Of a DNA stretch of 64,000 nucleotides, positions 1 to 64,000 are shown piece after piece. Positions within the stretch are counted from its first letter, which is position 1. Each line of letters opens with the position of its first letter. The DNA comes from Paramacrobiotus metropolitanus (taxonomy: Eukaryota > Tardigrada > Eutardigrada > Parachela > Macrobiotidae): the NCBI RefSeq assembly GCF_019649055.1, contig NW_026570241.1, positions 558,001 to 622,000 on the forward strand, read 5' to 3'. The notes beneath the pieces were generated by a model. That model made no database searches, was not told the origin of the DNA, and saw nothing but the letters and a program-made list of their open reading frames with translations. The position numbers were made by a program, and so were the translations under genes.

Positions 1-360
1 GCCCACAATGCAGCCAGTCAATAATCTTCAGTCTATATACTTGTATGCCTCCATACTGTGCGGGTGTCTGATGTAATGCATAATCACATACAAACTCCGT
101 GTTACTAGTATGTTTACCAGCCAGGAGAAAGATGTTAATACCTCGTAATATGGACTAAGAGTTCGTATGTGCTGCGCTTTGTCTGCAATAAATATGCAGC
201 CGCGTTAAAGGAGATCTAAAAGAAGTTAATTTGCTGATACAGTGACAGTAACTACGTTGTTTATAATGTTTTAATTTAAACGCTGTTTACACAAACTTTC
301 ACAATTACACGTACAAAATTTGCCAAAGGCTATATAGCGTCAAGATAAACGATTTTATTG

Positions 361-1112
361 CGAGTATCTAATATCCGACAATCGGATGCCTGTTTTTCCC
401 CATCTTTCAGCAATTCTTGCTATGGTATCCCCACTTGGTGCAACATACCTGCGAACTATAATAAAAAATGTTACTCGCGCATTCCGTCATTAGTGAGATG
501 AGTGCTTTTGTTTTGCGCTTTACTTTCGGGAAAAAACCAAAACGCGTGCAGTTGGTACACCACAATTTGCACATTCCCATATTTTGCCCGCTTCTTAATC
601 TTCATAAACGCAGGTGCTATCTGTGATATATAAATATTCTGTCTATTGCCGGTATAACTCCATTCTATCGCAAACCAAAGGCTGTGCTCGCTCCATCTTG
701 TCAAAGCTGTCGTCGATACACCCGTGTCTTCTGTAGCTTCGTAACATACAACACGCTTAACCATTTACGTTAATCCATGCTTACGGACGAGCGAATCTTG
801 GGAATGATGATCGGTTTGTCGCAGCTTTTGGCGAAATCCAAGGCTGTATAGTTTAAAATAACCCCGCAGTCGCACGGAAGCCCGCGTGTGGACATATGCG
901 GTAAGATCGCGTATTTGACGTCGTATATGTCTCCTATAATGTTTCAAAAAAACGCTTGGATGAACTCATTGCTGTCCGGGCGAGGTGTTTTCGTGGTGGC
1001 TACCAGCGCATGCAAAACTTCGTGCAATATAACAACCTACTTCATGCAGCCACTTTCCAGTCGAATTTGGTGGCGCGGCCGGGAAATCGGCCTACTTGTG
1101 CAATACAACTAA
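361..1112 (-). pseudogene. Broken astacin-LysM gene (astacin-0)
   Basis: Reading the minus strand from 1,112 downward gives a worn copy of the astacin-1 catalytic exon: the zinc site survives as HEVLHAL but the following GFYHE is replaced, and stops interrupt it (for example after the CMK equivalent and inside the Gln/Asn-rich stretch). Matches to DFAKS-DKP, IIPKIRSSV and RKWLS follow, with frame changes near 765. The middle GH16-like region is mostly missing. The end resumes with FFPE, an intron-like gap and a LysM start (YVAPSGDTIARIAERWG). It is clearly related to astacin-1 (3.2-5.3 kb) but decayed further, so a non-functional relic. No prodomain or signal exon was recognised above 1,112. 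Confidence 0.75.
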
Positions 1113-3109
1113 GTAAACAGAAACTGGACTATTATGTTATTGTCTGTGTTTACGCTCAATATTAGCAAATTGTACTGTTAGTGTGCAAATTCTCTTCAAG
1201 CGGGTATTATCGAGAAGACTGTATTCTTCTTCGCAGGCCCGTGCGTTAAAGGTCAAAAAGTTGATGGCAGGTCGTTCATTTGTACGATAACGTTCGGGAC
1301 ACGATGTCGAGCTGGGTTGTTTGGAAAATGGTGGCTTGCAGAAATTATAGTATACATGGACGATGTCTGATTTCTGCTAACATAGGCAGAACTATAGTCA
1401 TACGGTTTATACCGTAAGTACAGTATCGTATGATACACATAATTATTGTAGTAGACTATCTGGTCCATTTGCGGCGCTATCTTCAACAACATCTATCGAC
1501 TGGCAAGTGGCAGTCTGATATTTCTGAATGTCTAAAAACCAGGAAGCCGAAAAGTGAACATACGGTTTTAAGTTGGACAGCTTTTCTTGCATTCTGTTTC
1601 TCATGAATTGTGCCTACTTAGGTTTGGCTTATTAAAAATTAAAGCAAAACAAAACCATCTACGGCAGTCTCAGTAAGTAATCTCACCAACGCAGCATCAA
1701 TATCAAATGACAAACCTCGCCTCAATCCAATATTAATTTAAGGACTGCACTACGAACAAATATACAAAAATGTTGCACTCCAAGTTGCAAAAACCGCGTT
1801 CTTACGTATTATGTCCTGGGCCGGGTGTACCGTTTGCTTTACAATCAGCAAGCCTGTGCTGAAAAATCAGTAATCTTTAAAACATTACACCGTTTAAAGT
1901 TTTACGCACACCGGCTGGCTTCGGATGTTTTAACCGAATCAGAAGTAAGTTCCCTTTCCATCGTTTAATGTGTTGCTGCTCCATCAGTGCGTCTTCTTCG
2001 CAAGGTTTTCTCTAACCATTCCGAGCCGGATTACTTTTTCTCTTTTGCTACTTAGCTTTGCATGCAATCTGTAATAAACTCTCATTATTATTGTTGCCTC
2101 TTCTTATTAATGGCTTTCTCTCATTAATTATGATTAATTAAATAATTATATTTGCTAAGTGAAGTAAAAAATTGCGAACAAAGCTTAATTACTTTGTAAA
2201 AATTTAAGAATGTGCATGACGTTGTATCTGCTTGGACTATAAGTAAAGTATGTATGTATCGCAAGTCACAATTAACGAGTTAATTTGCACCGAGCGCGAA
2301 GCGCGAGGTGCTGACGCCACGATGAGCGTACGTCACGCTTTTCCAATTCCACAATCCCAATACCATTTCCCAGTGGTAATGGCGCTCGCGCTCGTGCAAT
2401 AATGTGGTTTGCAACCACCGCTAGTTATTGTTAATGTTAACTGGACGACATGTCTCTCTTCTCTCCACCCGTAGTGCGTTACGTGAGTTGGGAGGTGGCG
2501 CTGCGTGTGGTCGTAGCTTTGATCAAAGCGGCCGACAGCACGGACGTGTCCGCTGCTTGTCTCGACACAGCAGTGTGTCCGCAGTGGTATGCATTTCTGT
2601 TCGCTGTTGTCCTTGCTCTTTTCCGACATCATGATTGTGATCATGTTCTTTTACCACCCGCCAGTGATCGAAGTTAAATAGACTACCATGTAGGACTAAA
2701 AAAAGTGAAAATAGGTCAGTCGGTTGGTGGTCCAAATTTTCCGAATCGACACACAGTGGGCAGCAAAAACACATACAGATGCATACAATGCGCATAATAA
2801 ATAAACATCCTTAGAAGTAGACTCAGCTGGGTTTGAACACAGAAACTTTTGTTTGCACGAACCACGGACTGAATATGGTTCAATTACGTACTTCCCCTAC
2901 GAAAACGCATTGAGAAAATTCTATTTACTACAATTTAACTTTGATATTTTTTCGCAACAGCTTTATTTTCTTTTTTAACCATATGTATTTAAATGTTCAC
3001 GAACAAAACTCGAATGTAGGTTTAACCAACAACCAGTTGCAACCTCTACAGTTTTCGGAACAAAATAATATTTCAACAGTAATTTCGAAGACCAACGAAT
3101 GGGATCTAA
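1113..3109. other. Stretch without a recognised gene
   Basis: No ORF here shows a family motif or a credible exon chain. About 2,284-2,680 is more GC-rich than its surroundings and begins with a hairpin-like sequence (GCACC ... GCGC GAA GCGC ... GGTGC, 2,287-2,311). Near 2,689 the string ATGTAGGACTAAA resembles one end of the MITE at 13.5 kb. A worn transposable element is possible but not shown. The last bases (3,110-3,181) continue the astacin-1 LysM frame beyond its TGA. Confidence 0.4.
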
Positions 3110-3181
3110 CTATACGATCAAAATCTGTCCAGGATAGATCACGTCAGGATTTTCAATATTATTATCAACGACGAGCTGCTG

Positions 3182-5303
3182 TCAGTTCTTCCCCATCTGT
3201 GCAGCAATTCTGGCTATGGTGTCCCCACTTTGCACAACGTACCTGCGAACTAAAGCCAAAACCAAAACTCTAACACAAGCATTCCGTACGAAAATAAGTG
3301 TGCTCTGCTCGTACTTACGTTCAGGAAAAAACCGGAACGAATGCACCACAATTTCTTCTATATGATCCGCTTCGTAATCTTTATAAACACATAAACTTAT
3401 CGTTACGGGAAGTGCTTTCTGTGGAATACTTTGCGCAGTGCCGGCATGACTCCATAATTTAAACAACAAATCCCGGTTGCTACTCTGATGATCGTGCTGG
3501 GAAGAAAACGTCACGTTTCCCGGCTTCCATTCGTATGTATGGGTTGTGTACGTCCCAACAAGGAAAAACGAGAAAGCGTGCTGCTTATCTGCACCGCTTG
3601 AAAAGGGCGATGGCAGACGCCGACTGGCGACCCCGTAACTAGCGATCGGAGCATCGGCGTTACCCCACCGCGAAAACTGAATACCGATACGCGGATGAGG
3701 GTCCATTTGACTGTAAAGAGCGAAAACTACGTGAGGATGTAGTTGATCCAGACGGCTTTCAATGTGAAACTGGTAACGGCCGAAACCGAACGTATCGACC
3801 GAGCGAACACCGGCGCAATGGAAAAAATTGTTACGCTTGGTCAAACGGAGGTGGAGTTGATCGTCGATGACTTGGACATTGTTCACACCGGCTTCGGACA
3901 TTTCCATGACCGTCCACATTAGGTCTGAGAAACGAATCGTGGCTGGACTCTTCTCCGATGTTGCAGCGGTTGTCGCCGCAGTTGTCGAGCCAGTATTTGC
4001 CTTGTCAGTACCAATTGCTGTCTGGTAGTTTGGCTTTCCAGTGGTGCTGCTCTCGTCGCAGTGCAATTGCGGCCTGCGCTCCACTCTTTCAAAGTTGTCG
4101 TCGATGCACCCGTAAGCCTTCTGTAGTTTCGTGACATCCAGCGCGCTCAGCCATTTGCGCTGACCCATTCTCACAGGCGAACGAATCTTGGGAATGATGG
4201 CCGGTTTGTCGCGGCTCTTGGCGAAATCCCACGCTGCATAGTGCAGAATGGATTCGTAGTCGTACTGGAGACCGTGGGTGGGCATATGTGGCAAGATACC
4301 GTAGTTCAGCTCGTACATGTTGGGCTGAATGTTTTCGGTGAATACTTGGACGAATTCATCACGGTCAGGTCGGTTCTGTTCGTGGTAGAAGCCGAGCGCA
4401 TGCAGAAGTTCGTGCAGAATAATTCCGTCTTTCATACAGCCGCTTCCCAGTCGGATTTCCGTTGTTCGTCCAGGTATTATCCCGACGTGCGACATGCACC
4501 TACAAGTTACAATCAAATACAATAGATTATCACGTTTCTAACTGACTATACATTTTTTTTATTTTTAGCACGACTGTTATAGTTTTCAACCGGCTGCAAT
4601 AAAGAGTTGCCGCAAATTAAGCTTTACTGACCCTCGCCCAGCGGGAACGATAGATATGTATTCGGTTTCCTCCGTTTGGATCTTGAAAGACAAGCAGTGA
4701 TCTGTGCGTCGCTCGATGGTGTTCATGGCGTTACGGATACGCTGCTTGGTTTCTTCGTCTGTAAATATTTACCTAATTAAACCACATAATTTCACGAAAC
4801 AACTGCTAATAGTTTCACTAAAATAATAATTCCATGATTTATATAAGCGAAAAAGTGGGAAATAAGAATGCACTACACTAAGTAAATTGAATATTGGTAC
4901 ACTGCTGCATTAAATATTGGTCAAAAACAGTTACTGTACCGAATGCCGGGTGTAGACGATATGGAATGCACTGTCCGCTGTTAGGCCAGTAATTGCTACC
5001 CGACACAATGTGACCGCTTCCCGGTTCCTCTGCGGCCAACATCGGGTATCCCGGTGTGGCTGCATCTTCCCAGATAATATCGGCTCTGGTCAGTGCTTCT
5101 TCCGATTCGCTGACCGATGGGTGAATTCGATGTCGCCATTCTGCGCCGAGAACTTGTCATATTCGAAATTGTTGGGTAATGCCATTCAAAGAGTGCTGCC
5201 CACCTGATGGTAATTCTGCGCAGTTAATCTGTTTCAAATGTAATAGGCAATGCGCAATAAGCAGAGCACTGAACATCAGTCGTAGAACATTCGTGCTGAA
5301 CAT
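3182..5303 (-). CDS. Secreted astacin protease with GH16-like and LysM domains (astacin-1, left copy)
   Basis: Five exons: 5303-5204, 5140-4940, 4758-4632, 4499-3319, 3249-3182, 558 codons to the first stop. The start at 5,303 opens a signal peptide (MFSTNVLRLMFSALLIAHCL). Propeptide follows, then the zinc-protease domain from about residue 68, with HELLHALGFYHE near 172-183 and Met-turn SILHY near 226-230, where Met is replaced by Leu. A Ser/Thr-rich linker (about 283-328) leads to a ConA-like/GH16-type fold (about 329-520: LHLRLTKRNN, GFGRYQF, IQFSRWGNADAP, YEWKPGNVTF). The usual acidic ExDxE reads RIGIQ, so glucanase activity is unlikely. The end is a LysM (YVVQSGDTIARIAAQMGKN) broken by TGA at 3,182, although LysM-like sequence continues to 3,110. 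Expected to be extracellular. It is divergent with astacin-3 across about 0.9 kb. Confidence 0.8.
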
Positions 5304-6190
5304 TGCGGTGGTCGCAGTTTCACTCGCAACAAAAATACTGCTGCCGAAGTTACCCAATTAACATAAATATGGTTGAACGGACAATAAGATGCTGGGAGCT
5401 TAGGTCAATGTAAGTACAGCTGCTGAACACGAGTAGTAGAGTAATTATTTGATTTTGGTTAAACCGGTCAGACGACAAACAACTGCATATGACTGTGTGT
5501 CCTGGCAGTATTGAGTGAGTCCAGAAAACAACCACTATCTGATCCCAACCGCTACGGTATAATGGTTGTATCACGCAGGTGTCATCTGAAGTCTAAAGTA
5601 TTCTGATAAATCTGCGTGCTCTCTCTAACTGCGTCCATGTACTCGTAATTTTGACAGCTTCTCCCTGCTTCACAAGGTTGTATGAACAGATAAGCAACAA
5701 CAAAGTCGGATAAATCACAGTACCAACATAGTGCAGTGAGTCGGCGTCACTGCAGTCGGAGTAACGCAAATCGGCAAAGGCATAGTGGAAAACGTAGCGA
5801 CACTAGGTAGAATGCAATGCGTACAGACTAATGCCGTACATACCAAAAGAAAACTTTATTCAACAGATCTTCCTCGTGTAGCCCGTAAATTTTTCACAGT
5901 GCTGCCTGCGACCAACAGCGCGAATCCAGAACGCAACAGAAAGTAGTAGTCGAGTAAGTACCGGTACTTACATACTTCTCACAGTTAAATCACACTTGTA
6001 TCAAGATGTTACCGATAAGACCACAGACGATTAAAGACTTGCAATCAGTTCTGCTAATCGTGTCTGAAGACTTGCCAACATACAGACTAAAAGTGAAATA
6101 GACCTGGTAGGGCAGTTCTTTGCAGAACATCGGGTTTGGCGTGTAATAAGGAGCGTGAAAGTACGAGTGCTTAATAACCTTTTTTTAAAA
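5304..6190. promoter_or_regulatory. Shared 5' region between divergent astacin-1 and astacin-3 (left)
   Basis: About 890 bp separate the two start codons, which face away from each other; the arrangement is conserved in the right arm (61,987-62,877). A head-to-head pair of secreted proteases suggests a shared promoter region. I see no clear TATA box or initiator, so the label rests on position only. Confidence 0.4.
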
Positions 6191-8606
6191 ATGTTCACAG
6201 ACAGTGCTCCGTTAATCCTTAGTTTACGCGCCTTATGCTTGTACACTTATTTTATAGAGAGTTACTGTGCGGAATTACCGACAGGTGTGTGATAATGTCA
6301 TAGTTGTAAACTTGTTATACCACTAGTATTTACCTAAAGAAAAAATTGCAGAAGTTTGAAAACTCTAATATTTTACAAGAAAATACTGCTTCTGTATCCG
6401 ATTAGATGCGTAATCTCCTTAATTTTGTGTGAATTTTATTTGCAGACTGGCAGAGCAGAATAGATCTATCGGTTAATGAATCAACAGAACCGGAAACTGG
6501 AGATGACATCATTTGGGACGATGGGGGGTATGCCCTGCTCGCATCCGCGGACGTGGATGAGACAGACCACCGGGTTTCGTTCAGTTATTGGCCTGATAGC
6601 GGGAAAGGTGTTCCTTACTTCATACATCCAGCTTTTGGTAAATCTGCATGAAAGATACTGGCAAATTGCAGATTACTTACCTTCTTCGTACCATCGCTAT
6701 CATATATATATTTTAAGATCCGGCGTAAAAGATCGGTTACTATATCTACGATATCATCGAACGCCGTTGACATTGTGCCAGTGTCAACGGTTATGTGTGC
6801 AAAATTAATTTAATTTTAATAAATACATTCAGATCATTGTACTTTAGTAACTCAGTTTATCACTTTATTTCTAGGTGACGCGGATCGTCAAAAAATTCTG
6901 AAAGCTTTGCGAACCATAGAGCGTTGAGTAGATAATTGTGTACAGTTCAAAGTACGTGCAAATGAAGAGGAGCACATTTCAATCGTGCCATATGGACGAG
7001 GGTAACTACTGACTAGTAACTACAGTATACCGTACACCGTGGTATGTTTCCGGTTTCGACAGGAGGTTGAACTACATAATTATACTACAGCAAGAATCGT
7101 TATAACTATTAAAATGCCACGAATTTTCGTGCAAATATGAAACGAAACGTTGTAATAGGTTAATTAAAATACTAACAGAAACATTAATAAACTGACTACT
7201 ACCTTAATATTAAGTACTGTTAGTTTAGTAATACTATATTATGATGCTATACATAGTAATTACGTACTGATTACTGTGCGTACAATACATACAGCAGAAC
7301 CAAGTATTGCGCTCGCACAGCGTACATCCACTTCTACAATTCTAGTTGCCTGTCTCACGTGGGACGGACTCCTCGCCGCGTTACCGAGGTCCGACTCAGC
7401 AGGAACTGCATGAAAGAAGGCATTATTATGCACGAACTTCTACATGCACTCGGCTTTTACCACGAGCAAAACCGGCCAGATCGGGATGAGTTTGTGCAGG
7501 TGTACCCTGAGAACATACAACCAGAAATGTACGACACAAACTACCGAATATTGCGTAGTATGCCCACACATGGCATTCCGTACGACTACGAATCTATCCT
7601 CCATTATGCAGCCTGGGACTTCGCCATCAAACGCGATAAGCCAGCCATAATTCCCAAGATCCGCACCTCTGTGAGGATGGGTCAGCGCAAATGGATGAGT
7701 CCACTGGATGTCGTGAGACTGCAGAAAGCTTATGGATGTCTCGATGATAACTTTGAATAAATAACGCAAAGCCCTGTGGTTGCGTCCACATTAACCGAGA
7801 CCACAGCGCTAGCCGCTCTTAACACCAGCCTATCGAGCCAGAGCCTTGCTGCTTTTTTTGCCGAACAGAGAACACGTATGCTTAGCGAAAATTATAAGAT
7901 TAATTTTTGAATGAGATTATTCAGCCTTAAGTTCCACGATATTGTATAAATCGGTTGCAGAAAACGGTAAATTTTGCTGCTACTTGGTATTTCAGTGAGA
8001 ACCAACATGGCGTGCTCGGACCATCTGAAGTGCGGCTGTTTTCATGGCTGGTGCTGGGCGTATGCTTACTGGGAACTAATGAAAATCGGCGACCCGTGGT
8101 GTTGGACGCAGCCGGTGGGTGTTCCAGGCGGGCAAAGATCCTTTGCATCGTGCGGCGCTGATAACGATTGCAACATCACGATGACGTGCGGCGACAACAT
8201 CACATATACCGGCAGCGGTCCACCAGAAGTCCGTCCAGCCTTTGCGGACGTCACAGCTGGGCCAACGTCACAATGCAAAACAAATCTTCAGTACTGCGGG
8301 CAGCTTTTACGTTTTTTAGGTAGAAACCCTTATTGTTAGATACGTATACTGTATACGCGCGTGCAGCGTTACTAGTTGATCTGCACTGATACAAACGCTT
8401 CCGCGCATACTCTAAACTTACAGCGTGCATAAATTTTCAGCGTTTCACCACTTTATTAATGCTTTGCAGGCTATAGTGTCGGGGAGGGTGAATATTTGTC
8501 AAATATGCTATTTAAGTGCAAAGATGGCCGTAATGTGGAACCGATTTCAAACTGTAAAAAATGCCGCGACGGTGGTGCGGATAAGAACGACCACTGCGAG
8601 CCCTGA
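6191..8606 (+). pseudogene. Astacin with Cys-rich C-terminal module, left copy, disrupted (astacin-3)
   Basis: Exons 6191-6284, 6446-6637, 6875-7001, 7346 onward, then 7996-8319 and 8470-8606. The signal peptide starts MFTDSAPLILSLRALCLYTY, and the zinc site is HELLHALGFYHEQNRP with SILHY. Two lesions are absent from the right copy: TGA at 6,925-6,927 (CGA on the right) and TAA at 7,758-7,760 (AAA on the right). The splice donor used by the right copy after the catalytic domain (GTGCGT) reads GTTGCG here. The downstream Cys-rich exons stay open (CGCFHGWCWAYAYW, CKKCRDGG). This copy probably no longer makes the full protease; the intact counterpart is 59,596-61,986. Confidence 0.8.
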
Positions 8607-9367
8607 GGTAATGCAGGTAGGGTAAATCAACGTTTGCACAAATTGCACTTTTTAGATGACTGTTCAGCGTTGAATCTTTGTTATCTCTATATGTTCGCTG
8701 CTGCGTTCATTTCAGTGGCGCCTAAATCCGAGCATTCAATCTCAAAGCCAATTGTTTGGGCCGCAACTAGGCTTCCGAAGGTTGCGGACCCGATTTTTTT
8801 TAGTGTGACGATGTCGACGATTTTCCAGTACTGCTGAACGCCGAATGGTGACCTGTGCCACGAAATGTGCAATGTGCGCTACATAAATATTATTGGCGTT
8901 ATTATGGTTTTCTGTGTTTTAATGCGCCTTTTATCATCTGCACTGCGCTTATTACAGCATGTTGATTACATGCAAGTTGATTATTACAGCATGTTGATTG
9001 TACGAGGAATATCGCATCGGAATAAAGTTCAATAAATAAAGTTAAAAAAACCAGGATGGTATAGTTTTTTTGTTAAAATATTGCAAATTAGAATTTGGGA
9101 GGCCAAGGAATTCGACCACAAAACACTATAACGCGGGGTCGTATGGAACGCCGCGCCTATCCTCGACAGAACAACCCGGAAACGTCGACTTCATTGGCGA
9201 TGTTGCCGCCACACAAAAAACCACCAACTGAGGAAAGCGGAATCTGCAGCCAGTGAAACTGTGGTGCAGATCCGTCAAAACAGCGAGGAAATGTACGGGG
9301 TGGAGATTCCCAGAAATAGCAATAGCAAGTTTGGAGGGCGGAGAGTCCCGCTCTGACAACACGGTCC
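8607..9367. other. Intergenic, no gene recognised
   Basis: Lies between the Cys-rich exon of astacin-3 and the 3' end of SMYD, which converge. It contains a short irregular direct repeat of the unit TACAGCATGTTGATT (about 8,951-8,999), partly shared with the right arm around 59,200-59,250. An open stretch at 8,717-8,836 ends in Cys-stop, but I cannot tie it to a family. Confidence 0.4.
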
Positions 9368-11870
9368 TTATTTTGCTGTTTGCATGGGAGATTTTTCTGA
9401 AAATTCTAAAACAAGGGCCTGAAGTTTTTCTTGCAGCAGTAACCACGATGCAATCCTCCCCGTCACAACACTCTTCTTGCATAATGTTGAATAGGTATCC
9501 AGAGCGTCTTTCATTAATTCGATCGCTAAAGGAACAGCATCCAAGAGCAGCGGTAATAGCCGCTTTTTTTGTTCCTTATTTTCTCCAATAAATTCCGTTC
9601 CCCAATTTAATACACACGCTGACGCTTCGCGAAGAAACTGCGCCCGATAGAAGCTGTATTTAGGAGACACGTTCCTACACAAATTCAAAGCAGAAATTAT
9701 AATTATGGAATTTGCAAACCGTTTTCCTCATCAACTTACCGGACACAGACGATCATATCACGATACAGTTCCCATGCTTCCTGGTACCGCCCCGATTCGC
9801 TGCACGTTCGAGCCACATCCCAACCCAGAACGAAGCGCAGCTGCGCTTCCGGCTGCAGAATATCAGCCTTCTCCAGTTCCTTCCACAGTGGAAATTTCTT
9901 CACCATAATCGCCTGGCTGTCCCGTGCGTTCCACATGTCAAGGTGATTGGCGAAGTCATTTTCGTGATTTTGTAAAAACTTTTGGAGTTTACGGAGATTA
10001 ACTTCGTTGACAGCACAACACTGTGCACAGGGCAGCAGCGCGCGGTGATCGCTTGGTATGCGTTCTGTACAGCCTTTTGTGGCGCATTTCAGCGGATTTA
10101 TGATGGCTTCCTGCAGCATAAAAAATTTTAGAAGATATTAATTTATCTAATCCACCATGCTTAGAGACGCACAAACACTTTACTATGAATAAGTATAATA
10201 ATGCGCTTACGTATGCATCCGAACATTTACGACACGTGCACTCTACGTCGCCGTACAGTCTATCTGCGTAAATTTTATTCCGTTCTTTCACTGGCCATCG
10301 GAAGGGGAAGTCTTTCAGATCGTACAAAAGCACCTGCACAGAAGAACAAAATACCGGCATTCACAGCAGTTGTACAACAAACGATGCTGCTATAGTGCTG
10401 CAACATCTTAACTCAAGAAATGCGAAATCATGGCATAAAAGATAACTTTTGGTTGTGAATATTAAAATGCAAGGTCACCACTGCAGATACGAATGCGCAC
10501 ATCAGGATCGAAAAAACATCGGTTTACGAGCTTGATGTACTAGTATTTCATTAAATCGTCTCGTACGTAACAAAGAGAACAGAGACTAAAGTTAAAGATT
10601 AGAATGAGCATGACCAGCTTCAGAACAGATTGCCGAACATGGTGAATCGATTAACACAATACTTCTTCCGCTTGAATACAAACAACGCCAAGTTCAGTAA
10701 ATAAGTACTTTGTCGGTCATGTCAAACTGCCGTTTTACTTACGTCTTGTAGCCCGCTGTAATCCGGAATGTCATCCAGAGCGTGCAGCAAAGCGTCCGTC
10801 CATCGAACGAAACCAGGGCATTCTGATCGGAGCATGCTTCGGGCATCGAGCCACTGGGGGCATCCGGAAAAAGACCCATTCCAAAGAAAACAGGACGATC
10901 TCCATCGTATTCATAAATAAGATGATTATGTAATTCAATTCTCGTTATGATGTCCGCAATATCGGAATCTGACAGCAGAGAGTGGCCACCGACCGCCGTG
11001 GGAAACGCGGCTTCCAGTAAACCTTCAAACAATTTTTCTCTAACCAACTCCAGTTTTCTGTAAAAACAAACGCGATGTTTGAACAAATTCACAAGACAAG
11101 CGCAAGCAGTGTTAAACCAACTGTCGTGTTATTGAGTTAACGCTCGGAAAAATCTTGAGAATTTGCTGTGCTGGCATTTGTTTCTCACTTTCGGAGACTG
11201 TGTCTTTGGACATATTCTGTAAACACATATGAGTACAGTTACTAACAAAATTAACAATTGGGACAATAACGCGTTGTCTGCAAGCCAAGTTTCTTACAAT
11301 AATACTAAACATACTGTACTTACAAAAATTTTGTTCATAATCTTGAGAAGAATGATTGAATTGGTGGAAAATATTCGAGAGGTGTTGCCCTGCATGTCGC
11401 AAGCTAAGCGCATCATCCTCACCATCCGATTTACATCATGTTGTGATTCTGTTTCCTGTCTGTAGTTTTTTATACGCTTCAACAAGGAACATTCGGATTT
11501 GTGCTCTTTCTTCCAGTCAGCGCGCTAACGAAACATCCATAAGGCATAAGGTATAAGAAACAAAACGAGCACGCAGTCTTTCTAAAATAAGTAAACAGTC
11601 AAACAAAAAATTAAGACAGAATCTGCCAACTGTTGTTGGTTGGCTGACAGACTCAGCCGCTGACTCATTTTAAAAGCCTGTATTGCTTCGTACCTGGCAA
11701 TTCTCATTACAGTACCGATACAACCGGCATCCTTGGCAGGACCGCAGTTTTGCAGATTCGCGGAAGCAACACGCACAACGTGTTTCATGATCGTGCCACT
11801 CGAATGACCAGACCCACGCTTCGCATGACGTGATTTTCTGCCCAGCAGGAATTAGTCTACCCCTCATCAT
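9368..11870 (-). pseudogene. SMYD-type MYND/SET protein, left copy with frameshift
   Basis: Seven exons: 11870-11694, 11524-11324, 11216-11122, 11057-10743, 10333-10211, 10110-9740, 9674-9368. Exon 1 has the start of the SET domain (GRLIPAGQKITSCEAW) and a MYND zinc finger (CACCFRESAKLRSCQGC, then RYCNENC), finished by DWKKEHKSEC in exon 2. Exon 4 holds the SET core, but the usual NHSCxPN motif reads PEACSDQN, so methyl transfer is doubtful. Exon 5 has the post-SET cysteines (CTCRKC). The C-terminal half is helical and TPR-like. Relative to the right copy, exon 4 lacks one base in a T run (10,789-10,791 on the plus strand), shifting the frame. Without that lesion the product would be about 529 residues. 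A base-calling error cannot be excluded. Confidence 0.75.
11312..11318. mobile_element. TA-CTG-TA excision-type scar in SMYD intron 2
   Basis: The left arm has TACTGTA here, where the right arm has a single TA (56,891-56,892): a 5-bp difference of the form left by Tc1/mariner excision (target duplication plus three bases of the terminal repeat). It lies just inside the intron after the donor GTAAGT and does not affect the splice site. Confidence 0.5.
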
Positions 11871-14238
11871 TGCACTTTGAATTCAACGGTTATCAGTTGA
11901 TGCGAAACTATCGATCCAGATGGGACTTTCTCCACGCCCAAATGTCACCGCAAATACAAACTTTAAATGTCCAAGATCCTAGGCAATTTATCCTATATGT
12001 AACTGGAACGGCACAAAGTTGTAGCCACACGATCAAGCAGTGTAGACAGTGCTTTGGCAGAGAGTGTCTGCGTATTACCGGCAGAGTCTCGTATTCAAGC
12101 AGGTCAAACTGTCTGTTGGTGAGTACTTGTGAGTTTTGTTTGTCGCAAATACTGACACATCACGATTATATTATACGGTGTCCACTACAAAAAAAGCATG
12201 CGTAATCAATAACTTCAGTACTTTTAGTTTTGCTAATACCAGAAAATGGAGGCACTTCATAAAGGAGACCAGCTAGTCACGCTAACTACATTCCAGCTCA
12301 GGGTAGGTCGTGCCTGTTTTAAGAGGGTTTGCTCACCAAAGCGAGCTTAAATTAGGAGCTTTATGAATAGTATTAAATACTAAATACAAATTACAAGGGT
12401 TTTAAAAAAATAAAGCTGCAAGCCTGCAGATATTACTATGCAGTGGCTAAGTGCAGAATCGGTCTCGTATTTGCAATCTGATATACTGCGGCCTCGCTTG
12501 TGGATTATATAGAAGTACTGGTGATAGGCTGGTAGCGGCAAGAAGTTTCATTGTTTTGATGGTTAAAAATCAGTGAACCCGAGACCTGTTGTTATCTGTA
12601 CATTACCTGTTGCAAGCAAACACTCAAGCACTTTACAAAATGATGGAAGCAGTTCACGCAATGCCGTCTCGTTTGTCAACAATTTTGAAATACCGCTGTG
12701 CGGATAAAATTGAGCTGTAGCAACTTTAGAAAAGGAAATCACGTTTAGTACTAACAGGAAAGCAGTGTTCCAAGCGGTCGGCTTATTATGTCAAGAATTT
12801 TAAAAATACGAGTACATTACCAGCGTCATATTATTTTCTGCACAAGTAATGAGGTAGTATGGCGTTCCACAGCCCCACAGCATCGGGCGTTAATTTAATA
12901 CGCCAGTTTTGGTAGAACGTCTGTTATCAGTTTAACTATACAGTGAAGCTACTCCAAAGTAAGCGAAAACAGCAATACAGTTAACCGCGAAAAAGGCCGT
13001 GATGCATTCGCCTGCTCAGTAATTCCAACGACATACAGCCGCTACCACACCCCTTCTAGTAGAGTAGATCATGGGAACGCCTGCAATAAAACCGACACAT
13101 CGTTTCCGGCTTCAAAGAACCTGTGGATCATACTGAAAGCAAATATTAGAGTAGTTCTTTATTAATAACGACTACCCTTTCGAACCTGGGTGATGTTTGT
13201 GCGCTCTTTCACTGATTCCCCGCTTATACCGCCACCAGCCAACTCCGCAAATACGATACTACAGATAATAAAGTGCTTATCAAAGCGGCACATGCCTATT
13301 ATAGTAATTATATATTAGAAAACTCGAAGCGTCGCAACACCTGGATGTATCCAGAAAACATACAGTACGTTAAAACTTGGCCACCGCTACTAGCATGGGT
13401 GTTAAGTCCAGAGAAATCGAACGGTCACAAGAAATCGACGGGGAACAGGGAATTTTCGCGTTAAATTAAAAATTTGGATTATTTTACTTATAGTAATAAA
13501 GGGGACAGTGTGGCACAGTAACGTACAATGTAGGACTAAATGGTCGCATAGCCCCATACCCAGCATTCTGTACGCAAGCGGTGCAGTGCACTTGTACGAA
13601 ACGGATATTTTGAGCTCAGTCGTACAGTGCACTGCGCTGCATTCGTACTGAATGTGGAGATGTTGGGTATGTGACCATTTTGTCCTAAGCTGTACGTGTA
13701 CGTCGATAATATTCTTTTAATAAAGGGTTGGACAATCAGCTGTTCCTTTGAGCCGCAAAACTTTTATTTTATTGAGCCGCCTCACTGGCTTTGGCCAGCA
13801 GGAAGATACCATTTATACCGACTTGCTCACACCTCTGTGACTCCTTCAAAGCTTGCAGTTAGTTAAGCAGGTAGCACAGTAATGCTTCTTCATTCAGGCC
13901 TGTTTCACCAACTTCTAGTTTTAGCCAAACCGCAAAGGAGTCCCGCTTTTTTGCTTTGCTTATTTTTCTGTAGGAGTGTTTCTTAATTCTTAATACTTCT
14001 GTTTCTTGAACTAAAACGCCAGGTTTAATTTGAATACGTGGCACAACGAACTACGTACAGGAAACTTTTGCTAAACGGTACGTTGATCAACGATTACAGA
14101 ATCGAAAGGACAATCTCTTCTAAAATCATCTAAAATGAGGTCATAGTACAGTACACTAGCTTTATAAAATGAAAGGAGTGGTACGGTGCTAGTTGTATCA
14201 TACTCTGTACACGGAAAGTACGATATAAAATAAGCATC
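11871..14238. other. Gene-poor intergenic stretch (left)
   Basis: Between the SMYD start and astacin-4. No exon with a recognisable domain on either strand. The sequence is conserved in the right arm (54,140-56,338) except for the 169-bp MITE insertion at 13,524. The length and mirrored conservation reflect the arm duplication, not demonstrated function. Confidence 0.45.
13526..13692. mobile_element. Foldback MITE with TA target duplication, left arm only
   Basis: This 167-bp block is absent from the right arm, where the intact site reads CGTACACGTACGTTACTG at about 54,676-54,693. It is flanked by TA on both sides (13,524-13,525 and 13,693-13,694). The ends are inverted: CAATGTAGGACTAAATGGTC at the left, and the complement of the right end reads CAGCTTAGGACAAAATGGTC. 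The inverted similarity continues inward (GCAGTGCAC ... GTGCACTGC), so nearly the whole element can fold back. TA duplication with ends starting CA fits a Tc1/mariner-type non-autonomous element. No coding sequence. Confidence 0.85.
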
Positions 14239-14443
14239 GGACCTACGTAAGTACTATTTTTCTAACGCCACATGATTAGGTATTTTGTGCGTATACTCGT
14301 ACTGTATTTACAGTTAGTACTGTATTTACAGTTAGCTGGTACTGTTACAGTTAGCTGGTACTGGGACCTACGTAAGTACTATTTTTCTAACGCCACATGA
14401 TTAGGTATTTTGTGCGTATACTCGTACTGTATTTACAGTTAGC
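14239..14443. repeat. Tandem duplication carrying the astacin-4 signal exon (left)
   Basis: About 80 bp starting GGACCTACGTAAGTAC occurs at 14,239 and again at 14,364 (spacing 125 bp). Between the copies are shorter direct repeats of TACTGTATTTACAGTTAG and GTTAGCTGGTACTG. Both copies contain the same ATG with the hydrophobic start MIRYFVRILVLYLQL. Only the second has a phase-compatible donor leading into astacin-4. The right arm has the same duplication at 53,936-54,138, so it predates the arm duplication. Confidence 0.85.
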
Positions 14444-15803
14444 TGGTATAAACAACATGCACCAAAACATGTCGCTAACATCTTTCAGGTTTTGGATATT
14501 ATGCTGCTTCATCCACTGCGCCAAACCAGCCAGCTGCGCCAAGCTACCACAAGGTTTGTCCGAAAAGAGATTATGATTTAACGTTGTCATTTGATTTGAG
14601 ATTAGAAGACGTCTGGATTGGTTTTGCAAAACTTCCGGCACAACCGTTTACTTCTACGATTAAGCCAACAACTGATTTCCGCAGTTAAGATGGAAGAGTA
14701 ATTGGCTGCTTATACATTCTGACTGCTAAATGTTGTGCAAGAAACCTTCTGCAGGCTGGAAAAGCCGGATACATTCCTCGATTTTGGAGGCTGATGAATC
14801 CCTAACCGGAAATGATATCATTTGGAATGAGGACGCTTCCGGACATATGGCTGCACACGGGAACGAAAGCGGGCAGATGTACAGTTACAGTTACTGGCCG
14901 AACACCGGAAAATGTGTTCCTTACTTGATACATCCAGAGTTCGGTAAAGCTGCGTAAAAAATTGAAATACTGTGAACAAGTACATTGTACAAAAGGCTTG
15001 GTTACTACTCTAGTATATGAACCGGTGCGGTCTGTTAGTTGTGGGCTTCTCTGATCTTTCGGCTAGGAATGTTAGCTCATCACCGCCACACTTAAGATTG
15101 AGTGCTTTCGCTGTTTAGATAGCAGAGCTCGAAGGCTTATTACGGATGCGCTGCGCACGATAGAACGGCGAACCGACAACTGTTTAAATTTCAAAATTCG
15201 CTCTGATGAGAAAGAGTACATTGGATTTTTTCCCGGAAGGGGGTACGCTAAAGGCGGCTAAACACTACAGTCAACCTTTAATAATCCATCCAGATATGCC
15301 GCGATATCGATTAATTTTGCAGATGTAATTCACAAGTTGGGAGAGTTCCCGGAAGTGTAACACACATTAAACTTGGCAGCCGCTGCATGGCAGAAGGTAT
15401 TATTTTGCACGAAATTCTCCACGCGCTAGGCTTTTACCACGAACAAAACCGTCCCGATCGGGATGATTACGTGCAAGTGTTTGTCGACCATATTCAGCCC
15501 GGAATGTACAACATGAATTACCGTATCTTGCCCAATATGTCGACACACGGGGTGCAGTACGACTTCGACTCCATTCTGCACTATTCCCCTTTCGAATTCG
15601 CCATCAGCCGGAAACGGCCAGCAATGTTGCCGCGATTCGGGAAAGACAAGATGATTGGTCAGCGCAGACGGCTGAGTAGCCAGGATGAGACCAAAATCAA
15701 GAAAGCGTACGGCTGCATCGATGAAAACTTTGAGAAAGTGCCGCAGACGCCTGCAGTGTGCAGGGACAGTGCAGGTGCAGTGTCCGTTGATGTAGATATT
15801 TGA
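14397..15803 (+). CDS. Secreted astacin metalloprotease (astacin-4, left copy, intact)
   Basis: Four exons: 14397-14445, 14755-14943, 15128-15242, 15323-15803, 277 codons plus stop. The first exon encodes the short signal MIRYFVRILVLYLQLAG, with the donor GTATAA in the phase the next exon needs. Exon 2 holds the propeptide and the start of the catalytic domain (YWPNTGKCVPYLIHPEFG), exon 3 the part equivalent to RTIERRTDNC, and exon 4 the zinc site HEILHALGFYHE (about 147-158) with SILHY in place of the usual SxMHY. It ends KVPQTPAVCRDSAG plus a short tail. No GH16-like or LysM domain. Likely extracellular peptidase. The right copy has lost exons 2, 3 and the zinc site by deletion. Confidence 0.8.
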
Positions 15804-16331
15804 TCTGCTAAACATTGTAGCTTCAATAAATTGTACGTTGCAAAACTAAGGGCATCACAAGGACCCGCGTTCTTGCTCAAGCGGATTATTATTCTTACTC
15901 AAGCGGATTATAATTGCAGGAAACGAAGCCAGTTCGTTTAGGATTACTGCTACTTCGGATCGCAGTACTACGACAATGAAGAGTAGCACGAGAAAACGTA
16001 CTACAACCACAGAATCGCCTCCAAACTTAGGTACTCGCACGATTCTCCGTTTTACATACTAAAATCCTTGCAGTTTTTGGTTGTCAGCGCAACACAGTTA
16101 AGGAGCCTTTTTGGCGTTGAAATAGCTACTACAGAGAAATTCGTTGTCTCGCTGCCGCTTACGCAAACTGGATCTAAGAACAGGCAAAGAAAAGATCATT
16201 AATGTGGACTTCCTGCCTAGGTTATGCGCCAGCCAGTTTACAAAGCAGCGGAAACATTTTTAACGGACCGGTTCGCGGTGTTGGTAAGCGAGAATGTATA
16301 TGAAAAATTCCTACGGTTGTCTCAAAAATGT

Positions 16332-16600
16332 CTTTGTTTAGATGTGTCATGCACAGTCTTGTGTACCACCTGGTGGCTGTGTACTATCGCCAACATTGAA
16401 AACCCACGGACATGCGGAGGTCAGCCACCTCGTTGCAACTGCAATGAATTTGCTTTCGGCTGAAACACCTTGCCTTGGGAGGAGAATGCGCGTACGGAGC
16501 AAACCGATTTTATGCCTTATGGTGCCATTAAGAAGCAACAAAACGGAATTACGTACACTCATTCGCTTGGGGAATCCGTAAACGTAAGCGTAAATACATA
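16332..16600 (+). other. Decayed Cys-rich exon downstream of astacin-4 (left)
   Basis: After a possible acceptor (TTTGTTTAG), one frame reads a Cys/Trp-rich stretch (CTTWWLC, RTCGGQPPRCNCNEF), then a stop, then continues open through MPYGAIKKQQNGITYTHSLG. The position, downstream of an astacin, and the Cys/Trp content recall the C-terminal module of astacin-3. The right arm has the same stop plus an extra A in a run, which shifts the later part. I read it as a lost or alternative C-terminal module; weak. Confidence 0.3.
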
Positions 16601-17560
16601 GACGTGGGAAACAGTAGATTTTCTTTCTCGGTTTTATTTGATTACATGTAGAGGGTGTTCGTTAATTGTTGTGAGTTACGATTGCGTATGTTTTGCAAAC
16701 TGATTGTATGTAGAAGTTTCTTTTACAGTTTTATCGTAATACGCAATACGGTAGTGCTTTGCTGTGTGAGTAAGGACGCTAAACAGTTAAATTTAAGATT
16801 TCACAGTCTTAATAGTAAGTACTACAGATCTGTACAAATCATGGATTAAATTCAGTACTTGCGACTATGGACACGCGTACCAGCAAGGTTTCTGTTTCTT
16901 AAACTGCAACATGTTTCTTGCAGTGCTTATGTAGGCTTGCTGTAAATAGCGAGTATTTTTATTTTAAATAATGTTTGGTAACTAGGCCATTATTGTTTTC
17001 GGTCGTAAGATACCACATAAACGTTTAATTAATTTTGTTGGTCGTTTTACACGCTTGCGTTAACTTCATAATAGGAGTGGTCTATAATGGCATGTAACCA
17101 TTTCTTTAGTATGAAAATCGTATTGTTTGGACGCGAATGCGATTGTTATTGTTATCACCAGTATCTTTAAACACTGCTGTAGAAGAATGTAGCCCGAGAA
17201 ACTTTTCTCGTTTTTTGTTCGCCATTAACATATCAGTGATCGCCAAAGACATGCTCTTTAGTTTAATAGAATACCTAAACTTACATCGGGAGGCATAGAG
17301 TTTCGGTTAAAAATCTCTAAAGTCTTCTACTGTAGTAATAAGATTGTTCCTTTTGGCAGAGGTTCTGGTCAGCAGACTCAGCATCAATCGGTATATTATG
17401 TCGGTTGGATGGGGTGGCTTGAATTAAGGTGCCGCAATTGAGGGCGTTCCAGTTTCAGTTTAAGCTACACATAAACGTAAAAGAAACATACTTGTACTTA
17501 TAACGAAATGCGACAGATTATTCACTGCATCACCTACCGTATCGTTAGCCGGACCATCGT
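16601..17560. other. Intergenic, no gene recognised (left)
   Basis: Lies between the 3' sides of astacin-4 and the neuroglian-like gene, which converge. ORFs such as 16,655-16,849 are conserved in the right arm only because the whole arm is. No domain or splice pattern supports coding. Confidence 0.4.
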
Positions 17561-19595
17561 CTAGGGTTTGTCCGGGTTGTCCGATGTTCTGGTCGGTCGA
17601 TCTTTGTCTCCCTGATTTTTGTGTGGTACGTCCGGAAGCGTAGTGCATGTATCATGAGCGGGCGCACTTACATTACTCGGTCCAAAATTGTTTCGTGCAA
17701 TTACTCGGAACGTGTAGTTCATACCTCTGCAAAACATTTAAAGGTTTTCCTGAAAATACCCCGCTAAATACTACGCAAATCGATTCTATCATGCAGCATA
17801 CTGCGAACAACGCTGTTGCTGAAAACCAACTCAAATTATTTTTCTTTTCTACAATGTACAAATTATTCTCTGCTCGTATGAACGATGTTTGACAAAAAGA
17901 TGCAAATCGGCCAGCCGGTCCGCGGTGCAAAAATTTGAAAATCATGTAAATCAAGTCAAACTGTGCAACAGGAACGCAGCCATTGCGCATCGCATCATCT
18001 GCTGGACTGAGTGCGAAAAGAGTAACGCTTGCATGCGCAGCCAGGCTTAAGACGGATCTTGTGCTTCGTGCAGTACTGTACTTGTACATTATACGCACTT
18101 CGTCCTGTACATTATTACTGTATTATACAAATGTTAAATCTCAAGGTCGCTACTGCAGCAATCGACGGCTCGCCGCTACGGCGTACACGTGCCAACCATT
18201 TCTAAATACACTTACGTGTGACTGGGGGCCACTGATCTCGATAAATCAGCGGGAGAAATATCACCCTGAAGATACTCATATTTCTGGACACCATCTTGAA
18301 ACTGAAAGGTCGCGGTGTAACTGATGGTGTATGCAACTATCGGATCACGATTATCCCCATTGGGTTCCCACGACACAGTGGCGCTGCGTTCATGACACTG
18401 AACTCGAACGTTTACTGGCGGGTTTGGGACATCCCTAACCAGCAGCTCGGCACTAGCTTCCACGTGATCCAAGCGCGTTCGTGCAGTACACGTGTATTTG
18501 TTATTGTCCATCTCATTAAGACGGGATATCGTTAGACTGTTGTCGTAATTCTGCACTATTCGTTCGCTGAGTTGGATTGGTTCGCTTCCGTGTGTCCACT
18601 CAAGTTTCACTTTCAAACTGGGATCACCGCTAGCCGAGCAGTGAAACGTCACATATTCCCCGACTTCCCGTATTTTGTCTTCGGGAGGCGTCGTTATAGT
18701 AGTTCTCCCTTTAATTTCACCGACAGTCGTTTCAGTATGTATACGTAATATACGAGTAAATACAAATTGCAATGGTCAAGCTTGTTACTTTTAATTTCGA
18801 GCCAGCCAGAAGCGGACTGGGCTGCATAGCGATTCATCGCTTGGCACGTGTAGTTTCCAGTGTCGGCGATAGTGGTACCATTGATGATTAAATTTCCATC
18901 GGTTTCCACCCTATATATACGGAAAACCTCTGAAAAACGCGTACTTCCGTTCAAAACATTTTGTGCGTAATTCATGCCGGGGTGGAGGAAATTCCTCGTC
19001 GTATGCATTTCCGTCTAACTTTTATCGCGCGTATAGAAAAGTTTAGATTACTCGAAGATGCACATACGATGAAATTTTATTGTATATCGACAGATCGTCG
19101 AGAACCTGTCCATCCTTTATCCATTTGACCATCGGTCGTGGCTTGCCAGAAGCCCGGCATTTAAGGGTGACTTGTACACCTTCAACGGCTTCCGTGAGTG
19201 CACCAGGGGGCTCAATTATAGCAGCTTCAAATCCGTCGTCGCTATCTACGAGTGCATGTCTTTTCACCAGATTTGATCTTCCTCTCTGTGCTTTTCATTA
19301 CAGCCGTGTTTGCAAGGAAGAATGCAAGAAGCATTCTACTTATCTCACGGTGTCTGTATCATTCTGTAGTTTCATAATTGACGCCAATTAATACTTATAG
19401 TTATACGTACTTGATGATGGGGAATGCAATTTATAGCTTTCGCTAAAAGCTGATCTAATGCAACATAAATTTCAAATTTCCGCCAACGTATGGCTTACCT
19501 GAGGCACCTCCTGACGTCGAGTGCAAGCCGCTGATTATGGAAAGCCTAGAATATAGGCAACAAAAGAAAAATAGCGATACGAGTAATTGCGCCAT
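17561..19595 (-). CDS. Short secreted neuroglian/L1-like protein, Ig-Ig-FN3 (left copy, intact)
   Basis: Five exons: 19595-19499, 19245-19068, 18910-18789, 18708-18216, 17726-17561, 351 residues. Exon 1 encodes a signal peptide (MAQLLVSLFFFCCLYSRLS). Exons 2-3 form the first Ig domain (LKCRASGKPRP, WIKDG, then DTGNYTCQAMN). Exon 4 holds a second Ig domain (VTFHCSASGDPSLKVKLEW, YTCTART) and most of an FN3 domain (DVPNPPVNVRVQC, VSWEPNGDNRDPIVAYTIS). Exon 5 completes FN3 (NYTFRVIARNNFGPSN, TCTTLPDVPHKN) and stops soon after. Family members normally have six Ig and about five FN3 domains and a membrane segment. This one is much shorter, so either a secreted paralogue or a captured internal fragment with a new signal exon. 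Confidence 0.75.
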
Positions 19596-20177
19596 CTCAA
19601 GTACTAAAACAGATGCGGCTTGGATTGAGCTGAACTTCTTTTTTTAGAAGCAATCTTGTATCGGACCGAGACAAAAAATTGCAAAACTGCCACTACGCAG
19701 TTTTGTAACTTGAGTAGTTGTTTCGAATATATAGGCCCTGCTGTGGAGCTTAAGCGTTGACATTTAGGAGTACGCTATTTCTGATTTCCGGTAGCGATTG
19801 CTCGCTCGGTGGCATGATAAAAAATTTCGATAACCTCCGCAGCAGTCTCAGGATAATTATCTGCTAGCCACGGTCAGAACGGTGCATTTTGGTAGCTGTA
19901 CGCAAGTTATGCAGCACCGTCTGTGCGTAAACTTATAGTGGTTTCAGCAAGTGCCGGCTGCTTTTTTCAGTTTTATGTTGCATCTCTAGCATAGCACCAT
20001 GCAGTGATTTGGTTAATTCATGTTTATAACCGTGAGAAAACCCAACGTTTGAACGAGTTGCTTAACCCTCCAACGCTCACTACCCGAAGGGGTGAGTGTT
20101 TCTTTGTGAAAACTTGGATTTCCCGATGAAAAAATTCAATTAAGAAAGGGAATCTTTTGTGTGCCTGTACTGACCAT

Positions 20178-20196
20178 AGGTCACCGGCGGTGACCT
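20178..20196. promoter_or_regulatory. 19-bp palindrome with two AGGTCA half-sites
   Basis: AGGTCACCGGCGGTGACCT is a palindrome with 9-bp arms around one central base. The outer six bases on each side are the nuclear-receptor half-site AGGTCA in inverted orientation with seven bases between. It sits inside the piggyBac-like element, so it may be part of the transposon end structure rather than a hormone-response site. Confidence 0.3.
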
Positions 20197-20429
20197 GGGT
20201 GTTTAGCAACACCAATGGGCGTAGACGGTCCTAATCGTGAAAACCTTTAATTCTGTAATAATTCGACGAACAACAACTGACCAAAACAAAAACGTCCATC
20301 GTATAGTCCATAAAGAGGACATCAAAACAAGGGTATTGCAGTGGTCAGTAAACTGAGCACTGGTCAGCAAAATTTGAAAAATAAAAGAAACGGTTTTCTG
20401 CATGATGTAGTAATTGGTGAACAACTGGA

Positions 20430-20580
20430 CACAACAACTACAGCGCTTTTCAACAATCGTATTCTCAAAATAACCATTACGTTTCTTATAACATATCGCG
20501 TAACAATCTTTATGCCACGCCGAGCGGCCTTTACACCATGCGTGCAGGCACTTTTCATGGATGTTGCCCATGTGTTTGCA
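20430..20580 (-). pseudogene. Cys-rich stretch, possible piggyBac transposase C-terminus
   Basis: The minus strand reads DVRCKHMGNIHEKCLHAWC, then a second part with CYAIC and CSCC: about eight Cys and several His in 50 residues. piggyBac transposases end in a Cys/His zinc-binding domain next to the 3' terminal repeat, and this stretch lies about 400 bp from the 20,062 end in the right orientation. Spacing does not match the family consensus exactly and no catalytic core is readable upstream. A small secreted Cys-rich peptide is the alternative; no signal peptide was found. Confidence 0.3.
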
Positions 20581-21531
20581 TCGGACATCAGCGAGGACGG
20601 TCCATTAGCACGTGCGGTAGTGATGCGCAGAAGCTCACATCAGTAGTTCTGGAAGCAGCAGCCGGCGTCATGAACGCAGCATCGGCCGGAAGTTATTAGT
20701 ACACCTGGCGCAAGGGTCACTGCTAACTGCCTGCTATATGTTTATTGGTGTCATCCACGGCTACAGGAGACTGACGTATTGTTTTTCTGCACACCTTCAC
20801 CGCTATAAGGTCCGGTTGGTGTAAACTGCAGTAGATCGCAAGAGGCGCAAGGCCGACTGCAGGATTGTCATGCCGATTAGTGGTAATGCGCTACTGCAGA
20901 TTACGAAACATGGCTGCCACGCTCTTTCATCTTGAAGGTTTCGTTGTCCAGAAACAACCACCGATTAGTTCGTTTGACGGTCATAGCCGACCGCCCAGGG
21001 TGCCGCTCAACTAAAGCGTTTTTGTAAGAGTTTCGGCCAGCAGAACAATGTGGAGCATGTTAGAAGTCCGAGCCCACAAGGCCTTATCGGATTTACATAA
21101 TCATAACAATGTCGTAATTGCGCCCGCCCGTATTTCAGGACCATACATGCCCAATGGTGTCTGCACGCAACACGAGTTTTCGATGGACTGTGGCCATCCA
21201 CTGTTTAACTTTCAGAACCGCTGCTTGTTACTACTTAATAAAGCATTAATGATAGTACATTACTGAATTATCTCAGATTAATTGACTCAGTTACTAAGTA
21301 GTTAATTAGCAGGGCCTTCGGGAGGTCAGAAAGTTCTAAATTAGCGACTTTCGCGACCTCGTGGTTCTGGAGGGACTTAAGATTCCAGTCAGGTTTGTTT
21401 TTTCATTGTTGCTGTAAGGTCTCGTAACGCTAATTACGCTATCAGATACCGATTAATTGTTGTTGTTCATTAACAAAAACATTTTGAAGGCGCTGTTGCG
21501 CCCCAACACCAATGGGCGTCAGCGGGTTAAA

Positions 21532-23205
21532 GAGCGCAGATTGTGCCGAAGCGAGGCGCATGCCAGTGTTGAGGAAGTGCTTTACAAGCACGGCTATCAG
21601 TATGTCGCATATTTAGGACTGCGGAAAAAGCGGGCAGCGCAAAATATTGGAATTTATTGTGCTAATCAAGGACAGAAATCTGAGTGGCCATATCAGGTTC
21701 AAAGCAATAAAGGTCACCCGCTGCTGTGGATAACTAAAGGTAGGCTTTCATCAGTTTTTAACTGCTTTCGCGCTTTTATATATAGATGTGTCTGCTTGTA
21801 CTGTCGTTCATAAACAACTGCTTCTGCTTAGTGCAAATTAAATACTCGTACTGAAATTATTTTTAATTATCGTATTCGTTTTACAAATACATAGTTAGCT
21901 ACTGAGTAGTCATGTAATTTATTGTATTCGTGTAGTAACGCAACAAGCCGTGGACCGTAATAACTTTTCCGTGGAAATGCAGATTGCACGGGATTACTTA
22001 CAAACCAAGATTCCGACTAAGCATAGTACTACCCCTACTCTGGCCCGCACCCAATCCGGAAAGAAGATCCATCCTGCGCCGCAATTTGTATGCTAATGAG
22101 GGCGAAATTAACAGAGTGTCTAGATCCAATGATATATATAGCAGCGTTAAGTTGCGTGTAAAATGGCTGCTGTATTGCAGGATAGAGCGATTCCAAAAAG
22201 AGATGAGCTGTCGTTAACGCAGCTGGCCAGCGAACTGAGCGTTATGGGGCATAAGCTAATGGCGGTAAAGTGGCGGCTCAATTCTTTGTAAATTGGTGCT
22301 TAAGGACAGGGACAGTTGTATGAACTTGTATCGTATCATAAGGAAATTGTGTGTCCGTGTTATACCGTAGAATGGGTTTATGGATTCGGCCACGCAGGAG
22401 TTCCAACAAGCCAAAAACCTACTGGAGGCCGAAATGGCCAAGAAACAGTCCAAGAAACGACAGAAAATGTTGGTACTTTTGCTGAATAACTTAGCATTTC
22501 TGCACTTGCAGCTGAACAACATGGACGACGCTAAGCAGTCGGCCGAACGAGTACTCGAAATGGAAGCCGCCAATGTGAAAGCCTTGCTCGCACGCAGTTT
22601 AGTAAGTCACGATAATGTTCTTGGCATCGTGAAAATCAGTTTTACGATATTGTGATTTTATGCGAAAGGCTAATTTTCAACTGGACAATTATCACGATTC
22701 CCGGCGGGACTTATGCCATCTGGTGGAACTGCAAACTGACCGGAAAGATATTGCCGTGCTCCTGCAAATTATGGAGCTTGCAATTACGTACCGCAATGTC
22801 ACACGCAGCCAACACAGCAACGATGATCGCAAAGACAACAAGTTCTGGTCAATTCTACCGGATCTGATTAAAGGCATCCGGAAGGACGTCAAAGATGCCG
22901 CGCGCGAAGAACCTCATCGCAAAGATGTGGCGCTTCTGTTAACGATGGTTAACATTCTGGATGACGCGGTGAAAGAGGTAGTGCAGATGGTATCCCAGAA
23001 ATCCATCAAAGGCCTGGCGCAGGTGCTGCTGGAAAGGAGCGACCGGGACGATTTTCTCGTGCCGGTTGGATGGCTGAATGTCGTCCTGCAGGCTACCAAC
23101 GATATTATTCGCTTTGGAAAGGACTGGCTGTTGGAGCGGGATGCTGTGGGTTTAACATTGAGGATGTTGGGATTGGTTATTGCGGCGAAACGCGCATTTC
23201 TCTAA
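21532..23205 (+). CDS. TPR-repeat protein, 5' end cut by the piggyBac-like element
   Basis: Exons: 21,532 (or earlier)-21739, 21936-22087, 22181-22264, 22371-22601, 22669-23205, in phase throughout. The N-terminal part (LYKHGYQYVAYLGLRKKRA, then QQAVDRNNFSVEMQ) matches no family I know. From exon 3 onward TPR-type helices appear (LLNNLAFLHLQLNNMDDAKQ, ERVLEMEAANVKALLARS, FQLDNYHDSRRDL), followed by a charged helical C-terminus. The first exon has no ATG: its open frame runs back into the transposon end and only reaches TTG codons. The original 5' end is therefore lost or lies beyond the element. Translation could alternatively begin at ATG 22,163, which would make the 5' exons non-coding. Probably a cytoplasmic co-chaperone-like adaptor, by inference only. 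Confidence 0.6.
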
Positions 23206-23552
23206 CTAAGTTCACTTGTAAACTCGGGAAAACGATTTTTTAACAGCAAACCCATGTCGATAGTAACCTTTGTTGTTTATACGTCTTGCATCCTGTAGAT
23301 TTATTGAAATAGTTTTGCAAGTTTGTCTGTCCGTGATCATGGAAAGATCAACATTAAGACATGGATACGAGAAAATCAAAACCTGTTAAGAAACGTTTGT
23401 ACACTTCAGTGATGCCCCATTAGAGAGGTCATCAGCACAGCAAATTTAAAATGACATTGGTAGGAAAACGTTTTGTTCCCAGCTGAATGCAGTCGCCGAT
23501 CAAAGATGCGCGGTGAACTACGATTTCCTCTATACGATTCTGGATTTGTTAG
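23206..23552. other. Short intergenic between convergent genes
   Basis: Separates the stop of the TPR gene from the stop of the first BTB-BACK-MATH gene. No ORF or repeat noted; presumably the two 3' untranslated regions. Confidence 0.45.
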
Positions 23553-26014
23553 CTATTTAAACGTTGCAGAAAGGAGATCAGCAGTCATGTAGGCTTGCAG
23601 TTTCAACGAGAAGTCACCGGGATTGACGTATCCTTTCGCCGGATCCAGTAAATTCTGTAGGATAAAGTTGCACTAAATGACTTACATCCAGACCCAACTA
23701 CTAAAATGCAACTCACCTCCATAGAGATATAACTTTCGAATTCCCTATTATCTTCTTCCGGAGAAAACACATGAACTATCGCTGTAAGAGACGTAATTAG
23801 ATAACTTTTGCGAACTTAGAATCTTTGAATTACAACTTTATTAATGAAAATTTAATTATCTTTTAACCGACGTACATTTCATGATCGGTTTAGCGTCACC
23901 TTTCCATGGTAGCAAACGCAGTTCACCAACAACTCTGCAAGTCCAGACAGCCGGTTTCGCCGGCGTATCACACTGGAGGAAATAATCGAGCCACGGAAAT
24001 CCATCTGTGCGCCGCTTTCGAACCAAGATTCTCCTAAAAAATAATGTTTATTACCAACGGTATAATTTCCCCACCTCGTTACTCTCGTTTCTATTGGCAC
24101 CCTACCAAGGTAGATTCCTGACTATTATGGGTTCGCTCAAAGTGAAAGTAAACTCCAGCTTCCTGACATCCGGAACTGTATAATTAATGACACCCGTCGA
24201 GCGTGAATTATCTGCAAAGGTCACAACAATGTTCAGAATTCTAATTGCGGCTTTCAGCAAATGTTTACCGACTTTCTCGAGCCTCCGTGCGGAACCGCAG
24301 CCCCGGCTTGACTGTGGCGTGTTTGTAGTGGAAAATATCCCATAGTTCTGATTCCAGCAACAAACCGGTCTAAACAACATCCCATAGTATTTGTCACCTT
24401 TGGGTCTTTGGTCGTGGATTACGCAACTGCTACATTGCGCATTCAGAAGGCTACTGAGATTTATAGTAAAGTTGGTACCTTAGCGGGTCCGTCCAGCAGC
24501 TGAGTCTCGGTCAGGAGTGGAAATCGAACTAGATACAATGCCTTCCCCAAGACGTTACGTCGGTTACGCGAGGAAACTTCAATATTCCTTTGCCGGCACG
24601 TAGCCGCAGCCCACCTTGTAAAGCCAAAAATTATTGTTAATGGATTGAACGCAGAGTCTTTGTGTGGTTGCCAGATGCCCTTACTTTTCAACCGATGAAC
24701 AGATGGTAGCTTCGTCGACAGCCAAAGTATCCCGTTGAAGAACGATTTCCAGTGTGTCTTGTCCGATAGCACAGATTCGATCCGACTGCCAAACTGCTTC
24801 CGCCGACTCATCGATCAGACGCAAACACTCGTCTTTAATACACAATGCCAGCTCTGAACATGTACAATGCACCGCCTATAAAAGACAAACCGTTAGACAC
24901 TGCGCAATGGATTCGGTCAAACCAATTCTTTCACATATGGTCATGGGCATAACAACACGTACGTATCATACAAACAACCCAACAACCATAATAAAGGTAA
25001 CAACCGCGCAAGCATTCCGGAAGCGGAAGAAGAAGGCTAAGCAGCAAACGAGAAGACTTACCTTGTCCAGAACTTCGAGGCAGTTATCCGTGTTAAGGTT
25101 ACTGAGGATAAATTGAGTGCACTGGGCAACCAGCAATAATATATCGTATTTGGCAGCACAGCTCATGGTTTCAAAGACGTTGTCCCGGTTGAGATTCTTC
25201 ACGGCGCCAGTACAGATATAACTACCGCACAAAGCGCGTTGCATATATTTAGTATGTTGCCGTATCTTTGCGGGAAGACAGTGATAAATAAATGTTTTAC
25301 GATGTATCCTAGACCAATTGTTACCTGAGCATATTAGCGAAGGCATCTGGTAGAATATCTGGAATGTCCATTATGCTGGAAGATGTGCACGTGTCGGGCC
25401 CGCTTCCGTAGAACAGGGTGTGGAAAAAATGGCTGCGGATACTTCTGATAAATCTGCGTAACGTAACAGCTATTATCTTATGAAGGAAAACATTCATCCA
25501 TTAGGCATAAACAACTTGTCTTAGAAAAGCACCTGAACATTGTGGCGCATAAATCTGGAAAAAAACTGGAAATATGGATAGAAGCCGTGCACTCTGCCGG
25601 AAGGGAGCCGTAAAATATGTCGTGAAATACCTCATTGCGAGCGCTTAGACTGATCCTACAACAGCAAGGTTACAACGCATGTCCCTTAATCCCGACAGAA
25701 GTACTCGTAGAATGATACAGTGCTTACTTGTCTGCTAGAAATATCTGGGTCTTGCCATAATCCTTCCCGACAATAAACTGCACACAACTCATTCCTCTGT
25801 CGACGAACAGGTGCTTTATGCCGCTGATTATTCTGGAAAGTACACGGTGATGTTGGATGTCTTCCAATACGCTTCCTTTTGCGAACGTGGCTGCCACTTC
25901 GTGGATGGATTGATTTTGCCGTAAAGCACAGGAAAATTGTTCTTCCATTTCAGTAAAATCCACCAAACGAATACTGTTGTTACCGTTATTGAATGAATCA
26001 CATGATTTTTCCAT
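23553..26014 (-). CDS. BTB-BACK-MATH protein A
   Basis: Ten exons: 26014-25728, 25655-25533, 25221-25062, 24875-24685, 24614-24479, 24369-24273, 24211-24106, 24033-23876, 23781-23717, 23654-23553; the sum is 1,425 bp, 474 residues. BTB fold in exons 1-3 (VQFIVGKDYGKTQIFLADK, LSARNEVFHDIFYGSLP), BACK in exons 3-5 (LEIVLQRDTL, KALYLVRFPLLTETQLLDG), and a USP7-type MATH domain in exons 7-10 (SEPIIVRNLPW, RILVRKR, YFLQCDT, WTCRVVGELRLLPW, then LLDPAKGYVNPGDFSLKLQ). BTB proteins bind Cullin-3 and MATH domains bind substrates, so a ubiquitin-ligase adaptor is likely. The order differs from the usual MATH-BTB (SPOP). It follows gene B in tandem with matching exon lengths. Confidence 0.85.
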
Positions 26015-27038
26015 CTTAACGATAGCAGGATTAGCAGCTACTATGTGCTAACTGGATCGCAGAGAGACAAAGGGTTGCGGAAATTCAGCTTACTGTTCCA
26101 GTACTAGATAAAATTATCCATTCGAAAATATAAGAGTGCGCAAACAAATATTGTTGAATTATGTCATTTCGAAGGTGCACAACATCTGCCAAGCAAACCA
26201 AAGCAAAATTTTCAAAACGGGCCGAAACCGGATATGGCGAAGGAAAAGGTGTGTGAAGCGAGAAGCGGCTCACGTACAGCGACAAAATCTTTCAAAGGAT
26301 TTCAACGTATTGCGCCGTGGATCTAATCTAACGACGCGGATCTAACGACGTAGCCGGGGTTCGGCGCCTTTTTCAGCCGTTTCTCGGTTTCCCTCGGATT
26401 GCGCCCTGCTTAGAGGTGATTAGAGCTTCTTGCGCCCATGCATTGACTTTAAAGGTATGTAATAGTTTTGTGTGCCAGGAATTGTTCTGTGTCTAACGGA
26501 CATACTCGAAATCTGAATGGATAGTGAAGAGGCACTGTTTTTGAAGATTTTCGCAACAAGATGTTTGGCTTATTCTTGTAGGAAATGCTTGACTGCGGCA
26601 TTTGTCAATGTTTGACAACGAAACAATGTTTTAGGTTTACCTATATAATTGCCTCTTGTCGATACAACAGAACCCGTTAGTACTGCTTTCTCTGATTTTG
26701 TTATAACATCGATAACTTTTTAAGTTTCCAAAAAAGGTTGGGGAAACTGGTTTTCGGTTAGCACATACCGTGAACATAACGATCACGGTTGCTAATTTTT
26801 TACATTTCCGGGTTATAGAGCGCAGCAGAAGATCACTTCTGCACAGAGTCTACTAAAAAACGAAAATTGTACTGTATATCGAACAAGTTATGCGAGGATC
26901 AGAATGTACTGTTTGATAAAACAAAGAAAGGCATCTGCAGTGAAATACACAGCGAGTATCTCACTGCCCATGGGCCTATCTGCATTGTTTCACAACAGAT
27001 GCCCACTGTTTGTTATTTTGTGCTTCACAGATGCACAT
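26015..27038. other. Intergenic between the two BTB genes
   Basis: About 1 kb upstream of gene A and downstream of gene B. It must contain the gene A promoter and gene B 3' end. The repeated string GGATCTAA-CGACG occurs twice near 26,319-26,350. No other structure seen. Confidence 0.4.
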
Positions 27039-29167
27039 TTATTCGGGTTCAATCCCAACAGGCAGGTCAGCAATCAAATAGACCTGCAATTTCAACGAGA
27101 AATCACTCGGATTAACATATCCGTTTGCCGTATCCAGTAGTTCCTGTAAGACAAAAAGTATTACTTAGACAAAAAAGCATGTAACCGACCAAAACGCCCG
27201 GACAACTAAAGGAGTCCGCGAGACATTCTGATCTCTATATTCAGTCCAAAACAGCATTCGCCCTAACCTCCATATAAACAAATGTCCTATATCCCCAGTC
27301 ATCTTCTTTCGTGCAGAACATATGAGATATCGCTAAAATATAGAATCGTTTTTTGTCGCTGGTCCTGTTAACCATTCGAACTTTGAAGCCAACCTACGTC
27401 TCCTAATCGGCTCAGTTTCCGGTTTCCATGGCAGCAGACCAAGTCCTCCAGCGACCTGACACGTCCAATCCGTTTTTGAAGTGGCTTCGCAGTAAAGGTA
27501 AAAGCCGAAACGAGCCAACCCATCTCTCATGGCGTTCCTAACCATGATCCTCCTACAAAAACAATGCAAATTCACCAACGTCGTTTTTCTTCTATCTCGT
27601 CGTTCGTTGGCTGTCCTTTGTCGGTCCACTCACCAGGGCACGCCCCTGACTCTGATAGGAGGGCTGAACGTAAATGTTTCAGTCAACTGCCTCAAATCAG
27701 GAACCGTATAATTTATGACCCCCTCTGCGCGTGAATCATCTGGAATAGTTCACAACAGTGTCTAAAAACATAACTCCGATTTGTAAGCACTAAGCGTATG
27801 AACATGCTAACTTTGTCGGGCGTCCATGCGGAACGGCAGATCCGGTTTAACTGCAGCGTGCTTGTGGTGGAAGATGTCCCATAGCTCCGATTTTAACAGC
27901 AAACCGGTCTGAACAAAACAGTTAGAAGTTAGTTTCCGCAATAAGCACTCACACCTACGTACTGCCCCTTTTACGCTATCATATTTTGACGTTTTCTTCT
28001 GTTGCTACCTTAGCCGGTCCATCCAACAGCTGAGCATCGGTTAAGAGCGGAAATCGGACAAGGTGCAATGCTGCGCCCAGCATCACTCGCTGATTAGTGC
28101 CGGATGGATCCACGGCCGCGCGGCTGCAGGCCTCTTTTGCCCATCTGCAATGAAATCAAGGCACGGTATTCTGAAAATAATGATGTCCAGCACGGCAGAA
28201 CAAAAGCTACTGATAGAAACAAAAACTGCCCACTTCTTAGCCGCCAAATAAATGATGTGCTCTTCATTGCACAACGTGTCTCGCTGCAGAATTAACTGCA
28301 GAATATCCGCTCCTACCGTAGTGAAGACATCCGACTGCAGCACATCCACACTGGTCGCATCCACCACGGAAAGACACCCTTCCACAATATCCGGAGTGTT
28401 CCAGTTCAGCGCCTAACAGAGGAAAGGAAAGCAAGATACGTAGTTGTTTAGCGCAGTAGCACAAACATCTGTTCAACCTGTTGCAAGTTGTCTAGACAGT
28501 TGCTGACGCTTTTCCTGCTATCGTCGGTGATAAATTTGGCGCACATGCGAATCAAGCCTGGTAGGTCGTATTTGTCGGCGCACGCCAGTGTTCGAAAGGC
28601 ATGTTCCGCGTTGAGAATCACCTGCGCATCGGTGTAGATGTAACTAGAGAAATCATCACACTTTTTTTGCTGATTTAGTGGCCAGATTCTAGTTAAACTC
28701 TCCCATAAGGCAGGAGTAGATGAAGCTGTTCTTGTTTTCTCACCTTAGCATACTAGCAAAAGCTTGTGCATCGGTGTCGGAAATGACAATGGCTTCTTGA
28801 CATTTTTCTGGTAAGCTTCCATGAAACATCGTACGGAATACGTCGCTCCGGATGCTTAAAATGTTTCTGCAAAGAAACTCACCGGTACTTGGAAAGCAGC
28901 ATATGAACATGTACTGACCATGAGGACTGCAGAGGTTGCCTTTGCTGACCTATGTGCTGAAAGAATTTTCACATCTCCAGAATCATTGGAGACAGCGAAC
29001 TTCACATCACTCATGTCTCCGCTGACCAACATGCGCGACAAATAGTAAGCAATCTCGGAGCCGGCAATCTGCTTTTCTGGATCTGCAGAGTGGCTGGAAG
29101 ATATTGGAATGCGCGACGACATGCTTGGAGAAACGTGTAGTGGCAATCGCCCACTCCCAGACAACAT
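27039..29167 (-). CDS. BTB-BACK-MATH protein B
   Basis: Ten exons: 29167-28950, 28866-28744, 28643-28478, 28412-28234, 28144-28009, 27908-27812, 27739-27634, 27552-27398, 27332-27268, 27143-27039; 1,350 bp, 449 residues. Same domain order as gene A: BTB (SDVKFAVSND, LSIRSDVFRTMFHGSLPEK, YIYTDAQ), BACK (CADKYDLPGLIRMCAKFI, LQLILQRDTLCNEEH) and USP7-type MATH (FTFSPPIRVRGVPW, RIMVRN, FYLYCEA, DWTCQVAGGLGLLPW, HMFCTKEDDWGY, LLDTANGYVNPSDFSLKL). Exons 2, 5, 6, 7 and 9 have the same length as in gene A, so a tandem duplication. The exon 4/5 intron lies inside a longer open frame (donor AA|GTGGGC, acceptor TTGCAG|A); splicing it restores the match to gene A. Likely a Cullin-3 adaptor. Confidence 0.85.
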
Positions 29168-30233
29168 ACAACTCTATTTAGCATGCAAAACTCCAAGTTT
29201 TTCACAGAATGCACACGGCACATTCAAGACAATCTTATGCACGATATGACTGACCAGCCTCGCGACATTCCACAGCCGCAATCAGTTAAGTACTGTATAC
29301 GATGTATCTCATTGTCAGTCTTCCGTATGTCCATGCGTAAAATGCAAAACGCTATTCACTGACCCGCCGAAGGTATCGATGATCGATACTTTTCAACTGC
29401 GCAACAAAGCTAAATGTGCAAAATACAAAGCGGAGAGAAACAGGATACGATTATTGTGACGCCGTTTTATATGCGCTCCTTTTCATTTGTCTAACTGGTT
29501 GCCGACTGTCACTACACACGGTATTTGATAAAACCACACACTCAAAATCTTCAGTGGATCGCCATATAAGTGCTCGGCAGAGTATTGAGTCCAGACTACT
29601 CGGCACCGGGAGTTTATTCGATTCCGAATTGTTTTGTAAAAAATCGTATTGATCATTTGTAGAGCTGACAAGTCTAGTTCACGAAAAAAATGATAACAGT
29701 TACTTATAACAGCACCTATGGCACGGTTAGTACACGCTAAATTCTTCCGGGTGTTTTTTGGACTTGTATTCGCACTATCCCACCGTATCCTGGATGTGTT
29801 CTATACATTTTCTACGTTGATTTGAATGACTGCTGTATGGCCCGTATCCCACCGGATCTCTGCAGTGGACCAGTGTCCTTTATGCATCCCGAATGCTTTG
29901 CACTAAGAAAACCTAAGAAAATTATCCTGATACTTGAAAGGTTCTCGACGGATACTTCTACAGTAAGGATACGTACAGTAGAATATACCGTGGGATATTG
30001 TGGCTTTCGAAGGTGATACGCATGGAAACATCACTTAAAGTTACTGTAATCTTCTGCACGTATTGCGATTGTTGTTAATGTGGTCGTTCTTTTTATTAGC
30101 ATAATTAGTGCACCCCACAGTATCCCTTGTGTATCTTCCATGAATCCAGTTAATTTTCTTATGTTTCTTATTGGGATAGAAGTACCCGTAAAAGATACTT
30201 GATTGGTTTGGATACGTGATTAGAGATAAGTTT
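29168..30233. other. Intergenic, no gene recognised
   Basis: Upstream of BTB gene B. Open frames here are short and have no motif. Just before the next feature the string GTTTGGATACGTGATT occurs twice (about 30,205-30,246). Confidence 0.4.
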
Positions 30234-30563
30234 GGATACGTGATTGGAGTGGCAATCAGCCTTTACCACGATTATGCGGCTGTTGGGATGAAAGTTGGCA
30301 CGACCAGCAACGGCGCGGTCGTGGACGCTGTTAACTGACTTAACGCAATTACAGGTGGCTCCGATTGGGATGACACAGGTTCATCCCAAGCGGTCAAACG
30401 CAACAACGTAATTTTAGGCATGTTTAAGGGCAAAGGCAATCAAGAAGCGGACTTAACGGAGCAAGGTTTAGGGCAAGAGATCAGGACAAGATTTATCAAG
30501 TTGATACAAGCTGAGTACATGACCGAATTCTTGAAATTCATGAGAAGGAGAACTAGCCAGTAA
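30234..30563 (+). pseudogene. Unassigned coding-like fragment with one in-frame TGA
   Basis: One frame stays open for 109 codons except for TGA at 30,336. It reads GYVIGVAISLYHDYAAVGMK, then NGAVVDAVN, the stop, and LNAITGGSDWDDTGSS, NNVILGMFKGKGNQEADL, QEIRTRFIKLI, ending FLKFMRRRTSQ. The composition is protein-like (few rare residues, amphipathic C-terminal helix), but I recognise no family. It lies near the compositionally distinct topoisomerase region and has no homologous block elsewhere in the window. It could be an exon of an unknown gene or a decayed insertion. Confidence 0.35.
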
Positions 30564-31017
30564 AGTGAACAAAAATCATAACGCGATGAAATGATGAATA
30601 ATAACTGAGTGGTCTTATCGGTTGTACAAAATTACAAATACTATCGCTACAATACTATCTCAATAAATGCGATCATTTCTAGAGCTTCATTTAGAATGAA
30701 AATTAGAATACATGAATGAACGTCAATGTATGACAGCTTGTAATTCGAAGCAACCGAAAAACATATGACAACCAATCGAAACAGAGAATGTTCCTTCAGT
30801 TATTTTATTATACACATGAATTGAGCATGAGAATCAGAAAAAATGCACCAAGTTCCCAACTGCGAGCGAAACGATCCATGTACTGCACCAGTTCAACTAA
30901 TAACGGCGAATAAAAAATTTAACGAACAAAAATGTAGATTCTGTATGAAAGGAGAAACTGCAATATGGCCACTGGTTTCCAAGGTGGCACACTTGTCCGA
31001 GGAACGTCATGACACAT

Positions 31018-34000
31018 CTACAGCTGCGTGCACCTGCCCAGCGCCTGACTAATCGTGTCGATGGCATGGCGCACCTGCAGGAAGACGGCACGGTAATTGT
31101 CTATCTGCTCGTGGAGCACCTCCTGTTTGCTGCGGCGGCCTTCGCAAATGTCCTTGAGAGAGGCTTCCAACTGTGCGCGCAGATGCGGCCGGGACATGCT
31201 GTGGTTGATGGCGTCGAAGCCCTCCACCAATCTGTCAAAAATGTAAGTCGAACACTGCAATTCGCTATTGTAATTCGGTAAGCACATTCGATCGATTCGA
31301 ACAATATTAATTTTGAGATTAAAAAACGTTCAAGCATTTAAAAAATACCTTTATTCACGAGAGTTTCTTGATATACTGTATTGTACTTTAATGAGCAATA
31401 ACCAAGCCAGTTAACAAAAGGAGCAAGCGAATCTTAACACTGCAAAAAACAATTTTCCTTTTACGGCGTTCAAAGGTAAATTATTAAAAACAGGTTGATA
31501 AAGAAGATGCGAAATGGCCAATCGTTTACTTAGGCGCATAGCAATTTAATTAATACATTCATATCTAAAATTTCAAACTTATTAAAGACAAAAACCTATT
31601 ACTCTTAAGAAGACTCATTACAAAGATTTTTTTACCCATAAGGATTTCTGAACAAATTGTTTTCAATTGGAAAATTTTTATGGGCTCTATAAAAAAGATA
31701 ATTTAAAGTCAATTTCTTCCACAGATTATGAAAACGAACATTTATTCATGAGATTTTTTTAAAGGAAGGTCAAAAACAGCCGCGTTAATACAGGTAAAAA
31801 AAGCAAAACTTCCGCTCAATGTCGACCTACCCCATTCCGACACGGCCCGGCATGAAGCGGCGCTCGGGCGTCATCCCGGCGTACAGCCGCTCCTGGATGG
31901 TCTCGATGTGCTCGGCGTGCGTGGCGTCCGTGCCGATGCCGTACTTCTCCATCAGCGCAATGAGATCCGCCTCGCTCAGCAGCGCCGGCGCCGATGTCTG
32001 CCCGCTGACCATCTCGATTTTGGAGGGAATGAACTTGTGGCCCACGGGCAGTACCGGCAGCTTCTTGGACTCCCATTTGTCGTACGGGTACACCTCCAAA
32101 TACCCGCGATCCGTGACCACCAGACCCTCCGCGTGAAAGCGCTCGGCGGCGATGTCGATGTGGATACTGGTCTCCTGGCCTTTAGCGTCTTCCGAGCACG
32201 TGGCCAGGAAATGCCGGGTAATCAGCTCGTAGATACGCCACTCATTACCTGCGTAATTAACAAATGAGAACCAATCATGAAAATTCTCCAATAAAGACAA
32301 ACATAAAGCAATTATTATGTTAAAGAAACTGTCCTCAAATTATAAAGTAAATCTGATATAATTTTACTATTCAAGAAACGAGAAAAAATCCTTGCAGTTG
32401 GCGCTAGTTCAGATTATTCTTCGTGGTTCAAATTATGTATCTTTTACAGGAAAGTTTTAAAAGGGAGTTGATCATAATTCTTTTTTTTTTGACAACAAGG
32501 CGTTTAACACATTTGCCCATTATAATTCTCTGAGTATAAAAAACCGAAAGTTACGCAAACAAACGAGCAAATGTGACAAATCAGTTCGCTGTAATAAAAA
32601 CATTATTCATGCCAAATATCTAAATGAAGTATGGACGGACGGTGCACGTTATTACAGTAATTTAAATTATTAAACAAAGGGAAGCAAGGCAATGTGAAAT
32701 AATTTCTTATCAATTTTGAGAATTTTTACACTTTTTTGGTGTGATTTTACGAGTAGGTAACCCCTTTTAGGAACAAAATTCAGGACAAGATCATTCAGTT
32801 GTACAGCCGCATACCTTGGAGGTTGGTAGCATGCTTGATAGGGTGGATGGGCGGATGCGCCTGGTCGGACTTGCTGCCACGCCGAGGGTTCGGGCCCTTG
32901 TGGAGGACCTGTTGCGCGAAGGCGCCCCAGCGCTGATCCCCCGTCTGGGCCTGCAGCAGCTCGGGGAGGTTGAAGTGGGCGGGGAAGATGTTGGTCTCGG
33001 TGCGGGGGTAGCTGATGAAGCCCTGGCTGTACAGCTTCTCCGCGATCTTCATCGTCTGCTTGGCGTTGATCTTCAGGATGCGCGAGGCTAGCTTCTCCAG
33101 CTGCACGGTGTCGAGGGGCAGCGGCCGCCATTTATTGCGCGGTTTCTGTGTCACACTGACCACGGTGGCCTGCGGCGACTCCTGGCACACGTCCAGCAGT
33201 ATCTGACAGGCTAATTCGTCGAATAAACGGACACGCTGCCAGATGAACTCCACCTTCATCTTTTCCGGCTTTGTGAAGTTGTGCAGGACGCGGATACGCC
33301 AGAAATCCTCCCGAATAAACCGCTGAATCTACTTGAAAACAATAAACAGTATATTCAGCAAAAGAATCTGTAATTATTCAATTATTTTGGAAAATAACTG
33401 AATATAATTTATAATAAAATATAATAACAAACAAACATTATTGTGGTATTCGTCAAACAGTAATTGTATACACAAAATTACTGCCTGTATATTATTTTTG
33501 ACGGTCGTGGTAGCAGATTCAAAAGTCTGGCGAGAAGCAAGCCATCAGCGAGCGCCGCACCATGTTCATACTTTTCAATTTTTCAGGAAAATGTTTCAAT
33601 TGGCTTAATTAAAAAAAAGGTTGTCTGGTCTTCTAGTTCTTTTAAGATTTTCCATCAATTTTTTTTTAATTTAATGCAACCTTTTTTGAATGACAATTAC
33701 ATAGACTTTAGATACCGAAGTAAATTATAATATGAAATCCTAATCAAAACTAACTGCTGATATTGCTTACCTCTTTATAGCGCTCGACCACGAATCCCAG
33801 CGTGGGGAACTGGCAACTGCCGTAACTCAGCAGCTTCTTCTCGCCAAGGAAGGCGCCGAAGCGGTCGCGAAAGCGCATGGTCAGGATGCGCGTGAAGGCC
33901 GCTCCGATGCGCAGGTCCAGCTCACTGCGGCACTCCACCGCCCGTGAGATGCGCTCGTCCGGACGCTGCAGGTTGCGCATGGCCTGGTTGCAGGCGTGGC

Positions 34001-35087
34001 TGGTGATCTCTGAGAAGCGCGCACGCCACACATCCAAATGGCGATTTACCTGCAACGACAGCAGCACCGGAGAAGCTAGCACAATATTTTCAGAGCCCTT
34101 TACAAATACAAAGATGCCTACTCGTTGATATTTTCCAGTTTTTTCCAAATATTTTTTATCTGTTTTTACCAAAATTATTCACATAATTTGAAATAATTTT
34201 CATAATAAGTTTTCATTATTAAATAACTTAATTAAAATTAAATTAGTAATTAATTAAAATTCAATTAATTTAAATAAAATAATTTCACGGAATAATTTTG
34301 TATTAATTAATTTTTTATTAATTAATTTCATAATAATTTTCATAATTTTTTGATATGTTTTCTCTTTTTTGTAATTAATTTTTTAATATTATTATTAATA
34401 AAATTATTTTGTAAAATTCTAACAATATTATTATTACATAATAATCAATCCAATTTTTTATTTATTTTTAAAATAATAAAATACTATTTTTTAAATAATA
34501 GAACAGTTTTAAATTATTCAGAAATCCGAAGCGATTAGCAGGCGAAGTCCCCTTACTCCCTTCACACCACTACCAGAATTCCAGAAAGTGAGTACTTGGT
34601 CTGCTACGACAAGCGTCATTCTGGTACGCAGAGAAGGTACTACCGCACTACGCTGTTTAAGTAATATACTGTAAGCCAATAGACTCACCCGGAGGCAGAC
34701 ACCGATAATTTCAAACCCGATATTCTCCCCTTCACGATCGCAATCCGTCCAGATGACGAGCTTCTGGCAGGAGCGAGCTTCGCGCTCCAGGGTGTGCTGG
34801 ATGCTCTTGTAGTTCTGCGGGCAGTTGTGCTGAACGGGCGCATCGAACAGCTGGACGATGTCGACATTCTGCCAGTTGGTGTAGGGCGCGGGGAAGTCGA
34901 GACTCAACAGGTGCCCGCTCACCGACGTCATCACCATCTGGCAGGCCTGCCCGAAGGCATCGTAACGAAACTCGTAGATCTTGTTAAATTTGGACAAACC
35001 TTCGCGTCGATTACTGGCGCCCCTGGAGAGGATGCTGGCGATGTTCTTAGCAGCGTCGTTCTTCTCTGCCACGTTCAGGACCCGCAT
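31018..35087 (-). CDS. TOP3A: DNA topoisomerase III alpha (type IA), core only
   Basis: Five exons: 35087-34689, 34049-33771, 33328-32815, 32248-31831, 31231-31018; 1,824 bp, 607 residues. Toprim domain at the N-terminus (LNVAEKNDAAKNIASILS, WTDCDREGENIGFEI), then LRIGAAFTRILT, SYGSCQFPTLGFVVERYKE, the active-site region YSQGFISYPRTETN with the catalytic Tyr, SDQAHPPIHP, EADLIALMEKYGIGTDATH and FMPGRVGMG/LVEGFDA. Type IA enzymes cut one strand and, with a BLM-type helicase, dissolve double Holliday junctions. The protein stops about where the core ends: the C-terminal zinc-finger region of animal TOP3A is absent. Exons are strongly GC-rich and introns very AT-rich, unlike neighbouring genes. 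Confidence 0.9.
34150..34545. other. Extremely AT-rich part of TOP3A intron 1
   Basis: Nearly all A and T, made of irregular runs of TAATT, AATTA and AATAAT. It lies inside the 640-bp first intron, between GC-rich exons. Other genes in the window do not show such a contrast. Confidence 0.8.
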
Positions 35088-35971
35088 CTCTGATTACGTA
35101 GTTCACTGCTCCACTGCTTTAATAAATGAAAATTCCTATCATGTGCGCTGAATGCGCTGATCCTCTTTAAAGCATATCGTAAACCCTCAGGAACAAGGAA
35201 AGAAAATAGCGTATTACAATACCCAAGCCATAACAGATAATTACTAGAGTAGACTACCATTAATCTGTAAGAGGTAGGAGTCTGAAAGAGTGAAAGACCA
35301 GAGAAAATTGGAAACGTTTTGGTTTGAATGAACGTGCGCGACTTCGACTGGCTGTTTGCAAGCGTGACCACACTGCCGCACCGGGCGGTTACAACAGCGT
35401 CACGCGCCGGAAGTCTTTTTACGTACGGTGATTTATTGCTCACTTGTCAGAATGTTTTAAAATACGAGTCCTGATCTATTGACCATCAGGATACTAGAAA
35501 TTAAATATTTATTCCAGAGACAAGTTTATGAACACTGAGCTAATTTATCCAGGAATCCGTGTGCTGAGAAACTTCTAAGATATTTAGTTATTTTTGGCAG
35601 TAGCACTCGATAGTGAATAAACACCGTGACAAGCACAATGCAGTATTAGCGACTTTATGTACTTACAAGTCTTTAATACAGTACTTCTTTGTACTCTACA
35701 ATTTTAACCAGTAATTCTATCGAGACTGTCATAAAAAGATGCAGCCTATAATTTTCTTTGCACTTCGGAAGTTTTACAGGCTGGCGCTGCTAAACAATGT
35801 TGGCAAATCAACTCAGCAAGAGGAAAATGTAATTCTGGATGGGTGCGTAGGACTTCAAATTTTGCCCGCTCCGAGAGCCAGTTGTATTTGATATTAAATT
35901 TGCAATGATTGTAAATTCAGAACAAAAATCAAGTAAATTGTCCCGACAAGTTTGCCTATTTGCATCTGTAG
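35088..35971. other. Intergenic upstream of TOP3A
   Basis: The TOP3A promoter side and the 3' side of GPCR-1. The open frame at 35,075-35,443 on the minus strand has no motif and overlaps the TOP3A start, so I do not call it. Confidence 0.4.
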
Positions 35972-36983
35972 CTAGTGACCAGTGCCTTTAGGTTTATTGC
36001 TCGTCCGCCAGTTAAAACAACCGAAAATCGCATCACGCAGATCCTTTACGCTTATTAGCAGCATGAAAGCATCCATGGCAGCTTCCGTCTCGACCATCCA
36101 GTGTGCATACTGGTAAAATTCATCCGGGAAAGTAAGACCTCCAAAATCAGCCGCTAAATACATAATTAATGACGGTACCCAGCACACCAGTACGGTAATG
36201 GTTAGCAACGTTAAAACAATAAAAGCTGTACTTCAGTATGGTTCTCGATTTTGAATGAGCGCATTCCGTGGGTAATAATGCCGTCAGCACGGTCCGCACC
36301 CACAGGGCGTGAACGGCGCCATCTGGTTGTCTTCCACAACAGATGGGGATACGCCCCGATAATGATCACAACCGGCACAGCAAACAAAGCAACATCGAGA
36401 AATTTTGCATATGTTCGTAACACCGGTGCCTCGAGATTCCAGTTGCATCCATAGAGTTCTCCGGGTTGACGATACCAGTACGCATGCACGATATTCTGTG
36501 GCAAGCAGATCAGGTGGACACTTATCCACATTCCGACGCACAGTGCGACGGCTAAATATGGGGAGTGATGCAGACGGTAGTAGTGGGGAAAGGTCACCGC
36601 CACGATCCGATTGCAGGTGATCAGAACTTGCGAGCAGGCCATACATGTCGGAATAACACCACTCGCATAAAGGACAGCGTCGCACACAGTATTGCCGTCC
36701 CACCAGTTCGGTTTCATCCAAGTAATTACGTCGTAAAATTCGATAAGAATTAGATACAAAATGTTACAGCCTAGCAAATTGATAATGTAGATGTTGAAGG
36801 AAGTGTGGTGCGTGGTTTTGACAATTAGCAAGCTGCACGCAAGTATGTTCAGAGAAAACGTACTGCTGCTTGTAAACACTTTGAAAGCAGCAACAAAGTT
36901 CCATGGATGCCGGTCAAATTGCGGTTATAAGTAGCGATCGTTGCGTTAGTCAAACTTACAGTGTTATTCACAAATTCCAACAT
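35972..36983 (-). pseudogene. Class A GPCR, disrupted (GPCR-1)
   Basis: From ATG 36,983 it reads an N-glycosylated start like its paralogues (MLEFVNNTVSLTNAT), then loses frame at about 36,900: one base is missing in the equivalent of GIPWNF. The seven-helix body is then open (FNIYIINLLGCNILYLIL, LITCNRIVAVTFPHYYRLHH, CNWNLEAPVLRTYAKFLDV) until an 8-bp insertion at 36,229-36,238 shifts the frame before TM6. The rest (LTITVLVCWVPSLIMYLAAD, QYAHWMVETEAAMDAFMLL) continues in another frame. Two independent lesions make this a pseudogene of the GPCR-2/3/4 family. Confidence 0.85.
36229..36238. mobile_element. TA-CTTCAG-TA scar in GPCR-1
   Basis: The intact paralogues read straight through the equivalent of ENxTAF. 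Here eight extra bases turn one TA into TA-CTTCAG-TA (plus strand). The same ten bases occur as an insertion at 49,762-49,771 in the right neuroglian copy. Target duplication with a fixed filler is typical of TA-targeting transposon excision. Confidence 0.55.
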
Positions 36984-38513
36984 TGTGAGCCGAACGCTGA
37001 AAAACGCTTTATAACTACTTACGATTAGTACTTAGTTAGTAAAGAAAACACGGTAAGTTGTGGAATGTTCTTCACATTACTTGCAAGCTGAGCAGAATCG
37101 TTGCAATGCGCCACACCGTACCACGATGTGCTACGAATATTTTTCTTTTGAGGTTATTACTCTGATTTGACTTCGATTAAGTTTCTGTTTCTTTTCAATA
37201 GTAACGTACCTATGTTGACAACTCGCCAGATTGCCACCTGGTAGCGGTTTTTGCACCTCATAACAAGTCCAATGCATAAATAACTGGTGCATGCTGAAAG
37301 CTGTAAAAACACTTTCTGGGTGATTTTTCGCTAGAATGCTCATGTTTCCGGTACAGAGTGTTACATGATGACAAATTACTAGACCGTTTCGGCATGAACG
37401 TCATTCCATCAACGTTCACTGTGTTTTTGGCTGCTTATCCTTTAAAGCGTACTAGCACTGACGGCTCCCATCCGATCAGTACTCGAATCAATAACCGCCA
37501 CCAGTACCGTTGCATTGATAAAGTGGCCTCCGCCATCAAGCAGCACAGGAGTAATGCTGCAGAAACGACGCACGACATTGGGGGAAATTAAGCTGGACAC
37601 AGCTGAACCTGTTAATTTACAGTCTCTTCCGGTCATTCGTTCCTGATTTAGTGTTGGCATAAGTGCTGCACTATTGATCGACTTCCAGTCTGTCTAGACA
37701 ATCAACTTGCTCCCCCAATCTGTCAACAATACAGAGTATGACAAATTAGCTATGGAAACCGGAAATCGTTTTGAAACTGATGGACGTTGCAGAACTGCAC
37801 GATGCTCTTTGGTAGACAACAAACTACTTCTACAGATACAAAATTAAATTTTTTTAACATTGTACGAACATATTTTATACATGTAAAACAAAAACACAGC
37901 GAAGCTGCCAAGAAAAACAACATCGGACACTCATCATTCCCGACCAGTCAATCTAAAGCTAAAAAAACGTCCTCGTTGTCTCTCATGTCATTAAAAGTTC
38001 CGAGGATAGACTTTCAATGACCATACATGGTATATAACTAACGGAAGCTGTGTGTTGCTGCTTATTATGATCAAGACTAGTAAACTCACAAGCAATGTCG
38101 TGGCCCTTTAAGGAGTTAAAACCCAGCCATGTCTGCTGCACATTTCCCGGTATGCACTCCCGCACGGAAAGCGGTGTCGTTAGCAAAAGTTCAAAGGGAA
38201 TACGGAAATGGGAAGTAGCTGAGTGAATTTAGGCAAAAAAATGTTTGTATTGGTAAAAGAACCCGTGAAAACCGATGCCGCAAAACTCAAGCGGAAGAAA
38301 CGTCATCACCCTTTTTTATGATCATGAACAATTAAAAAATGTCACGAAACCTGCGAGTTTTATCTCCATGAAGCAGATATTTATTATTTAGGCAAAAAGG
38401 TTCAATCTGAAGGGTATTCCATGGACTTTTGTTGCTGATTTCTAGGTGCTACCAGCATTAGTACTTTTTCGCTGAATACACTTGCTTGCAAGCGGTATCT
38501 GGCTGCAATTGCA
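36984..38513. other. Non-coding part of a GPCR segmental repeat
   Basis: About 37,400-37,690 (CCTTTAAAGCGTACTAGCAC ... GACACAGCTGAACCTGTTAA) is recognisably related to 41,250-41,520, 44,830-45,000 and 46,260-46,440, so the cluster grew by copying blocks larger than the receptors. No intact gene seen. Confidence 0.5.
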
Positions 38514-38577
38514 GCCGTTAGTTTTATGTCCGTTAGTTTTACCGTTAGTTTTACCGCCGTTAGTTTTATGTCCGACG
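38514..38577. repeat. Short tandem repeat of TTAGTTTTACCG-type units
   Basis: Units of about 12 bp (CCGTTAGTTTTA with TGT or CCG variants) repeat four to five times. On the minus strand this would encode Lys-Thr-Asn-Gly repeats, but no gene supports that reading. Confidence 0.7.
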
Positions 38578-38625
38578 GCTGATTTTTGAGATGTCAGTCG
38601 TCTGGTCCGGTCCGGATAGTCTTTT

Positions 38626-38815
38626 GCAGTACGCACACTGGATGTTTGAAACAGAAGGTGCCATGGATGCCTGCTGCAGTAGGCAAACACCGAGGAAAGC
38701 TTTTGAAATAGCACAGAATAGGTTGCCTACTCTTGGATTCCCTCCTTCTTTTATTAAGCGTAAAGGATCTGCGCGGTGCGATTTCGAATTGTTTCAGTGT
38801 GCATATAAGAAGGAT
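38626..38815 (+). pseudogene. GPCR relic, TM7 and tail only
   Basis: QYAHWMFETEGAMDAC matches the TM7 region of GPCR-1 to -4. After about 75 bp of unrelated sequence the match resumes in another frame (equivalent of LLSVKDLRGAISNCF). It is on the plus strand, opposite to GPCR-1 and GPCR-2, so the fragment was copied or inverted during cluster growth. Confidence 0.7.
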
Positions 38816-39800
38816 CAGTCTAATGTTTCTCGCCGCCGACGTTAATCTGCCACAACGGGTTTACTCACCTAATGAGAGTGATTGAATAACTAACTGTACT
38901 ATACATTACCGTTACAATATTATTTATTTTGCGTTCGTATAAATGTTTAGAATGGTTTGAGGGCAACCTCTCCCATGGATTACGCTCATTCAAAGAAACA
39001 ACACAGCGTTTATCGTTTTGACGAGTATTTTGTTGGTTCACTGGGCACCGCCAGGCTTATCGGCATCTTTTCTAGTACCTTGTATATATGTATTGTACGT
39101 GTTAAAGTACCATTTAATTTTGTAATCAGAGTATGACCTCGAGCTCTGGCGATACAGCAAATGCCGCGTCGAGGATTTTCATGTATGATGCAGATCTCTA
39201 AGCATCTTAGTTCCGCTGCTGCGGAATCAGTCGTTTAGATTTCGAAACACAAATTAGAAGAACATGACAATGTCATGATCGACATTAGAAGGAAGAAACA
39301 AATATGTACATACATACTGATGGATGCGGGCTATTTGTTTCCACTTAATGAATGCTAATGTTACTTGCCATAAGGCTAACTGTGAATTGCTTACAATCCA
39401 TAACGTTTCTTATGAAAGCACACAACTTAATCATCTAGACTTTATTTTGTAAGTTCTTTGTTCTGTTTAATGATACTCGCACTGTATCTTCCCAGTGACT
39501 GCGTTGGCTGGTTGTTTAGAACACCGGAACATGCAGGTGTGCGGATGCTCAACAGGAGGCAGGCAACGGCCGCATCTCACAGTGGTGCAAGTTGGTTGGG
39601 CGGAAACAGTAATAAGAATGCTCACACACTGCATAAAACTACAAAATACTTTTCAGGAACTATGCACTCTTGCAAGCTGGGAATGGGACGGAATTCGCAA
39701 CATTGCAAATTGCGGAATATACAGTAGTAATTTAATATAGGTGTGATGGCAAACTTTAATTGTGGCAACACCCATTATAGCAAGTTATAATGAATCCCCA
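38816..39800. other. Intergenic within the GPCR cluster
   Basis: No exon recognised. Open frames at 39,458-39,740 in two overlapping frames show no motif. Presumably the 3' side of GPCR-2. Confidence 0.4.
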
Positions 39801-40844
39801 TTAAGCGTGAGAACTGGTTGGGGCAGGTACGTTAGCGTCTCCCAGCTGACGAGAGTCTATAGGTTCCATTTCTTTCCGCCATCTAAAACAATTCAAAATT
39901 GCTTCGCGAAGATCCTTAACACTTATTAGCAGCATGAGGGCATCCATGGCCGCCTCCGTCTCGAACATCCAGTGGGCATATTGGTAGAGTTCATCCGAGA
40001 AAAAAACACCTCCAAAATCAGTTGCTAAATACGAACATAACGGCGGTACCCAGCAAACCAACACGGTAATCGTTAAAATTGTCAAAACTACAAAAGCGGT
40101 ATTGTTTTCCTTTCTGAACGAGTGTACTGCATAGGTGGCGCTGGCGTCAATATGGCCCGCACCAACAGGTCGTGAGCGGCGCCATTTGGTCGTTTTCCAC
40201 AACAGGTACGGATACGCCCCTATGACGATCCCAACAGGGAAAGCAAATAAAGCGACATCGAGAAACTTTGAATACGTTCTTATCGCCTGCGCATCGAGAT
40301 TCCAAATGCATCCATTCAGTTCACCAGGTACACGATACCATAAAGCGTGCACCACATTTTCTGGCACACAGATTAGGTGAACGCTGATCCACATCACGAT
40401 ACATAGTGCAGCGGCTACATATGGGGAATGGTGCCGACGGTAGTAATGAGGAAAGGTCACGGCCACAAGCCGATTACAGGTGATCAGAACTTGCGCGCAG
40501 CCCATGCATGTTGGCACAACGCCGCCCGCGTACAGGAAAGTGTCACAAGCCACATTACCGACCCACCAATTTGGTTTCAACAGGAGAATGACGTCGTAAT
40601 ACTCGATAAGGACGGAATATAAAATGTTGCTTACCAAGAGACTGATAACGTAAATGTTGAAGGAAGTGTGATGCGTGGTTTTGGCAATTAACAGACTGCA
40701 AGCCAGTGTGTTCAGCGAGAACGTACTAATACTGGTGAACACCTTGAACGCAGCAACAAAATTCCACGGAATGCCAGTCAGATTGCTGTCAAAGGGAATG
40801 GTTGCGTTAGTCGAATTGAAAGTACTGTTAATAAATTGCGACAT
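39801..40844 (-). CDS. Class A GPCR, orphan (GPCR-2)
   Basis: Intronless, 347 residues, ATG at 40,844. Short N-terminus rich in N-x-S/T sites (MSQFINSTFNSTNATIPFD), then seven hydrophobic segments. Conserved features: Cys at the start of TM3 (VACDTFLYAGG) and in the second extracellular loop (LNGCIWNLDA), a basic third loop (WKTTKWRRSRP) and CWVPP in TM6. Unusual: the DRY position reads CNR (LITCNRLVAVTFPHYY) and TM7 has no NPxxY (ETEAAMDALMLLISVKDLR). It probably signals at the plasma membrane through G proteins; the ligand is unknown. GPCR-3 is the closest paralogue; a third, GPCR-4, lies in opposite orientation. Confidence 0.85.
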   Translation of the reverse strand: MSQFINSTFNSTNATIPFDSNLTGIPWNFVAAFKVFTSISTFSLNTLACSLLIAKTTHHTSFNIYVISLLVSNILYSVLIEYYDVILLLKPNWWVGNVACDTFLYAGGVVPTCMGCAQVLITCNRLVAVTFPHYYRRHHSPYVAAALCIVMWISVHLICVPENVVHALWYRVPGELNGCIWNLDAQAIRTYSKFLDVALFAFPVGIVIGAYPYLLWKTTKWRRSRPVGAGHIDASATYAVHSFRKENNTAFVVLTILTITVLVCWVPPLCSYLATDFGGVFFSDELYQYAHWMFETEAAMDALMLLISVKDLREAILNCFRWRKEMEPIDSRQLGDANVPAPTSSHA

Positions 40845-40899
40845 TGGAATCTGTTCGCTTCCAAGTGTCTAAATACAGTGCCTTCGCAGCACCTATGCT

Positions 40900-41000
40900 G
40901 TGCACTCGGACACGTACAGAATAAACGTTGAAGGAAGTGTGATGCTTAAGAGCTTTTCTTTCGAGGTCTTTCCTAGCATAAATCAAATCCGCTCAATGTG
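40900..41000 (-). pseudogene. Tiny GPCR relic upstream of GPCR-2
   Basis: At about 40,920-40,947 the plus strand reads AACGTTGAAGGAAGTGTGAT, matching the part of GPCR-2 that encodes HHTSFN. Flanks match poorly, so only a fragment of an older copy. Confidence 0.45.
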
Positions 41001-42522
41001 TTGTTTGACGAATGTGTTGTACTATAAAGTACCAATAATCTACCTGGTAGAGGCAGGGTTGCGTTTGTCACTTCGTAGAACAAGCAAGCACGTCAGTTTC
41101 TGATAAATTGGTGCCTATTAAGAAGTTTGAGAAATGCGAAGTAACTTGTGAACGTTAACGTGCGACTGTTTCAGTTGAAGAGCGTTGAATTTGAGCGACA
41201 TTACTAAATTTTTTGACTACAAGCCTTTAATTGGTTTCAATCGGGGCCTACTTTATTTTCTGTTTATCCTTCAAAGCGCACCTGCACTAAAGTTGACTTT
41301 CCGATCAATAGCATTAGCAGCTACTGATCCCGTTGCGTTGGAAAGGTAACCATTTCTATCGAGCATTACAAGAGAGTAATGCGACGGAGAAACGATCCAT
41401 GCCATTGCTAAAACTTGAAGAAGTCGGACACAGCTGAACCTGTTAACGTACCTCTTGTTGCGATCGTGTCGACATACATAAGTGGAGTGTTCGATTTCCT
41501 GTCTGTCTCGAAAATTGCCTAGAGTAGAGTAGAAAGCTGTCTGTAATGCAGTACAGCGGTGTAAAACGGAGGACAGTCTACAGAATAACTACAAAGTAAT
41601 TTTGGACCGTACCACCTGATGTGCAGACAGTAAACACATCATAAAGATACAAAGTAACCTATCATAATAATTACAATGGACGAAAAAAAGAAGTTGAACC
41701 GATCAGTCTGTCCGCGGTTAAAAAAAACCCTCGCAATGACACGCCACTAGTAAAACTTGGACGCTTACTCACTTTCTTTGAAGTCCATCCCGAAAACGCG
41801 GCCTCTGTCATGGAAATAGCACCAGCATCGGCTGACTTAAATGCAATGAAAGCTCTGTTTGAATTTGCCGCCTATCTCCTTTGACGGCTAACACTGTACA
41901 ATCAATGAAAATCTTTTACTCTGTAGAAAACTTATGACTGTTTTGCACCATCAATCTTAATTATGTATAAAAACGAGTTATCTTTTTTAGGCCTTAAAGG
42001 AATATCAGATTCCACCCAGATTTTTATCAAATTTCACGTCTTTTAAATGTAGAGCAAATTTCTGTCGACGGTATCGGGCTCACCGGAGTACAGTATATTG
42101 CATCTGTTCACCAACGGTGAACATAATAGGTGCCCCAAGTTTTGATCAAAATTCAACCCATTAATTTTTCCTTTTTTCTGGTGACAAGCGCAAAGGCGTA
42201 TGTAGTGGTTTTTTTGAGCCTGCGGTGTTTCCAAGTGCATGTTGTAACTATCGTGATGGTCTTGTCTCGCTTACAGCGTCGCTATTCTTTGAAGAAATGT
42301 TGGTTGGTACCTCCGGAAACACTCAAATTAGGATCGCTCGAGCAGATGTACTGTAAGTACAGATACATATTAATCTAGCTCCCAAGATTTCAAGTGTGCA
42401 TCAATACAGTCATACTACAATATATTCCGCGATGACTGGAGTTGAAGCTTTATCATCGGCGCATGTGACTGCTTCGGCATCAAAGAAAGCACCGGTGTAT
42501 ACATATTCGTACAATAATTGTA
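41001..42522. other. GPCR-cluster intergenic with duplicated blocks
   Basis: 41,250-41,520 is related to 37,400-37,690. About 42,050-42,380 is related to 46,850-47,130 (shared GATGGTCTTGTCTC and TCTTTGAAGAAATG-type strings). I see no intact gene, though 42,130-42,378 is open on the plus strand. Confidence 0.4.
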
Positions 42523-42856
42523 ATGAAAGAGGAGATGGAAATTTTGAAGCAATCAGACGGCGTTACCGCTTTTCCCTGGACTAATGGGAAGCTGTTAGTG
42601 TGGGACGTCACTATAGCAGCAACTTTCGCTCGAACCTACGTTCCGGGAAATGCAACGGAAGTGGGAGAGAGCCGGAAGTTACCAAAATATAACAGACTTG
42701 CGGAACAATAAATACACCGTGTTGTTTCGCAAGTCTGTTATATTGGCGTTTGAATCTATGGGGGCCATTTACGAAAAACGTTTTCAAAGAAATGTCGATA
42801 ACGATTTCTGCATGTATGTACTGAGAAAAATATTTGAAAATGATGCGTATTTGTAG
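42523..42856 (+). mobile_element. Retroelement-derived coding remnant
   Basis: One frame reads SDGVTAFPWTNGKLLVWDVT, and a shifted frame continues DLRNNKYTVLFRKS and AFESMGAIYEKRF. A segment with DGVT..PW, WDVT and a following AFE/AVE-(T/S)-(L/M)-G motif lies downstream of reverse transcriptase in many animal retroelement ORFs. Here only that end is left, with one frame change near 42,690. No reverse transcriptase core was found upstream. Not an active element. Confidence 0.5.
42686..42744. repeat. 22-bp inverted repeat, one mismatch, 15-bp loop
   Basis: AATATAACAGACTTGCG (42,686-42,702) is exactly complementary to 42,728-42,744; five further inner bases match at four positions. It lies at the frame change inside the retroelement remnant. 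Chance is unlikely at this length, but function is unknown. Confidence 0.85.
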
Positions 42857-43149
42857 TACGGTATTTATTAAGAATGCGCACAAATAGTACTAATCAATTG
42901 TTAATAGCGCACTAATAGTACTAATAGTACAGTACGCCCTAGTGCCAATCATTGCATAAAATTAAACAGTTTTAGTTCCAAATCTTTGGGTTCTGCATGC
43001 ATGGAATGAATAAAGATAATAAGTGTGGTTGCAATAACGAAATTTGTAATACTGCAAATGCGGAACACAATATACCATCTCAAAACTAATTAGTAATTAC
43101 AGTAACACGCATCATATATAGCAAGTTTCCCAAGTTAGCATGAATCTCA

Positions 43150-44190
43150 TTACGTGTGTGAGTTCGTTGTGGCAGGTACATTAGCGTCGCCCAGCTGACG
43201 AGAGTCTATTGGATCACCTTCCTTCCGCCATCTAAAACAATTCAAAATCGTTTCGCGAAGATCTTTAACACTTATTAGCAGCATGAAGGCATCCATGGCC
43301 GCTTCTGTCTCGAACATCCAGTGAGCATATTGGTAGATTTCATCCGAGAAATAAACACCTCCAAAATCAGTCGCTAAATACAAACATAACGGCGGTACCC
43401 AGCAAACCAACACGGTAATCGTTAATATTGTCAAAACAACAAAAGCGGTATTGTTTTCTTTTTTAAATGCGTGTACTCCATGGGTGGCGTTGCCGTCAAC
43501 ATGGCCCGCACCAACAGGTCGTGAGCGGCGCCACTTGGTCGTTTTCCACAGCAGATACGGATACGCCCCGATGATAATCCCCACGGGCAGGGCAAATAAA
43601 GCGATGTCGAGAAATTTGTTATATGTTCGTATTAACACCGCCTCGAGATTCCAGATGCATCCGTTCAGATCTCCCGGTACACGATACCATAACGCGTGCA
43701 TGATATTCTCCGGCACGCAGATTAGGTGAACGCTGATCCACATTCCAATACACAATGCAGCCGCGACATATGGAGAGTGATGCCGACGGTAGTAATGAGG
43801 AAACGTCACGGCCACGATCCTGTTGCAGGTGATCAGGACTTGTGAGCAACCCATACATGTTGGGACAACACCACTCGCGTAAAGGAAAGCGTTGCAAGCC
43901 ACATTACCGACCCACCAGGTCGGTTTCAGCAGGAGAATGACATCATAAAACTCGGCAAGGACGGAATATAAAATGTTGCTTACCAGAAGGCTGATAACGT
44001 AAATGTTGAAGGAAGTGTGCTGCGTGGTTTTGGCAATTAACAGGCTGCAAGCAAGTGTGTTCAGCGAGAACGTACCGATGCTGGTGAACACCTTGAACCC
44101 AGCAACAAAATTCCACGGAATGCCGGTCAGATTGCTGTCGAAGGGAGGAATGGTTGCGTTAGTCGAATTATTGTTAAGAAATTCCGACAT
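43150..44190 (-). CDS. Class A GPCR, orphan (GPCR-3)
   Basis: Intronless, about 346 residues from the ATG at 44,190 (MSEFLNNNSTNATIPPFD); the open frame extends nine codons further but from a TTG. Seven hydrophobic segments. TM3 Cys (VACNAFLYASG), second-loop Cys (LNGCIWNLEA), CNRIVAVTFPHYY in place of DRY, CWVPPLC in TM6 and a TM7 without NPxxY (ETEAAMDAFMLLISVKDLR). Very close to GPCR-2 along its whole length, including the C-terminal tail SRQLGDANVPA, so a recent duplicate in the same orientation. Confidence 0.85.
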   Translation of the reverse strand: MSEFLNNNSTNATIPPFDSNLTGIPWNFVAGFKVFTSIGTFSLNTLACSLLIAKTTQHTSFNIYVISLLVSNILYSVLAEFYDVILLLKPTWWVGNVACNAFLYASGVVPTCMGCSQVLITCNRIVAVTFPHYYRRHHSPYVAAALCIGMWISVHLICVPENIMHALWYRVPGDLNGCIWNLEAVLIRTYNKFLDIALFALPVGIIIGAYPYLLWKTTKWRRSRPVGAGHVDGNATHGVHAFKKENNTAFVVLTILTITVLVCWVPPLCLYLATDFGGVYFSDEIYQYAHWMFETEAAMDAFMLLISVKDLRETILNCFRWRKEGDPIDSRQLGDANVPATTNSHT

Positions 44191-44224
44191 TGCATTCGAA
44201 GCGCTGCAGATCGTCAAAGGCTTA

Positions 44225-44337
44225 ACACCTTGAAAGCAGCAACAAAGTAGTTTATGAAATATCGGCTAGATTGCTGTTTTAAGAAGGCACGACTGCATTA
44301 GTGGAACGAAAAATATTGCTCACAATTTCCAGCATAG
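44225..44337 (-). pseudogene. GPCR N-terminal relic
   Basis: The complement reads MLEIVSNIFRSTNAVVPS, a stop, then NSNLADIS and the equivalent of VAAFK shifted in frame, as in the first 40 residues of GPCR-1. It lies directly upstream of GPCR-3 and marks the edge of a duplicated block. Confidence 0.65.
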
Positions 44338-44963
44338 TTATTTTGAGCGTTGAGAAACGCGTAATCTGGAAAATAAATGCTTTCTGGGCTCACCGGTTCT
44401 GGTTCTGGGTAGACCGGGCTCACTTCCCTAATAATCTTGGATGCAGAGCATACAGGGCACTTCGAAATGAAAACACTGCTTTTCACAGTGTTGTATTGGA
44501 TTTGCATCTGCTTACGCCCCCTCCTTCTGTTTAACGAACGTGATCCTACAATTTGCGTGACTGCAGACTGGGTATGGGTTGTCAAATCTCACAACAAGCA
44601 AAACCACTACAATTTATATATGCTACTATAATACAAGAAATAATAGCAACAGTAGTGTATTACGTCAAGCCCTATGCCTGTTTAATGTCTTTCCAAATGT
44701 GGAGCATTCGGAAATCTTTTTGGAGGGAAGATTTTATTTCCGGGAGTGTTATTAGAAATATTACTACCGGGTAGGCTTCTTTGAGATAAACATTTCAATT
44801 AGCGTCAATCGACATCTATCGTCCATCCTGTGTTCCTGTTTATTCTCTAGAGCGCACCAGAATTGATGACGACTTTCCGATCCATAAACGCTACCCATGC
44901 CTCTACGCCGTTGATAAGATGACCATCCCTTAAGGAATTAAGAAATACAGCGGCGAGCAAACC

Positions 44964-45082
44964 ATTCCAGATTTAATCAAAGGTCGTCACAGCATTCCAG
45001 ATTTAACCATTCCAGATTAAATCATTCCAGATTTGATCATCAAATCAATCAAAGGACATAATCAATCAAAGGATAATTCCAG
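44964..45082. repeat. Irregular minisatellite of ATTCCAGATTTA units
   Basis: ATTCCAGATT with variable tails (TAATC, TAACC, AAATC, TGATC, TAGAG) recurs five times, interleaved with ATCAATCAAAGGA repeats. No ORF significance. Confidence 0.75.
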
Positions 45083-46772
45083 ATTTAGAGATTATGCAGA
45101 GTCAAGCGACACAAAATATAGACAATACCGTACAACTGAGCTTGATGTACAACGAGGGACGAATATACTCGTATATAGAAAAAGAAAAGGTAATGTGTCT
45201 GACAATGTGCCTGATTAATTTCCGATTTTGCTTGGTCAGTAACTACGAGCTGGTGAACCAAAACTGAATTACGCGACCTCCTCTTATTACAGATACTCCC
45301 TCTTTTATGGCCGAGGCGCATTGCGTTTTGCCCGTCACTGCACGTTAGTGGCAGTCCTTATTGGGAGCTGACAGCATTAAGCACAAAGCAATCGTTCGCA
45401 ACTTTTCACACGTTAGCTGAAGCTAAATGTGAAGTTTTCTAAGAACAGCGGACGCCAGAGATAAGAAGAGAACACTGGAGCCAACCATTGCACGCAGGTA
45501 CATTCTCTGCAGACGTAGCTCCGTGTTTTGCCCACCGTTTACGGGATTTGCTTGAACAGTGTGATCAGGCTATCGACATTCCTGACGCCATCCCGATGCC
45601 CTGTGCTAATATGCTCAGGTCAGGCATTGGCTTGTTCTGGCTCATCCGGTTCATTATCTCTGGACTAGGGCGGGCATACTGCAGTTTCCTTTATGCTGAC
45701 ACTGTGCAACGGTTTATAATTATCTTACTATTATCTTATCTTATGTTTTAGTTATCTTAGTCGTACTCCACAGGCAATGTTTTGCACTTCGGCTGTATCC
45801 CGTCACTGTCACATGCAAGCAGTAACAAGAATTCCTCAGCATTTCAACCGCATGCGGTGCAGACATTTACGATTAAGATTTCTTTGGGAATTCTTTTTAT
45901 AATGAAGGCGGAGTTATCCGCTGAGGCGCTGACCACCGCGCGCGCATCGGTCAGTCGATCCTCCCTAGACCAGGATTCCCGGAAGTAGCAAACGCTCTCC
46001 CATACCTGGCCACCTGGACTCGCCTGTATAAACGGCTGATCACAAGCCGGCAGCCTTCATTTTATCCGTTTTGCCAGGAGAAATTTTTCACTCCCTCCCT
46101 TCATCCCTGTCACCACCTAATCTATAACTCCTGTTCTTAAAATGTGTTAACTTCTGCTGTTTTTATTTTTTGATATTTTTCTGTGCATGGCTGTTAGGAC
46201 ACCACGTGACTATTTTATGATGTTACCTATACCGAAGGTGTCTTTTCCGGTTGCTAGCAGCCATTAATCCCGACGGTAAGGTAAATAACCTTCTCCATCA
46301 AGACTAATGTGGCGCAAAAACGATGCATGACAATGCTCAAGCTTCAGAAGCTCGACCCAGCTGAACCAGTTATTACTTAACTCGTACATCCTGTTTCGGT
46401 CGTGTCGGAATAAGTGGTATGCTCGACTTCTTGTCTGTCTCGGCAGACGGCAAGTACCTCTAGAAAGCTGGTAATGATAATAAGGAGATATACAGCGGAA
46501 AACGTTTCAACTACGAAGCCGTTCGATTGTGTGGTGTGCGCTTTTTAAGATACACAGAACCAAAGAGTTTGGATCGAATGAATTTTGAAAGACAAAGAAA
46601 TTGCACGAATCACTACTCAGTAGTGTGAGGAGCTGAATCACGGAGAACGTTTGAAAATCCAGAAAAATTAATTATTAATTAACGAACTAACAGCTAGTGC
46701 AGTTATGCTTATGTTACTCTTATTTATGTTCACAGATTTTTTTTCTCTTTCATGTAAACAAATTACCAGATC
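45083..46772. other. Intergenic within the GPCR cluster
   Basis: Contains a further copy of the GPCR-flanking block near 46,260-46,440 (GACCCAGCTGAACCAGTTAT). An 87-codon open frame at 45,488-45,751 has no motif; not called. Confidence 0.4.
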
Positions 46773-46810
46773 AGTCTAGGTTTACTAAGAAAACATAGTA
46801 AACCTAGACT
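46773..46810. repeat. Perfect 15-bp hairpin, 8-bp loop
   Basis: AGTCTAGGTTTACTA (46,773-46,787) and TAGTAAACCTAGACT (46,796-46,810) are exact complements. It lies in AT-rich intergenic DNA about 1 kb upstream of GPCR-4. Terminator, small RNA precursor or transposon end are all possible. Confidence 0.85.
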
Positions 46811-47035
46811 AAAGCGGTCTAAGAAATTTCCGTCGAAAATATGGCTGGCCACCGCAGTACAATATAGTTCCTCCTTTAGCCAACGATAAACTACATTTGC
46901 AGCCTTATTAATTTTGATGATCAATCGACTTTTTATTTGTCCTTTCTGCCGGTTGCAAGCGCGAAGGCGTAGTTGTGTACTGCTGCAACGTGCGTGGCGT
47001 TTTCCAGTACCTATTATAACTATAGTATAGATATA

Positions 47036-47458
47036 ATGATGGTCTTGTCTCACTTACATTGGCGGTTTCCTTTAAAGAAATGTGGGTACTGCAGTAAACA
47101 CTTATATCAGGATCGATCGAACAGGTTTAATTGTGTTAATCTAGCTTCCACATGTGTAGAACTTCCAGTTTGTGATTGTGTAGACTGCATCTCGCGATGG
47201 CTAGAACCTAGAGTTGTCATCGGCACCGGTGGCAGCTTTGATGCCAAAGAAGTCATCGATGTTGCTAATCTCAACAGGTCAAGTAAAAGTGACTTTGTTA
47301 TGGACATGGACAACAATTTGCGCGTATTCTGTGGGACACATCTGACAATTATCCAGCGAAGTAATCATTTCTCCTTATCAAACAAATTGTACCAGGAACT
47401 GGAAATATTTTGCGTTAATCCAATTTCAGGTTTGCCATACGATACTTTCTTTGGATAA
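47036..47458 (+). CDS. Unassigned ORF upstream of GPCR-4
   Basis: Open for 140 codons from ATG 47,036. It has a Cys-rich first third (KKCGYCSKHL, CVELPVCDCVDC) and then EPRVVIGTGGSFDAKEVIDV and VFCGTHLTIIQRSNHF, ending DTFFG. I recognise no family. The start region is related to 42,260-42,360, where the frame does not continue, which argues for a relic or a non-coding duplicate. Kept with low confidence because of its length and ordinary composition. Confidence 0.25.
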   Translation: MMVLSHLHWRFPLKKCGYCSKHLYQDRSNRFNCVNLASTCVELPVCDCVDCISRWLEPRVVIGTGGSFDAKEVIDVANLNRSSKSDFVMDMDNNLRVFCGTHLTIIQRSNHFSLSNKLYQELEIFCVNPISGLPYDTFFG

Positions 47459-47760
47459 GCTCGATATTTTCTGCGAAATATGCAAGAAGTAGCGATTTAT
47501 GCGGCACTTAAGAGGGTTTATGGTTGGTTGCCACCAGATGTTCTAAGCTGCAGTCCGGCGGACTGTGAAAATGCAAATCGGGAAGCGAAACCGAAAAATG
47601 TGTGCCCTTGAAGATATGTATGGTCCGCAAGGCAAAAACGGCGAAATAGAGTGAAATATTTCCAGCTACGCATTTGTTTTGCTTTGGCTTAATATCAGCA
47701 CATTTTTGTCGGAATCAGCCCAAGGATCACACTTATTTTGTGGTGAATATTTAGGCTATA

Positions 47761-48822
47761 ATGTCAGAATTCGTCAGTAATACAACCAACTCCACTAACG
47801 CAACAGCCGCTGGTGCTAAGTATGACAATAACCTGATCGGCATTCCATGGAACTTTCTGGCTGCTTTCAAAGTGTTTACCAGCATCTGCACGTTCGCATT
47901 AAATGCTTCCGCTTGTGGCCTGCTAATTACTAAAACAACGCGCCATACTTCCTTTAATACCTACCTCATCAACTTGCTGATTTGCAACATTCTCTACCTA
48001 ATTCTTATGGAATACTATGACGTTATTGTCTGGATGAAGCCGAACTGGTGGGATGGCACTGTAGTCTGTGACGTTTATCTCTACGCCAATGGTATCACTC
48101 CGACGTGTATGGCTTATGCACAAGTTTTGATCACTTGCAATCGTATTGTGGCGGTGACCTTTCCCCAGTATTATCGTCTGCATCATTCTTCTCATGTGGC
48201 CGTTATCATCTGCATCGTAATGTGGATTATCGTGCATATGATTAGCCTTCCACTGAATGTCTTGCATGCGCTATGGTACCGTCTTTCTGGTGAAGATAAC
48301 GGATGCATGTGGAATCTCAGTGCTTCCGTGGTAGTAGCGTATGCACAGGCACTCGATGTCGTCACTTTCGCGTTTCCCGTTTCGATTATTACAGGGGCGT
48401 ATCCGTACCTGTTGTGGAAAACAACCAAGTGGCGCCGCTCACGACCTATTGAGTTTCACCGATTCGAAGCCAGCGATAATCATGGTATACGTGCTTTTCG
48501 AAAGGAAAACTATACAGCTTTTCTGGTTTTAACAATGCTGACCATCACCGTGTTTGTCTGCTGGGTACCGTCGCTAATTATGTACTTAGCAGCGGATTTT
48601 GGAGGTTTTACTTTCCCGGATGAATTTTACCAGTATGCACACTGGATGGTCGAGACGGAAGTGGCTCTTGATGCTATTATGCTTTTCGTAAGCGTAAAGG
48701 ATCTGCGCGACGTGATTACTAATCTCTTTCGATGGCAGAAAAGCTGTCAAACTCAGGGCGCTCGTCGATCAGCAGAGGCTAATACACCTGCTACTATGAA
48801 TACAGCCAGCCGATCGCATTAG
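47761..48822 (+). CDS. Class A GPCR, orphan (GPCR-4)
   Basis: Intronless, 353 residues, ATG 47,761 (MSEFVSNTTNSTNATAAGAK). The layout matches GPCR-2/3: VVCDVYLYANG at TM3, DNGCMWNLSA in the second loop, LITCNRIVAVTFPQYYRLHH, a basic third loop (WKTTKWRRSRP), VFVCWVPSLIMYL in TM6 and a TM7 lacking NPxxY. It is closest in the TM6-TM7 region to the broken GPCR-1 (SLIMYLAADFGG, FPDEFYQYAHWMVETE). Opposite orientation to the others. Ligand unknown. Confidence 0.85.
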   Translation: MSEFVSNTTNSTNATAAGAKYDNNLIGIPWNFLAAFKVFTSICTFALNASACGLLITKTTRHTSFNTYLINLLICNILYLILMEYYDVIVWMKPNWWDGTVVCDVYLYANGITPTCMAYAQVLITCNRIVAVTFPQYYRLHHSSHVAVIICIVMWIIVHMISLPLNVLHALWYRLSGEDNGCMWNLSASVVVAYAQALDVVTFAFPVSIITGAYPYLLWKTTKWRRSRPIEFHRFEASDNHGIRAFRKENYTAFLVLTMLTITVFVCWVPSLIMYLAADFGGFTFPDEFYQYAHWMVETEVALDAIMLFVSVKDLRDVITNLFRWQKSCQTQGARRSAEANTPATMNTASRSH

Positions 48823-49281
48823 TTTATGCGTTTATTAAATATTATGGCAAATGCCTTATGTGCGGGATAAATGACTGCTGTATTAATGCTGTATTTTGCA
48901 CTGTAAGTTTAATTCAATCGGTAACATCCTGCTAGCATCGATAGCATCCAGGCGCAGCTTGCTTCCCTCTACGAAAAATTTATTTATGGCACCTTTTGCA
49001 TTATTTCACCGCAATTGTTTAATGGGATTCCAACGGAAATATTCATAGGCGTATCCAACTCCCTCCAGCACTGTATAAGTACCATAATGAACAGCCATTA
49101 TTAATTTTACTCCTGGCTGTACACGTAGTGCGATCTAATGGGAGACGGACATTTCGAGCGCTTACTTGTTGATGTGTGAACACTGAACAGTATTTTTCGT
49201 CAAGGTTTTTGATGAGTTACGTACCCATCTTGTTAGTTAGTTGTGGTTGTTGTAAAATTAATAAAATCGTACACTGCTCGC
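48823..49281. other. Spacer edge, no gene
   Basis: Unique sequence between GPCR-4 and the right arm. It shows no similarity to the sequence on the far side of the piggyBac-like element (after 21,531), which confirms the inverted repeat ends at the TTAA on both sides. Confidence 0.5.
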
Positions 49282-49751
49282 TTAAGCAACTCGTTCAAAC
49301 GTTGGGTTTTCTCACGGTTATAAACATGAATTAACCAAATCACTGCATGGTGCTATGCTAGAGATGCAACATAAAACTGAAAAAAGCAGCCGGCACTTGC
49401 TGAAACCACTATAAGTTTACGCACAGACGGTGCTGCATAACTTGCGTACAGCTACCAAAATGCACCGTTCTGACCGTGGCTAGCAGATAATTATCCTGAG
49501 ACTGCTGCGGAGGTTATCGAAATTTTTTATCATGCCACCGAGCGAGCAATCGCTACCGGAAATCAGAAATAGCGTACTCCTAAATGTCAACGCTTAAGCT
49601 CCACAGCAGGGCCTATATATTCGAAACAACTACTCAAGTTACAAAACTGCGTAGTGGCAGTTTTGCAATTTTTTGTCTCGGTCCGATACAAGATTGCTTC
49701 TAAAAAAAGAAGTTCAGCTCAATCCAAGCCGCATCTGTTTTAGTACTTGAG

Positions 49752-51898
49752 ATGGCGCAATTACTTCAGTACTCGTATCACTATTTTTCTTTTGTTGCCT
49801 ATATTCTAGGCTTTCCATAATCAGCGGCTTGCACTCGACGTCAGGAGGTGCCTCAGGTAAGCCATACGTTGGCGGAAATTTGAAATTTATGTTGCATTAG
49901 TTCAGCTTTTAGCGAAAGCTATAAATTGCATTCCCCATCATCAAGTACGTATAACTATAAGTATTAATTGGCGTCAATTATGAAACTACAGAATGATACA
50001 GACACCGTGAGATAAGTAGAATGCTTCTTGCACTCTTCTTTGCAAACACGGCTCAGTAATGAAAAGCGCAGAGAGGAAGATCAAATCTGGTGAAAAGACA
50101 TGCACTCGTAGATAGCAACGACGGATTTGAAGCTGCTATAATTGAGCCCCCTGGTGCACTCACGGAAGCCGTTGAAGGTGTACAAGTCACCCTTAAATGC
50201 CGGGCTTCTGGCAAGCCACGACCGATGGTCAAATGGATAAAGGATGGACAGGTTCTCGACGATCTGTCGATATACAATAAAATTTCATCGTATGTGCATC
50301 TTCGAGTAATCTAAACTTTTCTATACGCGCGATAAAAGTTAGACGGAAATGCATACGACGAGGAATTTCCTCCACCCCGGCATGAATTACGCACAAAATG
50401 TTTTGAACGGAAGTACGCGTTTTTCAGAGGTTTTCCGTATATATAGGGTGGAAACCGATGGAAATTTAATCATCAATGGTACCACTATCGCCGACACTGG
50501 AAACTACACGTGCCAAGCGATGAATCGCTATGCAGCCCAGTTCGCCTCTGGCTGGCTCGATATTAAAAGTAACAAGCTTGACCATTTCAATTTGTATTTA
50601 CTCGTATATTACATATACATACTGAAACGACTGTCGGTGAAATTAAAGGAAGAACTACTATAACGACGCCTCCCGACGACAAAATACTGGAAGTCGGCGA
50701 ATCTGTGACGCTTCACTGCTCGGCTAGCGGTGATCCCAGTTTGAAAGTGAAAATTGAGTGGAAACACGGAAGCGAACCAGTCCAACTCAGCGAACGAATA
50801 GTGCAGAATTACGACAACAGTCTAACGATATCCCGTCTTAATGAGATGGACAATAACAAATACACGTGTACTGCACGAACGCGCTTGGATCACGTGGAAG
50901 CTAGTGTCGAGCAACTGGTTAGGGATGTCCCAAACCCTCCAGTAAACGTTCGAGTTCAGTGTCATGAACGCAGCGCCACTGTGTCGTGGGAACCCAATGG
51001 GGATAATCGTGATCCGATAGTTGCATACACCATCAGTTACACCGCGACCTTTCAGTTTCAAGATGGTGTCCAGAAATATGAGTATCTTCAGGGTGATATT
51101 TCTCCCGCTGATTTATCGAGATCAGTGGCCCCCAGTCACACGTAAGTGTATTTAGAAATGGTTGGCACGTGTACGCCGTAGCGGCGAGCCGTCGATTGCT
51201 GCAGTAGCGACCTTGAGATTTAACATTTGTATAATACAGTAATAATGTACAGGACGAAGTGCGTATAATGTACAAGTACAGTACTGCACGAAGCACAAGA
51301 TCCGTCTTAAGCCTGGCTGCGCATGCAAGCGTTACTCTTTTCGCACTCAGTCCAGCAGATGATGCGATGCGCAATGGCTGCGTTCCTGTTGCACAGTTTG
51401 ACTTGATTTACATGATTTTCAAATTTTTGCACCGCGGACCGGCTGGCCGATTTGCATCGTTTTGCCAAACAGCGCTCGTACGAGAAAAAAAATAATTTGT
51501 ACATTGTAGAAAGAAAAATAATTTGAGTTGGTTTCTAGCAACAGCGTTGTTCGCAGTATGCTGCATGATAGAATCGATTTGCGTAGTATTTAGCGGGGTA
51601 TTTCCAGGAAAACCTTTAAATGTTTTGCAGAGGTATGAACTACACGTTCCGAGTAATTGCACGAAACAATTTTGGACCGAGTAATGTAAGTGCGCCCGCT
51701 CATGATACATGCACTACGCTTCCGGACGTACCACACAAAAATCAGGGGAGACAAAGATCGACCGACCAGAACATCGGACAACCCGGACAAACCCTAGACG
51801 ATGGTCCGGCTAACGATACGGTAGGTGATGCAGTGAATAATCTGTCGCATTTCGTTATAAGTACAAGTATGTTTCTTTTACGTTTATGTGTAGCTTAA
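49752..51898 (+). pseudogene. Neuroglian-like Ig-Ig-FN3 gene, right copy, signal exon frameshifted
   Basis: Exon equivalents: 49752-49856, 50112-50289, 50447-50568, 50649-51141, 51631-51898. The first exon holds an 8-bp insertion (49,762-49,771), so the ATG frame becomes MAQLLQYSYHYFSFVAYILG and stops before the splice donor; the secreted start is lost. The Ig and FN3 exons stay open with a few substitutions (for example IEWKHGSEPVQLS for LEWTHGSEPIQLS). In the last exon a run of four G (three on the left) changes the tail, giving about 40 more residues ending in a hydrophobic stretch (FVISTSMFLLRLCVA). Probably non-functional unless another start is used. Confidence 0.7.
49762..49771. mobile_element. 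TA-CTTCAG-TA scar in the neuroglian signal exon
   Basis: The left arm reads CAATTACTCG at this site; the right arm reads CAAT-TA-CTTCAG-TA-CTCG. The inserted bases are identical to those in GPCR-1 at 36,229. It disrupts the right copy only. Confidence 0.55.
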
Positions 51899-52705
51899 AC
51901 TGAAACTGGAACGCCCTCAATTGCGGCACCTTAATTCAAGCCACCCCATCCAACCGACATAATATACCGATTGATGCTGAGTCTGCTGACCAGAACCTCT
52001 GCCAAAAGGAACAATCTTATTACTACAGTAGAAGACTTTAGAGATTTTTAACCGAAACTCTATGCCTCCCGATGTAAGTTTAGGTATTCTATTAAACTAA
52101 AGAGCATGTCTTTGGCGATCACTGATATGTTAATGGCGAACAAAAACGAGAAAAGTTTCTCGGGCTACATTCTTCTACAGCAGTGTTTAAAGATACTGGT
52201 GATAACAATAACAATCGCATTCGCGTCCAAACAATACGATTTTCATACTAAAGAAATGGTTACATGCCATTATAGACCACTCCTATTATGAAGTTAACGC
52301 AAGCGTGTAAAACGACCAACAAAATTAATTAAACGTTTATGTGGTATCTTACGACCGAAAACAATAATGGCCTAGTTACCAAACATTATTTAAAATAAAA
52401 ATACTCGCTATTTACAGCAAGCCTACATAAGCACTGCAAGAAACATGTTGCAGTTTAAGAAACAGAAACCTTGCTGGTACGCGTGTCCATAGTCGCAAGT
52501 ACTGAATTTAATCCATGATTTGTACAGATCTGTAGTACTTACTATTAAGACTGTGAAATCTTAAATTTAACTGTTTAGCGTCCTTACTCACACAGCAAAG
52601 CACTACCGTATTGCGTATTACGATAAAACTGTAAAAGAAACTTCTACATACAATCAGTTTGCAAAACATACGCAATCGTAACTCACAACAATTAACGAAC
52701 ACCCT

Positions 52706-53026
52706 CTACATGTAATCAAATAAAACCGAGAAAGAAAATCTACTGTTTCCCACGTCTATGTATTTACGCTTACGTTTACGGATTCCCCAAGCGAATGAGT
52801 GTACGTAATTCCGTTTTTGTTGCTTCTTAATGGCACCATAAGGCATAAAATCGGTTTGCTCCGTACGCGCATTCTCCTCCCAAGGCAAGGTGTTTCAGCC
52901 GAAAGCAAATTCATTGCAGTTGCAACGAGGTGGCTGACCTCCGCATGTCCGTGGGTTTTCAATGTTGGCGATAGTACACAGCCACCAGGTGGTACACAAG
53001 ACTGTGCATGACACATCTAAACAAAG
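52706..53026 (-). other. Decayed Cys-rich exon downstream of astacin-4 (right)
   Basis: Mirror of 16,332-16,600 with one extra A in a run (five against four) that changes the end of the frame. The stop after CNCNEFAFG is present in both arms, so the decay predates the duplication, or the stretch is not coding. Confidence 0.3.
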
Positions 53027-53557
53027 ACATTTTTGAGACAACCGTAGGAATTTTTCATATACATTCTCGCTTACCAACACCGCGAACCGGTCCGTTAAAA
53101 ATGTTTCCGCTGCTTTGTAAACTGGCTGGCGCATAACCTAGGCAGGAAGTCCACATTAATGATCTTTTCTTTGCCTGTTCTTAGATCCAGTTTGCGTAAG
53201 CGGCAGCGAGACAACGAAATTTCTCTGTAGTAGCTATTTCAACGCCAAAAAGGCTCCTTAACTGTGTTGCGCTGACAACCAAAAACTGCAAGGATTTTAG
53301 TATGTAAAACGGAGAATCGTGCGAGTACCTAAGTTTGGAGGCGATTCTGTGGTTGTAGTACGTTTTCTCGTGCTACTCTTCATTGTCGTAGTACTGCGAT
53401 CCGAAGTAGCAGTAATCCTAAACGAACTGGCTTCGTTTCCTGCAATTATAATCCGCTTGAGTAAGAATAATAATCCGCTTGAGCAAGAACGCGGGTCCTT
53501 GCTGATGCCCTTAGTTTTTGCAACGTACAATTTATTGAAGCTACAATGTTTAGCAGA

Positions 53558-53980
53558 TCAAATATCTACATCAACGGACACTGCACCTGCACTGTCCCTG
53601 CACACTGCAGGCGTCTGCGGCACTTTCTCAAAGTTTTCATCGATGCAGCCGTACGCTTTCTTGATTTTGGTCTCATCCTGGCTACTCAGCCGTCTGCGCT
53701 GACCAATCATCTTGTCTTTCCCGAATCGCGGCAACATTGCTGGCCGTTTCCGGCTGATGGCGAATTCGAAAGGGGAATAGTGCAGAATGGAGTCGAAGTC
53801 GTACTGCACCCCGTGTGTCGACATATTGGGCAAGATACGGTAATTCATGTTGTACATTCCGGGCTGAATATGGTCGACAAACACTAACCTGAAAGATGTT
53901 AGCGACATGTTTTGGTGCATGTTGTTTATACCAGCTAACTGTAAATACAGTACGAGTATACGCACAAAATACCTAATCAT
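53558..53980 (-). pseudogene. Astacin-4, right copy, catalytic core deleted
   Basis: A 984-bp deletion (left-arm positions 14,492-15,475) joins the signal exon directly to the last part of the catalytic domain. The open frame now reads MIRYFVRILVLYLQLAGINN, then NMSLTSFRL fused to VFVDHIQPGMYNMNY and the rest of astacin-4, including SILHY and KKAYGC. The propeptide and the zinc-binding HEILHALGFYHE are gone, so it cannot be a protease. The fusion remains open for 140 codons and would be secreted if expressed. Confidence 0.85.
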
Positions 53981-54138
53981 GTGGCGTTAGAAAAATAGTA
54001 CTTACGTAGGTCCCAGTACCAGCTAACTGTAACAGTACCAGCTAACTGTAAATACAGTACTAACTGTAAATACAGTACGAGTATACGCACAAAATACCTA
54101 ATCATGTGGCGTTAGAAAAATAGTACTTACGTAGGTCC
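53936..54138. repeat. Tandem duplication of the astacin-4 signal exon (right)
   Basis: Same two-copy structure as 14,239-14,443, in mirror orientation, with the same internal short repeats. Conservation in both arms dates it before the arm duplication. Confidence 0.8.
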
Positions 54139-56338
54139 GATGCTTATTTTATATCGTACTTTCCGTGTACAGATTATGATACAACTTGCACCGTACCACT
54201 CCTTTCATTTTATAAAGCTAGTGTACTGTACTATGACCTCATTTTAGATGATTTTAGAAGAGATTATCCTTTCGATTCTGTTATCGTTGATCAACGTACC
54301 GTTTAGCAAAAGTTTCCTTTACGTAGTTCGTTGTGCTACGTATTCAAATTAAACCTGGCGTTTTAGTTTAAGAAACAGAAGTATTAAGAATTAAGAAACA
54401 CTCCTACAGAAAAAATAAGCAAAGCAAAAAAGCGGGACTCCTTTGCGGTTTGGCTAAAACTAGAAGTTGGTGAAACAGGCCTGAATGAAGAAGCATTACT
54501 GTGCTACCTGCTTAACTAACTGCAAGCTTTGAAGGAGTCACAGAGGTGTGAGCAAGTCGGTATAAATGGTATCTTCCTGCTGGCCAAAGCCAGTGAGGCG
54601 GCTCAATAAAATAAAAGTTTTGCGGCTCAAAGGAACAGCTGATTGTCCAACCCTTTATTAAAAGAATATTATCGACGTACACGTACGTTACTGTGCCACA
54701 CTGTCCCCTTTATTACTATAAGTAAAAATAATCCAAATTTTTAATTTAACGCGAAAATTCCCTGTTCCCCGTCGATTTCTTGTGACCGTTCGATTTCTTT
54801 CTGGACTTAACACCCATGCTAGTAGCGGTGGCCAAGTTTTAACGTACTGTATGTTTTCTGGATACATCCAGGTGTTGCGACGCTTCGAGTTTTCTAATAT
54901 ATAATTACTATAATAGGCATGTGCCGCTTTGATAAGCACTTTATTATCTGTAGTATCGTATTTGCGGAGTTGGCTGGTATAAGCGGGGAATCAGTGAAAG
55001 AGCGCACAAACATCACCCAGGTTCGAAAGGGTAGTCGTTATTAATAAAGAACTACTCTAATATTTGCTTTCAGTATGATCCACAGGTTCTTTGAAGCCGG
55101 AAACGATGTGTCGGTTTTATTGCAGGCGTTCCCATGATCTACTCTACTAGAAGGGGTGTGGTAGCGGCTGTATGTCGTTGGAATTACTGAGCAGGCGAAT
55201 GCATCACGGCCTTTTTCGCGGTTAACTGTATTGCTGTTTTCGCTTACTTTGGAGTAGCTTCACTGTATAGTTAAACTGATAACAGACGTTCTACCAAAAC
55301 TGGCGTATTAAATTAACGCCCGATGCTGTGGGGCTGTGGAACGCCATACTACCTCATTACTTGTGCAGAAAATAATATGACGCTGGTAATGTACTCGTAT
55401 TTTTAAAATTCTTGACATAATAAGCCGACCGCTTGGAACACTGCTTTCCTGTTAGTACTAAACGTGATTTCCTTTTCTAAAGTTGCTACAGCTCAATTTT
55501 ATCCGCACAGCGGTATTTCAAAATTGTTGACAAACGAGACGGCATTGCGTGAACTGCTTCCATCATTTTGTAAAAGTGCTTGAGTGTTTGCTTGCAACAG
55601 GTAATGTACAGATAACAACAGGTCTCGGGTTCACTGATTTTTAACCATCAAAACAATGAAACTTCTTGCCGCTACCAGCCTATCACCAGTACTTCTATAT
55701 AATCCACAAGCGAGGCCGCAGTATATCAGATTGCAAATACGAGACCGATTCTGCACTTAGCCACTGCATAGTAATATCTGCAGGCTTGCAGCTTTATTTT
55801 TTTTAAAAACCCTTGTAATTTGTATTTAGTATTTAATACTATTCATAAAGCTCCTAATTTAAGCTCGCTTTGGTGAGCAAACCCTCTTAAAACAGGCACG
55901 ACCTACCCTGAGCTGGAATGTAGTTAGCGTGACTAGCTGGTCTCCTTTATGAAGTGCCTCCATTTTCTGGTATTAGCAAAACTAAAAGTACTGAAGTTAT
56001 TGATTACGCATGCTTTTTTTGTAGTGGACACCGTATAATATAATCGTGATGTGTCAGTATTTGCGACAAACAAAACTCACAAGTACTCACCAACAGACAG
56101 TTTGACCTGCTTGAATACGAGACTCTGCCGGTAATACGCAGACACTCTCTGCCAAAGCACTGTCTACACTGCTTGATCGTGTGGCTACAACTTTGTGCCG
56201 TTCCAGTTACATATAGGATAAATTGCCTAGGATCTTGGACATTTAAAGTTTGTATTTGCGGTGACATTTGGGCGTGGAGAAAGTCCCATCTGGATCGATA
56301 GTTTCGCATCAACTGATAACCGTTGAATTCAAAGTGCA
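54139..56338. other. Gene-poor intergenic stretch (right)
   Basis: Mirror of 11,871-14,238 without the MITE; the empty TA is at 54,684-54,685. No coding signal. Confidence 0.45.
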
Positions 56339-58840
56339 ATGATGAGGGGTAGACTAATTCCTGCTGGGCAGAAAATCACGTCATGCGAAGCGTGGGTCTG
56401 GTCATTCGAGTGGCACGATCATGAAACACGTTGTGCGTGTTGCTTCCGCGAATCTGCAAAACTGCGGTCCTGCCAAGGATGCCGGTTGTATCGGTACTGT
56501 AATGAGAATTGCCAGGTACGAAGCAATACAGGCTTTTAAAATGAGTCAGCGGCTGAGTCTGTCAGCCAACCAACAACAGTTGGCAGATTCTGTCTTAATT
56601 TTTTGTTTGACTGTTTACTTATTTTAGAAAGACTGCGTGCTCGTTTTGTTTCTTATACCTTATGCCTTATGGATGTTTCGTTAGCGCGCTGACTGGAAGA
56701 AAGAGCACAAATCCGAATGTTCCTTGTTGAAGCGTATAAAAAACTACAGACAGGAAACAGAATCACAACATGATGTAAATCGGATGGTGAGGATGATGCG
56801 CTTAGCTTGCGACATGCAGGGCAACACCTCTCGAATATTTTCCACCAATTCAATCATTCTTCTCAAGATTATGAACAAAATTTTTGTAAGTATGTTTAGT
56901 ATTATTGTAAGAAACTTGGCTTGCAGACAACGCGTTATTGTCCCAATTGTTAATTTTGTTAGTAACTGTACTCATATGTGTTTACAGAATATGTCCAAAG
57001 ACACAGTCTCCGAAAGTGAGAAACAAATGCCAGCACAGCAAATTCTCAAGATTTTTCCGAGCGTTAACTCAATAACACGACAGTTGGTTTAACACTGCTT
57101 GCGCTTGTCTTGTGAATTTGTTCAAACATCGCGTTTGTTTTTACAGAAAACTGGAGTTGGTTAGAGAAAAATTGTTTGAAGGTTTACTGGAAGCCGCGTT
57201 TCCCACGGCGGTCGGTGGCCACTCTCTGCTGTCAGATTCCGATATTGCGGACATCATAAAGAGAATTGAATTACATAATCATCTTATTTATGAATACGAT
57301 GGAGATCGTCCTCTTTTCTTTGGAATGGGTCTTTTTCCGGATGCCCCCAGTGGCTCGATGCCCGAAGCATGCTCCGATCAGAATGCCCTGGTTTCGTTCG
57401 ATGGACGGACGCTTTTGCTGCACGCTCTGGATGACATTCCGGATTACAGCGGGCTACAAGACGTAAGTAAAAACGGCAGTTTGACATGACCGACAAAGTA
57501 CTTATTTACTGAACTTGGCGTTGTTTGTATTCAAGCGGAAGAAGTATTGTGTTAATCGATTCACCATGTTCGGCAATCTGTTCTGAAGCTGGTCATGCTC
57601 ATTCTAATCTTTAACTTTAGTCTCTGTTCTCTCTTTGTTACGTACGAGACGATTTAATGAAATACTAGTACATCAAGCTCGTAAACCGATGTTTTTTCGA
57701 TCCTGATGTGCGCATTCGTATCTGCAGTGGTGACCTTGCATTTTAATATTCACAACCAAAAGTTATCTTTTATGCCATGATTTCGCATTTCTTGAGTTAA
57801 GATGTTGCGGCACTATAGCAGCATCGTTTGTTGTACAACTGCTGTGAATGCCGGTATTTTTGTTCTTCTGTGCAGGTGCTTTTGTACGATCTGAAAGACT
57901 TCCCCTTCCGATGGCCAGTGAAAGAACGGAATAAAATTTACGCAGATAGACTGTACGGCGACGTAGAGTGCACGTGTCGTAAATGTTCGGATGCATACGT
58001 AAGCGCATTATTATACTTATTCATAGTAAAGTGTTTGTGCGTCTCTAAGCATGGTGGATTAGATAAATTAATATTTTCTAAAATTTTTTATGCTGCAGGA
58101 AGCCATCATAAATCCGCTGAAATGCGCCACAAAAGGCTGTACAGAACGCATACCAAGCGATCACCGCGCGCTGCTGCCCTGTGCACAGTGTTGTGCTGTC
58201 AACGAAGTTAATCTCCGTAAACTCAAAAGTTTTTACAAAATCACGAAAATGACTTCGCCAATCACCTTGACATGTGGAACGCACGGGACAGCCAGGCGAT
58301 TATGGTGAAGAAATTTCCACTGTGGAAGGAACTGGAGAAGGCTGATATTCTGCAGCCGGAAGCGCAGCTGCGCTTCGTTCTGGGTTGGGATGTGGCTCGA
58401 ACGTGCAGCGAATCGGGGCGGTACCAGGAAGCATGGGAACTGTATCGTGATATGATCGTCTGTGTCCGGTAAGTTGATGAGGAAAACGGTTTGCAAATTC
58501 CATAATTATAATTTCTGCTTTGAATTTGTGTAGGAACGTGTCTCCTAAATACAGCTTCTATCGGGCGCAGTTTCTTCGCGAAGCGTCAGCGTGTGTATTA
58601 AATTGGGGAACGGAATTTATTGGAGGAAATAAGGAACAAAAAAAGCGGCTATTACCGCTGCTCCTGGATGCTGTTCCTTTAGCGATCGAATTAATGAAAG
58701 ACGCTCTGGATACCTATTCAACATTATGCAAGAAGAGTGTTGTGACGGGGAGGATTGCATCGTGGTTACTGCTGCAAGAAAAACTTCAGGCCCTTGTTTT
58801 AGAATTTTCAGAAAAATCTCCCATGCAAACAGCAAAATAA
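56339..58840 (+). pseudogene. SMYD-type MYND/SET protein, right copy with frameshift
   Basis: Exons 56339-56515, 56685-56885, 56988-57082, 57147-57462, 57876-57998, 58099-58468, 58534-58840. MYND finger, degenerate SET core (MPEACSDQNALVSFDG) and post-SET cysteines as in the left copy. Exon 4 is intact here (FDGRTLLLHALDDIPDYSG), but exon 6 lacks one C at about 58,224 and runs into a stop after YKITKMTSP. The left copy has the complementary state. Either both are pseudogenes or one difference is a sequencing error. A read-through of the frame would give about 529 residues. Confidence 0.7.
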
Positions 58841-59595
58841 GGACCGTGTTGTCAGAGCGGGACTCTCCGCCCTCCAAACTTGCTATTGCTATTTCTGGGA
58901 ATCTCCACCCCGTACATTTCCTCGCTGTTTTGACGGATCTGCACCACAGTTTCACTGGCTGCAGATTCCGCTTTCCTCAGTTGGTGGTTTTTTGTGTGGC
59001 GGCAACATCGCCAATGAAGTCGACGTTTCCGGGTTGTTCTGTCGAGGATAGGCGCGGCGTTCCATACGACCCCGCGTTATAGTGTTTTGTGGTCGAATTC
59101 CTTGGTCTCCCGAATTCTAGTTTGCAATATTTTAACAAAAAAACTATACCATCCTGGTTTTTTTAACTATATTTATTGAACTTTATTCCGATGCGATATA
59201 CAATCAACATGCTGTAATAATCAACATGCATGTAATCAACATGCTGTAATAAGCGCAGTGCAGATGATAAAAGGCGCATTAAAACACAGAAAACCATAAT
59301 AACGCCAATAATATTTATGTAGCGCACATTGCACATTTCGTGGCACAGGTCACCATTCGGCGTTCAGCAGTACTGGAAAATCGTCGACATCGTCACACTA
59401 AAAAAAAATCGGGTCCGCAACCTTCGGAAGCCTAGTTGCGGCCCAAACAATTGGCTTTGAGATTGAATGCTCGGATTTAGGCGCCACTGAAATGAACGCA
59501 GCAGCGAACATATAGAGATAACAAAGATTCAACGCTGAACAGTCATCTAAAAAGTGCAATTTGTGCAAACGGTTATTTACCCTACCTGCATTACC

Positions 59596-61986
59596 TCAGG
59601 GCTCGCAGTGGTCGTTCTTATCCGCACCTCCGTCGCGGCATTTTTTACAGTTTGAAATCGGTTCCACATTACGGCCATCTTTGCACTTAAATAGCATATT
59701 TGACAAATATTCACCCTCTCCGACACTATAGCCTGTAAAGCATTAATAAAGTGGTGAAACGCTGAAACATTATGCACGCTTTAGTTTATAGTATGCGCGG
59801 AAACGTTTATGTTAGTGCAGATCAACTATCTGTAGTAACGCTGCACGCGCGTATACGGTATATGTAAGGGTTTCTACCTAAAAAACGTAAAAGCTGCCCG
59901 CAGTATTGGAGATTTGTCTTGCATTGTGACGTTGGCCCCGCTGTGACGTCTGCGAAAGCTGGGCGGACTTCTGGTGGGCCGCTGCCGGTGTATGTGATGT
60001 TGTCGCCGCACGTCATCGTGATGTTGCAATCGTTATCAGCGCCGCACGATGCAAAGGATTTTAGCCCGCCTGGAACACCCACCGGCTGTGTCCAGCACCA
60101 AGGGTCTCCGATTTTCATCGCTTCCCAGTAAGCGTACGCCCAGCACCAGCCATGAAAACAGCCGCATTTCAGATGGTCCGAGCATGCCATGTTGGTCCTC
60201 ACTGAAATACAAAGTATCAGTGAAATTTACCTTTTTCTGCAACCGTTTTCTACATGATTGGGAATTTAGGGCTGAATAACATCATTCAGAAATTAGTCAT
60301 TTATTTTCGCTAAACATACATGTTCTCTGTTCGGCAAAAAAGGCAGCAAGGTTCTGACTCGATATGCTCGTGTTGAGAGCGGAAGGCGCTGTGGTTACGG
60401 TTGTGGACGCACCCACAGGGCTTTGCGTTATTTTTTCAAAGTTATCATCGAGACATCCATAGGCTTTCTGCAGTCTCACGACATCCAACGGACTCATCCA
60501 TTTGCGCTGACCCATTCTCACTGAGGTGCGGATCTTGGGAATTATGGCTGGCTTATCGCGTTTGATGGCGAAGTCCCAGGCTGCATAGTGCAGGATGGAT
60601 TCGTAGTCGTACGGAATGCCATGTGTGGGCATACTACGCAAGATGCGGTAGTTCGTGTCGTACATTTCTGGTTGTATGTTCTCAGGATACACCTGCACAA
60701 ACTCATCCCGATCTGGCCGGTTTTGCTCGTGGTAGAATCCGAGGGCATGTAAGAGTTCGTGTATAATAATGCCTTCTTTCATGCAGTTCCTGCTGAGTCG
60801 GACTTCGGTAACGCGGCGAGGAGTCCGTCCCACGTGAGACAGGCAACTAGAATTGTAGAAATGGATATCGATATAAGGTGTGCGAACGCAATACTTGGTT
60901 CTGCTATCCGTATTCTAAGTAAGCAATCAATATGTAGCATCATAATAGTACTAAACTAACAGTAATATTAAGGTCAGTTTAATAATATTTCTGGTAGTAT
61001 GTATTGTACATACACTGATGATACACAAACAACGTTTCGTTTCATATTTGCCCAAAATTCGTGATAAACTGTTGGCAGTGTAATAGTTACAAGCATCCCT
61101 GCTGTAATACTAGTATATGTAGTTCAACCTGCTGCCAAAACATACAACGGTGTACGGTATACTGTAGTTACTAGTTACCCTCGTCCATATGGCACGATTG
61201 AAATGTGCTCCTCTTCATTTGCACATACTTTGAATTGTACACAATTATCTACTCGGCGCTCTATGGTTCGCAAGGCATTCAGAATTTTTCGACGATCCGC
61301 GTCACCTAGAAATAAAGTGATAAACTGAGTTACTGAAGTACAATGACCTGAATGTATTCAATAAAATTAAATTAACTTTGCACACATAACCGTTGGCACT
61401 GGCACAATATCAACCGCGTTTGACGATATCGTACAAACAGAAGCCGCATTTTTTACGCCGAATCTTAAATTGCATATGTGATAGTGATGGTACGATGAAG
61501 TTAATCTGCAATTTGCCTGTATCTTTCGTGCAGATTTACCAAAAGCTGGGTGTATGAAGTAAGGAACACCTTTCCCGCTATCAGGCCAATAATTGAACGA
61601 GACCCGGTGGTCTGTCTCATCCACGTCTGCGGATGCAAGCAGGGCATACCCCCCATCGTCCCAAATGATGTCATCTCCAGTTTCCGGTTCTGTTGATTCA
61701 TTAACCGATAGATCTATTCTGCTCTGCCAGTCTGCAAATAAAATTCACACAACATTAAGGAGATTACGCATCTAATCGGATACAGAAGCAGTATTTTCTT
61801 ATAAAACATTGGAGTTCTCAAACTTCTGCAATTTTTTCTTTAGGTAAATATTAGTGATATATCAAGTTTACAACTATGACATTATCACACACCTGTCGGT
61901 AAATCCGCGCAGTAACTCTGTATAAAATAAGTGTACAAGCATAAGGCGCGTAAACTAAGGATTAACGGAGCACTGTGTGCGAACAT
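59596..61986 (-). CDS. Secreted astacin with Cys-rich C-terminal module (astacin-3, right copy, intact)
   Basis: Six exons: 61986-61893, 61731-61540, 61305-61179, 60846-60413, 60201-59878, 59732-59596; 1,308 bp, 435 residues. Signal peptide MFAHSAPLILSLRALCLYTY; propeptide and catalytic start (YWPDSGKGVPYFIHPAFG); zinc site HELLHALGFYHE at about 167-178; SILHY at the Met-turn. The catalytic exon has a phase-1 donor (GTGCGT) leading into a Cys/Trp-rich module (HLKCGCFHGWCWAYAYW, PWCWTQPVGVPGG, CGADNDCNITMTC) and a final exon (FKCKDGRNVEP, CKKCRDGGADKNDHCEP). If that donor is skipped the frame ends at 60,297 with a 320-residue protein. Extracellular protease; the module may bind substrate. Divergent with astacin-1. 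Confidence 0.8.
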
Positions 61987-62877
61987 TTTTTTAAAAAAAG
62001 GTTATTAAGCACTCGTACTTTCACGCTCCTTATTACACGCCAAACCTGAATGGTTTGCAAAGAACTGCCCTACCAGGTTTATTTCACTTTTAGTCTGTAT
62101 GTTGGCAAGTCTTCAGACACGATTAGCAGAACTGATTGCAAGTCTTTAATCGTCTATGGTCTTATCGGTAACATCTTGATACAAGTGTGAGTTAACTGTG
62201 AGAAGTATGTAAGTACCGGTGCTTACTCGACTACTACGTACTTTCTGTTGCGTTCTGGATTCGCGCTGTTGGTCGCAGGCAGCACTGTGAAAAATTTACT
62301 GGTTACACGAGGAAGATCTGTTGAATGAAGTTTTCTTTTGGTACTGCATTAGCCTGTACGCATTGCATTCTACCTAGTGTCGCTACGTTTTCCACTATGC
62401 CTTTGCCGATTTGCGTTACTCCGACTGCAGTGACGCCGACTAACTGCACTATGTTGGTACTGTGATTTATCCGACTTTGTTGTTGCTTATCTGTTCCTAC
62501 AACCTTGTGAAGCAGGGAGAAGCTGTCAAAATTACGAGTACATGGACGCAGTTAGAGAGAGCACGCAGATTTATCAGAATACTTTAGACTTCAGATGACA
62601 CCTGCGTGATACAACCAATATACCGTAGCGGTTGGGATCAGATAGTGGTTGTTTTCTGGACTCACTCAATACTGCCAGGACACACAGTCATAGTGCAGTT
62701 GTTTGTCGTCTGACCGGTTTAACCAAAATCAAATAATTACTCTACTACTCGTGTCCAGCAGCTGTACTTATATTGACCTAAGCTCCCAGCATCTTATTGT
62801 CCGTTCAACCATATTTATGTTAATTGGGTAACTTCAGCAGCAGTATTTTTGTTGCGAGTGAAACTGCGACCACCGCA
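61987..62877. promoter_or_regulatory. Shared 5' region of astacin-3 and astacin-1 (right)
   Basis: Mirror of 5,304-6,190, same spacing. Conservation between arms with scattered substitutions; no core promoter motif identified. Confidence 0.4.
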
Positions 62878-64000
62878 ATGTTCAGCACGAATGTTCTACG
62901 ACTGGTGTTCAGTGCTCTGCTTATTGCGCATTGCCTGTTACATTTGAAACAGATTAACTGCGCAGAATTACCATCAGGTTGGCAGCACTCTTCGAATGGC
63001 ATTACCCAACAATTTCGAATATGACATGTTCTCGGCGCAGAATGGCGACATCGAATTCACCCATCGGTCAGCGAATCGGAAGAAGCACTGACCAGAGCCG
63101 ATATTATCTGGGAAGATGCAGCCACACCGGGATACCCGATGTTGGCCGCAGAGGAACCGGGAAGCGGTCACATTGTGTCGGGTAGCAATTACTGGCCTAA
63201 CAGCGGACAGTGCATTCCATATCGTCTACACCCGGCATTCGGTACAGTAACTGTTTTTGACCAATATTTAATGCAGCAGTGTACCAATATTCAATTTACT
63301 TAGTGTAGTGCATTCTTATTTCCCACTTTTTCGCTTATATAAATCATGGAATTATTATTTTAGTGAAACTATTAGCAGTTGTTTCGTGAAATTATGTGGT
63401 TCAATTAGGTAAATATTTACAGACGAAGAAACCAAGCAGCGTATCCGTAACGCCATGAACACCATCGAGCGACGCACAGATCACTGCTTGTCTTTCAAGA
63501 TCCAAACGGAGGAAACCGAATACATATCTATCGTTCCCGCTGGGCGAGGGTCAGTAAAGCTTCATTTACGGCGACTCTTTATTGCAGCCGGTTGAAAACT
63601 ATAGATTGCATCAGGTCAGCAGTGCTCACAGAAATCATTGCACCTCGATAATTGATTGCATGTTCTTTAACAGTCGTGCTAAAAATAAAAAACTATAGTC
63701 AGTAAGAGACGTGATAATCTATTGTGTTTGATTGTAACTTGTAGGTGCATGTCGCACGTCGGTATAATACCTGGACGAACAACGGAAATCCGACTGGGAA
63801 GCGGCTGTATGAAAGACGGAATCATTCTGCACGAACTTCTGCATGCGCTCGGCTTCTACCACGAACAGAACCGACCTGACCGTGATGAGTTCGTCCAAGT
63901 ATTCACCGAAAACATTCAGCCCAACATGTACGAACTGAACTACGGTATCTTGCCACATATGCCCACCCACGGTCTCCAGTACGACTACGAATCCATTCTG
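62878..64000 (+). CDS. Astacin-1, right copy, cut by the window end
   Basis: Exons 62878-62977, 63041-63241, 63423-63549 and 63745 to the window end. Signal peptide MFSTNVLRLVFSALLIAHCL, catalytic start YWPNSGQCIPYRLHPAFG and zinc site HELLHALGFYHE are intact; the open frame reaches YDYESIL at 64,000. Intron 1 is 63 bp in both arms (donor GTTGGC here, GTGGGC on the left). Intron 3 is 195 bp against 132 bp on the left. Whether the GH16-like domain and the LysM TGA are shared cannot be seen. Confidence 0.8.

Follow-up and report, generated by a model that had tools for sequence, protein, structure and literature searches.

A gene-bearing inverted repeat with a mosaic of diverged and near-identical segments in a tardigrade contig

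The 64-kb stretch of DNA analysed here (the window; contig C21:558,001-622,000, G+C ~43%) carries a large inverted repeat, whose arms were tracked beyond the window through a 20-kb flank on each side. Coordinates are window positions unless a contig is named, and the assembly that was searched comprises 169.8 Mb in 533 contigs. When the window is compared with itself by BLAST, 4,244-20,065 matches 49,282-64,000 in inverted orientation, and inclusion of the contig flanks carries the homology outwards at both ends (Table 1). Mirror arms had been described in a first-pass annotation as ~15.8 kb long on the left and at least 14.7 kb on the right; BLAST confirms their presence in the assembly and makes them slightly larger (3,107 to ~65,047). 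The unique 29-kb spacer of that description measures 29,216 bp and holds no arm-type duplication. Outside as well as inside the arm limits the identity of a global alignment drops to 35-45%, the level of unrelated DNA, and comparison of flank and spacer DNA at both arms detected no relatedness on either side. Beyond the arms there is a weak match (68.6% over 229 bp) between 2,862-3,082 on the left and 65,896-66,112 on the right, which might be a continuation. The locus has the make-up of a palindrome: two long homologous arms lie inverted on the same contig, separated by a unique spacer, and they carry duplicated genes. As assembled, both copies appear to reside on one chromosome. An Rfam search of the 64-kb window gave no match.

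Table 1. Arms, genes, arm-specific segments and identity tracts of the inverted repeat (window positions; identities count substitutions between the arms and are listed by left-arm position)
Feature	Position	Strand	Length	Counterpart and remarks
Left arm	3,107-20,065	+	16,959 bp	blastn self-comparison with contig flanks, MAFFT alignment
Right arm	49,282 to ~65,047	-	~15,766 bp	Ends ~1,047 bp outside the window, C21:623,047
Spacer	20,066-49,281		29,216 bp	
Repeat element	20,062-21,532		~1.47 kb	TTAA at both ends; exactly at inner edge of left arm
Astacin A, left	3,182-4,537	-		Open frame, LysM-like end (by eye)
Astacin A, right mate	63.7-65.1 kb	+		In-frame stop and frameshifts
Astacin B exon, left	7,260-7,760	+		Mate 60,297-60,914 (-)
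Astacin C exon, left	15,315-15,803	+		Zinc motif HEILHALGFYHE
Astacin C mate, right	53,610-53,885	-		Without the zinc-motif half; profile positions 107-188 only
MYND-finger (SMYD-like) gene, right	56,327-58,837	+		Left mate ~9,370-11,850 (-)
Ig/FN3 exons, right	50,141-51,145	+		Left mate 18,212-18,775 (-) plus adjoining DNA
MITE-like insertion, left only	13,523-13,691		169 bp	Imperfect terminal inverted repeats, GTAC direct repeat
Left-only segment	14,492-15,475		984 bp	Missing between 53,885 and 53,886 on the right
Arm segment	3,107-4,250			Identity 87.0%
Arm segment	4,251-6,250			Identity 98.1%
Diverged segment with astacin B exon	6,251-8,500	+		Identity 91.4%
Arm segment	8,501-9,250			Identity 98.9%
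Arm segment	9,251-13,526			Identity 99.86%
Arm segment	13,692-14,491			Identity 99.1%
Arm segment	15,476-17,750			Identity 100%
Arm segment	17,751-20,065			Identity 98.5%
Near-identical core	10,945-17,752	+		Two substitution-free runs
Substitution-free run 1	10,945-14,007		2,883 aligned columns	Mate 57,259-54,370
Substitution-free run 2	14,204-17,752		2,564 aligned columns	Mate 54,173-51,605

Five gene pairs can be recognised at exon level, namely three astacin metalloproteases, one MYND-finger protein and one Ig/FN3 adhesion-type protein, the domains being assigned by Pfam searches on translations in which X replaced stops. Every gene is inverted with respect to its mate and the strands of the genes within one arm are mixed; the five duplicated genes of the first-pass annotation hold up as pairs, but the term ‘head-to-head’ that it applied to them is loose. 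The astacin family is large in this genome, with 164 exon matches counted, and local astacin exons are also found near C21:655-675 and 834-836 kb. Between the arms the astacin B exon has a dS of 0.246 and a dN of 0.011 (dN/dS 0.04), and judged by these codon comparisons the two copies seem to be old and under constraint. For the Ig exon, dS is 0.031 and dN 0.026; the encoded protein is closest to contactin and neurofascin and is ectodomain-like. In the MYND-finger gene the zf-MYND domain is found with an E value of 2.9e-5 and the remaining exons are SMYD-like by eye. A diverged paralogue lies on contig C16 (71-74% DNA identity), and a PDB sequence search with the second exon returned no match. 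Both arms have a one-base frame break in their copy of this gene, located in a different exon in each arm.

The spacer contains one BTB/BACK gene, one topoisomerase (TOP3-like) gene and four rhodopsin-class GPCR genes, two of which were tested against Pfam and two assigned by similarity to those. The exons of the topoisomerase gene (31,827-35,093; Topoisom_bac, Toprim) match a second gene at C55:341,415-346,783 with 84-91% identity. In genome searches the spacer matched only repeats, gene families and one partial inverted copy; as these searches, which may miss matches, returned no allele-like second copy of the spacer, both haplotypes are seemingly not represented in the genome. The partial copy concerns the GPCR-rich part at 40,895-45,766, which recurs inverted and interrupted at C21:762,332-770,033, ~160 kb off, with 86-96% identity. 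Because the same contig has this second example, inverted duplications recur in the neighbourhood and the locus is less singular.

The two arms are far from uniformly similar. Overall substitution identity is 97.3% (417 mismatches in 15,615 aligned columns), with a full span of 83 to 100% along the arm and ~99.8% in the core from 9.25 to 17.75 kb. The mismatches are strongly clustered (dispersion index 17.3 per 250 columns, p ~1e-180), and the longest run free of substitutions extends over 2,883 columns, whereas 10,000 random redistributions of the 417 mismatches gave none longer than 568. Tract boundaries are sharp, and the segments of 98-99% identity retain their substitutions. The alignment, the dispersion index and the long run bear out the earlier impression, gained by eye, that similarity is uneven and peaks in mid-arm. 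Selective constraint was considered as the cause of the identical core and ruled out, since the noncoding DNA of the core is as alike as its exons. With approximate exon limits, noncoding divergence amounts to 9.07% at 6,251-8,500 versus 0.16% at 9,251-17,752, and the constrained astacin B exon has diverged further than the core introns; for both reasons constraint cannot account for the mosaic.

The arms also differ by gains and losses of DNA. The right arm presents an empty site where the left arm holds the 169-bp MITE-like element, of which at least 38 further genomic copies exist. These copies are 97-99% alike genome-wide, and this similarity suggests that the element may have been active recently. 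The 984-bp segment confined to the left arm includes the catalytic zinc motif of astacin C. Among the 1-2-bp indels at 10,945-17,752 the left arm is the shorter in 10, against 1. We read these short indels, together with the MYND frame breaks, as uncorrected nanopore errors in near-identical DNA; because of the asymmetry of the indels and the frame breaks, the consensus of the core is unreliable, and the actual identity there may lie on either side of the measured one. Indels of 5-6 bp are also present between the arms over the same interval, within the substitution-free stretches, and nanopore error does not account for them.

What could have generated this mosaic? We consider it probable that the arms arose by an old inverted duplication, that their core was then converted from arm to arm, and that the left MITE-like insertion and the right 984-bp deletion came later. 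A segment of ~16 kb with five genes would have been copied in inverted orientation ~29 kb away, long enough ago for ~0.25 substitutions per synonymous site to accumulate. Non-allelic conversion between the arms would have overwritten their central parts at least once, and probably several times, with the ends staying more diverged. Afterwards, the MITE-like element would have inserted on the left, and the right astacin C, provided that the assembly is correct, would have lost its catalytic part through a 984-bp deletion. The dS of 0.25 in the outer astacin exon indicates that the duplication is old and that the core was probably homogenised later. Conversion is supported because homologous DNA extends past the core in both directions, unlike what a fresh second duplication would leave. 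The homogenised tracts lie between diverged homologous DNA, and the main doubt about conversion concerns how good the core consensus is. Later gene conversion had been raised as a conjecture in the first-pass annotation; it is the explanation that best fits the sharp steps and the noncoding contrast, and it is inferred, as is the order of events. The first-pass interpretation as a whole, conversion with a haplotype join as the alternative, is partly supported.

The doubt about the consensus has its counterpart in an alternative, which we regard as unlikely, in which the inverted repeat is real and assembly accounts for part of the core's perfect identity, long reads having been pooled and short reads placed on one arm only, with the loss of moderate true differences. 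The asymmetric 1-2-bp indels and the frame breaks, complementary between the MYND copies, are in keeping with it, as is the fact that the published Paramacrobiotus assembly is nanopore-based, Illumina-polished and haploid-merged (PMC8277472). However, short reads with true arm-specific substitutions should correct their own arm, leftover errors are expected if the arms are truly identical there, and both the sharp tract boundaries and the substitutions kept in the segments of 98-99% identity argue against such inflation. A further artefact, which the first-pass annotation had offered as its alternative, is the joining of two haplotypes or contigs in opposite orientation. HaploMerger2 was used on the likely source assembly (PMC8277472), and false palindromes due to scaffolding error are a recognised problem according to a report on palindromes in parthenogenetic animals (PMC7953838). 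Yet with such a join similarity should run into the flank or the spacer, but at neither arm are these related; the spacer is not duplicated, and an identity range of 83 to 100% with a dS of 0.25 is neither uniform nor allele-like. The idea of a join fares poorly against these data and is, in our estimation, quite improbable. It is also possible that a polymorphic position of the segment was merged into one contig, or that a misjoin lies inside the repeat. A nanopore read N50 near 17 kb is given in a later paper (PMC11191345), so that few reads could span an arm and its junction if this is the source assembly.

Successive duplications have to be weighed as well: the outer parts would be old paralogues belonging to a local gene cluster, with a core that was re-duplicated recently. 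Local duplicates are abundant, as the astacin exons at C21:655-675 and 834-836 kb and the second inverted duplication, of the spacer GPCR region, at C21:762-770 kb testify, but diverged homologous DNA flanks the core collinearly at either end, so that a new copy must land exactly in register, and a replacement of that sort is, by definition, conversion; we deem this course of events very unlikely. It is also conceivable, and to our minds extremely improbable, that the arms are selected to recombine, such that crossover flips the GPCR spacer and conversion keeps the core genes, making the locus an invertible receptor segment.

How does the preferred course of events, an old inverted duplication with later conversion of its core, compare with known systems? 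The palindromes of the human Y chromosome, for instance P6 (PMC3723533), and the conserved palindromes of the X (PMC8981503) are also gene-bearing inverted arms around a non-duplicated spacer, and there, too, conversion tracts between arms are of kilobase scale (PMC3723533, PMC8981503). Their arms are >99% identical, whereas here homogenisation is confined to the core and parts of the outer arms are at 87-91%. In the report on parthenogenetic animals, one palindrome is listed for Hypsibius dujardini and four for Ramazzottius varieornatus (PMC7953838). These are likewise inverted collinear gene blocks on one contig, and they come from the same phylum; in the part of the report consulted they are identified by gene order, conversion not being studied at sequence level, and the hosts are parthenogenetic, whereas both sexes occur in the likely species here (PMC11191345). 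In Folsomia candida, palindromes, one with Dscam2 genes, also consist of inverted blocks of gene-family members, and the synonymous rate of ~0.2 quoted for one set is similar to that found here (PMC5490193). Their Ks range is wide and concerted evolution was not inferred (PMC5490193); because Folsomia shows no sign of it, conversion is not automatic in palindromes. The inverted gene pairs of Caenorhabditis (PMC1803023) also have near-identical inverted arms for which conversion was proposed, the main example having arms of ~2 kb and a spacer of 126 bp and being conserved in three species, maintained over speciation (PMC1803023). The locus is a further gene-bearing palindrome, of a kind known to include two tardigrades (PMC7953838), with a partial homogenisation and a gene set of its own. 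If confirmed, it would exemplify, at sequence level, how inverted copies of genes convert each other in a tardigrade, and its diverged outer arms, left-only MITE and right-only deletion would serve as markers for the dating and the direction of tracts. It is also useful to test how nanopore assembly handles near-identical inverted copies.

Repeats lie next to both arms. The TTAA ends of the ~1.47-kb element at the inner edge of the left arm look like a piggyBac-like target site. When the left part of the spacer served as query, ~48 matching segments of this element were found elsewhere, many of them nearly full-length, with 73-92% identity; two copies on contig C35 likewise start after TTAA, and the frames searched gave no Pfam match. 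At the inner edge of the right arm the TTAA is present and the element absent. An insertion of the element inside a longer left arm was ruled out, as homology is not resumed in the spacer past it, and we make no claim of a transposition-mediated duplication, the element occurring at a single boundary with no partner element. Just outside the right arm, C21:624900-629000 is occupied by a high-copy repeat of at least 4.1 kb with >30 copies of ~87-92% identity. It is possible that this repeat or the TTAA element helped to form the duplication.
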